64,000 bases of DNA from Stratiolaelaps scimitus. Taxonomy: Eukaryota > Arthropoda > Arachnida > Mesostigmata > Laelapidae. The stretch's first letter is position 1; each line of letters starts with the position of its first letter. Shown here piece by piece: positions 1 to 64,000 of the stretch. Where the stretch lies: positions 7,440,001-7,504,000 of the forward strand of contig JABWDB010000012.1 of the NCBI GenBank assembly GCA_019614645.1. The letters run 5' to 3'. Made by a program: the position numbers and the translations under genes. The notes beneath the pieces are model-generated. The model saw nothing but the letters and a program-made list of their open reading frames with translations. It was not told the origin of the DNA and ran no database searches.

Positions 1-104
1 GCTGTCGATGTGATTGAATCATTTTCGTTATTGCCTCATGTGTTGAAAAAGGGCATGAAGAGACACCTCACCCATCGCCTGAGCCCCCTGAACCTCGAGG
101 CAAG

Positions 105-845
105 TTAAAAATTCTTACCTTATTCATATAACCTCATGGTGGCGCTCGCCGAAACGCCAATCCGGAAAAATGAGGTGGTGATCTCATCTTATCGTCTGTA
201 ATTGTACCTCTTATCGTGTAGTCTCCCGCCTAGGAGACCACACGCACCCGCTTCTATTGTCCATTACATCAGGTAGTAGAGGACACAGGACTTGTCAGGC
301 AGCTTCTCACACCCACACCACTCACCAGCCTTTTGGCCTTCCCTATACGACCAGGCACCCCCATGTTTTCCACATGGTGCCGTGACCAGGATTAACCTAC
401 TGGTGTAGAACACGTTCAGCGTAGTTCCTAATCTGACCATATGCTTTTGCCTCAAATTGGTTCTACATTCTGACATGACAGCGGTTGGCGATATTCTCCT
501 CATGGTACTTGTTCGCTATTAGTCCCCTCATATATTTAGCCTTTGATGAAATTTACCACCAGCTTTAAGTTGTACTCTCACAGCGGGGAACTCCTCCTCC
601 TCCTCCTCCTCCTCTCCTCTTCCACAGCGGGGATCCACAGCGTTATCAACGGGCAAAGTGCAGCAACACAAAAACGGCTCACCGACACTTCGGCCTCGCC
701 CGCCTTACCAGGAGTGAGCCAAGAAAAGGGAAAGGAACTTCACTAAATAAAAACTTCACTAAACTTCACTATCTACAAGACCGAGCAGTGTTGTCTATTG
801 CTTGGGATTAACCATTGGCGGCAGTTTCCCAGGAGAAGCTGCTGC
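105..845. repeat. Dispersed repeat shared with the A-B gap and gene C intron 1
   Basis: Bases 105-330 closely match 44240-44475 (shared 'acctcatggtgg', 'gaggagaccacacgcaccc', 'ggacttgtcaggcagctt'). Bases 430-845 match 20330-20620 (shared 'ccatatgcttttgcctc', 'gcagtgttgtctat', 'gcagtttccca'). No convincing coding frame was seen. It is an interspersed repeat of unknown class, probably one element whose two ends survive in different copies. Confidence 0.6.
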
Positions 846-909
846 TCATAGGGGGTCGGGGACCCGATAAGGCCCAACCGTATTTTGTTCTTTGATATTA
901 ATATTTCAG

Positions 910-1143
910 GTTTCGTCTCCATACTCGTGGAGAAGCCAATTCGAGGGGGCAGACATGTGGACAGAGCAAGGCCGGATGTTCTACGCCTCAGATAAACCTA
1001 AAATAAATTGTAAACATTGTTACAATGTCACTCTCTCCAATGCACGTTCAGATGTTCACGTACGCTTTACGTACGGATTATGCAAAATGGGTACACTGGG
1101 TGCTGACCCAGATGAAAATGCGTGTGGAGTGATCGACATCTAA
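910..1143 (+). pseudogene. Possible relic exon of a further family member
   Basis: An open frame follows a good acceptor (atatttcag) and ends in TAA at 1141. It encodes Cys-bearing, strand-like sequence with VHVRFTYGLCKMG and DPDENACG. This resembles the first-half exons of type II modules in genes A-C (compare YCHPLICF and LKWCHPTT...PICKN). No clear GT donor follows the frame, and mariner sequence begins immediately afterwards. It could be the broken end of an upstream paralog or a chance frame. The similarity is by eye only. Confidence 0.35.
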
Positions 1144-1149
1144 TTAGAG

Positions 1150-1740
1150 GACGTAATACGCAACAACTCAGTCGCTTAGAAGAAGCGGTTACATAGACGA
1201 GACATGGGTTAGCCTGCATAGACTCCTGAAACAGACCAAGCAAAACAGTGGCTCCGACAAGGTGAAGCGGCAACGTCTGTGGCAGTGCCAGATAGATCCG
1301 GACGAAAGGTGTCAGATGATACTAGCCTTGGATATCAAGGGTGTTTGCTATTACGAAATATTGCAGCAAACTAAGAACTCAATGCTCCCCGATATCTCTA
1401 CTTATTGAAGGGATTGATGAACAAATGGCTTGGGGATCGACAGCACCGAATGTGGTTATTCGACGGGAATACAAGACCTCACCGCACTGCTGAAATTATG
1501 CCTGGATGGAGGGGAACAATATTGAGCGATGGCTTCAACCCCCATATTCTCCTGATATTGTGTGTGTGTGGTTATGGTTGTTTCCATGCAGTAAAAAGGG
1601 CAAAATAGGTGGGGTTCTATATGCAAACGTCGACTTACTTAAAGAAGCAATAGATAACGAAAAGAACTTCCGGAGCGCTGCAATCGGTGTATCAATAAAG
1701 CTGGAGAGAGAGATACTCTCATACCAAAAGATCTTTGTTC
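1150..1740 (+). pseudogene. mariner-like transposase relic (Tc1/mariner)
   Basis: Fragments in shifting frames follow the order of a mariner DD(D/E)D transposase. IDETWVSL lies near 1192, WLFDGNTRPHRTAE at 1454-1497 (the usual block is HDNARPH), and LQPPYSPDI with a following WLFP...KKGKIGG at 1531-1615. Frameshifts and stops separate the blocks, including a shift between the second and third catalytic blocks, so it cannot be active. Terminal inverted repeats were not located. Confidence 0.7.
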
Positions 1741-1762
1741 TAACTCATAGTTATTGGCATTT

Positions 1763-1839
1763 AACCGGACACCCTAATATATATATATTATATATATATG
1801 TTCCTCTATATATATATATATTATATATATATGTTCCTC

Positions 1840-1871
<32 letters not shown>

Positions 1872-1886
1872 ATTGGGTGTCCGGTT
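1763..1886. repeat. AT-rich foldback with GGACACCC / GGGTGTCC ends
   Basis: The ends 'aaccggacaccc' and 'gggtgtccggtt' are inverted copies that enclose about 95 bp of (AT)n interrupted by two 'gttcctct' spacers. It looks like a small foldback or MITE-type element. It directly abuts the retrotransposon relic that starts near 1887. Confidence 0.6.
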
Positions 1887-1889
1887 CAA

Positions 1890-2537
1890 ACTTTCGCCTC
1901 TTACATATATCTTCAAAACTCTATGGGAGCACCCGCCCCCCTGAAGTCAGTCTGCAACCTAACACAACACGCATTCAACTCCCCGCACGTTGCGGGGACC
2001 CCGTCGCAACGAATGGCCATCACGGTCTCTCGTGCGAACGCAGCGCCGGTCGCCATCCGCGACACACGATGCTTAATGACACGCTCGTGAGGGCCCTCCA
2101 CTCCGCCGGTATTCCTTGCACAAGGGAGCCACAGGGCCTCGACACCTCTGACGGCCGCCGCCCTGACGGCCTCACCCTTGTCCCCTTCCATCGAGGGCAG
2201 CACCTGGTTTGGGACGGCACTGTGGTTGACACTCTAGCACCCTCTTATGTCAACCACTGTGCAACCATCCCCGGTTACGCAGTAGCGCGTGCGGAACGGG
2301 CAAAGCTAAGGAAGTACGCCGCTCTCCAAGCAACCCACCTGTTTTCCCCCCTTGCCTTTGAGACCTTGGGCGGCCCTCTCACTGCGAACTTCCTCGAGGG
2401 GGTCTACCATAGGCTGATCCGCGCCACCGGGGACAAGCGCGCTGGCTCTTTCCTCCTGCAGCGGCTGTCCCTCGTCGTGCAGAGAGGCAATGCCATCGCC
2501 TTCCTCGGGACATTGTCGTCCTCACCCCCCCCCCCAT
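1890..2537 (+). pseudogene. Non-LTR retrotransposon C-terminal domain, relic
   Basis: Two overlapping frames read the end of a retrotransposon polyprotein. Visible blocks are NGHHGLSCERSAGR and MLNDTLVRALHSAGIP, then RRPDGLTLVPF, LVWDGTVVDT, and near the end FLLQRLSLVVQRGNA. The RPDG...WD.T spacing is that of a PD-(D/E)XK nuclease-like domain found at the C-terminus of some retroelement polyproteins, and the HH..C segment upstream looks like a zinc-binding remnant. A frameshift lies near 1960-2000. The reverse transcriptase part is absent, so this is 5' truncated. Confidence 0.6.
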
Positions 2538-2744
2538 AATCCCTAGAAATCCCGACCTACTGTATGTTTGAATAAATCATTACTCAAGCAGACCCTCAAA
2601 ATCTGACTCTTGTAGAACTGCTTCGTTTTTTTCGTGAATTTGATGGCAAGATCCGAGACATTATGTAAGACTGTCATATAATTCTCAGAGCCAACAGTAG
2701 GTGCCAAATAAGTGTAGTTACGCACTATAGATAATAAAAGCACA

Positions 2745-2815
2745 GGGTCCTTGCTTTTGCAACGGCTTTCTCTAGTTGTGCAGAGAGGCCATGCGATCCC
2801 CTACCTCAGAGGTGA
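2745..2815 (+). pseudogene. Second fragment of the same retrotransposon 3' end
   Basis: It encodes the LQRLSLVVQRG block again with changes, about 290 bp downstream of the first copy. The stretch between them (2538-2744) carries 'ctactgtatgtttgaataaa', which recurs at 23217-23236, so it is a piece of repeat 3' end. Confidence 0.5.
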
Positions 2816-3035
2816 GCATGGCCCCCTACAAATAATTCTTGTAAAATATCTTATTCAATAATAATAATACATTAATCCGGGTTGATACGCTGATACACGA
2901 TGGCTACAGAGCAATGTAGTGGCCAGAATGAGACTCCTTGACCAATGTAATGACTCATGCTACCAACGGGAAGATAATCTGCGGGCGAATTCAGGAACGA
3001 ATTAGTTTGTCTTTGGAGACTTCATTTCTAAACTC

Positions 3036-3096
3036 TATAAATAGACCACGTCTTACACGAGATAGATACTGTCGAACAGTGTATTGACGAAGTGCG
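3036..3096 (+). promoter_or_regulatory. Putative core promoter of gene A
   Basis: A TATAAATA box lies at 3036-3043. A block at 3063-3096 (tagatactgtcgaaCAGTgtattgaCGAAGTG) also occurs upstream of genes B and C. CAGT lies 63 nt before the ATG here, 65 in B and 64 in C, so it may mark the transcription start (initiator) with a downstream element. The role is inferred from conservation among the three paralogs. Confidence 0.5.
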
Positions 3097-3139
3097 GTTT
3101 AATTCGCCATCTAGTAGCATTGGAAACAGCGTGTGGGAG

Positions 3140-3245
3140 ATGCCTACCAGCAGTGCAGGTGGCATCCCTCGAAGGAAAAACAAATGGCTTAGGTGTTCTT
3201 TGATACTGGGAGCGGCCTTACAGTTGCATCTATGCGCTGCATCCG
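3140..3245 (+). CDS. Gene A exon 1: signal peptide
   Basis: ATG at 3140 opens MPTSSAGGIPRRKNKWLR, followed by a hydrophobic core (CSLILGAALQLHLCAAS) and a phase-1 donor gttagt. The layout (long charged n-region, hydrophobic core, small residues before the splice) is the same as the first exons of genes B and C, which supports this start. Confidence 0.75.
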
Positions 3246-4136
3246 GTTAGTTCGAAACCGTATTTCCGTTGGAACTAAGTTTAGGTGTGGGTTCTTTATC
3301 GCAATACAAACTACACGTGATGTTTCTGTTCCTAGCACGTTAGCAATTGAGTTAGCCAAAACCTGTTGCCGAAATTTCGTATGCAACTAAGATTGAAGTC
3401 TACACAATTATCCGTAGTAAAGCCTAGCATGGTTTTCGTCTACTGAGTAGCGTGGGTTCGAGCTGTGACAGCCCTCGCAGCGCCAGCTTTAGAACGTTAT
3501 TTACGTAAATCATGGCGTCATTCCCGTGATGAGAAAAACTTCGCTCGCCAATGTTCGCTCCGTTCTAATATTTTGTCTCGAAATTGCAATATCCTGGGCG
3601 CCTTTTTCTTTGTGCTATACAACACTATAGTTGTATTCCTTTGCGGTACTCGGATTAGCGGATTCTGAAGAGAATGAATTGGTCTCTTTGCTTAAAGAGA
3701 CTAATTCATTCATAAGAACATCACTCTTTGTATATGCTAGGCACTATTCAAGGTGATTGGTCGGTCGTCAACGTGCAACAGACGAAGGACCCTGGCAGCC
3801 TGTAGCCAAGATAGTCTAGCTCTTACAAACAGAAAGATTGCGTTTCTAAGGACGAAATCCGAAGCGTTGATCTGACGACGTGATTAACAAATTTAAATTT
3901 AAAATGTAATCTTTTACAGTTTGTGAGGGTGACTCTAATGAGTTCCCTCAATGTTCTATCGACGAGATTGCTGCTCGCCTTTATGAACCCGGGGATAGTT
4001 ACGAGTGTAAGTATACCCTGGAGCCTGAGAGAAGCTTGATTCAGGGGAGTAAAATAAGGAATACCTATTTTATTCTAGATAGCCAAATAGCTTCCTACTT
4101 GCTTTCCTTAATTATTTTATTAATTAGAAATTAATA

Positions 4137-4172
<36 letters not shown>

Positions 4173-7100
4173 TGGAAAGAAATTAGAGTCATGTATTACT
4201 TTCTCTGGATTATCTTCTATATATATATATATATAGATCTACTCTTCCTCAAATCTAACTTTGTATGCAATATCTATACCTACCTCACTCTTACTATAAT
4301 ACCATCATAGCTTTTTCGTGTTCATGATAGCTGCCCTGAACTGTGGTCTTATGACTCACGATATGAACGGATACAGGATTTCATCGACAGTTATTGATTC
4401 ATATAGCCCGTCTATGAACGGTGAGCATAGCATAGCATCTACATTTGTCGGTTCCGCAGTAGCGGCTGTGAAAAACTTTGCACAGGGTGATTTTATTACT
4501 GTGATGGTACTGATTGATTACTGTCTCAGGGTACGGTCGCGAGGATGCGGAAGAAGGCAACAAAGGAATGTTTTATTCCCATGCTGTGAACAAAACAATT
4601 CTTCTGTGACGTCTACGTTAGTCCCCAATAACGCTCCGGCCCTAAAGCTGAGGGTCAGCTGGAAAAAACTCAGCAGTAATAACTCAGCTGGCAGCTGTCT
4701 TCCAGCTGACCCTCAGCTATCTCGATACAGCATCCTCCCCCTCCTACAGTTTGTTTAACTGGAACGTTTGTTTCGTGGATTGATCGCGTCTTGGTTGCTT
4801 TCAGGGACACAGAATGCGACTATCAAAGCCACTGTGGTGTACACAATCGAGCAGAGGGCGTACACCTATGTTCGTTTTCCAACATGCTATTCGGATGTTA
4901 GGCAGTATACCTTAGAATACAATTATTTAGACAAAACTATCACCGACATGCGGAGGAAGATAGTTGTCGAACTGGACGCGAATAAGCCGTGGCTCACTCT
5001 AGTCTTTCCTACGGGCACGACCGTTGAGCTCAACGGTTATGGGTTTTGTGGAGAAAAGTATCCCCGACCCATGGGCAATGTCGTATTGTCAACTGGCCCA
5101 GAGGGTAAGTAGTTTCAGCGATTTATTTCGTTTTCCTTGTGTACACTTGGCGAATAGTAAATTCGAAAGTCAAGTAAATACAAAGCTACAACTGTATATT
5201 TGTATTCGCTTGACGTGATTTCGGTTTACGTGGATTGAGTATACATCAACGGCATGGCGGCTGACAAGTGACAAATTAATAAAAAAAAAATTAAAAAAAC
5301 CAAAATTATTAATAAATAATTTTGCTACTTACTGCTAAATTAGTAATATTTTGCATTATTTACTACTCGTACTAAACATTTACGTATGAGTGAGTTCCTG
5401 TGCTCTTTTTACGATCGGGTTAAACACTCCCACGGGTAGCATAGAGCGCACCATGTTTACTGCAGGTAAGTCGCATGCTTCTGTTAGTAACAGTATGCAA
5501 GTCCCAGACAAGTGAAGCGGATAAAGGTTCAGATTCACCTGTTAGTATTGAACTGAGTCCTGCGGTTGACTAAGCGGACGTGCTCCGTGTTTCGATGGCA
5601 TACGCGTGCAGCAGAGATAGTCAAGAGATAGCATGATCGTAGGAACGCGGAAACCAGGCAGCAATCTCCCGGTGGTGTCAGTCCTATAGAAGTCAGCGGC
5701 GTCTTCGTGGCGTCTTTACACGCTCAAACTAAGGTACGGTGCGTATGTTTGCGATGCCCCTTCCAGCACAAAAACGGACACTCCATATTGAAACCCTGAT
5801 GCAAATGGAGCCGGGAGTAAAGCGCGTTAAGGTCTCGTTTCCAACGATCAGATCGTGCGGCAATTCCCCGTATACCCCGTTCTTCCATGTGAGGGTTAGC
5901 CGGGGGCCGAGGGCCGAGCGTCACCAACGCCTAATGAATCTAACCGCGGGCAACCGTGACATCGAGTTACGTCTGCCATTAGGGTTAGAGTACATTCTCG
6001 ATGGCTATATCAGATGTGGCGAAGTGGTCGAAAGAATAACTCGTACCATCTTCACTGGCGGTAAGTGGCATCCTTCCGTTAGTGATCATGTCTCTCTAGA
6101 AGAGACATGATCATTCATTTCACCTGTGGTCATCATGATCATCATCATTGTGTAGGCCTTCCTGGTCAATAAATTACATGAAGAATAGCGGTGTCAATGT
6201 TTGGTACATTGCGGCGCTTGCTTGTTACTATTTCCACAACTAAAGGATTGTAAAAATTTGATTAATAACCAATCTTAACATTGTATTGTTTGCCGAGCCG
6301 AACAGCCATACGCTTCCTCCCACACTGTGGCGAAACCACGATAGAGATCAAACGATATATCTTATCATTGACTAAGCGTTGACGGATTCCCAAAGTACAC
6401 AGTAGCTAATATAATACATCCGAGATTTTTCGAAACTTGTCAATATTAACCTGATGTATCCTAAGTCAACGATGTGAACTTTTGTATGTTGTTTGATCAC
6501 ATGGTGCTCATGTATGGTACGTACCTAGCCCCGCGGACTGCATCCAGACACAGCGGCTACATTAAGAAACCAGCAGCACCTTATGGAGGGGTGCCATTTG
6601 TGCTGTGCTAATTTTATGGTGCCGATAAGCTGCCTCTGGTGACTCACTCGATTACTTTACCAGCGTCCTTTTTCATTCAATCTCATTAGCCCCAGCATCG
6701 GTCTACTTTAGCCACCTGGTCGACGACGAACGTATGCCAGTAACGAACAGAGCCAAGCTGGCAATCGTCATGAATCCAGCCCATATTCGACATCCGTTCA
6801 TGTACATTATTACCTATTGCCACAACGTTTTCTGCCGTATTCACACTACACCAGTCACCGGCGAAACAACGGTATGATATTTGTCCAATCAGATTTCCAC
6901 CTACAGCAGCAAATTATTAACGTAAATCCTCCTGCAGCGTAGTGAGTTAACCCATCGGCGAGTATGAGGTTCATCTATTGTTCTAAGGTTAAACGTAAGA
7001 CCCAGATACTTTAGGAGATACTGAGGCACCTTTCATATTTATTGCCTTTCCCACTGCCCGAGCTGATCCCTTCGAATCTGCCGAAGTAGATTTCGATTTT

Positions 7101-9526
7101 AGTCGTTAGTGCAACTCGTTACGTATGCCTTGTACTTAGGTGACTTACAACTTTTACAGGTAGCGGTACTAACCGATATAAAGGCTGAAGCCGACTACGA
7201 ATTTACTGTGTACCCCCTTGTTAAACCTGTATCTGGGCGCATCCTTGAGGCACCTGAGCTGTCAGGATGGTTTACCCCACCTAAATGTCGAATTTGCCAC
7301 GGTAAGTGTCAAGAAACGCTTAATCTTCATTATATATAAGGACCTCTGATATATAATGGAGCGAATCGACTTCCATCGAATTCAATTCCTCTCTTCTCTC
7401 TTATGGATAAATGTCAAGTTTGTGGGGTCTTCGAAGCAATACTAAGTTTCGGTTTAGTTAACGGAAGCTCTAGGTTTCCATAGCGATTCAGCACAGCAGG
7501 TATTCTTGCTGTTGGAGATGGTAAATTTTTTGGTGTATGGCACTACTCTTGACTTGGACATACTGTTTCCGGTGTATGGCACTACTCTTGACTTGGACAT
7601 ACTGTTTCCGGTGTATGGCACTACTCTTGACTTGGACAGACTGTTTCGTATTCCAGACTACAATTATATGATAGTGACCGTTCGGAACTACAAGTCCGGT
7701 ACTACGTTCATTAAAATAAAGCCCCCCGCAGCGTGGTGTGATCACCCATCGGCGTACGAGGTTCTCTATCATTCCAAGGTCAAAAATAAGACTCGATCAA
7801 TTTGGAAGGCCACCACAGAGTACGATTTCACACCAACGCTACAAATACAACTTTACCAAGATTTGGACCCAATCTTCGAATGTCACCTCGTTTGTAACGG
7901 CAAGCTCGAGATTCTCGATAGAAAAAAGATAAATATGGGTAGGTGTCAATCTATAGTTCCTCCGAGATTGTTTTAGCTATTGTTTCATCAAAACAATAAC
8001 TAAAAAAATGTGCGGAAAATAGCCGTGCTATAAGATGTCGCCAACTCGTGTCAATCTTTAGTTCCTTCTCTTAGCCCCGATCGCCGATCTATAACAGACG
8101 AGCTGCTAATCTTCCACCTGTTTAGTGAATCACACAAATGACTGTCTTTCGCGCTCCTTAGATGTTGGGGTAATCGAGGCTGTTCGGGTGACACCATCAA
8201 GAGCGAAGGATAACGTCGCCACCTTGACGATGAGAATGACTGAAAGTGTTGCAAATATGACGTGGGTGATGTCTCTGCTTTACTGCCACCCATTAGCTTG
8301 CTTCGAACGAGTGAACACAACATACAATGGTCATAAGGTGAGCTTCGATGTGTTTCTTGATGAATCATATTGCAACTGGCTGTTTTCGTAATAACGCTGC
8401 TGTTTCTAAATATCTCCCATAAGTTGGAGCACAAGGTGAGCATTGAGGGCATCGAGTGCATGGTGAGGTACACTCTCACAGTAAGCTCGCACATGCTTCT
8501 GCCCAACATAACAGTGCCTGAATCGGAAATCAGCTACGGACGGACATTCTACGGCACGTTCCAAATAACAGATTGCGACGATTTTCCAGGTAAGATACAT
8601 GATTTGTTCCGGTTTCACGGACGCCATTTTGCACGAAACCAAAAGTAGCAGGATGAATTCAGGGGATAATTATCGCAACTGAGTACGAATAATTTTGTTG
8701 CAGTTGTTATTTTGGTTCTATTGGTTCTATCCACACTATTCCCGATAGAGTCACGGGCGATCCGATCATCGGTGGCGGAGGGAAGCCCATCGGTACCGAG
8801 ACTAAGCTCAACGTCTCGAGCAGCAACTGGGGCAAGGTGGCAGTTGTCAAAATGTGACCAAATACTAACCATTAATGGAGGGTCACTAACTGATGATAAC
8901 TTGCTCACCGCAAAGCGGAATTAACCGATTCGAATGTATGTAAGGGCTGCGTCCATGACAGATTGGCTACGCCAGCCGAGCATTCCAAACTGCGTTGGTA
9001 AATTTCATCAAACATTAAATATGAGCCGACCAATAGCCACCATGAGGTAGAGCATTTACTGCTAAGTGTTCTCATCCTGATGCTTGCTAATTTTTTCTGT
9101 TGCACCTTCGATTGCTGCTTTACGATCGACTCGTCTTGGGACGCATCCAGTGTTATATGGTGTTCTTAACGTCTCGTTGGTGAACCCGACTGAAAACTTT
9201 GTGGATATAAAGATCACACCGCATCCAGCCAGCTGTTCCTATCCAGAATACAAGGTTCGATACGAGAGCGCTGCGGATGATGGTTTTATGAAGAAGAAGA
9301 ATCCCACAAGGGGAGCGCTGTACAACACGACCCTGACACATTGGCCAACTGATGTCGTATTGAGAGGATTTCACTATTGGGAAGACGTTGCTATGGAATT
9401 GCGCATCGTTTGTGGCGACAGCGTTGACCACTATTATGGACGAGTCAATACTGGACCTGGAAGTAAGTTGAGAGCACGACTTATTTTACTGTATTTAGTA
9501 CTTGTATATATATATAGATATATATA

Positions 9527-9600
<74 letters not shown>

Positions 9601-12600
9601 ATATATATATCTATATATCTATATAAGTACCTTATATATATATATATATATATCAGGGACTACCATCACCAGAGTGATGACCAGAGACTACCAGAGTAGC
9701 AAATAGTTCCACCATCATCACTGACTACGCCATTCAACGTAGAGGATGACACCATCAAGGCAACGTTGGGTACTTGGGCACATACCAAACTGATTTCGTA
9801 CGAGTTGGTGTTGTTGTGTTTACAAAATAGAAGTCGCCGATTACATATGCTAACTATTCCCACTGTGCCGATTCCCTGTTCCCATTAGAGCCACGCAAGG
9901 TCATCCTTGTCCAGGGGAAGCTGGTCGGTACTGTGGCCGAACTTGACGTCCTCGTCGACACCGACCATGGTATTCGCGTCCCGGAAAAATTTCGAGTTGA
10001 AGCGTTAGTTCGCAGGAGACCAATTGTCACGACGTTCCACCCGTGTCAGGGCCGACATACGGTGCGTGAATGGTTTTGTGGTATATTGCAGGGGATATTC
10101 GAAAATTATTATCTGGGATTTCTATATGGCGACGTTGCTTGGGTGGGTGTCATATTGAATGGACGTGCCACGCCCATATTAGTTCTAGTTGTCGTTGTAT
10201 ACCAACATTGCGCTGGTAGACTGTTTAGGTTACTGCAAATCGTGAAATTGCAAACCCAAACAGATTAAGCAGTGAGCTTAATTGGCCATTGCAGACAATC
10301 AAGATACATGACGCCGCCGAGAGAACTAGTTTTTCAGTGAGTTCTGTGGTCACGAGCAAAGCGAGCAACGGCGAAACCTTGGAGTTTGTGGGAGAACCAT
10401 ACACCTTCATCTTAACGTCTCCTATGGGTAATGACAGGGTTGTCAGGTCTTGTTATATATGCTGATACAAGTTGGGAAGATTGTATCATCCCGTAAAGCG
10501 AATTATTAGAGGTATTGGCGCGTATATAGCCTCAGCCTATTTTTTTTATGGGTGAGTGTTCTTTCACAATTGAAGAACGCTGCTAAACACGGTTATTATA
10601 CTTAGTCTCTGGTCTTTCTAAACCCCACCTCGCATGGGTCTTTGTCGCGATTCCTAAGCTATATTGTATATTGGACATAGTACACGTAGATTAATTAATA
10701 GATTAATCTATTAATTAATCTACGTGTAATGCGTCCAATATACATAACATTTTTTTTTTTGGACCACCCACGACCTTGTGGGTGGCAAGTTTATTAAGAC
10801 AAAATTACGGAACATGTACATGATTACTTCGTAATCATGTACCAATATACATACATATAGAACGTGAATAATACAGTTGATCAGCAGATGCTGGCTGTGT
10901 GTCAGCGCAGGGCCAGGTATGAGAGAAAAAACGCTATGATGAATGACACTGTGCTGACATTATTAGGCACATTATTACTCTCCTGTGGTCTCTTCTCTTC
11001 TCAAAGGAGAGACCACAAGAGAGTAATAATATTATTATTATATTATATTTTCCATTATTTTCCGACTTGCTCTTATAATAATAGTATGCAGCATGACCGG
11101 ATTCTCTCTTGCTTCTGCTATTATCAGTGTCTCGTATATCAGAATCGACGAAGCTGATCAGCGACCTTACTTGGGAGTCGGTCCACATCAACACGCAATA
11201 CGCAAGTTTGAATGCGGACCCAGGCGAATTAAATTTCCGAATCTTTCCGACGTACAGTGATTCTACAGCGGCAGAGATGGACCATAAATATGTCGTGACC
11301 CAGCACTCAGAGAGGGTAGGATAATTTACCCACGTTCTAAACCCTGGAGTACCCCCGGTGAGATCATTCCATTTGACAGACAACCTATAATTTCGATCTG
11401 GTCGAGGAGGCTCTCCTTGGCCTTCGGCATTCGAGTGGGAGAATGATTGTTGCCGACCATCGTCGAGAGACGACCATAAATATATTGCGGCGAATGCTCC
11501 CGCGATATTCAGCCTTCTCGCTATGGTTTTGATTTTGGGTACAGGCGAAATTACAGGAAATCCTTGACTTCCTCGTCGTGAGTTCCTTTTACAGGTCTTC
11601 GCGGTAGACTACCTCTTTCCTGGGATCCAGTATAACCTCTCGATGACATACACGGACAAAGTGAGCAATAAGAGTTTCGAGCGATGGGCAGCATTTTCTA
11701 CACCGGAGTGCCTTGCAGATTGTCCAGGTAAATCACCTTCAGCTATCCGTGTTGCATTCGAATGATGCGTCTATAGTGACCATATATTTGGATACCATAG
11801 ATCGGAACGTTCACGTTAGCAATGCTATCAATATTCGCGGTTCGATACCCCGGCTGCGTGTATCCCGGCCTTTCTATTGTCGGGTCACTATACACTGTTC
11901 TCAAATGATCTGCGGCCAAGCGCAACCCATAATTGCTTTGATTGCTTCTATTCGCAGCACTTTTTATGCGAGATGGGGGGCCCGCGTCCGTCTGAATACC
12001 CTCACCTTTATTCATAGCCTTGGCGTCTCCCGAAGTTCACCGTTCCACTAATAATCGACCACCTATGATTTCGACCAGGTCGAGGAGGCTCTCTTCGCCC
12101 CATATCTTCCCATGTGTGGCTAGGCGTGCCTCCTCTACCTGAAGATATTTTAGCCGACTATGACAGGGATTTTCACCATGATGACCAAACTACCTGGGAG
12201 TGGACCACTGAACCCCCGAATAGAATAATAGAACATTGCCTTCTGGTCACTAGTATTGGAGATACTGCAGTTCCCGCAGTGGACAGCATCTGATTATAAA
12301 GGCCACTACTGCTAGGTACTCGTATAAACATTGTCCATATACTGCTAAAAATACACCCGTTTTCAACTTGTGCTATCGAGAATTAAAATATTTTAAACTC
12401 AATATGGGGGATCACTTAGTCCTTAAATCGATGAAAAACATAGTAATTTGTGGAAATTGATGTGAGCATGTGTTTTTGAATGAAAATTCCAGCATGAATG
12501 CATTCGTATCTATGTTTCAGTATATAACGTATTACAATAAGTAGTTACTATTGCTGAGATGCAATGGTAAGGGTATTACATCGATGTGTGCAGGCTGTCT

Positions 12601-15600
12601 TTTGGTGGAAGTTCCAATCAGAAGGGAATAGATGTAAGATCCTTAACATACACACTAACCCAATGACTTATGGGTTCTAAGCGTACTTTCTGTTGCCGAA
12701 ATATCTTTGTTCGCCCCATTGGATTTTTTTACCCGATTCCTTGAGCCTTTAAGGCAATGCTATTCGTGCGATCGCAGCACTGTCTTCGGTAGAGATATCG
12801 CACGAAGCGTGGTAATTGCTAACAGACTGCGCCGTCGACTTGCAGTGGTCAAACAGTCAAGCGTGGACGTTCTTATTCTACGACAAGTGGACACGGTCGA
12901 TCTCGTGTTTACTTTGCAAGAAGATGTGCCAAAGGGCGTATCTGGTGTTGATGGCAGTATTTACGGATACATTTCTGCGCTCGATCCGGCGATCGGGAAG
13001 TATGTCCATAGGTTTTTCTCTGTAACTAAAGCTGCATATGTCATCAGAGGACTCAACTATTGGACCACGTATACGATGTCACTTCGGCTGCAGGGAGAAA
13101 GACGCATTTTGAGGAAACAAGCATTCACAGGAGGTGCAGGTAAGTATGGCGAGGAGGGTCGTCATTGAATACAGAAGGGAGTGTGCAGAATAATTCACAA
13201 TACGGGATCATGTCGTATGAAACCAGCCCGGGAAGTCCTCTCATCGGGATATCTGTTCTCGGCGAGCGGTTTCGCCCAAAAACGGGCCCGACCTAAAATG
13301 CATGCAAGAAGAGGTAGCAGTAGTATATACTTCACAGGATTATTTCTGTAGTCGATCTAACGTATCCGCTTGCCGGATTCGTACACCCTGAATTTTTTTT
13401 TTAAGTTGATTCAGGTTTATGGTGGCGATAATATTGCCTGTCTTGTAAAAACCAAACCTCTCCTGTCTCTGTGTCTATGTCGCATGATCCACCGAAGAGC
13501 CGCTCCCAAGACTACGCTTTTATGCACTGCCACATGCTGGCCACTACAACGTGTTTGTACATATGCCGCAATTGAATCGCTTTGTTACGACAGAATTCAA
13601 CGTAGAAGTTTGCGGGAACTCATGCGACTCTTATTTTGCCGAGCTGAACCAAGAAATCGATTCAGTGGTAAGACAAGTCGTTAGGTTTTAACAATTGTTC
13701 AGTAAGAGGACATTGAAAATGCAATTAATCCACTTCGGTGCTCTTGCGTTGCAGATCGCCGGCCGTCCTTATTACGGATTGCGGCTTGACGGACCTACCC
13801 CGACAATAGATTCCTTATGGTTCCGTTTTATTGTAAGGCCACACATAGTCGTTGGTTCTACAGTAGTCTTCGGACCGCCAGCTGTTCGGTTCGCTCCAAA
13901 CCGTAAGTATCGACAGCCCGACGCGTCACTTCCGACCCCGCACTCTCCGCTAAGAGATATGATATTTGTATGAGATTTACAACCGAGGCGTGCTTGTATG
14001 GTAGCTAGTGACCGGAAATTTCCTAGATACGACAATCCAGTTAGATGACCGACTAGTCGTGTTCACGTCGTGGGATGATATTCTAATTAAGTATTAGCAT
14101 CGATCGATTCCCATCACGTTTTGACGGGAATCGGTCAGAGGTCGCTTCGCATTTGTCGAGTTAGAAACTAACTTACACAGCTCTCTGCCAGAAGGGAAAT
14201 ATGAACTACAGTCATTCAAGTTAAAGTTAACTACATTAAAATATATATTACTTGAAATGTTTAATATACTGATGCAATTTCGTGAAAATTAACCCCGACC
14301 TTGTACTTCGCTTGTAGTTACAGCAGAGGCTCCATCGGTACGCCGTCGACGACGTGAGTGTAATCAACCAATCAATTACAACAATTTAATTTCGCTAGCA
14401 AACACTGAGATTTTTTCCCACTAGCGTTTGGGGTTCTCTCGAGAATATATGGCGATCAAATCCGCCTATTATTAACATCCCCATGTATGGCAATAGATCA
14501 TCACTGTGATCTGTCCCGCAGCTCTACTGCTGTCGTTGGCCAAGGGCACGGTGGATCTTGTCGACATCATAGTTCATCTGCCTTGCGCATCATGCTACAG
14601 GGGAGAATATAGCGTTCGCTACAAGAATGCTTTCTATGAGATGGTTTATCCCGAGGAGCCTGGTACGGAAACCATTGCTAAACTTGGTGTACTTCCTGAT
14701 GGGGTATCACGACTACTACTTAAGGGCTTCTTACGGAATGATGACATTGGTGTCGAAATCAAGGTGAAGTGCGATGGTCAATATACTGTATACTATGGAT
14801 CGATTAAAACTGGATTCGGAGGTAAGTGTCGTGCACATCCATATCCGCTGCTGCAGTCAAACTATGCCATGATTTAGTACGCTAACCAACTAAGCTTAGC
14901 ATACGATGACAACGGGCATGCTAGGAACGGACAGTCGCATGTGTGTGACTGTGGAGGTTAGTGATTACGCCAGATATCTAACAAGGTTTTCATATTTTCA
15001 TTGGTTCAATCTCGACAGCGCCCCCGGCTATTGCCTCGGTTGCGGTGGAACCGTGGTTGTTCTCAGCTGAGGTCAACATTTACGCCGATCACCGGTGGAG
15101 TACGATTCCTGCCTCAAGTGGCTATGTTCTTAAGTGGTGTCATTGGAACCCGGCTCACAAAACGTGCGAGCACAAGATAAGTCGATTCGACGGGGCGGTA
15201 ATGGTGAGAGCTTATTTTTTGCGTCAGAAAATTGGCTTTCAGATTTTCAAAATGCTGTCGGTGCAAGCACGCATATTCAGGGGTTACTCATCTGAATGTC
15301 GCATTTGAACAGTTTTCATTTATATATCAACACGAGCAGTAACAATGCTGTTAGCTTAACGTGTAGGTTCTTGGGCTCCCTCTGGAGGTTTATTGGTTTA
15401 TTGAAAGAACCGCAGTTTCACAATGCAATGAAGTTCTCTCGTATGTCCTTACCATGCAGCGGGACTCGAACCCGCCTCTGCTTTTCCTCAGCCAGTGATT
15501 TAGCCGCCGTCCAAGCCAATGGTCGCACGTTTTTAGATGTTGTAATTGCCGTTACACATTGAAAACATGGACCGCTCTCCCATGTATCCGCGTGTTGCCA

Positions 15601-18600
15601 CTTTTTCCTCCAGCCACGACTTCTTTATGGCGTTCGACATTTTTTAATTCCAGTTGTTGTTGTTCGTTACATATTTTCAGACTGTTCACATTGACGATCT
15701 GCAATCTGACACAAATTATACCCTCACGGTATGGCCGAAAATGGATGACGATAGCTTCACTCATCGCGGACAGCCATTTTTCACCCGATTCACCACCCTC
15801 AGCTTCAAGCCGTCACCTGGCCATAGTGAGTATGTGCTGGATAAGGGCGGAGACGTTCGAGGTTAGCAGGGTGGTTCTCACCCATTCCGCAGCTGGAATG
15901 AGAATAGCGAATTCGTACGGTTGCTTGCCACTTAAACCGCATGTTTATATATTGCGTGCGTTGCTTTCGTAGGCCCAAGTCTGGAAACGCGAACGTTTTC
16001 AGCTACCGTTAAGCGTCATTGGGTTGAGACCAAGCACGATATTAAAAAAAATATGTGGTGCCAAATTAGGCACTTCAATACAGTGGTAGCACAAAACCGA
16101 ATCGACATCGGCATCGGCGTGTTTGAGGTAAGTCATTGGCAGCAAAGGCTATTTTAGTGTGGTCAGATTTTTTCCCTTAAAATAAGAAAAAAACCTCGTC
16201 CAAAAGGAGGTCCTTCGAGGTTTCCTCGGGTAGGGGTGTAGGGGTGTAGGGTGTAGGGTGGAGGAGCTCGAAACGAATAAATATTTTTATTTAATAAATT
16301 ATTCTTACGCTTGATTGCGGATTTACCTCGACAGCTTTTCCTGTACCCGCCTTATGTGTACCCCCTAATGTATTATAGCTTACCTATCACGGTATATGCT
16401 TGTTTTTTCCAGCTGACCCTCAGCTGACCCTCAACTGACCCTACCTGTTGCCAGTTGCTAGTTATTCTCTTTTTTGGTGTTGTGATGGTGAGCACCGTCT
16501 TGATTTGTGATGGGATGTGCATTACATTGCAGGAAATTGTATTTAGAACAAAAGTTCAGCCCCAGGGTCTAGCCATGATAGTCACCATCATAGATGATAT
16601 CCACCACACCTCCTGGTAGGAGATAACTACCAGCAGATAACGATAACGAGTCCATCGTGGCCTGCGACATTCTCGAAACGGAACTTGTTGTCGAATCGTG
16701 CATAAAATGTATTCCACTTCCAAAAAAATGTTCATAACCATGCTCACATGTGTTGGCATAGGCAGATCGGATATATTTTAGCTTAACGGGGCTTTTCAAG
16801 TGAACACATAATTCTAGTGCAAATTGTAACTGGATATATCTGTTCCGGCTCGGTAGGAGACGACGTTGATGGAGTTGTATTCGGATGACCTCTTCCCTGG
16901 AGATGAATATGAATATCAACTTACTTCAACTAATGAAAGCGGCGACGATGTTATCCTTGAGAGTGTTAAATTTCGAACGCTTGAATGTTTCACTGACTGC
17001 AGTCGTAAGTAACCTAATCTCTCTCGAAATACATGGTCCGCCAGTTCTTTATCCATTCCTTTGAAAGTAACTAAGTAATTTTTTTTATTTAGTACTTTTT
17101 TTCGCTGTTCCCCTAACTCTTTTTAGGACTCTTTTTAGGTGTTAATGAGAACCTGTCGGGGCCACCTTTCCCTTCCATACTCGTACCTGGAAAAAATTTA
17201 GCTTTTGCTCATTAGTCTGGATGGTAGCTACATCACTCTCGCTGGTAAACGGCTCGTACTGATAGATTACTATGAAGGATTTATTCGTACTCCTTTTTGC
17301 TTCACACCTCATCACGCTAATGATCTTGTACACTGCCTGAGGGTCAGCTGGAAAATCAACAAAGACGTGCAGGAAGACTCTTTGATTTGATTGTGCCGCC
17401 ATGGGTGCATGATGCTATCAATACCAACAGCGCGGTGGCTTGGACGACGAACTCTCTGGCTTTTTACAGCCAGAGGACGCAGGGTCAACTCTCGCTGCGT
17501 GAGATCGCTACTTAACCATTGTAAAATTGCATTTCCTTTAATGAACCAACAACAAAGCTTTAGTTTACTTACTTTACTTTGAATCCTCATTAACACAATT
17601 ACAGATCTCTCGGAAGAACCATTGAAGATCATCATCACGCCCGACCGCACATCAGCCTCTATTAAGATTTATGTCAATGTGGTGCCAACTTGCAAGAGGC
17701 CCAAGGTCAAAGGATATATCTCGTCGGGAAGTCCACTATCTAACCAGTTCTTCCATATGCCTTTCAACTATGAAGGTTTCGAGGCTGCGCTAAATGGTTT
17801 GAGCTACTGGAGATCCTATACCATTAAGGCACATCTCATTTGCGAAGAAAAACGCGAGAAGTATTTCCGACAGGAGTTCTTTATGAAGGGACCAAGTAAG
17901 TCAGAAGCGCAATTGGGCACGGAAGGACTGAAATTGGCTATCCGATAAATTCTACTATTAGTAACAATTTATCCCTGTCGTAGTATCACTGTTCTGCATT
18001 AGTAGGCGCCGAATAGTATTTGGATTTGCGTGACATCGAATGACATTTCAGCATGGCCATCTATGCTGAATACGAGTTTTAGCCTAGGGACGAGTATTAA
18101 ATGGGGAGTGTTATTATATATGAGGTCTGTATATAGGGACTCATGCGAAAGGGTATAAAATCACTGCACTATTATTTCCAGTACGTTACCTGCCCTCACT
18201 GAACCAACAGATTTCTTCAAGCTGTGTGAGCTATACACAAGAGGATGCGGCAATACCTCCTGAGGGTTTTACAGCAGGTAAATCGCGTTACAACAGCCGT
18301 TCGGGAGCCGCCAGACAAACAATACTGAAATCTATTCGATACGGAACGAATACCTCAGCTGATACCACAGATAGTCAACGCAATTCAGCGCCAACACGCA
18401 ATATAAATGTGCACGACTCAGTTGACAACCGTTCCATAACTTTTTCGGGCTGACTCTCAGCCAACATTTAACGTCCACGGTACCGCTTTCGCATTGCTTC
18501 GTAAGACGGACCCCTTGAAAATGCAAATGTGCAACGGTGGGGATCGAACCCGCGCACCTACGAGTCTCCCCCGATTGCGAGGCGCACACGAATGCACCAC

Positions 18601-19864
18601 GCCACCGGGCTCGACGACAACCGTTCCATATTTTGTGCTTCTTTAATAGACGAAAGAACATGGCTAATTGTGTGCTGCGTGATAATTGCAAATTTTAGAG
18701 CTCCAGGGTCCTGCCGAGGAGAAGAAAGAGTACTTTGCCCAAATTGACTTTGATCCTGACTCGGGCGAGGGCAACCTCTTTATGAATTTGCAAGTTTTTG
18801 GTGACCCTGACGGGCCCGTCATGTATCAAGTCCAAGACTGCTTTCCTGATCCAGATGGAAAGGAGCGATGCAATTACGGCTTTGAAATGCATACCCCTCC
18901 ATTAACGGTAGCATAATGTGTGGATACTATTGTAGAATAGGTTTTTCTAGCACTTTGCACTTTGCAAACTACTCCTGCGGGCCTAGCTTCTAGGTCAAAG
19001 GGGGGTCGATATTTCTAAAAAAGGCCTCGTGCGCAGAGAATATTTCAGTCGGTGCTGCCGTGGTTGGCTGCACTACTCCAACGGAGCTTGCACGCAACGG
19101 TGGATAGGTAGTGGTGTACCTATCAGTGTCCACATCGGCCTCTATCTATTAGAACCAGATGTTGGCAAGCGTGTTCAGGAGCCCTCTTCACCCATTAAGG
19201 CCTCGTCCGAACTATTGCAGATACGGAAGTACCATGAAGATTTGATTTCTGTGACCGTGAGACCTACCGATACCGAAATGTTAAAAACTTCAAACGAGTC
19301 GACGATACGGTTTGTGAAAGACGAGATCCAGCGAGACTGCAACCCTGGTAAATCTAGTCAAGCTTGCTTTGCTATATTATACACAGGCCAGCATGCACAC
19401 TGATGTCACGTCAGTCAATAATTTCGTTCATGCTCAATTTCTGGTTGCGACATGTCAGTCACTTCGTAACCGTAATGAAATCACTGCTCACTAAAGTCCT
19501 TTCTATTATATGCTAATTCTCAGCAAACCACACCAATCTGATGAAACCTGTTTTGGAACTGGTGGACGTATTCACTGACTCGGCGAGCGTGAGGGTTTAT
19601 ATCGGAGGCATGTGCTACAAACAATTCGGACGCAACTTCGAAAGCACACATCCTGAGCTCAAAACTATGATCAGCTACTGTGAACTTAATGGGCGTTTTG
19701 GTAAAATTGAAATCCAAAGTCAACACAATCATGCGCAGCACTTCACCATTAGGGATGTCAAGCGCAGCACGACAGTGGTAGTCACTGGCATGGTTGTTTG
19801 TTCGCCAGCAGGCATCAAGAAACGAGAAGTCAAGTTTAGTGGACAAATCATCACCTGGTCGTAA
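3140..19864 (+). CDS. Gene A: secreted multi-domain FN3-like repeat protein
   Basis: A 27-exon model encodes about 1,760 residues: signal peptide, short Cys-containing linker, 16 beta-sandwich modules with a short hinge exon before the last two, then TAA at 19862. All exon lengths agree with the intron phases. Type II second-half exons carry an FN3-like tyrosine corner (for example LFPGIQYNLS) and several end in C...C-P-G. Single-exon modules carry a G-L-x-Y-W-x-x-Y signature and a paired Cys. There is no transmembrane segment, so the product is probably extracellular. AATAAA at 20056-20061 may be the polyadenylation signal. It is the first of three co-linear tandem paralogs. The exact FN3 assignment and the function are inference; another Ig-like fold is possible. 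Confidence 0.8.
3672..3711. repeat. Short palindrome in gene A intron 1
   Basis: gaatgaattggtctctt and its imperfect inverse aagagactaattcattc are separated by a few bases. Nothing else is recognised in the 674-bp intron. Confidence 0.6.
3920..4006 (+). CDS. Gene A exon 2: Cys-containing linker
   Basis: A phase 1-1 exon (ttttacag / gtaagt) encodes about 29 residues with two Cys (VCEGDSNEFPQCS...). The equivalent exons of B (24426-24512) and C (45192-45281) are similar in length and acidity but poorly conserved in sequence. Confidence 0.6.
4139..4236. repeat. AT microsatellites, gene A intron 2
   Basis: (AT)n tracts lie at about 4139-4168 and 4219-4236 within an AT-rich part of intron 2. Confidence 0.85.
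4646..4718. repeat. Inverted pair of AGCTGA-NNN-TCAGCT hairpins
   Basis: AGCTGAGGGTCAGCT followed by GGAAAAAA (4646-4660), and its inverse TTCC + AGCTGACCCTCAGCT (4704-4718). Each copy is itself a perfect 6-bp-stem palindrome. Together they make a larger foldback. The motif recurs through the window (see findings). Confidence 0.8.
4805..5104 (+). CDS. Gene A module 1 (type I, exon 3)
   Basis: A single 300-nt exon, phase 1-1 (tttcag / gtaagt). It has YVRFPTCYSD...YTLEYNY in the first half and LVFPTGTTVELNGYGFCG in the second, giving one Cys pair. The match in gene C is 48428-48700; no counterpart was found in gene B. Confidence 0.75.
5105..5766. other. Gene A intron 3, no recognisable feature
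   Basis: An AT-rich 662-bp intron with poly-A/T runs near 5280-5345. No ORF, palindrome or known repeat was recognised. Confidence 0.6.
5767..6060 (+). CDS. Gene A module 2 (type I, exon 4)
   Basis: A 294-nt phase 1-1 exon. It contains VKVSFPTIRSCG in the first half and LPLGLEYILDGYIRCGE in the second. It is co-linear with B exon 25791-26063 and C exon 49327-49599, which share the (F/L)DGYI.C core. Confidence 0.8.
6083..6113. repeat. Perfect-type short palindrome
   Basis: tgatcatgtctct and agagacatgatca are inverted around ctaga, 23 bp after the exon 4 donor. It could form a hairpin in the pre-mRNA. Confidence 0.7.
6690..7301 (+). CDS. Gene A module 3 (type II, exons 5-6)
   Basis: Exon 5 (6690-6871, phase 1-0) has YIITYCHNVFCRI. 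Exon 6 (7160-7301, phase 0-1) has DIKAEADYEFTVYPLV and ends KCRICHG. The intron (6872-7159) holds a decayed copy of exon 7 (see 6905-7010). Confidence 0.75.
6905..7010 (+). pseudogene. Decayed copy of gene A exon 7 inside intron 5
   Basis: 'gcagcgtagtgagttaaccc' and 'atcggcgagtatgaggttc' match exon 7 'gcagcgtggtgtgatcaccc' and 'atcggcgtacgaggttc' at 7730-7765, and the next 30 bp remain alignable ('aaggttaaacgtaagac'). The TGG codon has become TAG, so it is no longer coding. It records a local duplication of a module. Confidence 0.7.
7532..7648. repeat. Three-copy 39-bp minisatellite
   Basis: Unit 'ggtgtatggcactactcttg'+19 bp is repeated at 7532, 7571 and 7610, nearly identical, ending just before the exon 7 acceptor (ttccag, 7651-7656). 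Being 13 codons long, it keeps an open frame (VYGTTLDLD...) into exon 7, but a splice site inside it is not needed for the model. Confidence 0.9.
7657..7938 (+). CDS. Gene A module 4 (type I, exon 7), gene A-specific
   Basis: A 282-nt phase 1-1 exon. AAWCDHPSAYEVLYHSK and FECHLVCNGK carry the Cys pair and the Tyr strand. Neither gene B (intron 27536-27775) nor gene C (intron 52156-52489) has room for it, so this module was gained in A or lost in the other two. Confidence 0.75.
8162..8589 (+). CDS. Gene A module 5 (type II, exons 8-9)
   Basis: Exon 8 (8162-8337) has SLLYCHPLACFERVN. Exon 9 (8424-8589) has YTLTVSSHML and ends TDCDDFPG. The YCHPL.CF core is shared with B 27776-27945 and C 52490-52656. 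The intervening intron is only 86 bp. Confidence 0.85.
9151..9462 (+). CDS. Gene A module 6 (type I, exon 10)
   Basis: A 312-nt phase 1-1 exon (tccag / A|gtaagt). It has CSYPEYKVRYES, LRGFHYWEDVAMELRIVCGD and a YYGRVNTG end. It is strongly co-linear with B 29626-29952 and C 54420-54746. Confidence 0.88.
9505..9652. repeat. Long AT microsatellite, gene A intron 10
   Basis: About 145 bp of near-pure (AT)n, broken by short 'ag' and 'ctatat' interruptions, starts some 45 bp after the exon 10 donor. Confidence 0.95.
9889..10427 (+). CDS. Gene A module 7 (type II, exons 11-12)
   Basis: Exon 11 (9889-10061) opens EPRKVILVQGKLVGTVAELDV. Exon 12 (10295-10427) has SFSVSSVVTSK and GEPYTFILTSP. Like its counterparts in B and C it has a GEPY motif in the last strand and few Cys. 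Confidence 0.75.
10667..10745. repeat. Nested palindrome, gene A intron 12
   Basis: The inner perfect palindrome acgtagattaattaatag / ctattaattaatctacgt lies inside outer arms tatattggac / gtccaatata. Confidence 0.8.
10808..11043. repeat. Two further palindromes, gene A intron 12
   Basis: acatgtacatgattac / gtaatcatgta lies at about 10808-10842. ttattactctcctgtggtctct / agagaccacaagagagtaata lies at about 10972-11032. Together with 10667-10745 they fill most of this 700-bp intron. Confidence 0.75.
11128..11727 (+). CDS. Gene A module 8 (type II, exons 13-14)
   Basis: Exon 13 (11128-11315) is rather divergent and lacks the Cys pair seen in its B and C counterparts. Exon 14 (11595-11727) has the clearest FN3-like tyrosine corner, DYLFPGIQYNLSMTY, and ends CLADCPG. 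The B and C second halves share LFPGIEY and C...CPG. Confidence 0.8.
11384..12097. repeat. 40-bp repeat flanking exon 14
   Basis: 'tttcgatctggtcgaggagg' at 11393-11412 recurs as 'tttcgaccaggtcgaggagg' at 12069-12088, with about 40 bp of similarity around each. Origin unknown; possibly fragments of one dispersed repeat. Confidence 0.5.
11728..12845. other. Gene A intron 14, no gene seen
   Basis: This is the longest intron of gene A (1,118 bp). Apart from the 40-bp repeat at 12057-12097, no coding block or mobile element was recognised. Confidence 0.55.
12846..13139 (+). CDS. Gene A module 9 (type I, exon 15)
   Basis: A 294-nt phase 1-1 exon. VDVLILRQVDTVDLVFTL at the start and IRGLNYWTTYTMSLRL in the middle match B 32500-32775 and C 59843-60115 (LDVLVLxQ, GLxxxxIYTIR, TGG end). 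Confidence 0.88.
13498..13902 (+). CDS. Gene A module 10 (type II, exons 16-17)
   Basis: Exon 16 (13498-13667) has LPRLRFYALPHAG and VEVCGNSCDS. Exon 17 (13755-13902) begins IAGRPYYGLRLDG and has FGPPAVRFAP. Exon 16 was recovered by comparison with B 33465-33646 (LRFYVIKHS) and C 61866-62062 (FRFYVLKHR). Confidence 0.75.
13903..14521. other. Gene A intron 17, no recognisable feature
   Basis: 619 bp without a supported ORF or repeat; the middle is AT-rich. Confidence 0.5.
14522..14821 (+). CDS. Gene A module 11 (type I, exon 18)
   Basis: A 300-nt phase 1-1 exon. It has VDIIVHLPCASCY, the family-conserved KNAFYEM, GFLRNDDIGVEIKVKC and a YGSIKTGFGG end. It is one of the best conserved modules (B 35359-35658, C 63411-63716). 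Confidence 0.88.
15019..15825 (+). CDS. Gene A module 12 (type II, exons 19-20)
   Basis: Exon 19 (15019-15203) opens PPAIASV and has YVLKWCHWNPAHKTCEHK. Exon 20 (15681-15825) has LQSDTNYTLTVWPK. The LKWCH core is shared with B 35948-36135, and the window ends at the likely start of the C counterpart. The intron between carries a SINE. Confidence 0.82.
15386..15545 (-). repeat. SINE family 2 copy (tRNA-derived), gene A intron 19
   Basis: On the minus strand a perfect B box GGTTCGAGTCC lies at 15468-15478 and a tRNA-like head with 'ggcttggacggcggctaa' upstream of it. The far end carries 'tattggtttattgaaag', a tail shared with 48880-48956. Related heads occur at 17428, 28372, 34205, 49036 and 51826. 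Confidence 0.6.
15973..17004 (+). CDS. Gene A module 13 (type II, exons 21-22)
   Basis: Exon 21 (15973-16127) opens PSLETRTFSATVKRHWVE. Exon 22 (about 16857-17004) has DLFPGDEYEYQLTS and ends CFTDCS. The acceptor may be at 16857 or 16860; both keep the frame. The intron (16128-16856) contains the hairpin motif at 16411. Confidence 0.75.
16411..16436 (-). repeat. Tandem AGCTGA-CCC-TCAGCT hairpin motif
   Basis: TTTTTTCC + AGCTGACCCTCAGCT, overlapped by a second copy ending TCAACT. In this orientation it is the inverse of palindrome + GGAAAA. Confidence 0.8.
17337..17355 (+). repeat. Hairpin motif copy, gene A intron 22
   Basis: CTGAGGGTCAGCTGGAAAA. The first two bases of the left arm have diverged (CC for AG). 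It sits 268 bp before the exon 23 acceptor. Confidence 0.7.
17428..17512 (+). repeat. SINE family 2 head fragment
   Basis: 'ggtggcttggacgacgaactctctggctttttacagccagagga' resembles the tRNA-like head seen at 49036 and 34205. The B box is degenerate. Confidence 0.45.
17605..17895 (+). CDS. Gene A module 14 (type I, exon 23)
   Basis: A 291-nt phase 1-1 exon. LNGLSYWRSYTIKAHLIC and a KYFRQEFFMKGPS end match B 38685-38987 (AWTAYTVKMVLYC, KYFRQDLFIIGPS). Confidence 0.88.
18182..18277 (+). CDS. Gene A hinge exon 24
   Basis: A 96-nt phase 1-1 exon with good splice sites (tttccag / gtaaat) encoding RYLPSLNQQ...EDAAIPPEGF, not module-like. B has a matching proline-rich exon at 39240-39344. It probably forms a flexible hinge before the last two modules. 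Confidence 0.6.
18448..18615 (-). repeat. SINE family 1 copy, gene A intron 24
   Basis: On the minus strand: head GCCCGGTGGCGTGGTGCA (A-box-like), B box GGTTCGATCCC, then a unique body with 'ggggtccgtcttacgaagc', and at the 3' end the GGCTGA-GAG-TCAGCC hairpin followed by CCGAAAAA. It is tRNA-derived by its Pol III boxes. A second, plus-strand copy at 22341-22518 is nearly identical. Confidence 0.8.
18699..19347 (+). CDS. Gene A module 15 (type II, exons 25-26)
   Basis: Exon 25 (18699-18907) has NLFMNLQVFGDPDG and a two-Cys loop (DCFPDPDGKERCN). Exon 26 (19221-19347) has LISVTVRPTDTE and ends RDCNPG. The B counterpart is exons 39681-39877 and 40151-40295. Confidence 0.75.
19524..19864 (+). 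CDS. Gene A module 16 and C-terminus (exon 27)
   Basis: The terminal exon opens after ttctcag and ends at TAA 19862-19864. LELVDVFTDSASVRVYIGG, FTIRDVKRSTTVVVTGMVVC and a short tail align with B 40509-40846 (LKLVDITAHTASVLVGG). No hydrophobic anchor follows. Confidence 0.85.
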
Positions 19865-20055
19865 CCGCAATCGTAAACGCAATACGGTAGTACATTCACA
19901 AAATACGTTTTTACGATACAGGTTTTTTTATTTTATTTATTTAATTTTATTTCATTGATTAATCTATGAAAGTATGATGATATATATATATATATATTAC
20001 ATGTATCTCATTGATACTCCTTGTTCGTGTTTGGCTCGTGGTTCTGTCCTTGGCG

Positions 20056-20061
20056 AATAAA
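20056..20061 (+). terminator. Candidate polyadenylation signal of gene A
   Basis: AATAAA lies 192 nt after the gene A stop codon. It is the first one seen downstream; no transcript evidence is available. Confidence 0.4.
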
Positions 20062-20181
20062 AATTCATCAACAGTTCATCATCTTAATTCTACAGCAGTT
20101 ACCGTCTCCAGGTACGGATTGTCTGGAGTGCGTATTGTAATTTTGCTGTTTTCAATATTTGTATTCGATATGTATTGTTAT

Positions 20182-20255
20182 TGATGCGACCCTTGTGGTC
20201 TCTATAGACCACAAGGGTCGCATCAATAATGTCGGTAGTTTCTATAAACTACCGA
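20182..20255. repeat. Two adjacent perfect-type palindromes
   Basis: ttgatgcgacccttgtggtc / gaccacaagggtcgcatcaa lies around 20181-20228, followed by tcggtagttt / aaactaccga at about 20231-20254. Confidence 0.8.
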
Positions 20256-20329
20256 TTTTCCATATGATGTGTCTTCTGTATCTCTTGTGGGCTTTGGGGT
20301 CGAACTTGTTGGATAATGTTCATAATCGG

Positions 20330-20620
20330 AATCGGACCATATGCTTTTGCCTCCAGTTGGTTGCATATTCTAACGCGAGAGCGGCTGGCGATATTCTTCT
20401 CGGAAGTGGAGGTCCATAGCGTTATCCACGGACGAAATGCAGGAACGCAGATGAAAACGACTCAGAACACTTCAGCCTCGCCCAGGACTAAATCAAGAAA
20501 AGGGGAAGGGAAATAACGTCCCTAAATAAAAGGTTTCTATTTACCAGCTCGAGCAGTGTTGTCTATCGCTTAGGCTTAACCGTTGGCAGCAGTTTCCCAG
20601 CAGAAAACTTCGTCGGTATG
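20330..20620. repeat. Second copy of the 430-845 repeat
   Basis: It shares 'ccatatgcttttgcctc', 'agcgttatc', 'cttcagcctcgccc', 'gcagtgttgtctat' and 'gcagtttccca' with 430-845 in the same orientation and order. Confidence 0.7.
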
Positions 20621-21055
20621 TCAACGATAAACACGGTTGGGATAGCTAGAATTTATTAGAATTACTGCGATCCAACTTGATTGCTTAATATTGAGCCGGC
20701 GCAAAGTCACTGCCCCGTTTTATGAATATGATAAATCTAAAATAATACCGTATTTCAATCTTCCTAAATATATATATTTTTTTAAATCTGTTCTAAATCT
20801 TGGCGAAAATATTTAGGTCGCAATACCTGGTAGCGAACATCGTGAGGAAACGACGCAGAGTAAAAAAATGCAGCAGTATAGGGTATGAGATATTAGCGCT
20901 ACTCTAGCGAGCGATCTTTTGACTAGAGAAAGGGCTGGAGGTTTAGTCGTCGAACGTAGGTCCTGTAATGTTGGGCTACATAAAAAAGACGAGGCGTCTG
21001 CGGGTCATTCGAGACGTGTTACCTTGCATCACACTGTTATCAATATGTACCTACT

Positions 21056-21174
21056 CACAGCCAACATTTAACATCCACGATACTGCTTTGGGAATTGCTT
21101 CGTAACACGGACCCCTTTAAATGCAAATGTGTCTCCCTCCGATTGCAAGACGAATACACCACGCCACCGGGCTT
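21056..21174 (-). repeat. SINE family 1 copy, internally deleted
   Basis: The unique body ('acatccacgatactgctttg', 'cgtaacacggacccctt') is followed directly by the tRNA-like head. The B-box section is deleted, so this copy should be transcriptionally dead. Confidence 0.65.
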
Positions 21175-21219
21175 GTCGATTACTGTTATCTTACCATAAA
21201 ATCATCTAACCATCGTGGT

Positions 21220-21423
21220 TCATATCTCAGTATCCTTTGCGGTCCTTTCCACATCGCTCTTTCTACGTCCAATTAGAGACTTCCTCAAAATCGGGGACCA
21301 CTTCAGTAATAAATCCTCCAAATGAGGAAAGGCATTGGACATTACAGCTTTATTTATCTCCCTTAAACCACCTGTGAAATATGACCCAAGCGAAAACCCA
21401 ATCAGATGCACCGGCTTTGTCAA
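21220..21423 (-). other. Unidentified reverse ORF in the A-B gap
   Basis: A 67-codon frame (LTKPVHLIGFSLGSYF..., LEDLLLKWSPILRKSL) with ordinary amino-acid composition. It might be a transposon fragment but matches nothing I recognise. The surrounding 20640-22340 and 22520-23700 show no other supported gene. Confidence 0.25.
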
Positions 21424-22340
21424 TGATCGCCTGACTCAGCATCGAATCTACAATTCCCTTCACCTTGGAGCGTATCTCCAACGGAAACCTGCGCAATTTC
21501 TGCTGTTTCGGAATAGTTCCATCTTTAAATTACCTCCTGCCGGCTCGCGCACGTCCAGAAAGATGAGAGCACAAAGTTTCCTCGACTTGGCTTGAGCCTT
21601 GGAGAACGCCTTCCTCCGTACGAACTACACGATTCATCCGTCTATGCCGGCCTAATGGTTCCTTGTTTCCGGAAACCCAAAGGATACTGGATTACATAGC
21701 CACAGATGAATTGCAACTGCTGGCGGACATGATGATCCGATTTCCTCCAGTGATTTGCAGGAACATATCCTCGAGCGCATAAGAGGTTCTACAAGCCAGA
21801 CTGCAAACCATCAACAGTTGACTTATCGCTAGGTCAGCGTAAAGTGATGTCAAAGCTTAGCATATTTTTCGATGCTCACGTTACCTGTGACGAGGATGTC
21901 AGTACACTAAGTACTCCTACCTTTATTCAAGACGAGCATCGCGCAGTCTAGCTATTTTCGTCAACCGCTATTCGTTCCTTCAGCTGCGAGGAACCAGAAC
22001 TGAAATATTAGTACAAATGTAAATCGCACAGACGCTCGCGTGTCACGAAGCTGCTGCTGACGTTTTCTAGAGATTTTTTTTGTTCTCTGTAGTGTGTCAC
22101 CTATATTACACATACTGTAGTATCTACGAGAGTGCATGCTTTAATTGTTGGACTTTGTTTCCAGACCATTTTAGTGCTCTGCCCAGATTGATCCCCACCC
22201 TCATAATAGGCCTAATTCAATGACAGATGTACCTGAGCGTTATGGCGACCCAACAGGCGAATGTATTATTAATGCATTCCGTCCGCATTCTTATTCTCAT
22301 GTATCATACATACTGTCCGTCTAGTAACGCGACCTCTGTC

Positions 22341-22518
22341 GAGCCCGGTGGCATCGCGCATTCGTGTGCGCCTCGCAATCGGAGGAGACACGTAGGTGCA
22401 CGGGTTCGATCCCTACCGTTGCACATTTACATTTAGGGGTCCGTCTTACGAAGCAATGCTAAAAGCAGTTGTACCGGGGACGTTGAATGTTGGCTGAGGG
22501 TCAGCCCGCAAAACCTTT
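22341..22518 (+). repeat. SINE family 1 copy, best preserved
   Basis: Head GCCCGGTGGC, B box GGTTCGATCCC at about 22406-22416, body 'ggggtccgtcttacgaagca', and terminal hairpin GGCTGAGGGTCAGCC (22492-22506) followed by CGCAAAACC. This copy shows the whole element from tRNA head to hairpin-A tail. Confidence 0.82.
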
Positions 22519-23730
22519 AGTAACCTCTATACAACTTTTTGTCCTACCATTGCGTAGATTATTTTCGTTTATCAAAAAGAGATGTCGAGCAATTATAAAT
22601 CGACTACCAAGTCTAGCTAACGTGCGGCGGTCAACGGCGTCGTGGAGTATTAGATTGGCTGACATCCGTTGTCGGAACATATCCAAAGCTTTTCTCCTTT
22701 AGCAATGTTTTAGCAATCTTAACAACACAATGCACAGGGTGACCCAAAAATCGAAGGGCGTCCTTTAGCTCGCTACACCGGTCTTGCCGGCCTGCCCCTA
22801 TATGCCGACATTTCAGGCAAGAGCACCATTCTAACCAATGCAGGCAGCGGGCTCATATGTGGCTCTCTTTGTACTACTCAGTCCAATTTGAGAGATGAGA
22901 CACAGGTAGTCGCAGGTTGAACAAAAGAACACACCCTCAAATAATGCTTTTGCAACGAAGGACATTTAGTGTAGCGCGATGGCCGAGATAGAATCAACCA
23001 ACCTTTATTTGTACCAGATTTGCTTGTATTTCAATCTCCCCGTTGCAGGCAAGAACCCATAGACAAGGAAGGATGATAACAGAATCCGAAGACTCTGGCA
23101 GGATTTACTCCTAAACCAAATGTCGCGTTCCCTTCTAGAAAAACAATACGCTCATCACTAGATCACTTAAGGGACCTTGACTAATAATTAACCCAACATC
23201 CCTAGAAATCCCGAGCTACTGTATGTTTGAATAAACGATCAAGGCATAGGCAATTATACCCAACATGTTGGTACAAATGATTAGAAGAGCAATCGCTCGA
23301 GTTGTGCCCAGGCAGTTAGTACAATACATTACGAACGGTTCCCCAGCGGGTATCTTCATAAAACAGCGTCTTGTTTGCATCGACGTACATTAGAATGAAG
23401 TCAGATTTCATCAGAGAGCTTCGTTTTTGCGCTACTCTGCTAGATAATGGTGACATCTATCTACTACTCACTCTTGCAGGATTTTTCGGCATTTTTGTTA
23501 TCTTCATCTCCAGATCGAAAATTCGATCTAGAGATGAATGCTGTAAAATGTCTTCTGTAAAATACTAACGACAGCCAGCTTAAGGCGTGACTTTGGGCTA
23601 TTAAAGACCTATCAATACATTTTTGAGGTTCGTTCAAACGACTTGTCAATACATTTTGACATTCGTCCAACGTTCTATACAAAATTTCGTATCTGCATAG
23701 CTATCATAAATCCAACTACGTATATATATG

Positions 23731-23764
23731 TATATAACTTCTAACCAGTATTGCGCCGAAGTGT
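23731..23764 (+). promoter_or_regulatory. Putative core promoter of gene B
   Basis: TATATAA then CAGT (23746-23749) and CCGAAGTGT, aligned with gene C 43824-43859 and, more loosely, gene A 3063-3096. ATG is 65 nt after CAGT. Confidence 0.5.
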
Positions 23765-23810
23765 ACTATCGTATAGCGTAGAGCGAATAGCAGGAATAAG
23801 TGTGTAAGAG

Positions 23811-23937
23811 ATGTCCGCTTGGGATGTTCCAAGCGACATCACCATAAAAAGGAAACGAACATGGATAGCACCGCGTAGTCATTGTTATCTAGTGCTGGGA
23901 ATAGTCCTCATTCATTGTCTTCCCTACAATTCAGCCG
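23811..23937 (+). CDS. Gene B exon 1: signal peptide
   Basis: It opens MSAWDVPSDITIKRKRTW and has the hydrophobic core YLVLGIVLIHCLPYNSA before a phase-1 donor. It is closely related to gene C exon 1 (LVLGFVFLGCLPCALA). Confidence 0.8.
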
Positions 23938-25349
23938 GTTAGTTTTAAGTTTAATTAAAGTTACACTTAAACTTTAATTTGGGTAAAACAAACGTCGGAT
24001 GCCACCGGGGCCGTTTGAACCCGGTGTATTGTGAGTGCACATCGATTATTTACTGGCTAGAAGTTTGTCGATTATTGATTATATACGAAATAAACAATTT
24101 ATTCAAACATACAATAATTAGGAATTAGTGTCGGATCGACGGTGGCGCTCCACCGCCATCGCAACCAAACACCGGCCGACCCCACCGATAGTCCGCTATC
24201 GATCGCTGCCGCCAGACACCAGCACGTTCGTGTAGATGTTCGCTCTAAGTCTCGGTGGCAGGCGACAGCACCAGCACCTCACAGGTGCTGGTGCTTTGTG
24301 TTAGTTGGGTTGTTAGTTGTTAGTTACTGAGTCAAGCGAATACCGTCATCGACATCACCATGCCAACCACCGACGCCAGCTTGATTGAAATGAACATGGG
24401 TGTTATACTAACATGGCGTCTTCAGTTGTAGATGCCGACGACTTACCTGAAACCTATTGCGATCGTAGAGATCAACCGACGGATCCACTTAGCAGGTGTT
24501 GCTTTTATAACGGTAAGTAACACGGTATTTAGCACGAGGAAGGTGTGTGGTAGGGGCCGGACACAAATAGTCTTTCTAATGTGCGTGACGGTCTAACGTA
24601 GTCTGATACTGATGCAAGCATCGTACCTCTTATGCTTAGCATGTGCGTGTTTTGCGCTTTGTCCGTGCATGCCAACGGTGTACAATGATGATCGAATAAT
24701 TTTTGTCCATATGTGGTGGCGAAGGACTACGTTACTTAGTCCCGTCCTTTGGGCGTTTCGTAGAAGTGTTGTGGTATTTAGTAAACCGACTAATGGTATA
24801 GCAATTATTAGTTGCGTTGCGTGAAGGCCTATGCTCCATGGTATATAATATGACCTTAGTGGCGCCAGCTGGTGCGTACCGTAGAAACCGATCAAGACAT
24901 ACACATAAATGTCTTAGTATGCACTCGTCATTTATTAGGAAAACTGAATAAGTAGGCCACGTAGGACGTTTAGGACGTTCTGTTTGGGGGACTATATAAA
25001 AGGCATCGAGGGTACTTTTAGACATCGCCTTGGTCCATTTGTTTGAAAAAGCAGATGAGTTCCTGTGATGCATCCCCGGGGCCATAGACCGCCGTAGAAG
25101 CATGTTTTAGTGATTAAGCGAATAGCCTAGAGGGTAATTCATTGATCTGCTGATAAGCGATTTCTTTTAACGAATCCCTACAGAATCTCAGAAAGAGTGC
25201 ATTATAGGGCTTTGAATAAGAGGACGGGCAGCGCGGCCCTGAAAAACGAAAATCAATGCCACTAATTTTTCATTAAGGTTATTTACTTGTTAGTTGACAT
25301 AGGCGGACAAATGCTACCAGAGGAAGCCTGAAGTGGCCCTTGATATGTA

Positions 25350-25389
<40 letters not shown>

Positions 25390-26717
25390 CACACACATGC
25401 ATACCAAGGGCCACTTCAGGCTTCCTCTGGTAGCATTTGTCCGCCTATGTCAACAAGTAAATAACCTTAATGAAAAATTAGTGGCATTGATTTTCGTTTT
25501 ATATATATATAAGGACCTCAAAGAGATAAACATTCACTATATTAGTGACATCTGCTACAAATGAACTATGAATCCAGTTCTATCTGGCAGCTAACCAAAG
25601 ACTATGATACAAATGGTAGGGATATTAATAACAAGACTACTTAGTGGCTTCGCAGATTACCCTGCCGGTCGGCTTCGGTGGCTGACCACCGAAGTCCTAA
25701 TTAATTTAAACGCTCCAACATGGCTCTCAGTACAACGACGAGCGTCATTATTTTCAATGACATTGTACTGGTTTTCCTGACTTGTTCTAGTGCGCGAAAC
25801 TCCACTGGAAGTGACAACCAATTCGTCTATGGGCATCGTAAATGTGGGTTTCCCATTGTGGTTTATCTGTAATAGTCGTTCTCCTTACTATCTGTCGTAC
25901 AGAGCTCTCCAGCAGCCGGCTAACTATCGGCAAGAGGTCGAGCTACCACTGCGCGAAGGTAGTATTTCGTTAAGTTTAGATCTAGGGTCGACGTATATCT
26001 TCGATGGCTTCATCGTTTGTGACGGAAGAACATCATTGTGGCGTGGCACGACCTCGGCGACAGGTAAGTGGAGTACGCTAAACCAATATCTGCGCCTGTT
26101 AATTCAGATCGAGAGGCTTAGACACAGACCCGGCAGTGATCACACCGTTGCCTGCCATCACATGCTGTAGTCTGCATTGCTATTTTAATGCGTAGGCTAC
26201 ATTATGTGGGCCTGAGTATATATTTCTATATGTGTGTCGGACCCTTGTGTGTCTATGAGACCCTTGTCTACCTATGTGTGCCGTGACTTATATACATATA
26301 TTAATAAACGAATAAACGACTTAGTGTATATACGTATATTAATATATATGTATATATTAGTTTACGAGATGCTTTCTCGTCGGAAGCCGTTTTACATGTA
26401 TTTATGGCGTGACACAAAACGTCACGTAGCTCATCACATTCTATCGTTAAATAAGTTCTCTTTATTGTCCTGTTGTTTCGGCAGTGGTGAAACCGATTGC
26501 GTCTATTGAGGTGGGAACATCAGATCAACCAGAAATCCATTCAGCGGAGGTGCGCATCGGCGCGTATCCTTCATATTCAAAATATATTTTCAGTTATATC
26601 GTTACCTGGACCTGTGAGGTCTCGGGTAGCCGTTTGGAGATGACGCGCACATTTCCGTTCACTGGCCTCGTAACGGTATGTCGCAATTATTGTAGTAAAA
26701 TTGCACTAATTATAGTA

Positions 26718-26756
<39 letters not shown>

Positions 26757-29700
26757 AGCACATCGACCATAGATCTACCTCCTTATATAACGGTTGTTCT
26801 CAAAGGTTTCTGTGTCTCTCGCTCGTTTGCTTTATGTATTGCCATAACCACGAATCGCTAAAGAAAAGATCATACGATTTCACATTTTTCGACGATTCAT
26901 GCCAAATCGTATTCCTTTATGGAGACTATACCATATCGCATATTACACTTTCTTGGGGTAACACCATAGTACTGGCAATAGCCAAGAAATGTCTGATGGG
27001 ACAAGGGCTGGTGGCCCTTCAGGCGTCAACAACTTTGACGGCAGCAACCACGCCAATCACCACTACAGGTAGACGGAACTGCTAGAACCATTACACGAAT
27101 TGACACTATATGATGATGACACTATTGTACGCCGAGGCTGCTGGTGCTGCTTATGTTAGTCACGGCAATGGCCACGAACGCAGTGAATTTGTTTAGGCAG
27201 TGATTGAGCAGCAGCGTCCGGAGATCCTGGGAGCTTACTGCCAACCTCAGTAATAGCGTACCAGGCGTAAAGATAAGGCAGTTCATAAGAATATTGTTGG
27301 TTGCGATGTTTTTGTTACTGCTAACGATTGAGGGATGAGGGAAAATCAGGCTAGCATACCAGTCTGTCATCGATGCTGATTGTACGTCTCTTACAGACTG
27401 GTTTGCTAACAGAGTTAAGACCCTCGGCAGAGTACGTGGTTACAGTGTTCCCCGTAGTGATGTTGGAACGGATGTTTACGGACGGTGAATCGGAATCGAC
27501 GAGATTCACGGGACCACCCGGACCGCATCTCTCGGGTAGGTTTTTGTCATCAATAGCTGCGGGGATCCCTTGGGGGCAACAAAAAAGCCGGCACCATACA
27601 GAGACTTGATTCTCGAGACTATGTAGCCAATATGTGTACAAACCCCCACACACATATTGTGTACACACACTTGTACACAATATGTGTACAAGTCTGTGTG
27701 TAATAACTCCCACCCACTTGCGAGTTATTACTTAATATTAATTATCGTTGTTTGTGACGTATTTGCACTCGACAGATGTGGCGATGATCAAAGCAATACG
27801 CGTTTCACCATCGTCACAAGGAAAATACAGTGTCGACTTCCAGATCGACTTCTATGACAACTCTTCGCACTGGGACTTCGACTTTTCTTATTGCCACCCC
27901 TTGATCTGCTTTACACGCACGATATTGAATAGCAATCCCGTCAAGGTAAAACACGTCCGCAGATTGATCCAAGCAATGAGACACAGGAATTCATCTAGCC
28001 ATAGATATACTAGCTTTTTTCTACAGTAAGATATATGTTTGGCTGCGAGAAATAGCAAGGTTTCGCTCTGTTCAATATTTTTATGACGAGAGAAGATATT
28101 AGACCCAGCAGTGTTACTAAGTTAGTAAAGAAACAACAGGAGTAGTGGTATTTCATTGTTGACGAATCTCCCACTTAAGCTACACCTCCTATGTTTCTTC
28201 ACAAAGTCAGACTAGTCAAGCTCAAGAGGGTCTTCTTTCCCCGCCGTTCAATCCAAGCCCGTTCCCTTGGCTGTGGTGTCACTAGACGGTAGATAGGGAC
28301 AGTGGGAATCTCGTCAATCCATTTATGCGCGTCACTAATTAGACAACGAGGCATTTGGCTACCATAAGAGAGAGGCTTGGATGGCTAAGAGTCTGGCTGT
28401 CAAAAGCGTGAGACTTCAACTTCGAGTCCGGTGACGTTACACAATTAACTTAGTTACTAATAAATCAAATATGGGGTACATGGATAGTTGGGCCAATCAT
28501 TTACCCAAAGGGTTCACTTAATTACCGAACTAACGTACCACTAAGTGAACCCTTTGGGTAAATGATTGGCCCAACTATCCATGTACCCCATATTTGATTC
28601 ATTAGACGAACCCCTCAATTTAGACCCCGTCCTATCGGATGCATTGTTCTTCCCCTTCCTGTTTCAAAGATTCGAGAGATTTCGTTTATTCGTTCTCATT
28701 TTTCATTTCAATTTTACTTGTTTATTAGCAGAATTTACCTAAGAAAGCTTCCTTTTCCCATCGTAAAAATATTGAACAGAGCGAAACCTTCCTAGTTCTC
28801 GAAACCAAAAAAAATACCTTACTGTAAAAAATAGCTAGATGTGCTGCTAGGCGCTCTCCTGCTGAACTTTGACAGCAAAATCTTCGATATTTACCGAAAG
28901 GCAGTGTCCAAGATGCTTCTATACGTAGGTAGGCCATTTACATACTCCCTGTACAAATTAGCCGTTAATGGGCCTTATAATAGCGACAATATCGCTATAT
29001 CTGCCGCTGATGACATATTCCACCCTACAGACTGTGGAACTGAAGAACGTCGGCTATGTCGACTACCTGGTAAGGTACAACGTCTCGGTAGTTCCGCACA
29101 TGAGCAATGGAACGGGATACTCAACAACATTTAAGATAACTTGCGAGGACTTCCCAGGTAGGGGCATGTTATTAAATGTCGTCACAACTCAAACCAACTT
29201 CTTCGTGTTGAGTGACTAATTTGTGCTGCGCGCATAGGGTGTATGATTTACACTGAGGACATGTACGCGGTTATCGCTTGATAATTACGGAATCAAATCA
29301 AGAAGGGGCATTACTATTCCATGCTTCCGTCCGCCATTCGATGGCTGAGGGACCACGAGTGTCTCTAAGAGAAGGAGAACTCCTCTTTTGTGGTTCGTTT
29401 CGTTCTTCATATCGACATAGCACAACGTGTCTCGTATGTGATACGCTGCTCTGATTTTATACCTGTTACCGTTGGCTTAGTCGCTCGAACAAGAAACAAA
29501 TAACTATTATATAGCTGAACATTATGTCCGATGCAGTTTTTGAGAGTTGTTATGAACGCAGATGATAGCGTATTGTTGATTCGAATTTAAACAGCTCTTG
29601 TGCAAATTTCTTGGGCAATTTTCAGTGTTATTTGGCGCTCTTAGCATGCACCTGGTGGATTTCCACCATGACTTCGTTAATATCAAGATAGATCTACCCG

Positions 29701-32700
29701 TCGCTAAGTGCATGGAGCCCGAGTACACTCTTCAATACGAAAGCTTCCCGGACGAACTCTCGGCAACTGTAGCTAACTTCAGTGCACATCGGGGCACCAT
29801 ACGCCAATTTAACCGTACCCACCTTACACAACCCCGAAGGGATTTCTTGTTAAGAGGCCTTCTGTATTGGGAGGATATAGGTGCCAAACTGAGTGTAGCT
29901 TGCGGGAAGCGCGTCGATACCTACTATGGAAGAATCAATACTGGCGCAGGAAGTAAGTTGTAAATAACTTTAGCTGGAACTCGATTTGTACTCATGCCAC
30001 TCACCCCATAGATTTGGTAAAGGTGACATAAGAGCTGTTCGTATTAGCAGAGAAGTTTAATGGTTTCACTTGATTGAAGCGTGTTGAAGCAGGACTCAGT
30101 TTACAGCAAGTCTATAAGGGATATTTTGATCTAATCTAACTGATCTCTTCGTTCTTCATATAATAATAATAACAGCACTTTATTCATATCTACATATCAT
30201 ATATCTACGTATTGTTTGGCAAAATTGTTCAGTATTATTCTGGTGGTGACGTAGCGTTGCTAAAAAAGCAGTATCGTGGACGTTGATTTTTGGCTGAGCG
30301 TCAGCCCGAAAACCTGTTGCTGCCACCTCATCGTGTCTCCCGCCCTTACACGGTATGGCCTTCGGCGTTGGTGATGGTGCGCATCCGCAAGCCGCTCCCC
30401 GCAAGGCCATAGAGACCTCGCCGGTAGTGTTCGGCCCTGACGGCACATCTCATCAGATCTCCCACTCTGGTGCGCCCATTGCTGGTGGCGCTCTCCTGCT
30501 GATCACACCCTTCAACTGCGCACATGGTCACAGAGAGGAAGGGACTGCACAAATGTCATATTTGTAACAAAAAAAAACGTCGTAATATATAACCAAAAAC
30601 AGGTTGAAAGAAAACTAACCCACCCAGTATGCTCGATGCTGGTGGCTAACAAGGCAATGGCTAATAGTTTAATATAATACATAAACCAGGGTATATGTAA
30701 TACAGTACCACGTTTGTAATCGTGCAACTTTCTTACCTGCTTTGGATAGTACCACAACCGATCTCTTACGTTGAAGCGACCCTTAATGGTACTTCCGCAA
30801 AAATCACGATTTTCACCGACACCCGCCGACATAAGAAGGGAATACCCGTCCCAGATGAATTCCTCGTAATTATAGTGCCTCCAAGGTCGAGAGGAGACTC
30901 GAAAGAAAAGGTTTTCGGCTATACTGGTAATCTGACGGTGGGTGGCTTTACCGAAATTGGTGAATGCGGGGGTACATGAACTTGAGTGACTAATCATTTA
31001 GTGATGTCTGCAGTTGACATTCAGTTGTCGTACGCTTATAAACCGCTGGCTATGTACAATTAGCGTTGTTGACATTGACAAGGGAAACTTGACCATAACG
31101 ACTACCATGGTACTATACTATTACAGAGAATTGACCTCGTGGATATCGTCGATGAAGGATACATTATTTCGGTGTATCCTCTTCTACTAAACCGTTCTGA
31201 CCCAGATGGTGCCCGACTTCAGGGCGAACCATACAACCTCATCTTACCTAACAAGACTGGTACGCGTAACTTTGAATGAACAGCGAAGCCTGACCAAACT
31301 AAGCGTGATACGCGCAAAGGATGGCGGCCTCTTAGGAGAGATTGCATGAGTGCAATTTTGTCACAAAGAACATGGTGGTGTATATAAGCAGACTACGGAT
31401 GGCTTCCAGCATTCGGCTAATTTGCTGACACCTGTACTTTGTTGTCTCATGTAGGGTCGACAGAACTCACTGTCCAACCATCTTGGTTTGCGGTCAAGGT
31501 CAATTGGAATAATCTAAAGGAAAGTTTCAATATTCACGTTTGCCCTGTACCCTGGCCATTCATTGAATACACGGACGGATGTGAACGCGGTATCCGATCC
31601 GCTGATACATGGGTATGATCTCGTTTATTGTGAGCGAGGAACTTATACTCACAAACACAAGTACCACTAGCTATCGCAATATTCGGAGACTAGTACGTTC
31701 CTCGAAACAGGAGTGTAAGCAGGAAGAATCGCCGCCCTGTCGAAAATAATACCGTACCCCGTGTGATGAGACGTTGTATCCTCACGTTGCCCCATAATGG
31801 GTATTTTCTAATATCTATGAAGCGCCGGAGAGACATGTCGAATACATTTCCTTGCCTTGTTGTAAGAAACGTATCAGGACATTCAGCGGCGTTTTCGAGC
31901 ATTAGAGGACACCCGTTAAGCATGCTCCCTTTATACGCAGTATAACCACTAAGCACTCGGAAGACTCTAGCAAGCTGACGCATATTCATCCATATCGTTG
32001 CATTGAAAGCTGAGTCCCTTGCGTTTCCTTAGAAATCCACAGCGTTCCCTCTATTTTAGCAAACGGATGCTGAGATTACCTCCCTCTTTCCTGGCATCGA
32101 ATATGGCGTCCTCGCCTATTACATTAACGACAAGGGAGAGCGCATCGAGCGACAGACGACGTTTACCACACCAGAATGCCTTGAAGGCTGTCCAGGTATG
32201 GTCTTCGTAGACGAGGTTGTGATATCAGCATGTCGGGCTCATGAAGCTCTTGTATGTAGACTGGTGGGAAATTGTGCACTCTACATAGGAAGATCTAACT
32301 GCCGCGAAATACTTATGTGTCGTATGCAGAATTTCTCTCTCTCTCTCTGTCTCTCTCTGGTAGTTGGCGATTTCGTGCAAGTTAGCACTTTTCCCAGTAC
32401 GGTCTAATAACAATTTTACCCGGGTTGCGTCTGTATTTATAGCGCAATTAATAGAATTAGTTCACCTCGCCGTAAACTTATCTAACGCTGCTTTTACAGA
32501 GCTACTCGATACACGGCTGGACGTGCTTGTCTTGCGACAGGAATCTGAAACGACCGTGGATATTGTCATCAGTTTACCTGACGATCACGGATTTGATGGA
32601 TTTATCTCGTTTAAAAATCGAGAAACCGAGAAATACGAACACGAATATATACACGCAAACGAGACACCACATAGAATCAAGGGGCTCGGAGTTTGGGCGA

Positions 32701-35700
32701 TCTATACGATCAGAATTCGCGCAGAACGTGGAACGAAGGGTATAATGCGACAGGATGTATACACAGGGGGAGCTGGTATGTAATGGGTCCGAAGCCAGAT
32801 TGCGTCTACGCTGCGGAGCTACATTACATTAGACAATTGTGATCATAATCAGTAAGAAATAATAAGGTGGTCTGTAGCCATATCGGGGTTCTCGACGTAA
32901 TCCTTGCCCTGACAGGTGCCGTACCTGTCACTTAGGCACAGAAATATTTTCGTATTAATTAATGTTCCCTTAAACTCCCTAAACGTTTAACGTCCACGGT
33001 ACCGTTTTCGCATTGTTTCACTACGTGTCCTGGGGGATTCGAGCCGGAATTCAAACTTCTACGCCATCCCGCCTGATAGGTGGCTGCCACACCTGGAGAA
33101 TGGGTAGAAGGAAATATTCTCGTTAGACACACAGCCGAATATATATCTCAGGGAATTATGGCAACACTGAGCTAGCATACTGCGATTAGCCACTCATAGA
33201 GGCACTCCAAATATAATGGCATCACAGTCAGTCAGTTCGATATGGTGCGTATATATATCTATACACGACTGCCGGTCGACCTGTTGCAATACACCTACAG
33301 CTATAAACAGGTTATAGCTATATATATATATAGGTGAGTATGGTATACATATAGCCCCGTCGTGGACTTCCCATGTATACTACTAGAATCGAACGTGGCT
33401 GGTTGCTGATTTTTCGTGCTGTTTCTCTTATGACCCGATTCCCCTCCCTAAGAGGTATTTACAGGACTTCGTTTTTATGTGATCAAACACAGCCTACACT
33501 TCGAGGTTCTAGTGAGTTTGCCCCGTGGCTACCGTTACGACATTTCAAGATTCGGCGTAGGCAAGTGCCTAGTAACCTTGACATTTGAATGTCACCTGGA
33601 CATGGCTCTCACCAATACCACCATTGCGAAGGAACCCGAGACTGTGGTATGATCGTTTTTCCCTTAACAGAACGCCGACAACGTTCTTGTTCTCGACATG
33701 ATCATGATTAATTTGTCTGAAGCATCACCGCATATGGAGCTAGAAATCGATACAGTCGAAACTTCGCGCGTATCTTCTAATACATTTAAAATGCATCTTT
33801 GATTATGCAGAGGGTGTTTTCGAGCGGGGGGTGGGGGTAAAAAACTGCTCAAAAATGAGTGTGGATCATCATTTAGGCATTGCTCTAATTTTCAAACGTA
33901 TCTGTTCCACCAATTGCCCTAGGTTTGAGCCAGGAGGAGACTCTTTTTTACATTTGGCATTGCAGATTGACGGAGTGCCCTATCATAGGTTAATCGGGTG
34001 GTCGGGATCCATTCCCCCTGACGGGGCGAATAATAGGTGGTACTATGTCATGGTCAAGCCGTATGTCCTCTTTGGTACGACTTGGAGGGAAGGGCCGGTC
34101 GCCGTGCGGTACGCTAAAGTCCGTGAGTTTTTTTTACCATGTTTCGTAGCTGTCGATCTCAATTAATATTAAGCCGCTCTGCACTGTAGAGCGGCGGACT
34201 GTCAGCGCCGTGGCTTGGACGGTCTGGAGTGTCTGGCTATTTAAAGCCGGAGACAGCAGGTACTCCTGTATTAGGAAACTTAACGAATAATAACACACAC
34301 GTCCTATCCGAGACAGGCTTTCTTGGACATTCTGTTGGCTTATGTTGGCTGGTTATTACTATAATAGTAGGATTCAATATGGATTGTATTAGTGGAGGTC
34401 CCGGCCGGCCGGCCGACGGATGACCATGGGAGTGGCGGGCGAGGCGAGGGGAATTGTGCTCCTTGAATTCAATTGTCACTAACTAGTGCTAGCTAGTACT
34501 GATTGCGTCCCTGCTCTTTGTACTTTCCCGCCGCCACTACCAGTTGAATGGTTTAGTGAGCTAATCTTTTTTTTTTTTTTTTTTTTAGAGGAGGAAATTT
34601 TCTTTAAACGCACGGTCACCACCAGAGACATTCCAATCTCCATGAAAGTGGGCCGATTTAGTGCAGGGTTGACGTGGATGACAAAACGCCTCTGCCTGCT
34701 AAAACCATCCTCTGCTGAGAGTGTGACTCTTCCCCAGAGTCGGGACGCTTGGTATTACTTCGATCTCTGGGGAAGGTGTGTACTGCTCCGGCTAGTGTTC
34801 TATAGCCGGGTGCCTTAGTCTCCTATGACTACTGTGGCTTCCGTGTTGGGGTCCTGCACGGGGACGCTCGGTCACCTGATCCCCGGCCCGTAGCGGGAGT
34901 AATGCCGAAGTAATGCCAAGCGTACCGACTCTGGGGAAGAGGCACACTCTCAGCAGAGGATGGTTTTAGCAGGCAGAGGCGTTTTGTCATCCACGTCAAC
35001 CCTGCACTGAATCGGCCCACTTTCATGGAGATTGGAATGTCTCGAGCAGATGGGCATGTACTTGTACGTGCTCGTCTGTTTTTTCTAAGTATCTTTTTAT
35101 AATTCGGAATTGGTTTTTTTTCTAATATCCTTTTATAATTCTGGATTTGTGTCCAATTTTCCTTGTATTTTAGCCAAAGTTGACTCACCGCCGCGCAACG
35201 TGCTACGTACGTATATGCAACACCCTATCGATGATAAACACTCGATCGCTCTTGGGGATCGCTCCTCTATGATCTCTTTGACCCCAATCGTTTTGCTTAA
35301 CGATGATCGGCGAATTTCGATTAATTTTAATAGAATCCGATCTTAAATGTTCCTTTAGCCCTACTCTTAGCATTGGGACAAGGGAATGATGATGTCGTGG
35401 ACATTAAGATTCTACTTTGTCTGAAGTGTACGAACCCAAGGAGATACGTTGCTCGCCTCAGGAATGCCTTTTATGAGATGAGAAATGCTGACGAGCCCGG
35501 AGCGGAGACCAAGATAATACTCACACCGCCTACAGGATCATCGGAAGTACTTATCAGGTCAGTGCCGAGGAATGAAGACCTTCGAATCGCGGTAACGATA
35601 GACTGCGGGAATTCACAGGTCTTCACACACGTCGGATCGATCTTTACTGGATATGGAGGTGAGTGTAGGCACGTTCAGGCCAATTAGGGCATTGGCTAGA

Positions 35701-36946
35701 TTACCTTGGATGACCCGATTACTATATTCTCGTGACTGGCTCATTGAAGGTATAATAATCGAACCAACCATTTTGACAAATGTGAGTCTCGCTGTCTGCA
35801 AATCAGTCGACGGGTTCGATTAACATTGCGGTGGATTCCGTTGCTAGTCCCAAAGCTTTGGCCACTGCTGGCTCAGGACTCGCACACAAATGTTTTCGAT
35901 AGATTTTGATTCGGTATTAAATGTAGAACCTGGATGATTGTCTACAGTACCACCCCCGATTCGCGGTGTTCAGATAGAGGCGTCGCCGTTTTCTGCTCTT
36001 GTCAAGATTTATACTGATGACCAGAGGTTACTTCGCGTTCGTCCGTTTGGCTTTTTGCTGAAGTGGTGTCATCCCACTACGAGAGAACTCCCGATTTGCA
36101 AAAACGAGACATTCGCATTCGATGGCAACCCAACGGTGAGTGCTATGATCGCCTCGTAGGCCACATAGGGCGAGGCATATACCCTTTTGACGGAGGGAGA
36201 TCCACTTGTGCATCTGTAACAGACAGCGTATGTGCGTATATGTATATATTATATAATAGGTAGCTTCCGAGGTTCCGAGTGGAAAACCGCAGCACCCTTC
36301 AACCGAATCATGCAAGCCTGTCAATTGATCCTTTTATCCATGAGTATGACGAAATTACAAATATTTTTGCAAACGGATAATCACGCATGTATCAGAGTGT
36401 GGTATATCACGTCCTATCCGAGACGTTCTTGGATATTCTGTTGGCGAAATGTTAGCTATCCGCGGATATCACTATAGTAGCAGGATCTTATGTATATTGC
36501 TATGAACAACATGGCTTGTATTACTGAGGGCCGACGTATGATCATGGGAGTAGCGAGCGAAGCGAGGGACGTATGCGAGTACCTTTCTTTCCGTGGCCGT
36601 GGTCACGTACGAGGGGTATTCGGGCACCTATAGCATAACATAACATTTGCGGTTTATTTCCGGAACTGCAATTTTACAATGCTTAAGTTCTCGATTAAAA
36701 AACTAGGGTAAAAGTAAGAGTGTATTATCACCAAATTGTTCATGCAATTATAGACGATACAGCCTGCTAATAACGCTTTGTGTTCCGGTACTATTTCAGA
36801 TTGTCCTTATTGACGCTTTAGGACCTGGAGTCAATCACACACTCATTGTGTGGCCGCTAGGAGATGCCGTTAAACTTAATGGATCGTTGAGGGGGCAGCT
36901 TTTTCTAACCAGCTTCATCACCCGCCGATTTGAGCCCGAAGATGGT

Positions 36947-37010
<64 letters not shown>

Positions 37011-40000
37011 TCTGCTTTGAGCGTTTTCAAATACGTGCAGCAACAATATTCACAATACCACATCTGCCTCAAATGTTTCGACTGCCAGCCCGCGGACAAG
37101 GCGGATATTATCTATAGTATTTATTAAAGCTCGATGATGTCCGTCCGACAATAACAGCAGACAACGGCGCTTACCCAACTGCGGGCGGCGGCGTCGGAGC
37201 CGAAGGCTCCTGGCCGACGCTCATCCAACTGTAGGACACGAGCGGGACTAGGTGGCCGCCCGCAGGGCAAGGTCAACTCTAGTTAGTCATTATTAGGACC
37301 ATCTGTGAGCAGATGTCAATAGATAATATTAATTATAGAAGTAATAAGAAGCCTATATATCCTGCCATACAAAGGATTCCAGTTGTTGCCTGTTCATAAT
37401 AATAACAAGGATTATTGTTGTTCATGCACTGTTCTGTATTTGTTACATCCTTAATATTAGTCCAATTGGAAGTTTCGATGTTTACGGCCCGCGTTCGACG
37501 AAGCGAGTCAACCTCTTACCCTATGCTTTCATCGGAATGGCTCTTACTAGAGCTTAGACACCCATTCGAACTAATATGGAGCAAGACGCTGCTCAGCCTG
37601 AGCCGGGTAAGGTCCACAGAGCTATAATACAATGCGTCTATCTAGTTTGATCAGGAGACCAAAGGTGAATCCAGGGGCCGAAGACACCCTAATGCACGAT
37701 AGTAGTTTTAGCGGATACCCTTGCCTCAATTTTCTTCTCTCGAGGTGTACGAGAACATTTTTTATGACAACATTTTATCATCGTTCCCCTTTACACTTGT
37801 GTACCATTACCGTATCGTGATTATGGTTATTTAGTTACCGCTGCGCAAATGAGTGGGGATAAGAAATTCTTCATTATGACACTAATCACAATGCCGATAC
37901 AGATCTGCGCAGTGATTTAACAACCTCATGAACTACCTGACAAAGCGTGAATAAATGACAAATGAATGAAATTGACAGCAATTTTATTCCTCATACGAAT
38001 ACATTTTATAGGTCACCCAGTCTTTCGGCTTCAGTACAGCATAAATACAAAGTAGATTCTAAAGATGTATATAGACTCCACCTTGGTGATTGGTGTACCT
38101 GGTTATTTTTTGGAAAACACCCGTGCGCACAAGTCATTCATTTGGGAGATCGGCATGATACGATCCCACACAACCTTCCAGGCGTTGTCCTTTCTAAGCT
38201 CACAGATAGTTTTATCATGTTGTTAAATCACGGCGTCTCATAATGAAGAATTTATTATCCCCATGCTGCACTTCAGAGGACTGTCTTCTCGGGTCTCTTT
38301 CCTGGAGAAGACTACGAATACACGCTCTCAGTAGTATCGGATTATAGCCAGCGTATAGTTGAGCGGATGAGATTCAGGACGCGAGATTGTCATTTTGATT
38401 GTAAAGGTAAGTGCCATTATGAACGCCGCTAATGTTTGTCGCCTGTCAGTATTGTCATGACAAGGCAAATCTTCCCTGGTTTCTCGTCTGCAATTCCCAT
38501 TTTGCATAAGCCCAATGTGGTGTCTTTGAGCGCGCGGTGTCGGCTTTCCAGTGTGGACCAGCCGTAACAATATCGTAAACAATAATCAGAAATCTGCTAT
38601 CCGTAGAATTTCCTATAGCAGGTTTCCGATTATGATTTCCTGCCGAGTAGAAGGGAAATGATCAGGTACGTATTTCATTTGCAGAAATGCGAGATACTCA
38701 ACCACTGACTGTCGTTATATCGCACACTACTGCATCGATCTCCCTTACTGCTACAATCGAAATGGAGACAGATTGCCTTAATGACGAAGGACGCGGCTAT
38801 GTGGTATCTCAGCATCCATCTTCTAAACAGTTCTACCAGTATCGGTTCAACGCGAAGACGTGCCATATCCCAGTCCACGCATGGACAGCCTATACAGTTA
38901 AGATGGTCCTCTATTGCCCAATACGTCAGGGAAGCTCCCGCAATCGTAGAAAATATTTTAGACAAGACTTGTTCATTATAGGACCAAGTAAGTACACTGG
39001 GCTTATTTTAGATTGTTTTTCATTCATCGAATTTAATTGTGGTTGGATGTGAACGGTATTCGTATTACTCAACCCTGTAGGAAATGGACCCACGCTTCTC
39101 TATGAATGCGAACAGAGCAAATAGTCAAATAGATTTTCTAGGAACGTTTTTATCAGTACACGCTCGTTTGTATCCGCTGCTAATGCGTGCGCAAATCTGT
39201 ATATGCAACACCCAACGATTCAACCCTCATATATTCTAGTACACTACCGGCCTCCTCCCCTTGGGCACGACCGGATCTGCTCTCAGAGCTTAGCTGATCC
39301 TCCGTCAGGAGTAATGCCAACTCGCCCTGAACCATACGCACCAGGTAATTCTATTAGGGCAACTTACGATACTGATTTTCGTGACAAACCTCCTCCCTGC
39401 TGGGAAAGGCAGCTGTGAATGTATACAGCATAAGAAAACGTTCCAGCCTCGGTTAACGAATGGAGACTGGGACAACCCACCTGTGTACATATACACGCTT
39501 ATATATACTATAGGTTATGGTGGTGGTGGTTTTTTAACAGATCTTAATGAATATAGTGACTCTCGCTTTCTGTGCCTTCGCCCTTCTACCAGCCCTGGCT
39601 GGCGCCTGTTTTTTTTTGTCTCGGGACCGTAGCAGTACATTAAATGCAAGCGTCGATTTCATTAATTTCTTCCATTTCAGAAGAAGCTCGGATTGCGGAT
39701 ACGCACTTTCTACAAATTGACGTCAGTCTTCTGGGCAAGCGAGAATTATTTTTAAATATGCCACCGCTGGGAAGAAAGGAGCCAATCTTGTACCGAATGC
39801 ACCTATGCACGTTCGTCACCAAAACTTCAACATCAGCATGCACATCATCTGTTGAGATTCGCGTTCGTCCTTTATTGGTGCGGTGTGCTCTTGGTATCGT
39901 TTCGTTTTGTAGTAGATAGGGTCCCGGTATAGCGAAGGAAGAGGGCGTACCTTTAACGTGAGAAAAAATAAGGGGAGTGCTACAAAAAAAAAATCAACTA

Positions 40001-40846
40001 GTATAATGGTACCAATATAATGGAATAAAGTTAACCAACTTGGGTTTTGTTTCATTTTATTCCTTTCTCCTATTATCTGATTCCCAAAATGAGAATATCC
40101 ATTGGTAGGACTGACAAAGGATCTCTCATTGTCCTCTGAAATTATTACAGGTGTGGCGATTCGACCAGTTCCGTTATCCGACACCTTTAACTGTTGTCAT
40201 TGAACATATTAACCCCGTCACCATGGAGGAAGATGGACCGGTACTGTGGGGACCGCGATTGGAGTTCACGGAAAACAACATCACCCGCGCGTGGGGTAAC
40301 AGCTGAATTCGATTTAGCCTATTGACATATCGCTATGGTGATGGGCAGTTAGCACGCTAGTTGATACACAGCACAATATAATGTCCACTTCCTATAAATG
40401 GATAAACAGCTCGTACCTCGGAGATATTTACGGACGAGGTTTTTCATGAGCATTTCAAAAGGAACTAGATTTTTCCCAAACAAATTTATTCCCTTCTCAA
40501 TCTCTCAGGAAGGACAAAGCCGCTCCGGCCCGACTTGAAGCTAGTGGATATAACCGCGCACACAGCAAGCGTGTTAGTCGGCGGAATCGGAGATTATCTA
40601 TGCGTCAAGCAATACCCGGAAAACGATGATACACACCCAGCCCTTGAGACCTTGATAACTTACGCAATTCCTCATGGTCGCTCCGGCACAATTGTGGTCG
40701 ATCACAGGTGGGTTCACATGGAATCCTTTACTATTCAACACCTACCGCGCAATTCTACAGTTACAGTTCAAGGGATTGTTTATTGCGCACCGGACCCTCC
40801 GCACCGGACCCTCGAAGAGAGCGCACTGCTGAGTATTTCGGGGTGA
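23811..40846 (+). CDS. Gene B: secreted multi-domain FN3-like repeat protein
   Basis: The second tandem paralog. Twenty-five exons are proposed, about 1,556 codons: signal peptide, linker, 14 modules with a hinge exon before the last two, and TGA at 40844. Exon order, intron phases and module types follow gene A, except that the first type I module (A exon 3) and the extra A module 4 are missing. One exon (near 38035) is uncertain because its best-aligned frame does not match the expected intron phase; if that exon is truly broken, gene B may be a pseudogene or use a shifted acceptor. All other exons are open. No membrane anchor is visible. Confidence 0.75.
24130..24300. other. GC-rich patch with a palindrome, gene B intron 1
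   Basis: A GC-rich segment unlike its AT-rich surroundings, with the palindrome agcaccagcacctcacaggt / gctggtgct around 24268-24295. No function recognised. Confidence 0.4.
24426..24512 (+). CDS. Gene B exon 2: Cys-containing linker
   Basis: An 87-nt phase 1-1 exon, the same length as A exon 2, encoding DADDLPETYCDRRD...RCCFYN with three Cys. Confidence 0.6.
25243..25500. repeat. Large near-perfect inverted repeat around an AT core
   Basis: Arms of about 95-100 bp (left 'aaaacgaaaatcaatgccac...', right '...gtggcattgattttcgtttt') are almost identical except for a 4-bp insertion. They enclose a tatgtgtgtgta(TA)n core. It lies in the interval where gene B should carry the missing first module. 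Confidence 0.9.
25791..26063 (+). CDS. Gene B module 1 (type I; equals A module 2)
   Basis: A 273-nt phase 1-1 exon. YRALQQPANY and LGSTYIFDGFIVCDG align with C 49327-49599 (YRTLQQPDYN, LALTYVFDGYITCG). Confidence 0.85.
26485..27535 (+). CDS. Gene B module 2 (type II, exons 26485-26675 and 27397-27535)
   Basis: The first half has YIVTWTCEV and FTGLVT; the second has LLTELRPSAEYVVTVFPVV. The (AT)n at 26719-26753 lies in the intron. Its match in C is 51618-51781 and 52011-52155 (LPSLQPTAYTVTVVPI). Confidence 0.82.
27776..29157 (+). CDS. Gene B module 3 (type II, exons 27776-27945 and 29031-29157)
   Basis: The first half has FDFSYCHPLICFTRT; the second has VELKNVGYVDYLVRYNVSV and ends CEDFPG. 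The 1,085-bp intron holds a SINE 2 head and a large foldback. Confidence 0.85.
28372..28440 (+). repeat. SINE family 2 head
   Basis: 'ggcttggatggctaagagtctggctgtcaaaagcgtgag' then 'ttcgagtccgg', a tRNA-like B box. The tail is not clear. Confidence 0.5.
28463..28599. repeat. Large perfect-type foldback
   Basis: The arms 'aatcaaatatggggtacatg' onward and '...catgtaccccatatttgatt' pair over about 55 bp, enclosing a 25-bp loop. No coding content. Confidence 0.9.
29626..29952 (+). CDS. Gene B module 4 (type I; equals A module 6)
   Basis: A 327-nt phase 1-1 exon. RGTIRQFNRTHL, LLRGLLYWEDIGAKLSVACG and VDTYYGRINTG. Nearly the same protein sequence occurs in C 54420-54746, the strongest match between the B and C genes. 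Confidence 0.9.
30253..30560 (+). repeat. SINE 1 tail with hairpin, then a GC-rich repeat
   Basis: 'agcagtatcgtggacgttga' and GGCTGAGCGTCAGCC + CGAAAACC (30292-30314) are the SINE 1 3' end without its head. The next 240 bp are GC-rich and read openly on both strands, but no family was recognised. Confidence 0.6.
30750..31259 (+). CDS. Gene B module 5 (type II, exons 30750-30937 and 31127-31259)
   Basis: The first half opens PQPISYVEATLNGTSAKITIF; the second has EGYIISVYPLLL and GEPYNLILPNK. There are no Cys in this module. It matches C 55154-55338 and 55588-55714. Confidence 0.85.
31455..32195 (+). CDS. Gene B module 6 (type II, exons 31455-31612 and 32060-32195)
   Basis: The first half has HVCPVPWPF and DGCERG; the second has LFPGIEYGVLAYY and ends CLEGCPG. 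Four Cys suggest two disulfides. It matches C 57503-57666 and 59397-59526. Confidence 0.85.
32500..32775 (+). CDS. Gene B module 7 (type I; equals A module 9)
   Basis: A 276-nt phase 1-1 exon. LDVLVLRQESETTVDIVISL, IKGLGVWAIYTIRIRAE and RQDVYTGG; close to C 59843-60115. Confidence 0.9.
32987..33047 (-). repeat. SINE 1 tail fragment
   Basis: 'aacgtccacggtaccgttttcgcattgtttcac' matches the SINE 1 body in reverse; the hairpin end and the tRNA head are lost or degenerate. Confidence 0.5.
33465..34122 (+). CDS. Gene B module 8 (type II, exons 33465-33646 and 33966-34122)
   Basis: The first half has LRFYVIKHSLHFEVLVSL, GKCLVTLTFECH and TIAKEPETV; the second has IDGVPYHRLIGW and FGTTWREGPVAVRYA. 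It matches C 61866-62062 and 62688-62838 (IDGLPYHKLLGW). Confidence 0.87.
34205..34265 (+). repeat. SINE family 2 head
   Basis: 'ccgtggcttggacggtctgg' and 'gtctggctatttaaagccggaga' match the heads at 17428 and 49036. Confidence 0.45.
34298..34460 (+). repeat. Repeat shared with 36405-36575
   Basis: 'cacgtcctatccgagac', 'cttggacattctgttggc', 'actataatagtaggat' and 'atgggagtggcgggcgaggcgaggg' recur in the same order at 36405-36575, both inside gene B introns. Confidence 0.65.
34585..35050. repeat. Inverted pair of a retrotransposon-like 3' repeat
   Basis: 34605-34775 is inverted relative to 34905-35045 ('agacattccaatctccatga', 'ccatcctctgctgagagtg'). A third copy lies at 56990-57205, directly downstream of an R1-clade coding relic, so this is probably the 3' end of that element family. 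Confidence 0.7.
35359..35658 (+). CDS. Gene B module 9 (type I; equals A module 11)
   Basis: A 300-nt phase 1-1 exon. DDVVDIKILLCLKC, RNAFYEM, SVPRNEDLRIAVTIDCG, SIFTGYGG. It matches C 63411-63716. Confidence 0.9.
35948..36944 (+). CDS. Gene B module 10 (type II, exons 35948-36135 and 36800-36944)
   Basis: The first half opens PPIRGVQIEASPFSALVKIY and has FLLKWCHPTTRELPICKN; the second has GPGVNHTLIVWPL. The donor (gtacta) is followed within a few bases by about 55 bp of (AT)n. Confidence 0.82.
36949..37008. repeat. AT microsatellite at a splice donor
   Basis: A near-pure (AT)n tract begins about 5 bp after the donor of exon 36800-36944, so its length could affect splicing of gene B. Confidence 0.9.
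37140..37700. other. Gene B intron segment with a GC-rich patch, nothing identified
   Basis: 37170-37270 is GC-rich (gcggcggcgtcggagccg). The remainder, to about 38000, has no supported gene. Confidence 0.4.
38035..38406 (+). CDS. Gene B module 11 (type II, doubtful exon 38035-38183, then 38277-38406)
   Basis: The second half (38277-38406) is clear: GLFPGEDYEYTLSVVS and an end C-H-F-D-C-K. The first half is doubtful. The frame aligning with A exon 21 (SPSLSASVQ...) would need an acceptor in another phase, while the in-phase acceptor at 38034 cuts off its first strand, and the donor (gttgtc) is weak. A phase change, an indel or decay could explain it. Confidence 0.5.
38685..38987 (+). CDS. 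Gene B module 12 (type I; equals A module 14)
   Basis: A 303-nt phase 1-1 exon. AWTAYTVKMVLYC and KYFRQDLFIIGPS; matches A exon 23. Confidence 0.88.
39240..39344 (+). CDS. Gene B hinge exon
   Basis: A 105-nt phase 1-1 exon with HYRPPPLGHDR and GVMPTRPEPYAP: proline-rich, low in beta-strand character, in the same place as A exon 24. Confidence 0.6.
39681..40295 (+). CDS. Gene B module 13 (type II, exons 39681-39877 and 40151-40295)
   Basis: The first half has FLQIDVSLLGK and MHLCTFVTKTS...ACTSS; the second has PTPLTVVIEHINP. The alignment with A exons 25-26 is weaker than for other modules but phases and position agree. Confidence 0.7.
40509..40846 (+). CDS. Gene B module 14 and C-terminus
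   Basis: The terminal exon after ctctcag. LKLVDITAHTASVLVGG, FTIQHLPRNSTVTVQGIVYC, then TGA at 40844-40846. It matches A exon 27. Confidence 0.88.
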
Positions 40847-40978
40847 TCGAGATCACGTAAATCAGGTAAATGGTCTAGCTATTCCATACGACCTTGTTTT
40901 TCTGAGACTCGTCCTCCCTCGCTCAAGCGCAAGGTCTCAAACTCTATCCTATATTTATCTGGGTGCTAGTATGCGTAG

Positions 40979-41052
40979 CGTCTTATGAAGCAATGCCGAA
41001 AGCAGTACCGTGGACGCTTGCAATGTTGGCTGTCGGTTCACCCGGAAAATTA
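40979..41052 (+). repeat. SINE 1 tail fragment
   Basis: 'cgtcttatgaagcaatgcc', 'aaagcagtaccgtggacg' and a degenerate hairpin with CCGGAAAA. The head is missing. Confidence 0.55.
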
Positions 41053-41054
41053 AT

Positions 41055-42880
41055 ATATTTTTTAAAAAAATAATTACTAGTATGCGTAGTGACCATATCT
41101 GTTATCAACAACAATTTATATAATCATAAAACTTCTGTTTATTACGATGTCGCCTTTGTTTTCAGCCAAGGGGGCCCATTCTGAACGTTACGTATTCGGT
41201 GAAACCCGTCTGGAGAAAAACGCAGGCTCATGTTAAAATGCTTGCTGGATGATCTTTATTGCATGGTGTACATGAGTTTATTACGTAGTATGAAATTAAA
41301 TAATACGTAATTAAATATTAGATTCTGATTCCTTAGGAAATCCATTGGTAGGATTGACAAAGGATATCATCCCATAATGTAGTGCTTCAACTGAACCTTC
41401 TCATTCAGCATACGAACGCCCTTCTTCATTTACAATACAAGCAGGTGCAGATTTCTAGGAAACCAGGAATACTGGCCCGTTTTGACCATGACTGGTGGCC
41501 AGGTGGCTAGGTGACCTCTCCCGTAAATTAATATCCCGAAGGTTAATAATAAATGGTCGGATAGATAAAATGCCACCAGGACGGTCTATCGCCAATATCT
41601 CTTATCGAAGAAAATGTTCGACAGGAAGGCCTTCACCCATCACCCGGTAAATAGTGGAGCAGTCTCTCGCACTGAGAGCCGATGTAATATCAAATATCAG
41701 CTCTAGATAATATAGATAGGTGATCTTGCCTAGTTGCCCCTCTTAATACACATACCATCAGTACGAAATCAGCCGGAACCACCGGCGTTACGGCCCACAC
41801 TCTCTCGTGCGGGTATGGTCTGATGGTTGACCTGGCCTTCCGTTCCCCTTCCCATCTGATTATGGACCACGCCGTCATCAGCTAGTGCGGGGTTCAGCAG
41901 GGGGATTGACAATTGACAATTGTCGCAACAAGTTTGCCAGGCCCGGGCCTGGCCAATTTGTTGCGACCAACCAGGCTCTAGCTGTGGTACATGGACGATG
42001 GATTCGAAACCCCAGGCGGTCACTTTGTTCAAACTTCCTACGCTACCGACAATCTGCGATACCTCGGTATTCCGGTTAAATGCAACTTGAGGCAGACTCA
42101 TTCCCAACCTGGGTACGAGGTATTAACAAATGTCAAATAAAAATACAAAATAATTTTCCTACATCCAGCGCTAGTAGGCACAAGATCACAGTGGGCACAA
42201 TTGCTTGCTAGAGTGCTTGCCAGCGGTAAAACGTATTGTAAAACATGCTATGCATGCCAACATATGACCCCCCCGACGATGGTGCACTATGGTGCATCCG
42301 ATAATGATCCCAATAGGGGAGGGTAGTGTGCGGACAACGACTGTCGCCGGCATCTAAATTTAATTATGGACGAGAGGATGCCATACAGACGACAACAATT
42401 CACATTTAGATATTTCATTCACATTTAGTAAGATCTGTCGACGTGTTGCTCCTGTTTCGGACGTCAACGACGGTCCTAGGTATTTTCGGACGTCAACGAC
42501 GGTCCTCGGTACTTCGTATTTTCTCACCACACGGTGAGCCAGACATGTAGTAAGGGAGTAGAGATCTGTATACTTACTCCTGTACACTTACTCTGGCCGG
42601 CTCGGCTCACCGTATACTATTAACGCACAAAATCTCGCTAAAATGCCACCGCATCAGAATTCGTCGGCATTTGTTCAAAATGGCAAAACGACTAAGTTTT
42701 AAAGAGCTGTTGAAACAATTTGTGCGGCGTCCATAGGAGAGGCAGTCTTGGTTGCAGTTTTACCATTATGGTCACCAGGTCTGAGGACACCTGTAGCCTC
42801 AGGCTTTTTTCGCCAGAGATTTAGCCAGAAACATAAGGGGCACGAATATAAAATACAGGGAACTAGTTTTGAGATACGTA
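41055..42880. other. B-C gap: no supported gene
   Basis: Includes a 29-bp tandem duplication at about 42455-42513 ('cggacgtcaacgacggtcct' twice) and a possible faint reverse-transcriptase remnant near 42040-42100 (DNLRYLGIPV) that I cannot confirm. The remaining sequence shows no gene. Confidence 0.4.
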
Positions 42881-42885
42881 TGAAG

Positions 42886-43140
42886 GTAAGAATTATCACT
42901 GGGGCCGCTTCGTTAAGACCCATCACATACAACCACGATAGGGCATACTTCGTTTATGATACATGCATAAACGAGGTATGCCCTATCGTGAGCGTACTAG
43001 TTTGTCGCATGTATAGTAACGAATGTCATATGGTGTAACACGGGATCAAACGAACCGGCTAAAGCGCAGGGAAGGCATCCAAGGAACACAAATCCCAGCA
43101 CTAGAGAACTAATACTCGGCGGTACCCAGAATCGAATCGG
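42886..43140 (-). pseudogene. Inverted partial copy of gene C exon 1 and intron 1
   Basis: Read on the minus strand, 43140 to about 43060 repeats the gene C signal-peptide exon from RFWVPPS to LGCLPCALAG, including its donor. 43060-42886 repeats intron 1 down to 'gcggccccagtgataattct'. The ATG part is missing. It forms the left arm of an inverted duplication whose right arm is about 43940-44252. Confidence 0.85.
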
Positions 43141-43823
43141 CAAGTATAGGGTATAAGGTACATGATAGCAGGAGAGGAATTGGGGTCATCATGGTACCTG
43201 GGAGAAACGCGAAGTAGCGGGGGACCACTGAGCTAAGTGAGTGGATTCCTTGCTGTTAGAGGATAGTGGAAAGGAATGAGGGGATTTATTGCTTAATTAA
43301 ATGAACTGAAGGAATTCTGAGGAACTAAGAAACTGAGGTGGCAGGGATACATTGAGAGTCCGATGAAAAAGGCAAGATATTGGGACGAAGTCACCTGTAC
43401 CGAGTGCCGCTCACGTATATTATGGTTTATCCTGCTTATAATCAATAAAATCTGTGCCGCTTACTACTCTCGCGAACTTCCTACGGTCCTCGGACTATTG
43501 CCGGCTTTCATTGCGCGGCTTCGTTTTTGTATGATTCTGGTATCAACTTTTCAAGTAAATCATAGTGAAACACACACAATCATATGAAATACGATGATGA
43601 ATAAATGTGGTACTTTTTAAGTCGAACCTGGTCGGACATTTTTATATAATTGTCGGTCTTCGAATGCATTTCGTAAATGGTCTTCGGATACACACAAGAG
43701 CTGTACAACAGTCACTAAGTCACTATTTCAGGCTACCAAAAACGTATCGATCGATTCCTGGGTTAGAGTATTGAGTTTGCCGATTCGAATCGACAACAAT
43801 ATCAAAAATATAACCTAAGTGCT

Positions 43824-43859
43824 TATATAATACTTCTAAACAGTCTGGCGCCGAAGTGT
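43824..43859 (+). promoter_or_regulatory. Putative core promoter of gene C
   Basis: TATATAA, then CAGT (43841-43844) and GGCGCCGAAGTGTG. ATG is 64 nt after CAGT. The block is shared with gene B almost base for base around 'gcgccgaagtgt'. Confidence 0.55.
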
Positions 43860-43904
43860 GCCACTGAATAGCAGAAGGCCACTGGTAGGCCTACTTTGTA
43901 AGAG

Positions 43905-44034
43905 ATGCCCACTAGAAATGTCGAAGATGGCATTACTAAGGAAAAGAGGCGATTCTGGGTACCGCCGAGTATTAATTGTTGTTCTCTAGTGCTGGGATTT
44001 GTCTTCCTTGGATGCCTCCCCTGCGCTTTAGCCG
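43905..44034 (+). CDS. Gene C exon 1: signal peptide
   Basis: It opens MPTRNVEDGITKEKRRFW and has the core CSLVLGFVFLGCLPCALA, then a phase-1 donor. The exon lies inside the right arm of the inverted duplication. Confidence 0.8.
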
Positions 44035-47000
44035 GTTCGTTTGATCCCGTGTTTGACCACATGACATTCGTTACTATACATGCGACGTAAACGAATATGC
44101 GCACGATAGGGCATATTCTTAGACGCAGCGTTACAACAGCAACTTGAAACAACATCAAGCACCTCGTTTATGCATGAACTGTGTCGCCCTTGAGGCGAGA
44201 TGGTTGCTGTGATGGATCGTAAAGAAAGCGGCCCCAGTGATAATTCTTACCTTCATATGACCTCATGGTGGGGCGCGCCCAAACGCCAATCCGGAGGAAT
44301 GAGGTGATATCTCGGATCTTATCCTCTGTAATTGTACTTCAGCAAAACCAGTTCTCCCGCCGAGGAGACCACACGCACCCGTTTCTGTTGTCAGTTACAC
44401 TAGGTACTAGATAGCAGCACCTCTCATAGGACTTGTCAGGCAGCTTGTCTCACCCACACGACTCACCACCCGAGATAACACCGTCCGGCGTTCCCGGATC
44501 TTTCCACGAGACTGGCTGAGGGTCAGCTGGAAAAAACAAAAAAAAAGCTGAGGGTCAGCTATTTGGGCCTTCGGGCAGACCAGACCCACCCTCTCCCCTG
44601 TCGACTTCCCCAGCTCTATCCGTGTCCCCGCAAGACTCGTTAGCATCCGGGAGCAATTTTGAACAAATGGCTGTGAGTTCTGATGCGGTGGCATTTTAGC
44701 AAATTCTGGGCGGTAATATGTTCGAATGGGACTCAGCGGTGTTGACCAATCCACGTCAACGTTTCTAGAAGCATTCAGTCCGTGCTCTAGGGTGTAATCA
44801 TTGCGTGGCACTAAGATACACTCTGCCGCTACAGATCAAATATCGAACTCTTCATATGAAATTATCCGTGCGCTTGTCAGCACCCGAAACAACTTTCATG
44901 ATAAATTGTTTCGGGTGTATATATATATATATATAATATATATATAATGTGTATACATACATATATATATATACACCCGAAACAATATTTATGTGTATAT
45001 ATATATAACTGAACGAGCGGCTCTACCATAATTCCGGCAGTGCTCTATGGTAATATAGAGCTTGCCCATCAAAGGCAGACAATGTACAGCATCACACGCT
45101 TTTCTTGCGCATGGTTGCTGGGACCACTGAGATCTTAACCGAGAATCGAAAAATCGAACTATCATTATAACACATACGCCTTATGTTCTAGATTGCGAGG
45201 GCGTCGAATCCGAATTGCGTCACTGTGCTGTCGAAGATCGAGCGCCGGAGGCTCCTGTTAGAAGCAGTTACGATTTGCCCAGTAAGTACACATTGGCACA
45301 TTGGTAAACGCAATGAACCTTCCTACTTTGTACCACTCTCCGACATTGTTGTGAAAAGTTTCATAAAAATGATTTAGGAAAAACGGTGCATCATCACCAA
45401 TTTCACCCGATCTGTGCGGTGTTGGGACAGCTATAACAAACCAACCTGCTTATCTAGGAACTCACAGTGAATACACAGTCGTCTTGGTCGACTACTCGCC
45501 GAGGATCTGGGAGCACTAAACAGGACAGGCGGGTTAATGGGCAAGTTTAGGAGGGGAACCCCACAAGGCGGTCTTGATCAAAAGGAGACTTGATCTCTTG
45601 AATCAAAATGTTATTATTATTATTCATCCTTTCTTTTTAAGCAGAGGAACTTGCCTGCTTATAGGGGACGCCACCTGTCCTGAACACTCATGTTTGAATC
45701 CTAAACGGTATATAATAATTAAGGTCCATTAACAAATAATAATAATAATCGATGATATAGATATATGTATAAAGAGGGTCAATAAATACCTTTCGTTATT
45801 ATATAAAATTTACCATTTTATATAATAACGACAACAATACACAGTGGCGTCAAATAAACGAACTTCATATATTCGTATATCATATATACAGTAGGTGGAT
45901 AGGTCTGCTGTAACGTTGCCCTGTAGGTAGCTGAATGACACATTAATCTGCCTGAAATCCGTTCTCTCCCCGCCGTGAGTCGAAACGATGCGCACCCGAG
46001 GCCAATAGGCTCGCGATGGGGCAGTGTCGTATAGGATGCAAATGTCTCCTCGTAAGTAATTGGATATTTCTCGTTGTATGAAAACGCATTCGTGTTGGCA
46101 TTCTATTGCATGCCAACACCCCCCCTTTTTTTAAAGAAGGTTTGACATTTTGCCCAGCTGGAGAACCGAGTTTCGTCTACTAGTGGCAAAACTGCGGATG
46201 ACGAACACATAATCATCTTGCCTTCACAATCAGTTCAACCTGCTACATCAACCGCGCTGTCTGTGGCGTTCAACGGGTACTCTTGTTGTTGAACCTTCTG
46301 GCCGGCGTATGCCTTGCAACCAATCAGGATCAGTGACCCAAAACTTCCTCAATGCGTACGCGTCTGGTGTGGTACCTCTAGAAGGAAGATCTGCCGGGTT
46401 GTTTTTGGATCGTACATAGTTCTAGGAGTTTTTGTCTGAATCTCTGTAATTCGGTTACCTACAAAGGCCTTCAATTTCTTCGCGCTTTTATCGAGATTGT
46501 CGCTAACATGCCAAGGGGATTGAAGATCTTTGCCATGCCTTTAAGCAGGGACCGTTTCGACTTAGTGCCTTGTTCAGGAGCTTGCATGGCGTTAGTGAGC
46601 GATACCCCTGAGTTGTTGGTGAGTTGGTGCCATTTTACACCTAAAAATGTGTGGTTTTCACTAACACATAACTTTCCGGGGAGTTATGAAGTCGCCTTAA
46701 TGAAGTCGCCTACTCGTTTGGAATTGGTGGCCCATTTTTCAACGGAAAAGGCCCGGCTTTTTGTTGTCACAAGCTTAAACTTCGCTGTCTGACCTCGCTC
46801 CAAAAGCGATATCATCCATGTTCACCAATTCCGAGAGCTCGGAAATGAATGACTTATCTCGCGGAATTTTTTTTGTTGTTGCCCTAGATGGTATCTCAAG
46901 CCTTCGTAGTCTAAAACTGTTGTTCAACTCGATACCAAACCGATGTCCTTATCGATTGCCGTTAGCAGTTTTTGTCTTCAACAACCAGCGTAAGTGCTAA

Positions 47001-50000
47001 GTTTGCGTTGTCGCCTAGCCCCGAAATGTCTGACTTAAAGGGCAACGAGACAACTTATCAGCCGCTGGCCTCTTGATGCACTGACTCCCTGAAAAATTGT
47101 CTGCTGCTTTACCGGGCTCCTCTATGCCAAGGTGCTCGAGGTTCCACAGGAATCTTTTAATAGGTCGTCGTCATCTAATTCCGGACCTTCGAAGACAATT
47201 GTCCGTGTCTGGAGCAGTTGATTCGTCAGACTCGAGTGCGATTGCACCAATGAAGGCTTTCCATTTGACTGTGCTTGCTATACGCTGGTCTGAGAGCATA
47301 ATACCGTTTAACACGTGCAACAAAGTGAGCGGTCACTGTTCCGAGCGCTTTGCCCGCGCCGTACGAGGAAACACCCGAATTTTGTATAGGTGGCGACAAG
47401 GTCGCCGAACATTCGTACTTCGTTCGGTGCGACACGGGGCAGGACGTCAGTGCCTAATACTAATCTCCACTGACCCGTGTCTGACACAGAGACAGGAGTC
47501 TGCTGTGAATGACGATGACTTGCAAATGACGGATTATGACCACAGCCCCGGCGTGCCGCTGGAAAAATTCGTCAGGAAGACCACGAGAAATGGGCTTCCT
47601 AATACACCATATTACAAACCTACCCGCTTGTCTTGGTGTAAAGGGAATCGAATCAAATCACCAACTGCAGAGGGTTGGTTTATGTGGTGTAAAGGGAACA
47701 CGCTGTCGTTTTGGTGGACTACTCTTCGACGATTTGCGAGAACTAAGCAGGGCAGGTGGCTTAGTAGGCAAGTTAATAGGGGTTTCATATTGGAAATCCC
47801 GCAGGGCGGTCTTGTAAAAGGTGTTTTCCTTATATCCTTTTTTTAAGCAGAGCGGGACTGACCTGCTAATAGGTGGCGCCATCTGTCCTGAAGTTCACTT
47901 CATTTATTTGAACCATAAACGGTACATAATGTCGATTAACAAATAATCATCTATATCATCTAATCATCATGTATACAGAGGATCAATAAATATATAATGA
48001 AGATAATTTACATTTTTATGTAATAACGACAGCAGCAACAACAACAGTATACATAATGGGGCGACAAATTTAAAACTCCACCAGCTGCTGGTTTGTCCTC
48101 CGTCCTAACAGCAGAGTTCGTAGAGATGGCGTTGTCAACATCTTATAAGTTCCTACAACACCGGCTAGCATTAGCTTCGGGCACAATCCTCGGCCAATCC
48201 TCGTGTAGCATGTGAACCTTGTAGCGAACGTCACCGTAGGTCGACCTTCACTACAAATATGTATCCATACTAGTCTGGATATATATAATATATACCCTAC
48301 CAAAAGCAAGGTATATATTCTAGGAAGGGCTCACAGCAGAGCGAGACCAGATCATGTAAATGATTCCCGAGTGTTGCTCCATGTTGTCATTAAAGTGACT
48401 GTCCTCGCTTGCTTGTTTGGCTTTCAGCGCTGCCCTTCAACCGCATTGATGTGACAACGCACGTAATTCAAGAACAAGGATTCGCCTTTGTAACCTTCCC
48501 AGAATGCGAGGGGTGGCCACAAAAGTTTGTCTTGAATTACAATCATTCCGGAATGTCACGCACGGTTCATTGGACTACGCCATCAGGGGCACTGAGTGTT
48601 CCTCTAGGCGCCGAGTTGAGCGTGAATGGCGAGAGCTTTTGTGGACGTAAGCCAGTGAAGGCGTCTTTACGTACTGTACAGGTGACTATGGGTGGCTCAG
48701 GTAAGTGACACCTGTTGGATTGGCATTTCTGCAACATCTCGCCGTTGGGTTACAGACTTATTTGTTACAAGAATAACACTAGCTTAGAAAGCGGATGAAA
48801 TATTGTAGTATTGTTTGGGAAGCCATATTGAAGCGTTCAAATTAATCAGGACCTAGGACGAACGACGGTAAGGTAAAGCTTTATTGGTTTATTAAAGGAG
48901 CTGCAATTTTACAATGTTTTATATACAGAGCATTGTAAAATTGCAGCTCCTTTATAATTTTATATATATATATATATATTTATATTTATTAGCACCCTGT
49001 ATACATGTGGGACAGTCGTGGACGAAATATTGGCCACAGCCGGTGGTGGTCAGTGCGGTGGCTTGCATGGCTAAGTCTCTGGCTATCAGAAGCCGGAGGC
49101 CGCAGGTTCCGCAGAAGGCCGCTGTGTGACATATATGAGAGCTTATTTACTTTTACTCCTTTATTAAGCCAATAAAGCTTCCATGTTCACCCTTCCGTCA
49201 AAATTTTCGTTCGTCCTAAATCCTTATTAATTTAAACGCTTCAACATGGCTTCCCAAACATAGAGTAGCTCGACGATTGTCATCATTTTCCTCTGAATTG
49301 TGTTTGTCTACCCGACTTATTCCAGCCCCCAGAAGAACACTGCTCGTGACTACCGATGCGGCCAACGACACCGTGAACGTGCGATTTCCATCGTCAGATT
49401 ACTGTCTTTATCCTTTTCCTCATTATCTGGCTTATAGAACCCTCCAGCAGCCGGATTACAATCTGGAAGAAACTGAGTTACAGTTGGAGAGAAAGCATAT
49501 TTCGCTTAGTTTAGATTTGGCGTTGACGTATGTTTTCGACGGCTACATCACTTGTGGAACTGTCGTGGAAAAGTTACGTGGCGTGCTGCTCGAGAAAGGT
49601 AAGTGGAGCGTGGTAGCCCAATATCTACTAAATCGAGATAGCCAGACCTCTCGCACACACAAACAAACATACGTCGCCTGCTTTGCTATTTGTTACGCAG
49701 GCCATTATGCGTACCTCAGTGCTGGGGTATATTAAGTATATATATACCTGCCCCGACAGGTCCTCATAGTAATACCTAAAAGGTTAAGAGCTGAGGCCTG
49801 TCAGATAGGGGAACAGCTGAGGGTCAGCTCAAAAAAAACAAATATTAAGTATATATATATATATATATATATATTTTATGACGGAGAATGCTCATGCAGA
49901 CTAGGCCTCACGACTAAGGTATTTGCCATGGTACTGTGGGACTCCTGCCTGGTGGAGTAGCAGACCTACCCATTAAACTCACGCCCCACTTAAACTTCAC

Positions 50001-53000
50001 TCTGAGTTGGTCCGGATCTTCAGAATTAACAGTACTACGAACCAACAACGAGTGGCAGGCGCCTACCGGATCAATTGGCCGGGGTCGCCCGTCGGGTTCC
50101 CCACCTCATCAGACAAGCCATCAACCTGTGAACCCGACATTCTTGCGGCATTGTCCTCGGCGTGACTTTCCGCAGAACCATACAAATCACGTCCTGTATC
50201 TTCTTGAGTTACTCCCCTCTCGGCCTCTGATATAAATGGGAATCTGCTTTGGCGGATTCGGGCCAGGCGTCTCTTTTCTTCGAGCACGTTTTTAGCAGTC
50301 TCGGCTCCGATTTCCCAGCCACTGCTAGTCTTGCAGATGAAGTCGACGAAGTCTTTCATGCTCGCCCTCGGCATGCTTGGAGGGAGAGTTCTGCTTCTAG
50401 CCTCGCCATTTAGCTGCCAACAGCGCGTGACCTTTTTCAGAGCTAGAATTCTTGCAGGCTCCAGGGCAGGGCAGACAAGTAGCGTGTGGAAGGCATCGTC
50501 CCTTGCCCCTTCCAAGCAGTGAATGCAGCTTCCCGACTGTGGAGTCACGTTGAAGTCGTCGAGGTATGCTTGGAAGTCTCCGTGACCGGTGATAACCTGA
50601 GTCAGGAAGAAATCCATCTGCCCCCCCGGACGGTCCATCCACTTCTTTATGTCGGGGATCAGATCACGGACCTTTGCACCAGGGTCACCCCTGCGAAGCT
50701 CGGTCCACTCCTCCTGCCAAGCATCAAACATCGCTTCTCTTTCTACCTCCTTAGAGCCCTCGGGACCTTTGTCCCAGAGCCTGCGTCGCTCGTCAGCCAA
50801 CGTGCTCACTGTTCTGTTCGCTTGGATTATCCTGAGCGCGGTCGTGCGTTGCGTTTTCCTAAGGAGATCCCTGTTTCTGGCAGTGGCGATTGCCCTGCTG
50901 AACCAGACCGAGGCCCCGAACAGAGCAATGGACCCTGCAACGGACATGATCAGCTTCCTGCGATCTGCTCGCTTGGGCCCATGGATGTTTGGGTGAATCT
51001 TTGCTATGTCGTTGGCTGCCTTGCTTGCCTTGGCTGTAGCGATCTTGATGTGTTCGTTTCCAGTGAGGCCCTTGTCCAGGTGTACCCCGAGGTATCTCGC
51101 CTGAGTAACCTGCTTGATGCTTTGGCCGGCCAGTTGGAAATTCAGCTGGTCGACAGGGACTTTGCCAGTCAGCACCACCGCCTCACTCTTTTGTGGAGCC
51201 AGTTCAAACCGACACTGGATATCCACTCGTGAATGGATTGGAGGGCCTTATTGGCGTTCAGCTCCAACTCGACACTCGTCTTTGCTTCGACAAGCACTGC
51301 CAGATCATCTATATATATATATATTATATATATATATTTGAGAGAGGATTTATATACACTGGTTTATATGTAAAAAATGCCTTCTATCCATAACTGAAGG
51401 GGTGGCTCCGTAGTAAGTTCCGACGGTGCTAGACCCTACAATATGGGCTCAGTCCATAGAGCTATTTAGAGTAGAGGCATGACTATTTTGCTTTTTTTTT
51501 TATATTATATATACTTATTATTCAGGGTGTATATATTGTTCCATAGGGTTGCGTTTCTTAGCTCCATATAGATTCATGGAATCTATTGTCTCTATTGCCC
51601 TGTTTCTGGCGTCACAGAACCGATCGAGTCTATTGAGGTACAGATAACAGCGAACAACTCTGTCGAGGTGCGGATCAAAACGTATCCACGATATCTCCAA
51701 TCCGTTTTTACCTACGTCTTGTTCTTGACTCATCGTGACTTGCATTTGACGCGCACCTTTCCGCATACCGGTCTCGTGACGGTACGTCAGTTTCAATTGT
51801 ATTATAGTAGTAGTTAGCTAGCCCAAGCCAGAACCTGGATGGTCTCTGCCTCCGATTCCGGAGGCCGCGGGTTCAAATCTTGTAGTGGGTGGTGTCGTAA
51901 TTGACGCGTGGAGTCTTCTGTGACGTGCAAATCTCTTTGACGGAAACGGTGTTCTGTAAGGCTAAGTCTCTGCCTCTCCCACATCGCTTTCTAATTGATG
52001 TTTCTTGCAGATAGGTGCGCTACCTAGTCTACAACCCACGGCATATACGGTTACGGTAGTTCCCATATTGAAATTTCCGCCGGAATTTATGTTAAAGGTG
52101 GGCAAGTCGGCATCAAAGCCATTCACAGTACGGCCCGGACCTACGCCTAGTCCAGGTGGGTGTCTCACCCCTATCAGGTCGCAATTCGGTACACATTCGA
52201 AATTATTACATTTTCAAGCTTGTTGACACAACTTCACAGCCTGGCTCTAACCACAGTGTTTATTTCTTGATGTCGCCAGGTTCTTTTTGAAGAGAACGCT
52301 ATGTACGCCTAACACAAAACTTGGAATGGCTCAATACTATAATACAATGCCCTCCAAACAGACGTGGTTTCTACGTCACGTTTCACAGAATTGAGAATTA
52401 GGCAGTTAGGCAGAGAGTAGGGTTATAGGGTTCTATAGGTTAAAAAATTACTATCGTTGTCGTATTTGCGACTTGTTTGCACTTCCCAGGTATGGTGGTA
52501 GTTAAAGCCGTTTACGTAGCACACCAAAATTGCACCGTGACTTTCTACGTCGACTTGCATGACGGCCCTTCGAGGTCTATCTGGGACTTCGTCATTACTT
52601 ACTGCCACCCTTTAATCTGCTTCACCTATAACATAACGAATACCAATCCCGTAAAGGTAAAGTAAAACAGGTACGCTGATTGATAATATCCGAATATCAC
52701 ATATGAGATATATGTGAACGAACATTCAGGCGGCGACTATCTTCCTTCCGTTGAACCGGCAAGCTCCGTGCCGCAGATATATAGATATAGCGCGAATCGG
52801 CTATCCTTGTGTATATAGATCAATGAATAGCAGGGTGTGAATCGGTGCGGCGAACAATTAGGTAGGTAACAAACTACATAAATATAATTTGTAGTTGTTG
52901 TTAAATTTATTAAACAAATATATAATTTAACAACAACCATATATCGCACGACTGGTTCCGCGGGCTGGGGGGATAAATGGTTATAAAAGGAGGCCACTGC

Positions 53001-56000
53001 CATGTCCTCATCATCTTCTGCTCACCCTCGAGCGTGGACGATACGGTCCACTACTTGCATACCCAAGTCGGCCCCACCTTGCTAATTGGACCATCCTGTC
53101 CCGTTGTCCTTCTTGATTCGCTAGTCGTGCTAGGAGGATACCAGAACCGTGTGGGTTAATCATTAATCCGACTATAATCGTGCCAGGTATCGTTATCAAT
53201 ATATAATAGAAACGACGACAGAAAACAAGCACAGAAAATTGATACAGCAAATTCCGCGTTCATTCAATCGCAGGGCAGAATCGGTATGTCCGAGTAATTC
53301 CTCATACGTCATAACAGGACTGCTCCAAGGGGAGGATATTGCATTCAACAGACAATGATGATGACGGAGGAACTATCAATGAACATACCATGATCTAAAT
53401 TTGCATACAATTTACTGCGTTGGTTGCAATCATCGTTTTGTGTGTGCCACCCAAGTAGTACTATTATTATATTAATATTATATATATATAATAATAATAT
53501 TAATATAATAATAGTTAATTATTATATGTTAATAATAATTACCTATTATTGTAATAATACTGATGATAGTGCAATAATTCGATTGCTCTGCCCCTGATCA
53601 CACTCGACAGTCTGTGAAACTGAGTAACGTCGGCGATATTGACTCCGAGGTGTTGTACAACGTCTCAGTGATTGCTCTCACGGGGATGAAGAAAGACACT
53701 CAGCACCCGCCCATGGCGGAATACTCGACCACATTTAAGATGCCAGACTGTGATAATTGTCCAGGTATGGTTACATTATTTCTTCCCTTTCTCTCCTCTG
53801 ACCTGTGCTGGCGGCGTTGTGGAACAGTGCGGCTGCTATGGACTGCACCACGACTTGTGATAGCCGCCGGTTCGATCCCCAGAAACGATATAACTAGCAA
53901 TTTCGTGCCTTCGCATACGTTCGTCGAAAGAAAGCTCTAGTGATGTTCTTGAAGCAATTCTACATAACGGTCTGAGAATGGAACCTGCGAACGAACGGAC
54001 TGGGATTACGAACCGGGATTAAGAAATTTTCTCGATTTATGGAACTGTTGACGATGTTCAACAGCACCACCCTTTCCGGTATCGCTTATCGCATTCTTCA
54101 GTAAAGGGTGGTGAGATGTGCACAAGGTCAGGCACGAGCACCACACATCCTCTTCACCGTACGGACATGACGTGGTTAGGTGACTCTCAGCTGCTTCCCT
54201 TCTCTCTCTCTCTCAAGACCAGACTTTCTCTCAATACCTCTGTCCAGTTCCCGCCTGTAAACAACTACTGTGGTCAATAGGGTGTCTGTAGAAAGCCCCG
54301 TATATGTGCAGTTTTTGATGCCAGAGACATTGTAATCATACGGGTGAAAAATACGTCAAATTAGTCTTTTTGGTGTGTTTTTGGTTATCCTAAAATCGGT
54401 TCGTCCTGGGAATTTTCAGTATCATATGGTGTTCTTACTATGCAGCAAGATAAGGTCTACGATGATGTCGTCGATGTCAAGATATATCTACCTATGGCGA
54501 GCTGTTCAAGACCCGAGTATACTCTTCATTACGAAAGCTTCCCGAAGGAACGCAGTGCATATGTAGCTGACTTCAGTCCACATCGTGGCACCATACGCAA
54601 GTTTAACCGTACCCACCTTACGCGACCTCATAGGGATTTCTTATTGAAAGGCTTACTCTATTGGGAGGATGTAGGCGCCAAACTGAGTATAGATTGCGGA
54701 AAGCGCGTCGATACCTACTATGGAAGAATCAACACTGGCGAAGGAAGTGAGTGGCATACGTTATTTCTGTTCTCGGCACGTTATTTCTGTTCTCGGCGGT
54801 CTAACACATCTGGACAATCCGCTTGGGTACGCCTAAATGCGAAGAGAACAACAGTGAGAAGCGTCTCTACGTCAGGATACCTAATGCCGTGCCAGACATA
54901 GCGGAACCTCAATGTTTGGGGCTACGTTTGAATTTAACAGTTTAGTATAATTTAGCTGGAATTTCACTTGTTGTTCATATGTTGCGATTCCGCTATGTGT
55001 GGCTGTGTCGCCAATACACACAGATAGCAATGAATGCAGAAATGGTCAACGATGTTGTAACCAAAGCATGGTGATTATAACAAACAAAGCATTAGTGGAG
55101 AGCGCTGTCGTCGGCCACAGCGCTCAAGTAACAGTGCGACTTTCTTTTGACAGGACCGCAGCCGATTTCCAACCTTCAAGCAAACTTCAGTGGTTCTTCG
55201 GTAGAGATCGCAGTTTTTATCGACAACAGATTTAAGAAGGGAGTGCGCCTCGTAGATCTCATCGTTGTCGAAATTATACCTCCAGTCGACGAAGGGAAAC
55301 CGAGCGAGAAGAATTTTACCTTCGAGGGTCTCCATACGGTGGGTAACTTTGTCGTCACTGGAAGGCGTGTTCGGGGTTAAATTTGGGTGACAATTTACTC
55401 ACTGGAAATTTGGAATATGAGTATCTGAGTATCCTTGATCCAATCTGCTCCCCTTAATCCTTTGAGGGACACAATGCCAGCGTACCACGCATGGCTCGTT
55501 GGCATTGCGCAGTGACCGCAGGCGTGAGTTTAAGAACGATACGTAATCCCTTCCTATTAACATGCATGGCAATCACTACTATTACAGACGATTCACTTGG
55601 AAGGCATCAACAAAAATTACACGGTTTTGGTGTATCCTGCTATTTCGAGTTCTAACGCGCCCAGTGGACGATGGAAAGGGGAGCCCTACCGCCTTAACTT
55701 CACCAACGAGAGAGGTATAAATCACTGACGTTACTTGCATTACATTGTCCTAATTATCCGGTTGCTGCAGCTATCCTATTCTCATCTGCCAATTAACTGT
55801 CTGACTTTTATTCTATTGCTCTACTTGACATATAGGCTCACAGCGCATTAATAAAGACAGCCAATGTTACTATTATATCATAGTCCACGTCATTTCCACG
55901 CGTCTAAGGTTCCAAACGCAGTGTACCTAGCAGGCAGGAAGACGCGGGGGATCAACCTCCTGCTCGACGGTCACCCGATAGAAATCAGGCGAGACGCGAA

Positions 56001-59000
56001 ATTCAAAAAAAGTCATTCTTGACCAGAGGGCTAAGCAACCAGGTACGCCCCAGCCAAGGCACGGAGTATCCCTGAACCCGGCGCGCCGGGTGCCTAGATG
56101 GGGGGAGTGCCGGAGGAGAAGAGGAGACTGCTGGCTACCGTTGCCAGCAGTCTCCTCGAGTGTATTGCCCTTTAGGGTTCACCAGTATGGGCGGACTTGG
56201 CGCTCCGTACGGCGAAAAATAGAGGGATGCTGGCAATCGGGGTGAACCGGGCGTACCGGACTGTGTCGATCGACGTTCTCCTGGCCCTAGCCAGGATTGT
56301 TACCGTGGGATCTGCTAGCTATTGAATGAGGCCTCAGGCTCCCGGCTGGAGGCCTCTCCCGACGCCTGGCAACAAGAGTGGGCGCAGGTTACTCCAGGAG
56401 TGACGAAAGTGTGTTGGACCAAAAGTCTGATACCAGACCTCACGTATGATACCAGAGCTCACCCTCATACGTATGAGGCGACGCAGATGCTGACGGGCCG
56501 CGGGCAGTTCCAGGCCTACCTGGCTAAGGTCGGAAAGACGCAGGTGCACATATGCGTGCTGCCCGCCTCGGGAGAGGTGGACGACGCTAAGCACACGGTG
56601 ACCCAATGTGTCACTAGCGGCAGCCAGGCAGGTAGCTCGAGGGAGTTGCGAGGAAACAGTTTGTAGCACATGGTCAAATCGAGGGAAGCCTGGGCGGAAG
56701 TCTTAGAAAGACTGGATGGGGGGGGGGTCATCAGGCTAAAGTAGATTGAGGAGAGACAAGTAAGGGCCCGAGTGATTTACCAAAGCCCCTCCCCCGGGGG
56801 TCTTGGGAGTCCCGCTCCACCGTTAGCTAGCCCGGCGGTGGAACGGGCAGCCGGTACCTCTTGGGTAGATTGGCCGGCCTGTCTCGAGGGCTTCCTCCTT
56901 CACCAGTCTCTCCACGCATTGTCGCTGCGGGCCGGGGATTCGGTGACCGAGCGTTCCCGGGCAGGACCCCGGCACTGAAGTAAACAGTAGTCGGCCGGAG
57001 CAGTACACACCTTCCCTATAGATCGAAGTTATGCCAAGCGTGCTGACTCTAGGGAAGAGATACACTCAGCAGGGATTGTTTTAGCAGGCAGAGGCGTTTT
57101 GTCATCCACGTCAACCCTGCACTGGATCGCCCCACTTCCACTGAGATTGGAATGTCTCTGGTGGTGTCCGTGCGTCTGAAGAAAATGTCCTCCTCTCAAA
57201 AGTTCTAAAGTAAATTAGATGAAATAAGTGACTTGTGTTGTAAACAGAACAGTTTGCATGTGGGTAATAGGCAGCAGAAGGGGCCACGTCATATGAAGGC
57301 AACAGGAGGGGACACAGTGCAATCCCGAAAGCAGTATCGTAGATGTCGGTTGCAAATCAGCCAACGGATTTTTTTTTTAATTTCCTCAGATAATTGAATG
57401 TATCCATATGAAAAGACCTTAGCATAAATCCCGGCTAAAACGTCGCCGAGTTGACTGGTATCTCACTTGCTACCTGGTATTTCTGTTAAGATAACATTGT
57501 AGAGTCGAAGGAGCAACATTACATTATCCGATCGTCTTGGTATAATGTCTCCATTATCGTGGATGAATCGGCAGCAGTTCTTGATGTAAACGCTTGTCCT
57601 ATGCCCTGGCCTGTTGTGGAGGAGACACGCGGATGCTCAGTACTTACCTGGTCAGCGAACGCATTGGTATGATATCGTCCAATTATATTATCTCGTACTT
57701 TACCATTGGCCATCGAAACTGAGGGACAGCTGGGGGTCAGCTCGAAAAAATTGATGCGGTTTTGATGCTAGGTTGTTCGTTGTTAGATCAAGGCATCTGT
57801 GGTGGAATTACCACATTGCATACACCGTGTGTATGAAGATACTTAGAGGTTATTAGAGGACGCCTGTCACCCGGATCACGGAATCTTAATGCTTATAAAA
57901 TGTAAACAGAGTACATTCCGTCTGAACCCTGGTGCAAAATTCAAGCAAGTTCGGGGTGTGTTTTTCGAGTGCTCTTCCTCAAATTGACGACAACTATTAT
58001 ACTTGACCTGACACATTTTGGCTTGAATGAAAATGTGGACCGAGGAGACTCTGCTTGTCTTGCTTGTATTGAAGAAGAATTTCAATCGAATTCAAATATC
58101 GAACTTATAACGGAGCTGCCATTCAACAACGCTACCATTTACCGTTCATTTGAAAAAGAAAACTGGTAAAAGTCACAAAATGTGCAATTATACACTTGTA
58201 AACATACAATCACAGCTACAGCTGAGTAGGTGGTTGAGTCCAATTATTATTATTGTGACAGGAATAATTGGACTAGGCGTACAATATAAAATTCACGGGT
58301 TCTAACTGAGGCGACTGAGCTGATCTCGCGTAGAATAGGACCCGACAGCTACGATAATCGATGAGCGAGAACGTGCCTGCTGTTCTCTTAAAACATAGGT
58401 TATCTCAAACCTTGTCGCGCGGCGGGTTCCGAAATCAGCTGCAGTAAGCGGGAAGGAGGCATCATCTCCGGCGGGATGATGTCCTTCGATATTTAGCGAC
58501 GCGTGTACTATATATCTTGTCCATCAGTAACAGGTTCTTAGAGGAATATATGTTCTGAACCGAACCCATGTGTTAGCAGGCCTTCGTATGGTACACCGAG
58601 GCGTCATAGCGACACAGCAACCGCGTAGCATTTACGAGACCAATGCTACGAGGTGAGCTTGCCATTGTACAGTGTCTTGAAGGGTCAGACCGAGGCATTT
58701 TGTCGTGTGCGACAATTGGCAACCTTCACCGCAGAAGACCACCGATTCAATGCAAATGGAACTCTGCGGCCGGTGAAATAAGACGAGGTTTATTTTGCTT
58801 GCATTGACTAGTAAACCAAATGCGGAGGAAGTGGTGGAATGTTTAGTTTCCACCACTTTTTCCGCTTACATCGGTGCTGCCTTAAGGTCAGATTGGATGT
58901 GCGACGGCCGAAGACGAAACAGCAGAGAGGTATCGTCAGCATAGGTTATCACTCTGCATTATCCATTCTTCGCGATTTTGAGAAGAATTAAATTGATTGA

Positions 59001-62000
59001 TGATTGATGTAAATAATGAACATAAACGGACCCAGGACTGACCGCTGAGGAGTTCCAATATATACCGCTTCCCACGCACATTCTGTACGACCCACTCTTA
59101 CTGTCTGTCGTCTGGTGGAGAGATACGTTCGGAACCAGTCTTCGCACTGCATCCAATCGCACTGCATCCTAGCATTTGAAAGCATGCTTCAGGCAGTTGA
59201 AAGCAGCAGTTATATCCCGCTGACCCCTCCAGCGTCCTGCTATCCTTTTCCAGAGGATTACGAACTACATCGTACTAAGTTATCATTTGTGATATTTAAA
59301 AAAAAATCGCAAATTGTATGTAAAAAAACTAGTGCTTCCCTGTCTACCTACATAAGAGCTGCTACTGCTGCGTTTAATTTATTTTGTTTGTTTCAGCATG
59401 CGGAATTGATCAACCTATTTCCTGGCATCGAATACAACGTTACTGGGTTGCTCAATACGAGACATGGAAAGCGCATAGAGTTTAATGACACATTCGCCAC
59501 ACCGGACTGTCTGAAAGACTGCCCAGGTATGGTCGTGACATTTTGTTACAAGGACCCGATGTCAACGAGGCCAGGCTTGTATGGGCGTGTAATGTATAGT
59601 GGTATTTCCAAGTAGTATCATAAGAACCGGTCGGGTCGAGTCGGGTGATGTTTTGCAGTTGTAGTTGTATTTGGAGCTTTTTTTGAAAGCTCTAAGTCAG
59701 ATTCATTTTTCATTCCCTCCGAATCGTCTTAAATAGGCTATTGCGTGCTCCAGTAACGGCTTTACACAGGTTGCGCCCGGGGTCCGGATATTTTACAATT
59801 AGTCTACCGATTCCGTTGCCGTAACCTTCAACACGTTTGCAGATATGCTGCAGGAACAGCTGGACGTGCTTGTTTTGCCACAGTCTGAGGCGACCGTGGA
59901 TATTATCATCTCCTCCCCTGACAATAGCGGATATGAGGGACTAATTTCGTTTAGAAACCAAGACACTGGCAAGGACGAACACACATATATCCACTCAAAT
60001 GCGACACCAGCAAAAATCGAGGGGCTTTCATGTTGTACGATCTATACGATCAGGGTTCGTATAGGACGTGAAACCAAGTACGTCGCGCGACAGGATGTAT
60101 ACACAGGTTTCACGGGTATGTAGTAGATTCGAAGACTTTACGATACGGCGCCAAGTCTCTGACGTTGTACATTGCATACAAGTTACATCAGGTTGCTCGT
60201 AAAACCTACGAGCACAACAACGTTCTAAAACAAATCGTAAAGATTTGTTTTAGAACGTTGCTGTTGACTGTCTGAATAATTGCGGCTAATTGGAATAATT
60301 AACCGAAATTATTCAGACAGTTAACTTGGGTCTTGGAATAAGACCCAGAGATCCCGACCTGTGGGTTTGCCAGCCCCACACATCTCAATTGTTTATTCAT
60401 AATGTGACTACCCATTCATAATGTGAATATAAATACCGGCTCCTGGGAATAGGGGCATCTACCGAGCTAGTAACGAAGCACCTAGCTTAGTCGCTTAAAG
60501 AGTCAATAATAGAAATATGCTCAGTATATCAGATGAGCCTGACCTACTGGATCATTGAATGCTCAGTTTATGGATTCTTGGTCCAACATTCAGCTTTCTC
60601 CGATAGCGCAAAAGCAAACATCCCTTCCCATTTTGGTCCGAGGTGTCCAATGTGAAACTGGCTGAGGGGACCCTCCAGCTGACCCTCAGCTCCCCCCCGC
60701 CCCCAGCTGTTTTTTCCAGCTGACCCCCAGCTGACCCTCAGCCGGAGGGTCCCCTCAGTCGCCGGTCGTGGCACTCATTTAGTCACTGTAAATAGGCTCA
60801 CCTCAAGTGATGATGCCATCAGTAATTGAAAATTTGGAATTTGGAAATAGCATTGTTGTTTACTAAGTGTTTTCTAAGTAATTATGATCTTACCCATCTT
60901 CCACCTTTGGCAATCTAGTTTTCCTTCGTACACCTGTTACCGGTTGATTCTCTTGGTCATCTTTTTACACATCCGTCAGTCATTAAAATCGTCTCAGAGG
61001 CGTGGCCAACGACTTCGGCCAGAGCTTTCAGTTACATATGTATTTCATGCATTTGTCAAGCAGGTTTTTGTTGCCCTGATGGGAAGCATTGCGGTATTGT
61101 TAATCCCCTTTTCCAGATTTCTGGTTCTGGCCTGATATCTAGAGATTACGCTGTGGCTGACACCGTGGGATTACTGTCTGGCCACGCAGCCAATTATTTT
61201 ATTCGAAAACACGCCTCATTAATGAACCGAGTACCACTATAGACATGTGGCCTTAAGCATTGGTAGGACCAGGTATACAATAATTTCAACAGATACTAGG
61301 AGAAAGGTTATCATACGCTACAGGAAAACCACGTGCAACAACGTACGTTTTCTGATAGCACAGTTCAACGAAGCATTGCCGTCGAGATGCTGTTTTCGAT
61401 GTTGACCCTCCCTCTATTCAATTTTTTCTTAAGGATATATTGAAGGGGCTGTTCTTCGGATATATCCTTAGGAGAAAATTTTCTCCTTATATAAAAATTA
61501 ATAAATATATTACACTTTATATTTATCCTACATGGAATATGTAGGATATTAAACTTCGGATATTTATATATATATATATATATACAAGTTTAATATCCTA
61601 CATATTCCATGTTATTTATCTATCCCATATATAACATGGAATATGTAGGATATACAGTGTGATCATAGTATATCTGTATCTGCGAATCGGCTGATTCGGC
61701 TTTGCGGGTGAGCTCGTTGTCATCGGAAAGTGGCCCGCTATCAATCGTTGGTAGTAGTTATTTGGCCCGTCTTGAAACACGAAGGAGTTCAATCTGCATG
61801 TATACATGTATGTAGACTGTAACGGCTGGAATGTGTTGTGTGTTCTCGTGTGTCCCCCGCCGAAGAGGTGTTTCCAAGATTTCGATTTTATGTTCTGAAA
61901 CACCGCGTCAACTTTGACGTTCGAGTGCAAGTGCCAGTTGGTTACCGGGAGGACAACTCAAGATTCGTTGTTGGCTCCTGCCCTACAACGCTGAAATTTG

Positions 62001-64000
62001 TTGATTGTGAAGCTGGAAAACGCCTAGCCAATACAACCATAGAGAAGGAACCCAATATTATGGTACGATCATGCTCAGCTTTCCCTAACAAAACGGTTTT
62101 CTGATAGGACACTTCGAAGAAGCATTGCGTCGAAAATGCCGTTTTCGATGCTGAATCAGAACTAAACAAGCAACAATTGACACTGCGAACGACGGGGTCG
62201 GGGGGCAAGATCTCGGGCATTTCGATTATCTCGATCACAGGGACGACTGTCACTGTTATGAAGCGCGAACTTATGTTGCGACTTTTTTTCGAACTATTAG
62301 CCCAGCATATCGTGTTTCCGTAATGAAAATTGGAATTTTGGAAAATAATAATTCTATAATTGAACACTTGTCGATATGCTAAGCTGAAAATTGCCTGTTT
62401 TTCTCGTCCAATGATCGAAACACTCAGCAGGTTTCAGCGGGTCACATCCTGCACAGCAATAAACGCTGTCTATCCGCGATAATCAAACATTATACAATCC
62501 ATAAATGAAACCCAAATTATTTTATATACAATGAAATTATATCGCAATGCAGGGATAGCAAGACAGCCAGATCGACATACGGAAAACTGGAACTCGGGGA
62601 CTACTGTTACCAGTACTGAGGACTATTTGTTCCGAGCGGCATGTTTCGTTTCCGAGTACAAATGCCTGCGAACCAATTTTATTGCAGATTGACGGGCTGC
62701 CTTACCATAAGCTACTCGGGTGGAAGGAAAGTAGTAACCGTGACAAAAATTTGTGGCACTATGTCATAGTCACGCCTGTTATCCGCTTTGGTTCGACTTG
62801 GCTCGAAGGACCGTTGACTATACGGTTTGCTGAAGGCTGTGAGTTGCACGTTTCTCTAATCTTTACACAGCTATTGAGCAGACGAGATTGGCACATCCTC
62901 CCGAGTGTCTTCATCATTGAGGCAAAGGAATGCTAAGGCGTTACCAGCCCATGACGGTTCTTGCACCGCTGAACATCTATATGCTGTTGTATTCTTGTAG
63001 TTAGTTCCAACATCGAAACTTCGGATTTACTCGACTCACCTGCCTGATACTAACGGATGGAATGAGACAATCTATATACATTATTACGGGGCTCTCGAAT
63101 TAGGTAGGTAGTCTAATATGTTCGCCTACCTAGCTCGAGAACCCCGTAATAATGCAATATCATAGCCCCGTCTACCCTAACTGTGTTTTATACCGTTTCC
63201 CGTGGATTGCAGTTACTCGTGACGACCATACCTTCCACATACTGCGTAAGTATAGGCAATAAAAGTGGCTCTTCTCTTCGGATTAACCCCCCCCGCCGCC
63301 GCCGTCGCTGCTGGGGTTACTCTGCACCTAATCGTTTCTACCATTAGGGGCTTGATGATGAGCGATTTTTTAAATCAAATCATTTACAATCATTTGTGAT
63401 CTTTCCGTAGCCCTGCAGCTAGCAATGGGAGAGGGGACAGACGACGTTGTGGACATCTATATTCAACTCTGTCCGAAGTGTAAGACACCAATCGTCAGGG
63501 GTCTTACTATCAAGAATGCCTTCTACGAGATGGAGAATACCCTCGCTGAGACCGGTACGAGGATTTATTGGGACCATCTTAACCTTCCTGCGGGGACATC
63601 TTTAGTTTTGCTCAGGGGGTTTCCGAGGAATGAAGACTTTCGGATCGAACTAAAGTTAGACTGCGGCAAACCTCCGATTTCCAGATACCTCGGATCGATC
63701 TTTACGGGATATGGAGGTGAGTGTTGCTAGACCCGTCTCCCTAGCATGTGCAAGAAAGCGAGTACAGCATTACGAGGGCGAGTGCGCTCGCTGGAACAGG
63801 GCGTCGCTCTGTCGTGTGACTGCGACATTCATTATCGAATGATCCGAGCACCCGGCGGAGCTTGCCACTATTCGAGCTGCTGAGATTCTCGCTTTCCACC
63901 CGCAGCAGTTTTATTTTGCAAAAGCTCTGTTCCTCGAGGACTCGGCACGTTGCTGTGGATTTTGCTTCGTCGATAAACGTAGGCCCTCCTAATGATCATC
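43905..64000 (+). CDS. Gene C: FN3-like repeat protein, 3' end outside the window
   Basis: The third tandem paralog. Seventeen complete exons and the start of an eighteenth encode about 1,085 codons: signal peptide, linker and ten complete modules, in the order of gene A but without A module 4. All exon lengths fit the intron phases and no stop interrupts them, so it looks intact as far as seen. It is closer to gene B than to A by eye (modules at 54420 and 59843). Its introns are much longer because of retroelement insertions. Confidence 0.78.
44240..44475. repeat. Copy of the 105-330 repeat, gene C intron 1
   Basis: Same orientation and order as 105-330, with a few indels ('acctcatggtgg', 'cgccaatccgga', 'gaggagaccacacgcaccc'). 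Confidence 0.7.
44514..44560 (+). repeat. Tandem hairpin-A-tail motif
   Basis: GGCTGAGGGTCAGCT + GGAAAAAACAAAAAAAA, then directly AGCTGAGGGTCAGCT again. Two units in head-to-tail array joined by the A tail. Confidence 0.8.
44884..44995. repeat. AT-rich foldback with CACCCGAAACAA ends
   Basis: cacccgaaacaa and ttgtttcgggtg are inverted, and 'acacccgaaacaa' recurs after a (AT)n spacer at about 44977-44990. Confidence 0.65.
45192..45281 (+). CDS. Gene C exon 2: Cys-containing linker
   Basis: A 90-nt phase 1-1 exon encoding DCEGVESELRHCAVEDRA..., like A exon 2 (VCEGDSNEFPQCS). Confidence 0.65.
45472..45860 (-). repeat. LTR-like repeat, 3' copy of BEL/Pao element
   Basis: It aligns over about 380 bp with 47697-48076 ('gtcgtcttggtcgactactc' vs 'gtcgttttggtggactactc'; 'aagcagagg', 'cgccacctgtcctga', 'taacaaataat'). 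The two copies flank Pao-type coding relics. Exact ends and target-site duplications were not resolved. Confidence 0.65.
46130..47435 (-). pseudogene. BEL/Pao LTR retrotransposon pol relic, gene C intron 2
   Basis: Read on the minus strand: a possible protease remnant (GVSSYGAGKALGTVTAHF, 47226-47435); a reverse-transcriptase/Pao block with FSVEKWATNS, HTFLGVKWHQ and KGMAKIFNPLGMLA (46500-46790); then NPADLPSRGTTPDA and PDWLQGIRRPE (about 46310-46410); then RFSSWAKC near 46150. NPADL.SRG and KIF.PLG are typical of Pao elements. Frames are broken in several places. Confidence 0.75.
47697..48076 (-). repeat. LTR-like repeat, 5' copy of BEL/Pao element
   Basis: The partner of 45472-45860. The divergence between the two copies is considerable, so the insertion is not recent. 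Confidence 0.65.
48428..48700 (+). CDS. Gene C module 1 (type I; equals A module 1)
   Basis: A 273-nt phase 1-1 exon. FAFVTFPECEGWPQKFVLNY and VPLGAELSVNGESFCG; same strand and Cys layout as A exon 3. Confidence 0.82.
48880..48956. repeat. Palindrome of the SINE 2 tail
   Basis: 'ataaaggagctgcaatttta' / 'taaaattgcagctcctttat' are inverted around a 14-bp loop. One arm, with 'ttattggttt' before it, matches the SINE 2 tail at 15386. Confidence 0.75.
49036..49190 (+). repeat. SINE family 2 copy
   Basis: Head 'gcggtggcttgcatggctaagtctctggctatcagaagccggaggccgcaggttcc', ending near 'cctttattaagccaataaagc'. The B box is partly decayed (CAGGTTCCGCAG). Confidence 0.55.
49327..49599 (+). CDS. Gene C module 2 (type I; equals A module 2)
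   Basis: A 273-nt phase 1-1 exon. VNVRFPSSDYC, YRTLQQPDYN and LTYVFDGYITCG. Confidence 0.85.
49815..49874 (+). repeat. Hairpin motif followed by AT microsatellite
   Basis: AGCTGAGGGTCAGCT (49815-49829) + CAAAAAAAAC, then (AT)n from about 49850. Confidence 0.8.
49930..51310 (-). pseudogene. R1-clade non-LTR retrotransposon, 5'-truncated, antisense
   Basis: On the minus strand from 51310: DDLAVLVEAKTSVELEL (the part of the (Y/F)ADD palm motif that survives), then after a frameshift near 51226 an open 387-codon frame (51226-50063). That frame has KSEAVVLTGK, VTQARYLGVHLDKGL, ANRTVSTLAD, ITGHGDFQAYL and a C-x2-C...H-x4-C end (CIHCLEG...HTLLVC). The upstream end falls exactly at the (AT)n at 51308-51336. 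Endonuclease and most of the palm are missing, so it is dead. Confidence 0.8.
51618..52155 (+). CDS. Gene C module 3 (type II, exons 51618-51781 and 52011-52155)
   Basis: The first half has PIESIEVQITANNSVEVRI, LTRTFPHTGLVT; the second has LPSLQPTAYTVTVVPI. A SINE 2-like head lies in the 229-bp intron (51826-51895). Confidence 0.82.
52490..53764 (+). CDS. Gene C module 4 (type II, exons 52490-52656 and 53611-53764)
   Basis: The first half has WDFVITYCHPLICFTY; the second has VKLSNVGDIDSEVLYNVSV and ends CDNCPG. The intron contains an AT palindrome at about 53458-53520. Confidence 0.85.
53785..53885 (+). repeat. tRNA-like SINE fragment
   Basis: 'gccgccggttcgatcccc' is a B box preceded by 'cagtgcggctgctatggactgc'. 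It does not fit the other two families closely. Confidence 0.4.
54420..54746 (+). CDS. Gene C module 5 (type I; equals A module 6)
   Basis: A 327-nt phase 1-1 exon. RGTIRKFNRTHLTRPHRDFL, GLLYWEDVGAKLSIDCG, VDTYYGRINTG. Followed by a 20-bp-scale tandem duplication ('cacgttatttctgttctcgg'). Confidence 0.9.
55154..55714 (+). CDS. Gene C module 6 (type II, exons 55154-55338 and 55588-55714)
   Basis: The first half has PQPISNLQANFSGSSVEIAVF; the second has INKNYTVLVYPAI and GEPYRLNFTNE. No Cys, as in B. Confidence 0.85.
55940..56760 (+). pseudogene. R1-clade non-LTR retrotransposon relic, sense orientation
   Basis: Broken frames read LLLDGHPIEIR, EEKRRLLATVASSLL, NRAYRTVSIDVLLALA, MLTGRGQFQAYL and AKHTVTQCVTSG, then EAWAEVLERL and EERQVRARV: the usual order in the C-terminal half of R1-clade ORF2. 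Several stops and frameshifts. It lies in the intron between gene C exons 11 and 12. Confidence 0.78.
56990..57205 (+). repeat. 3' end repeat of the R1-like element
   Basis: 'ttttagcaggcagaggcgtt', 'gtcatccacgtcaaccctgc' and 'gagattggaatgtctc' are shared with 34585-35050. Confidence 0.7.
57316..57366 (+). repeat. SINE 1 tail fragment
   Basis: 'caatcccgaaagcagtatcgtagatgtcgg', then a degraded hairpin region. The head is missing. Confidence 0.45.
57503..59526 (+). CDS. Gene C module 7 (type II, exons 57503-57666 and 59397-59526)
   Basis: The first half has VSIIVDESAAVLDVNACPMP and TRGCSVLTW; it was found only through alignment with B 31455-31612 (VCPVPWPF, DGCERG). The second has LFPGIEYNVTGLL and ends CLKDCPG. 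The 1,730-bp intron carries the hairpin motif at 57728 and an antisense reverse-transcriptase relic. Confidence 0.8.
57728..57750 (+). repeat. Hairpin motif copy
   Basis: AGCTGGGGGTCAGCT + CGAAAAAA, one mismatch in the left arm. Confidence 0.75.
58240..58280. repeat. Short palindrome
   Basis: gagtccaattatt / aataattggact around tattattgtgacagg. Confidence 0.6.
58625..59190 (-). pseudogene. Non-LTR reverse transcriptase relic, antisense
   Basis: On the minus strand: WFRTYLSTRRQTVRVG, IGTPQRSVLGPFMFIIYIN (family consensus GVPQGSVLGPLLF.IYIN), then YADDTSLLFRLRP with the catalytic DD, then GLLVNASKINLVLF and TKCLGLTL. Stops and frameshifts separate the blocks. The motif style differs from the two R1-clade copies and is closer to Jockey/CR1-type elements. 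Confidence 0.75.
59843..60115 (+). CDS. Gene C module 8 (type I; equals A module 9)
   Basis: A 273-nt phase 1-1 exon. LDVLVLPQSEATVDIIISS, IEGLSCCTIYTIRVRI and RQDVYTGF. Confidence 0.88.
60217..60324. repeat. Two adjacent palindromes, gene C intron 14
   Basis: caacgttctaaaacaaatc / gatttgttttagaacgttg (60218-60261), followed at once by ctgtctgaataatt / aattattcagacag (about 60267-60321). Confidence 0.85.
60656..60758. repeat. Cluster of hairpin motifs inside a larger palindrome
   Basis: AGCTGACCCTCAGCT at 60677-60691, AGCTGACCCCCAGCT at 60718-60732 and AGCTGACCCTCAGCC at 60729-60743, with T-run TTTTTTCC. The outer arms ctgaggggaccctcc / ggagggtcccctcag enclose them all. Confidence 0.85.
61420..61655. 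repeat. Array of AT-rich palindromes
   Basis: 'ggaatatgtaggata' and its inverse 'tatcctaca(t)attcc' occur at least four times in alternating orientation around an (AT)n tract (61564-61584), preceded by atatccttaggagaaaa / ttttctccttat. Confidence 0.8.
61866..62838 (+). CDS. Gene C module 9 (type II, exons 61866-62062 and 62688-62838)
   Basis: The first half has FPRFRFYVLKHRVNFDVRV and TTIEKEPNIM; the second has IDGLPYHKLLGW and FGSTWLEGPLTIRFA. It matches B module 8. Confidence 0.87.
63079..63154. repeat. Palindrome, gene C intron 16
   Basis: cattattacggggctctcga / tcgagaaccccgtaataatg with aggtaggta / tacctagc inside; about 30-bp arms. Confidence 0.85.
63411..63716 (+). CDS. Gene C module 10 (type I; equals A module 11)
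   Basis: A 306-nt phase 1-1 exon. DDVVDIYIQLCPKC, KNAFYEM, GFPRNEDFRIELKLDCG and SIFTGYGG. Confidence 0.9.
63983..64000 (+). CDS. Gene C exon 18, first bases only
   Basis: After the acceptor aacgtag the bases read (A)PPNDH, matching the PP opening of A exon 19 and B exon 35948. The exon runs out of the window. Confidence 0.5.

Follow-up and report, generated by a model that had tools for sequence, protein, structure and literature searches.

Three neighbouring genes of Stratiolaelaps scimitus with predicted products built of divergent FN3 domains

A stretch of 64,000 nt of Stratiolaelaps scimitus DNA (GCA_019614645.1, contig JABWDB010000012.1, positions 7,440,001 to 7,504,000; hereafter the window) carries long series of similar coding pieces, and this raises the question of how many genes they make up, how these genes arose and what kind of protein they encode. 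A preliminary description had proposed three genes in the same orientation, each with a signal-peptide exon, a linker exon and the same ordered series of FN3-like module exons. We consider it likely that two tandem whole-gene duplications produced three genes for soluble secreted proteins, composed of a linker followed by divergent FN3 domains.

Gene models and firmness of the exon calls

Modules were first detected as homologous stop-free stretches by an all-against-all blastp of 1106 six-frame pieces (stop-to-stop, at least 35 aa), and exon bounds were then set at splice sites. The related pieces, all on the plus strand, formed three collinear series; for the pieces of module 5, the matches reached E 2.8e-54 between B and C and E 1.5e-27 between A and B. 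The resulting models (Table 1) describe three same-strand neighbouring genes, A, B and C, with spliced frames open over 4824, 4233 and 3268 nt, respectively; A and B have one terminal stop each, and gene C is truncated by the end of the window after module 10. In every gene a putative signal-peptide exon is followed by the linker exon and by modules of about 100 aa, which are encoded either by one exon of phase 1-1 (F) or by two exons of phases 1-0/0-1 (ab); some vertebrate fibronectin FN3 domains are also split over two exons. The blastp series and the open spliced models confirm the three genes with linker, ordered module and putative signal exons of the preliminary description, and this anatomy is established by calculation. 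Its claim of one and the same module series stands for the order, which is collinear, but not for the content: gene B lacks module 1F and module xF is present in A only, a six-frame search for module 1 in B and for xF in B and C giving no outstanding match.

The xF exon of A is directly preceded by three copies of a 39-bp unit, open in the xF frame (7532-7647). Gene B has, in the leader from which module 1 is absent, a 258-bp palindrome around a TA repeat (25243-25500), with outer arms of 49 nt at 100% and inner arms of 91 nt at 92%.

Intron phases, said to be identical among the genes, were concordant for all 23 exon names compared (xF occurs once and linkers were left out of the comparison), and GT-AG was present in 60/60 introns of the final models by construction; this agreement is partly built in, because AG/GT was required of the sites and phase was taken into account in choosing them. 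The exons marked accordingly in Table 1, and likewise the linkers, were initially picked out by requiring the expected phase. For this reason, 11 exons were put to a decoy test in 18 comparisons, each against 84 to 107 phase-compatible stop-free candidates from both strands of the same gene, with overlapping candidates counted apart. The chosen exon came out on top in 12 of the 18. Among the other six, same-gene forward-strand candidates tied with or outscored A 6b (against B and against C), C 3b (against A) and B 6b (against A), and antisense decoys outscored B 12a against A (rank 2) and A 7a against C (rank 9), the latter being also outscored by forward decoys. The least secure exons are A 7a, A 12a and B 12a.

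Table 1. Modelled genes, their exons and upstream stretches (window positions)
Feature	Position	Strand	Extent or basis
Gene A	3140..19864	+	start to stop codon, 24 exons, 1607 aa, 15 FN3-like modules; open spliced model
A upstream, TATA-like word 104 bases before start codon	3036..3139	+	weak evidence
A signal-peptide exon (0-1)	3140..3245	+	weakest of three; read at coordinate of preliminary description
A linker exon (1-1)	3920..4006	+	sought by phase; similarity to C linker
A 1F	4805..5104	+	splice-site placement
A 2F	5767..6060	+	splice-site placement
A 3a	6690..6871	+	first found by phase query; decoy-tested
A 3b	7160..7301	+	splice-site placement
A xF, resembles 5F	7657..7938	+	first found by phase query
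A 4a	8162..8337	+	splice-site placement
A 4b	8424..8589	+	splice-site placement
A 5F	9151..9462	+	splice-site placement
A 6a	9889..10061	+	first found by phase query; decoy-tested
A 6b	10295..10427	+	first found by phase query; decoy-tested
A 7a, least secure	11143..11315	+	first found by phase query; decoy-tested
A 7b	11595..11727	+	splice-site placement
A 8F	12846..13139	+	splice-site placement
A 9a	13498..13667	+	splice-site placement; decoy-tested
A 9b	13755..13902	+	splice-site placement
A 10F	14522..14821	+	splice-site placement
A 11a	15019..15203	+	splice-site placement; decoy-tested
A 11b	15681..15825	+	splice-site placement
A 12a, less secure	15973..16127	+	first found by phase query; decoy-tested
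A 12b	16857..17004	+	splice-site placement
A 13F	17617..17895	+	splice-site placement
A 14F with stop codon	19524..19864	+	splice-site placement
Gene B	23811..40846	+	start to stop, 22 exons, 1410 aa, 13 modules; open spliced model
B upstream, TATA-like word at -80, alignable with C	23702..23810	+	B-C score 49; maximum of 200 shuffles 31
B signal-peptide exon	23811..23937	+	blastp likeness to C; hydropathy scan
B linker exon	24426..24512	+	position, length (87 nt, as in A) and phase only
B 2F	25791..26063	+	splice-site placement
B 3a	26485..26675	+	splice-site placement
B 3b	27397..27535	+	splice-site placement
B 4a	27776..27945	+	splice-site placement
B 4b	29031..29157	+	splice-site placement
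B 5F	29626..29952	+	splice-site placement; structure predicted
B 6a	30750..30937	+	splice-site placement
B 6b	31127..31259	+	splice-site placement; decoy-tested
B 7a	31455..31612	+	splice-site placement
B 7b	32060..32195	+	splice-site placement
B 8F	32500..32775	+	splice-site placement
B 9a	33453..33646	+	splice-site placement
B 9b	33966..34122	+	splice-site placement
B 10F	35359..35658	+	splice-site placement
B 11a	35948..36135	+	splice-site placement
B 11b	36800..36944	+	splice-site placement; decoy-tested
B 12a, less secure	37461..37606	+	first found by phase query; decoy-tested
B 12b	38277..38406	+	splice-site placement
B 13F	38685..38987	+	splice-site placement
B 14F with stop codon	40509..40846	+	splice-site placement; structure predicted, weak
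Gene C	43905..64000	+	start to window edge, 17 exons seen, at least 1089 aa, 10 modules seen (without xF)
C upstream, TATA-like word at -81, alignable with B	43800..43904	+	alignment with B
C signal-peptide exon	43905..44034	+	blastp likeness to B; hydropathy scan
C linker exon	45192..45281	+	sought by phase; similarity to A linker
C 1F	48428..48700	+	splice-site placement
C 2F	49326..49598	+	splice-site placement
C 3a	51618..51781	+	splice-site placement
C 3b	52011..52155	+	first found by phase query; decoy-tested
C 4a	52490..52656	+	splice-site placement
C 4b	53611..53764	+	splice-site placement
C 5F	54420..54746	+	splice-site placement
C 6a	55154..55338	+	splice-site placement
C 6b	55588..55714	+	splice-site placement
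C 7a	57491..57666	+	splice-site placement
C 7b	59397..59526	+	splice-site placement
C 8F	59843..60115	+	splice-site placement
C 9a	61866..62062	+	splice-site placement
C 9b	62688..62838	+	splice-site placement
C 10F, last exon before window edge	63411..63716	+	splice-site placement

The B 4a-4b intron holds an element of ~830 bp with inverted-repeat ends (28010-28838), within which lie a minus-strand 28S rRNA fragment at ~28110-28370 (the searched stretch scoring 186.6 bits in Rfam) and, nested, a palindrome of 149 bp (28457-28605) with arms 98% complementary; a degenerate 5.8S-rRNA-like fragment (12396-12525, plus strand, 51.8 bits) lies in the A 7b-8F intron, and a comparison of rRNA fragment DNA with plasmids gave no match. 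An inverted-repeat element in the B 9b-10F intron (34483-35224) has a relative in the C 6b-7a intron (56830-57195). The C 2F-3a intron contains a reverse transcriptase remnant (50066-51247, minus strand), which we take to be of the R1 type, and a related second piece lies in the C 6b-7a intron (56319-56663, plus strand). The reverse transcriptase piece matches 10 proteins, the three named ones being two of an aphid and one of fruit fly (E 5.9e-4); it had no Pfam match at E 0.1, its relatives P0002 and P0004 have RVT_1, and DNA of this region had no match among phages. These protein matches suggest, without proving it, an arthropod source, and a flatworm origin, considered at first, was dropped on their account.

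FN3 relationship and features of the predicted proteins

As judged by profiles and predicted structure, the modules are divergent FN3 domains. The ab-module profile matched fibronectin (E 6.2e-10), the F-module profile match to FN3 was weak, and one of the three proteins, B, just reached the Pfam fn3 cut-off of 25 bits; six hand-cut modules, some of them rough cuts or joins, had no Pfam match. B 5F was predicted as a seven-strand FN3 sandwich, and fold matches among solved structures comprise fibronectin, tenascin, contactins and receptor phosphatases, as well as the insulin receptor, growth hormone receptor, LAR and sDscam ectodomains; for 14F, a structural match to glycosidase domains tied with the FN3 match. 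The FN3-like nature of the modules, for which the preliminary description had suggested HMM searches and structure prediction of single modules, is thus borne out by the ab profile, the B protein and the F-module fold, but the Pfam comparison succeeded only for the whole B protein, single modules falling below the Pfam cut-offs.

When the three proteins, minus their linkers, were scanned against Pfam with E values up to 10, five families came up in all; none was an Ig family, neither FN1 nor FN2 was listed, and no other accompanying domain exceeded its own cut-off. With the arrays of fibronectin, tenascin, contactins and receptor phosphatases, the predicted proteins share tandem beta-sandwich domains of ~100 residues; unlike those arrays, they showed neither accompanying families nor a membrane segment in our scans, their single modules stay under the Pfam cut-offs, and most one-exon modules carry a cysteine pair, which would form a disulfide from the turn before strand C to the end of strand F.

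Signal-peptide-like N-termini are clearest in C and B and weak in A. The signal exons of B and C are alike (blastp E 6.5e-8), and both were picked up at the top of the hydropathy list, with a hydrophobic stretch after basic residues. The A signal exon was not listed by two hydropathy scans, although it is plausible by eye, and its DNA matched neither the B nor the C signal exon. Upstream of the C signal-peptide exon, on the minus strand, lies a truncated inverted copy of part of that exon (43004-43134, 92% over 137 bp), inside a nested inverted-repeat structure at 42637-44700 (arms 42637-42684/44653-44700 and 42879-42910/44226-44257). The linkers of A and C are alike (score 39, reached in 21 of 20,000 shuffles). 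With the linkers left out, N-glycosylation motifs number 12 (A), 16 (B) and 16 (C) against shuffled means of 8.3, 6.3 and 6.7, counts that were reached by 30, 0 and 0 of 300 shuffles, respectively, and that would be in keeping with a secreted protein.

FN3 arrays are common in receptors, and the fold matches include several receptor ectodomains, as expected if the genes encoded adhesion or cytokine-receptor-like proteins with a missed transmembrane exon, the stop after 14F not being the true end in all isoforms. This is unlikely: 14F reads in frame into a stop codon in both complete genes, and a hydropathy scan of the gene models, C being incomplete, found no membrane segment (no other 19-residue stretch above 1.7), a result that depends on the modelled 3′ ends and has 19.9-23.8 kb and 40.8-43.9 kb outside it.

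We regard as distinctly improbable a single diversified cluster like Dscam or the clustered protocadherins, in which alternative first exons or cassettes are spliced to shared downstream exons to give many isoforms. Same-strand tandem repeats with equal phases would permit splicing between units, and chelicerate sDscam genes are described as having tandem 5′ cassettes (PMC4835542); the tandem arrangement in an arthropod, the FN3 domains and the fold matches to sDscam FNIII domains are shared with that system. Unlike sDscam, however, the three genes gave no Ig family in the Pfam scan and no membrane segment in the gene models and have a putative signal-peptide exon each, and A and B have their own stop after 14F, with C repeating the series as far as seen, so that the units look complete. 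In the preferred reading of three separate genes, each would be transcribed on its own, from a promoter of its own.

Rate of change and duplication history

Between B and C, dN was 0.385 and dS 0.718, with dN/dS 0.54 (bootstrap 0.44-0.64) over 885 codons. Restricting the estimate to 604 codons with well-aligned surroundings, which favours slow sites, gave 0.41 (0.32-0.52); for A-B and A-C, silent sites are close to saturation. The genes are constrained yet fast-changing, and the fast change is compatible with diversifying binding surfaces or with relaxed constraint. Differences between B and C in 5F (16/60 in strands and 17/48 in loops) are too few for a claim. It is very improbable that we are dealing with degenerating, functionless tandem copies: the loss of 1F from B and the transposon and rRNA remnants in introns would suit decay, but the long frames are open and the whole interval of the B-C dN/dS lies below 1.

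The best cross-gene match was the same-position module in 64 of 64 directed comparisons, therefore whole genes were duplicated. Non-coding DNA alignable between B and C, in the 7b-8F intron, over ~100 bp upstream of 2F and over ~110 bp upstream of the start codon, likewise favours whole-gene duplication, and both observations support the earlier claim that a gene of ~17 kb was duplicated as a whole. To independent exon shuffling or single-module exchange between genes we give next to no credence, for all that phase-compatible modules could be shuffled and some modules within a gene are related, against the collinear order and the uniform best matches. Module trees, in which the preliminary description had expected positions to group across the genes, agreed with the best matches in that no position was split by a strongly supported branch, but five positions (2F, 3ab, 5F, 7ab and 11ab) each lacked one resolved group.

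Identities over aligned residues amounted to 455/885 for B-C, 442/1262 for A-B and 313/961 for A-C; therefore B and C parted after A on the whole, as had been proposed, but the 4ab and 6ab trees weakly pair A with B instead of B with C (85/78 and 80/1). A gene of ~17 kb would thus have been duplicated twice in tandem, separating first A from the B/C ancestor and then B from C. Within single genes some modules are akin to each other and modules 5-8 resemble 10-13, and the ancestral gene probably grew by block duplication, with modules 5-8 copied to 10-13.

A putative family of soluble FN3 proteins

No homologue was found at E 0.001 among 7995 top-ranked protein-database candidates, or at E 10 among 7992, in searches that need shared five-residue words and score top-ranked candidates only, nor in scans of viral contigs and bacterial and archaeal genomes (all queries without linkers); the titles and abstract openings listed in literature searches described no such family. 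The domain type is known, and the family appears undescribed as far as protein-database, viral, prokaryotic and literature searches reach. The suggestion that it is lineage-specific agrees with the empty searches but, given how these work, is unproven.

Each gene, through its own signal-peptide exon, would give a soluble secreted protein in which a short linker precedes 13-15 FN3 domains (10 of them visible in C). The products are most likely soluble extracellular binding proteins, putative FN3 rods that would bind partners outside the cell, such as other proteins or glycans, in the matrix, the haemolymph, or reproductive or feeding secretions, and their binding surfaces may diverge after duplication. 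A bolder proposal, which we rate as possible but rather doubtful, is a family of giant soluble recognition proteins made wholly of FN3 domains, restricted to one lineage, tandem-amplified and diversifying under pressure from changing partners (hosts, microbes, mates); if true, it would parallel, on an FN3 basis, the diversified recognition genes that are built on Ig domains.

The surprise is limited, FN3 domains and tandem paralogy both being common. The window nevertheless presents two levels of modular-gene growth, a probable block duplication inside a gene and then whole-gene duplication, with module loss or gain, and the FN3 domain with its cysteine pair may be a binding scaffold that nature has already stabilised. 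Fast-changing, apparently secreted and without recognised relatives, the family is a candidate for a part in interactions with hosts or microbes or in mating.
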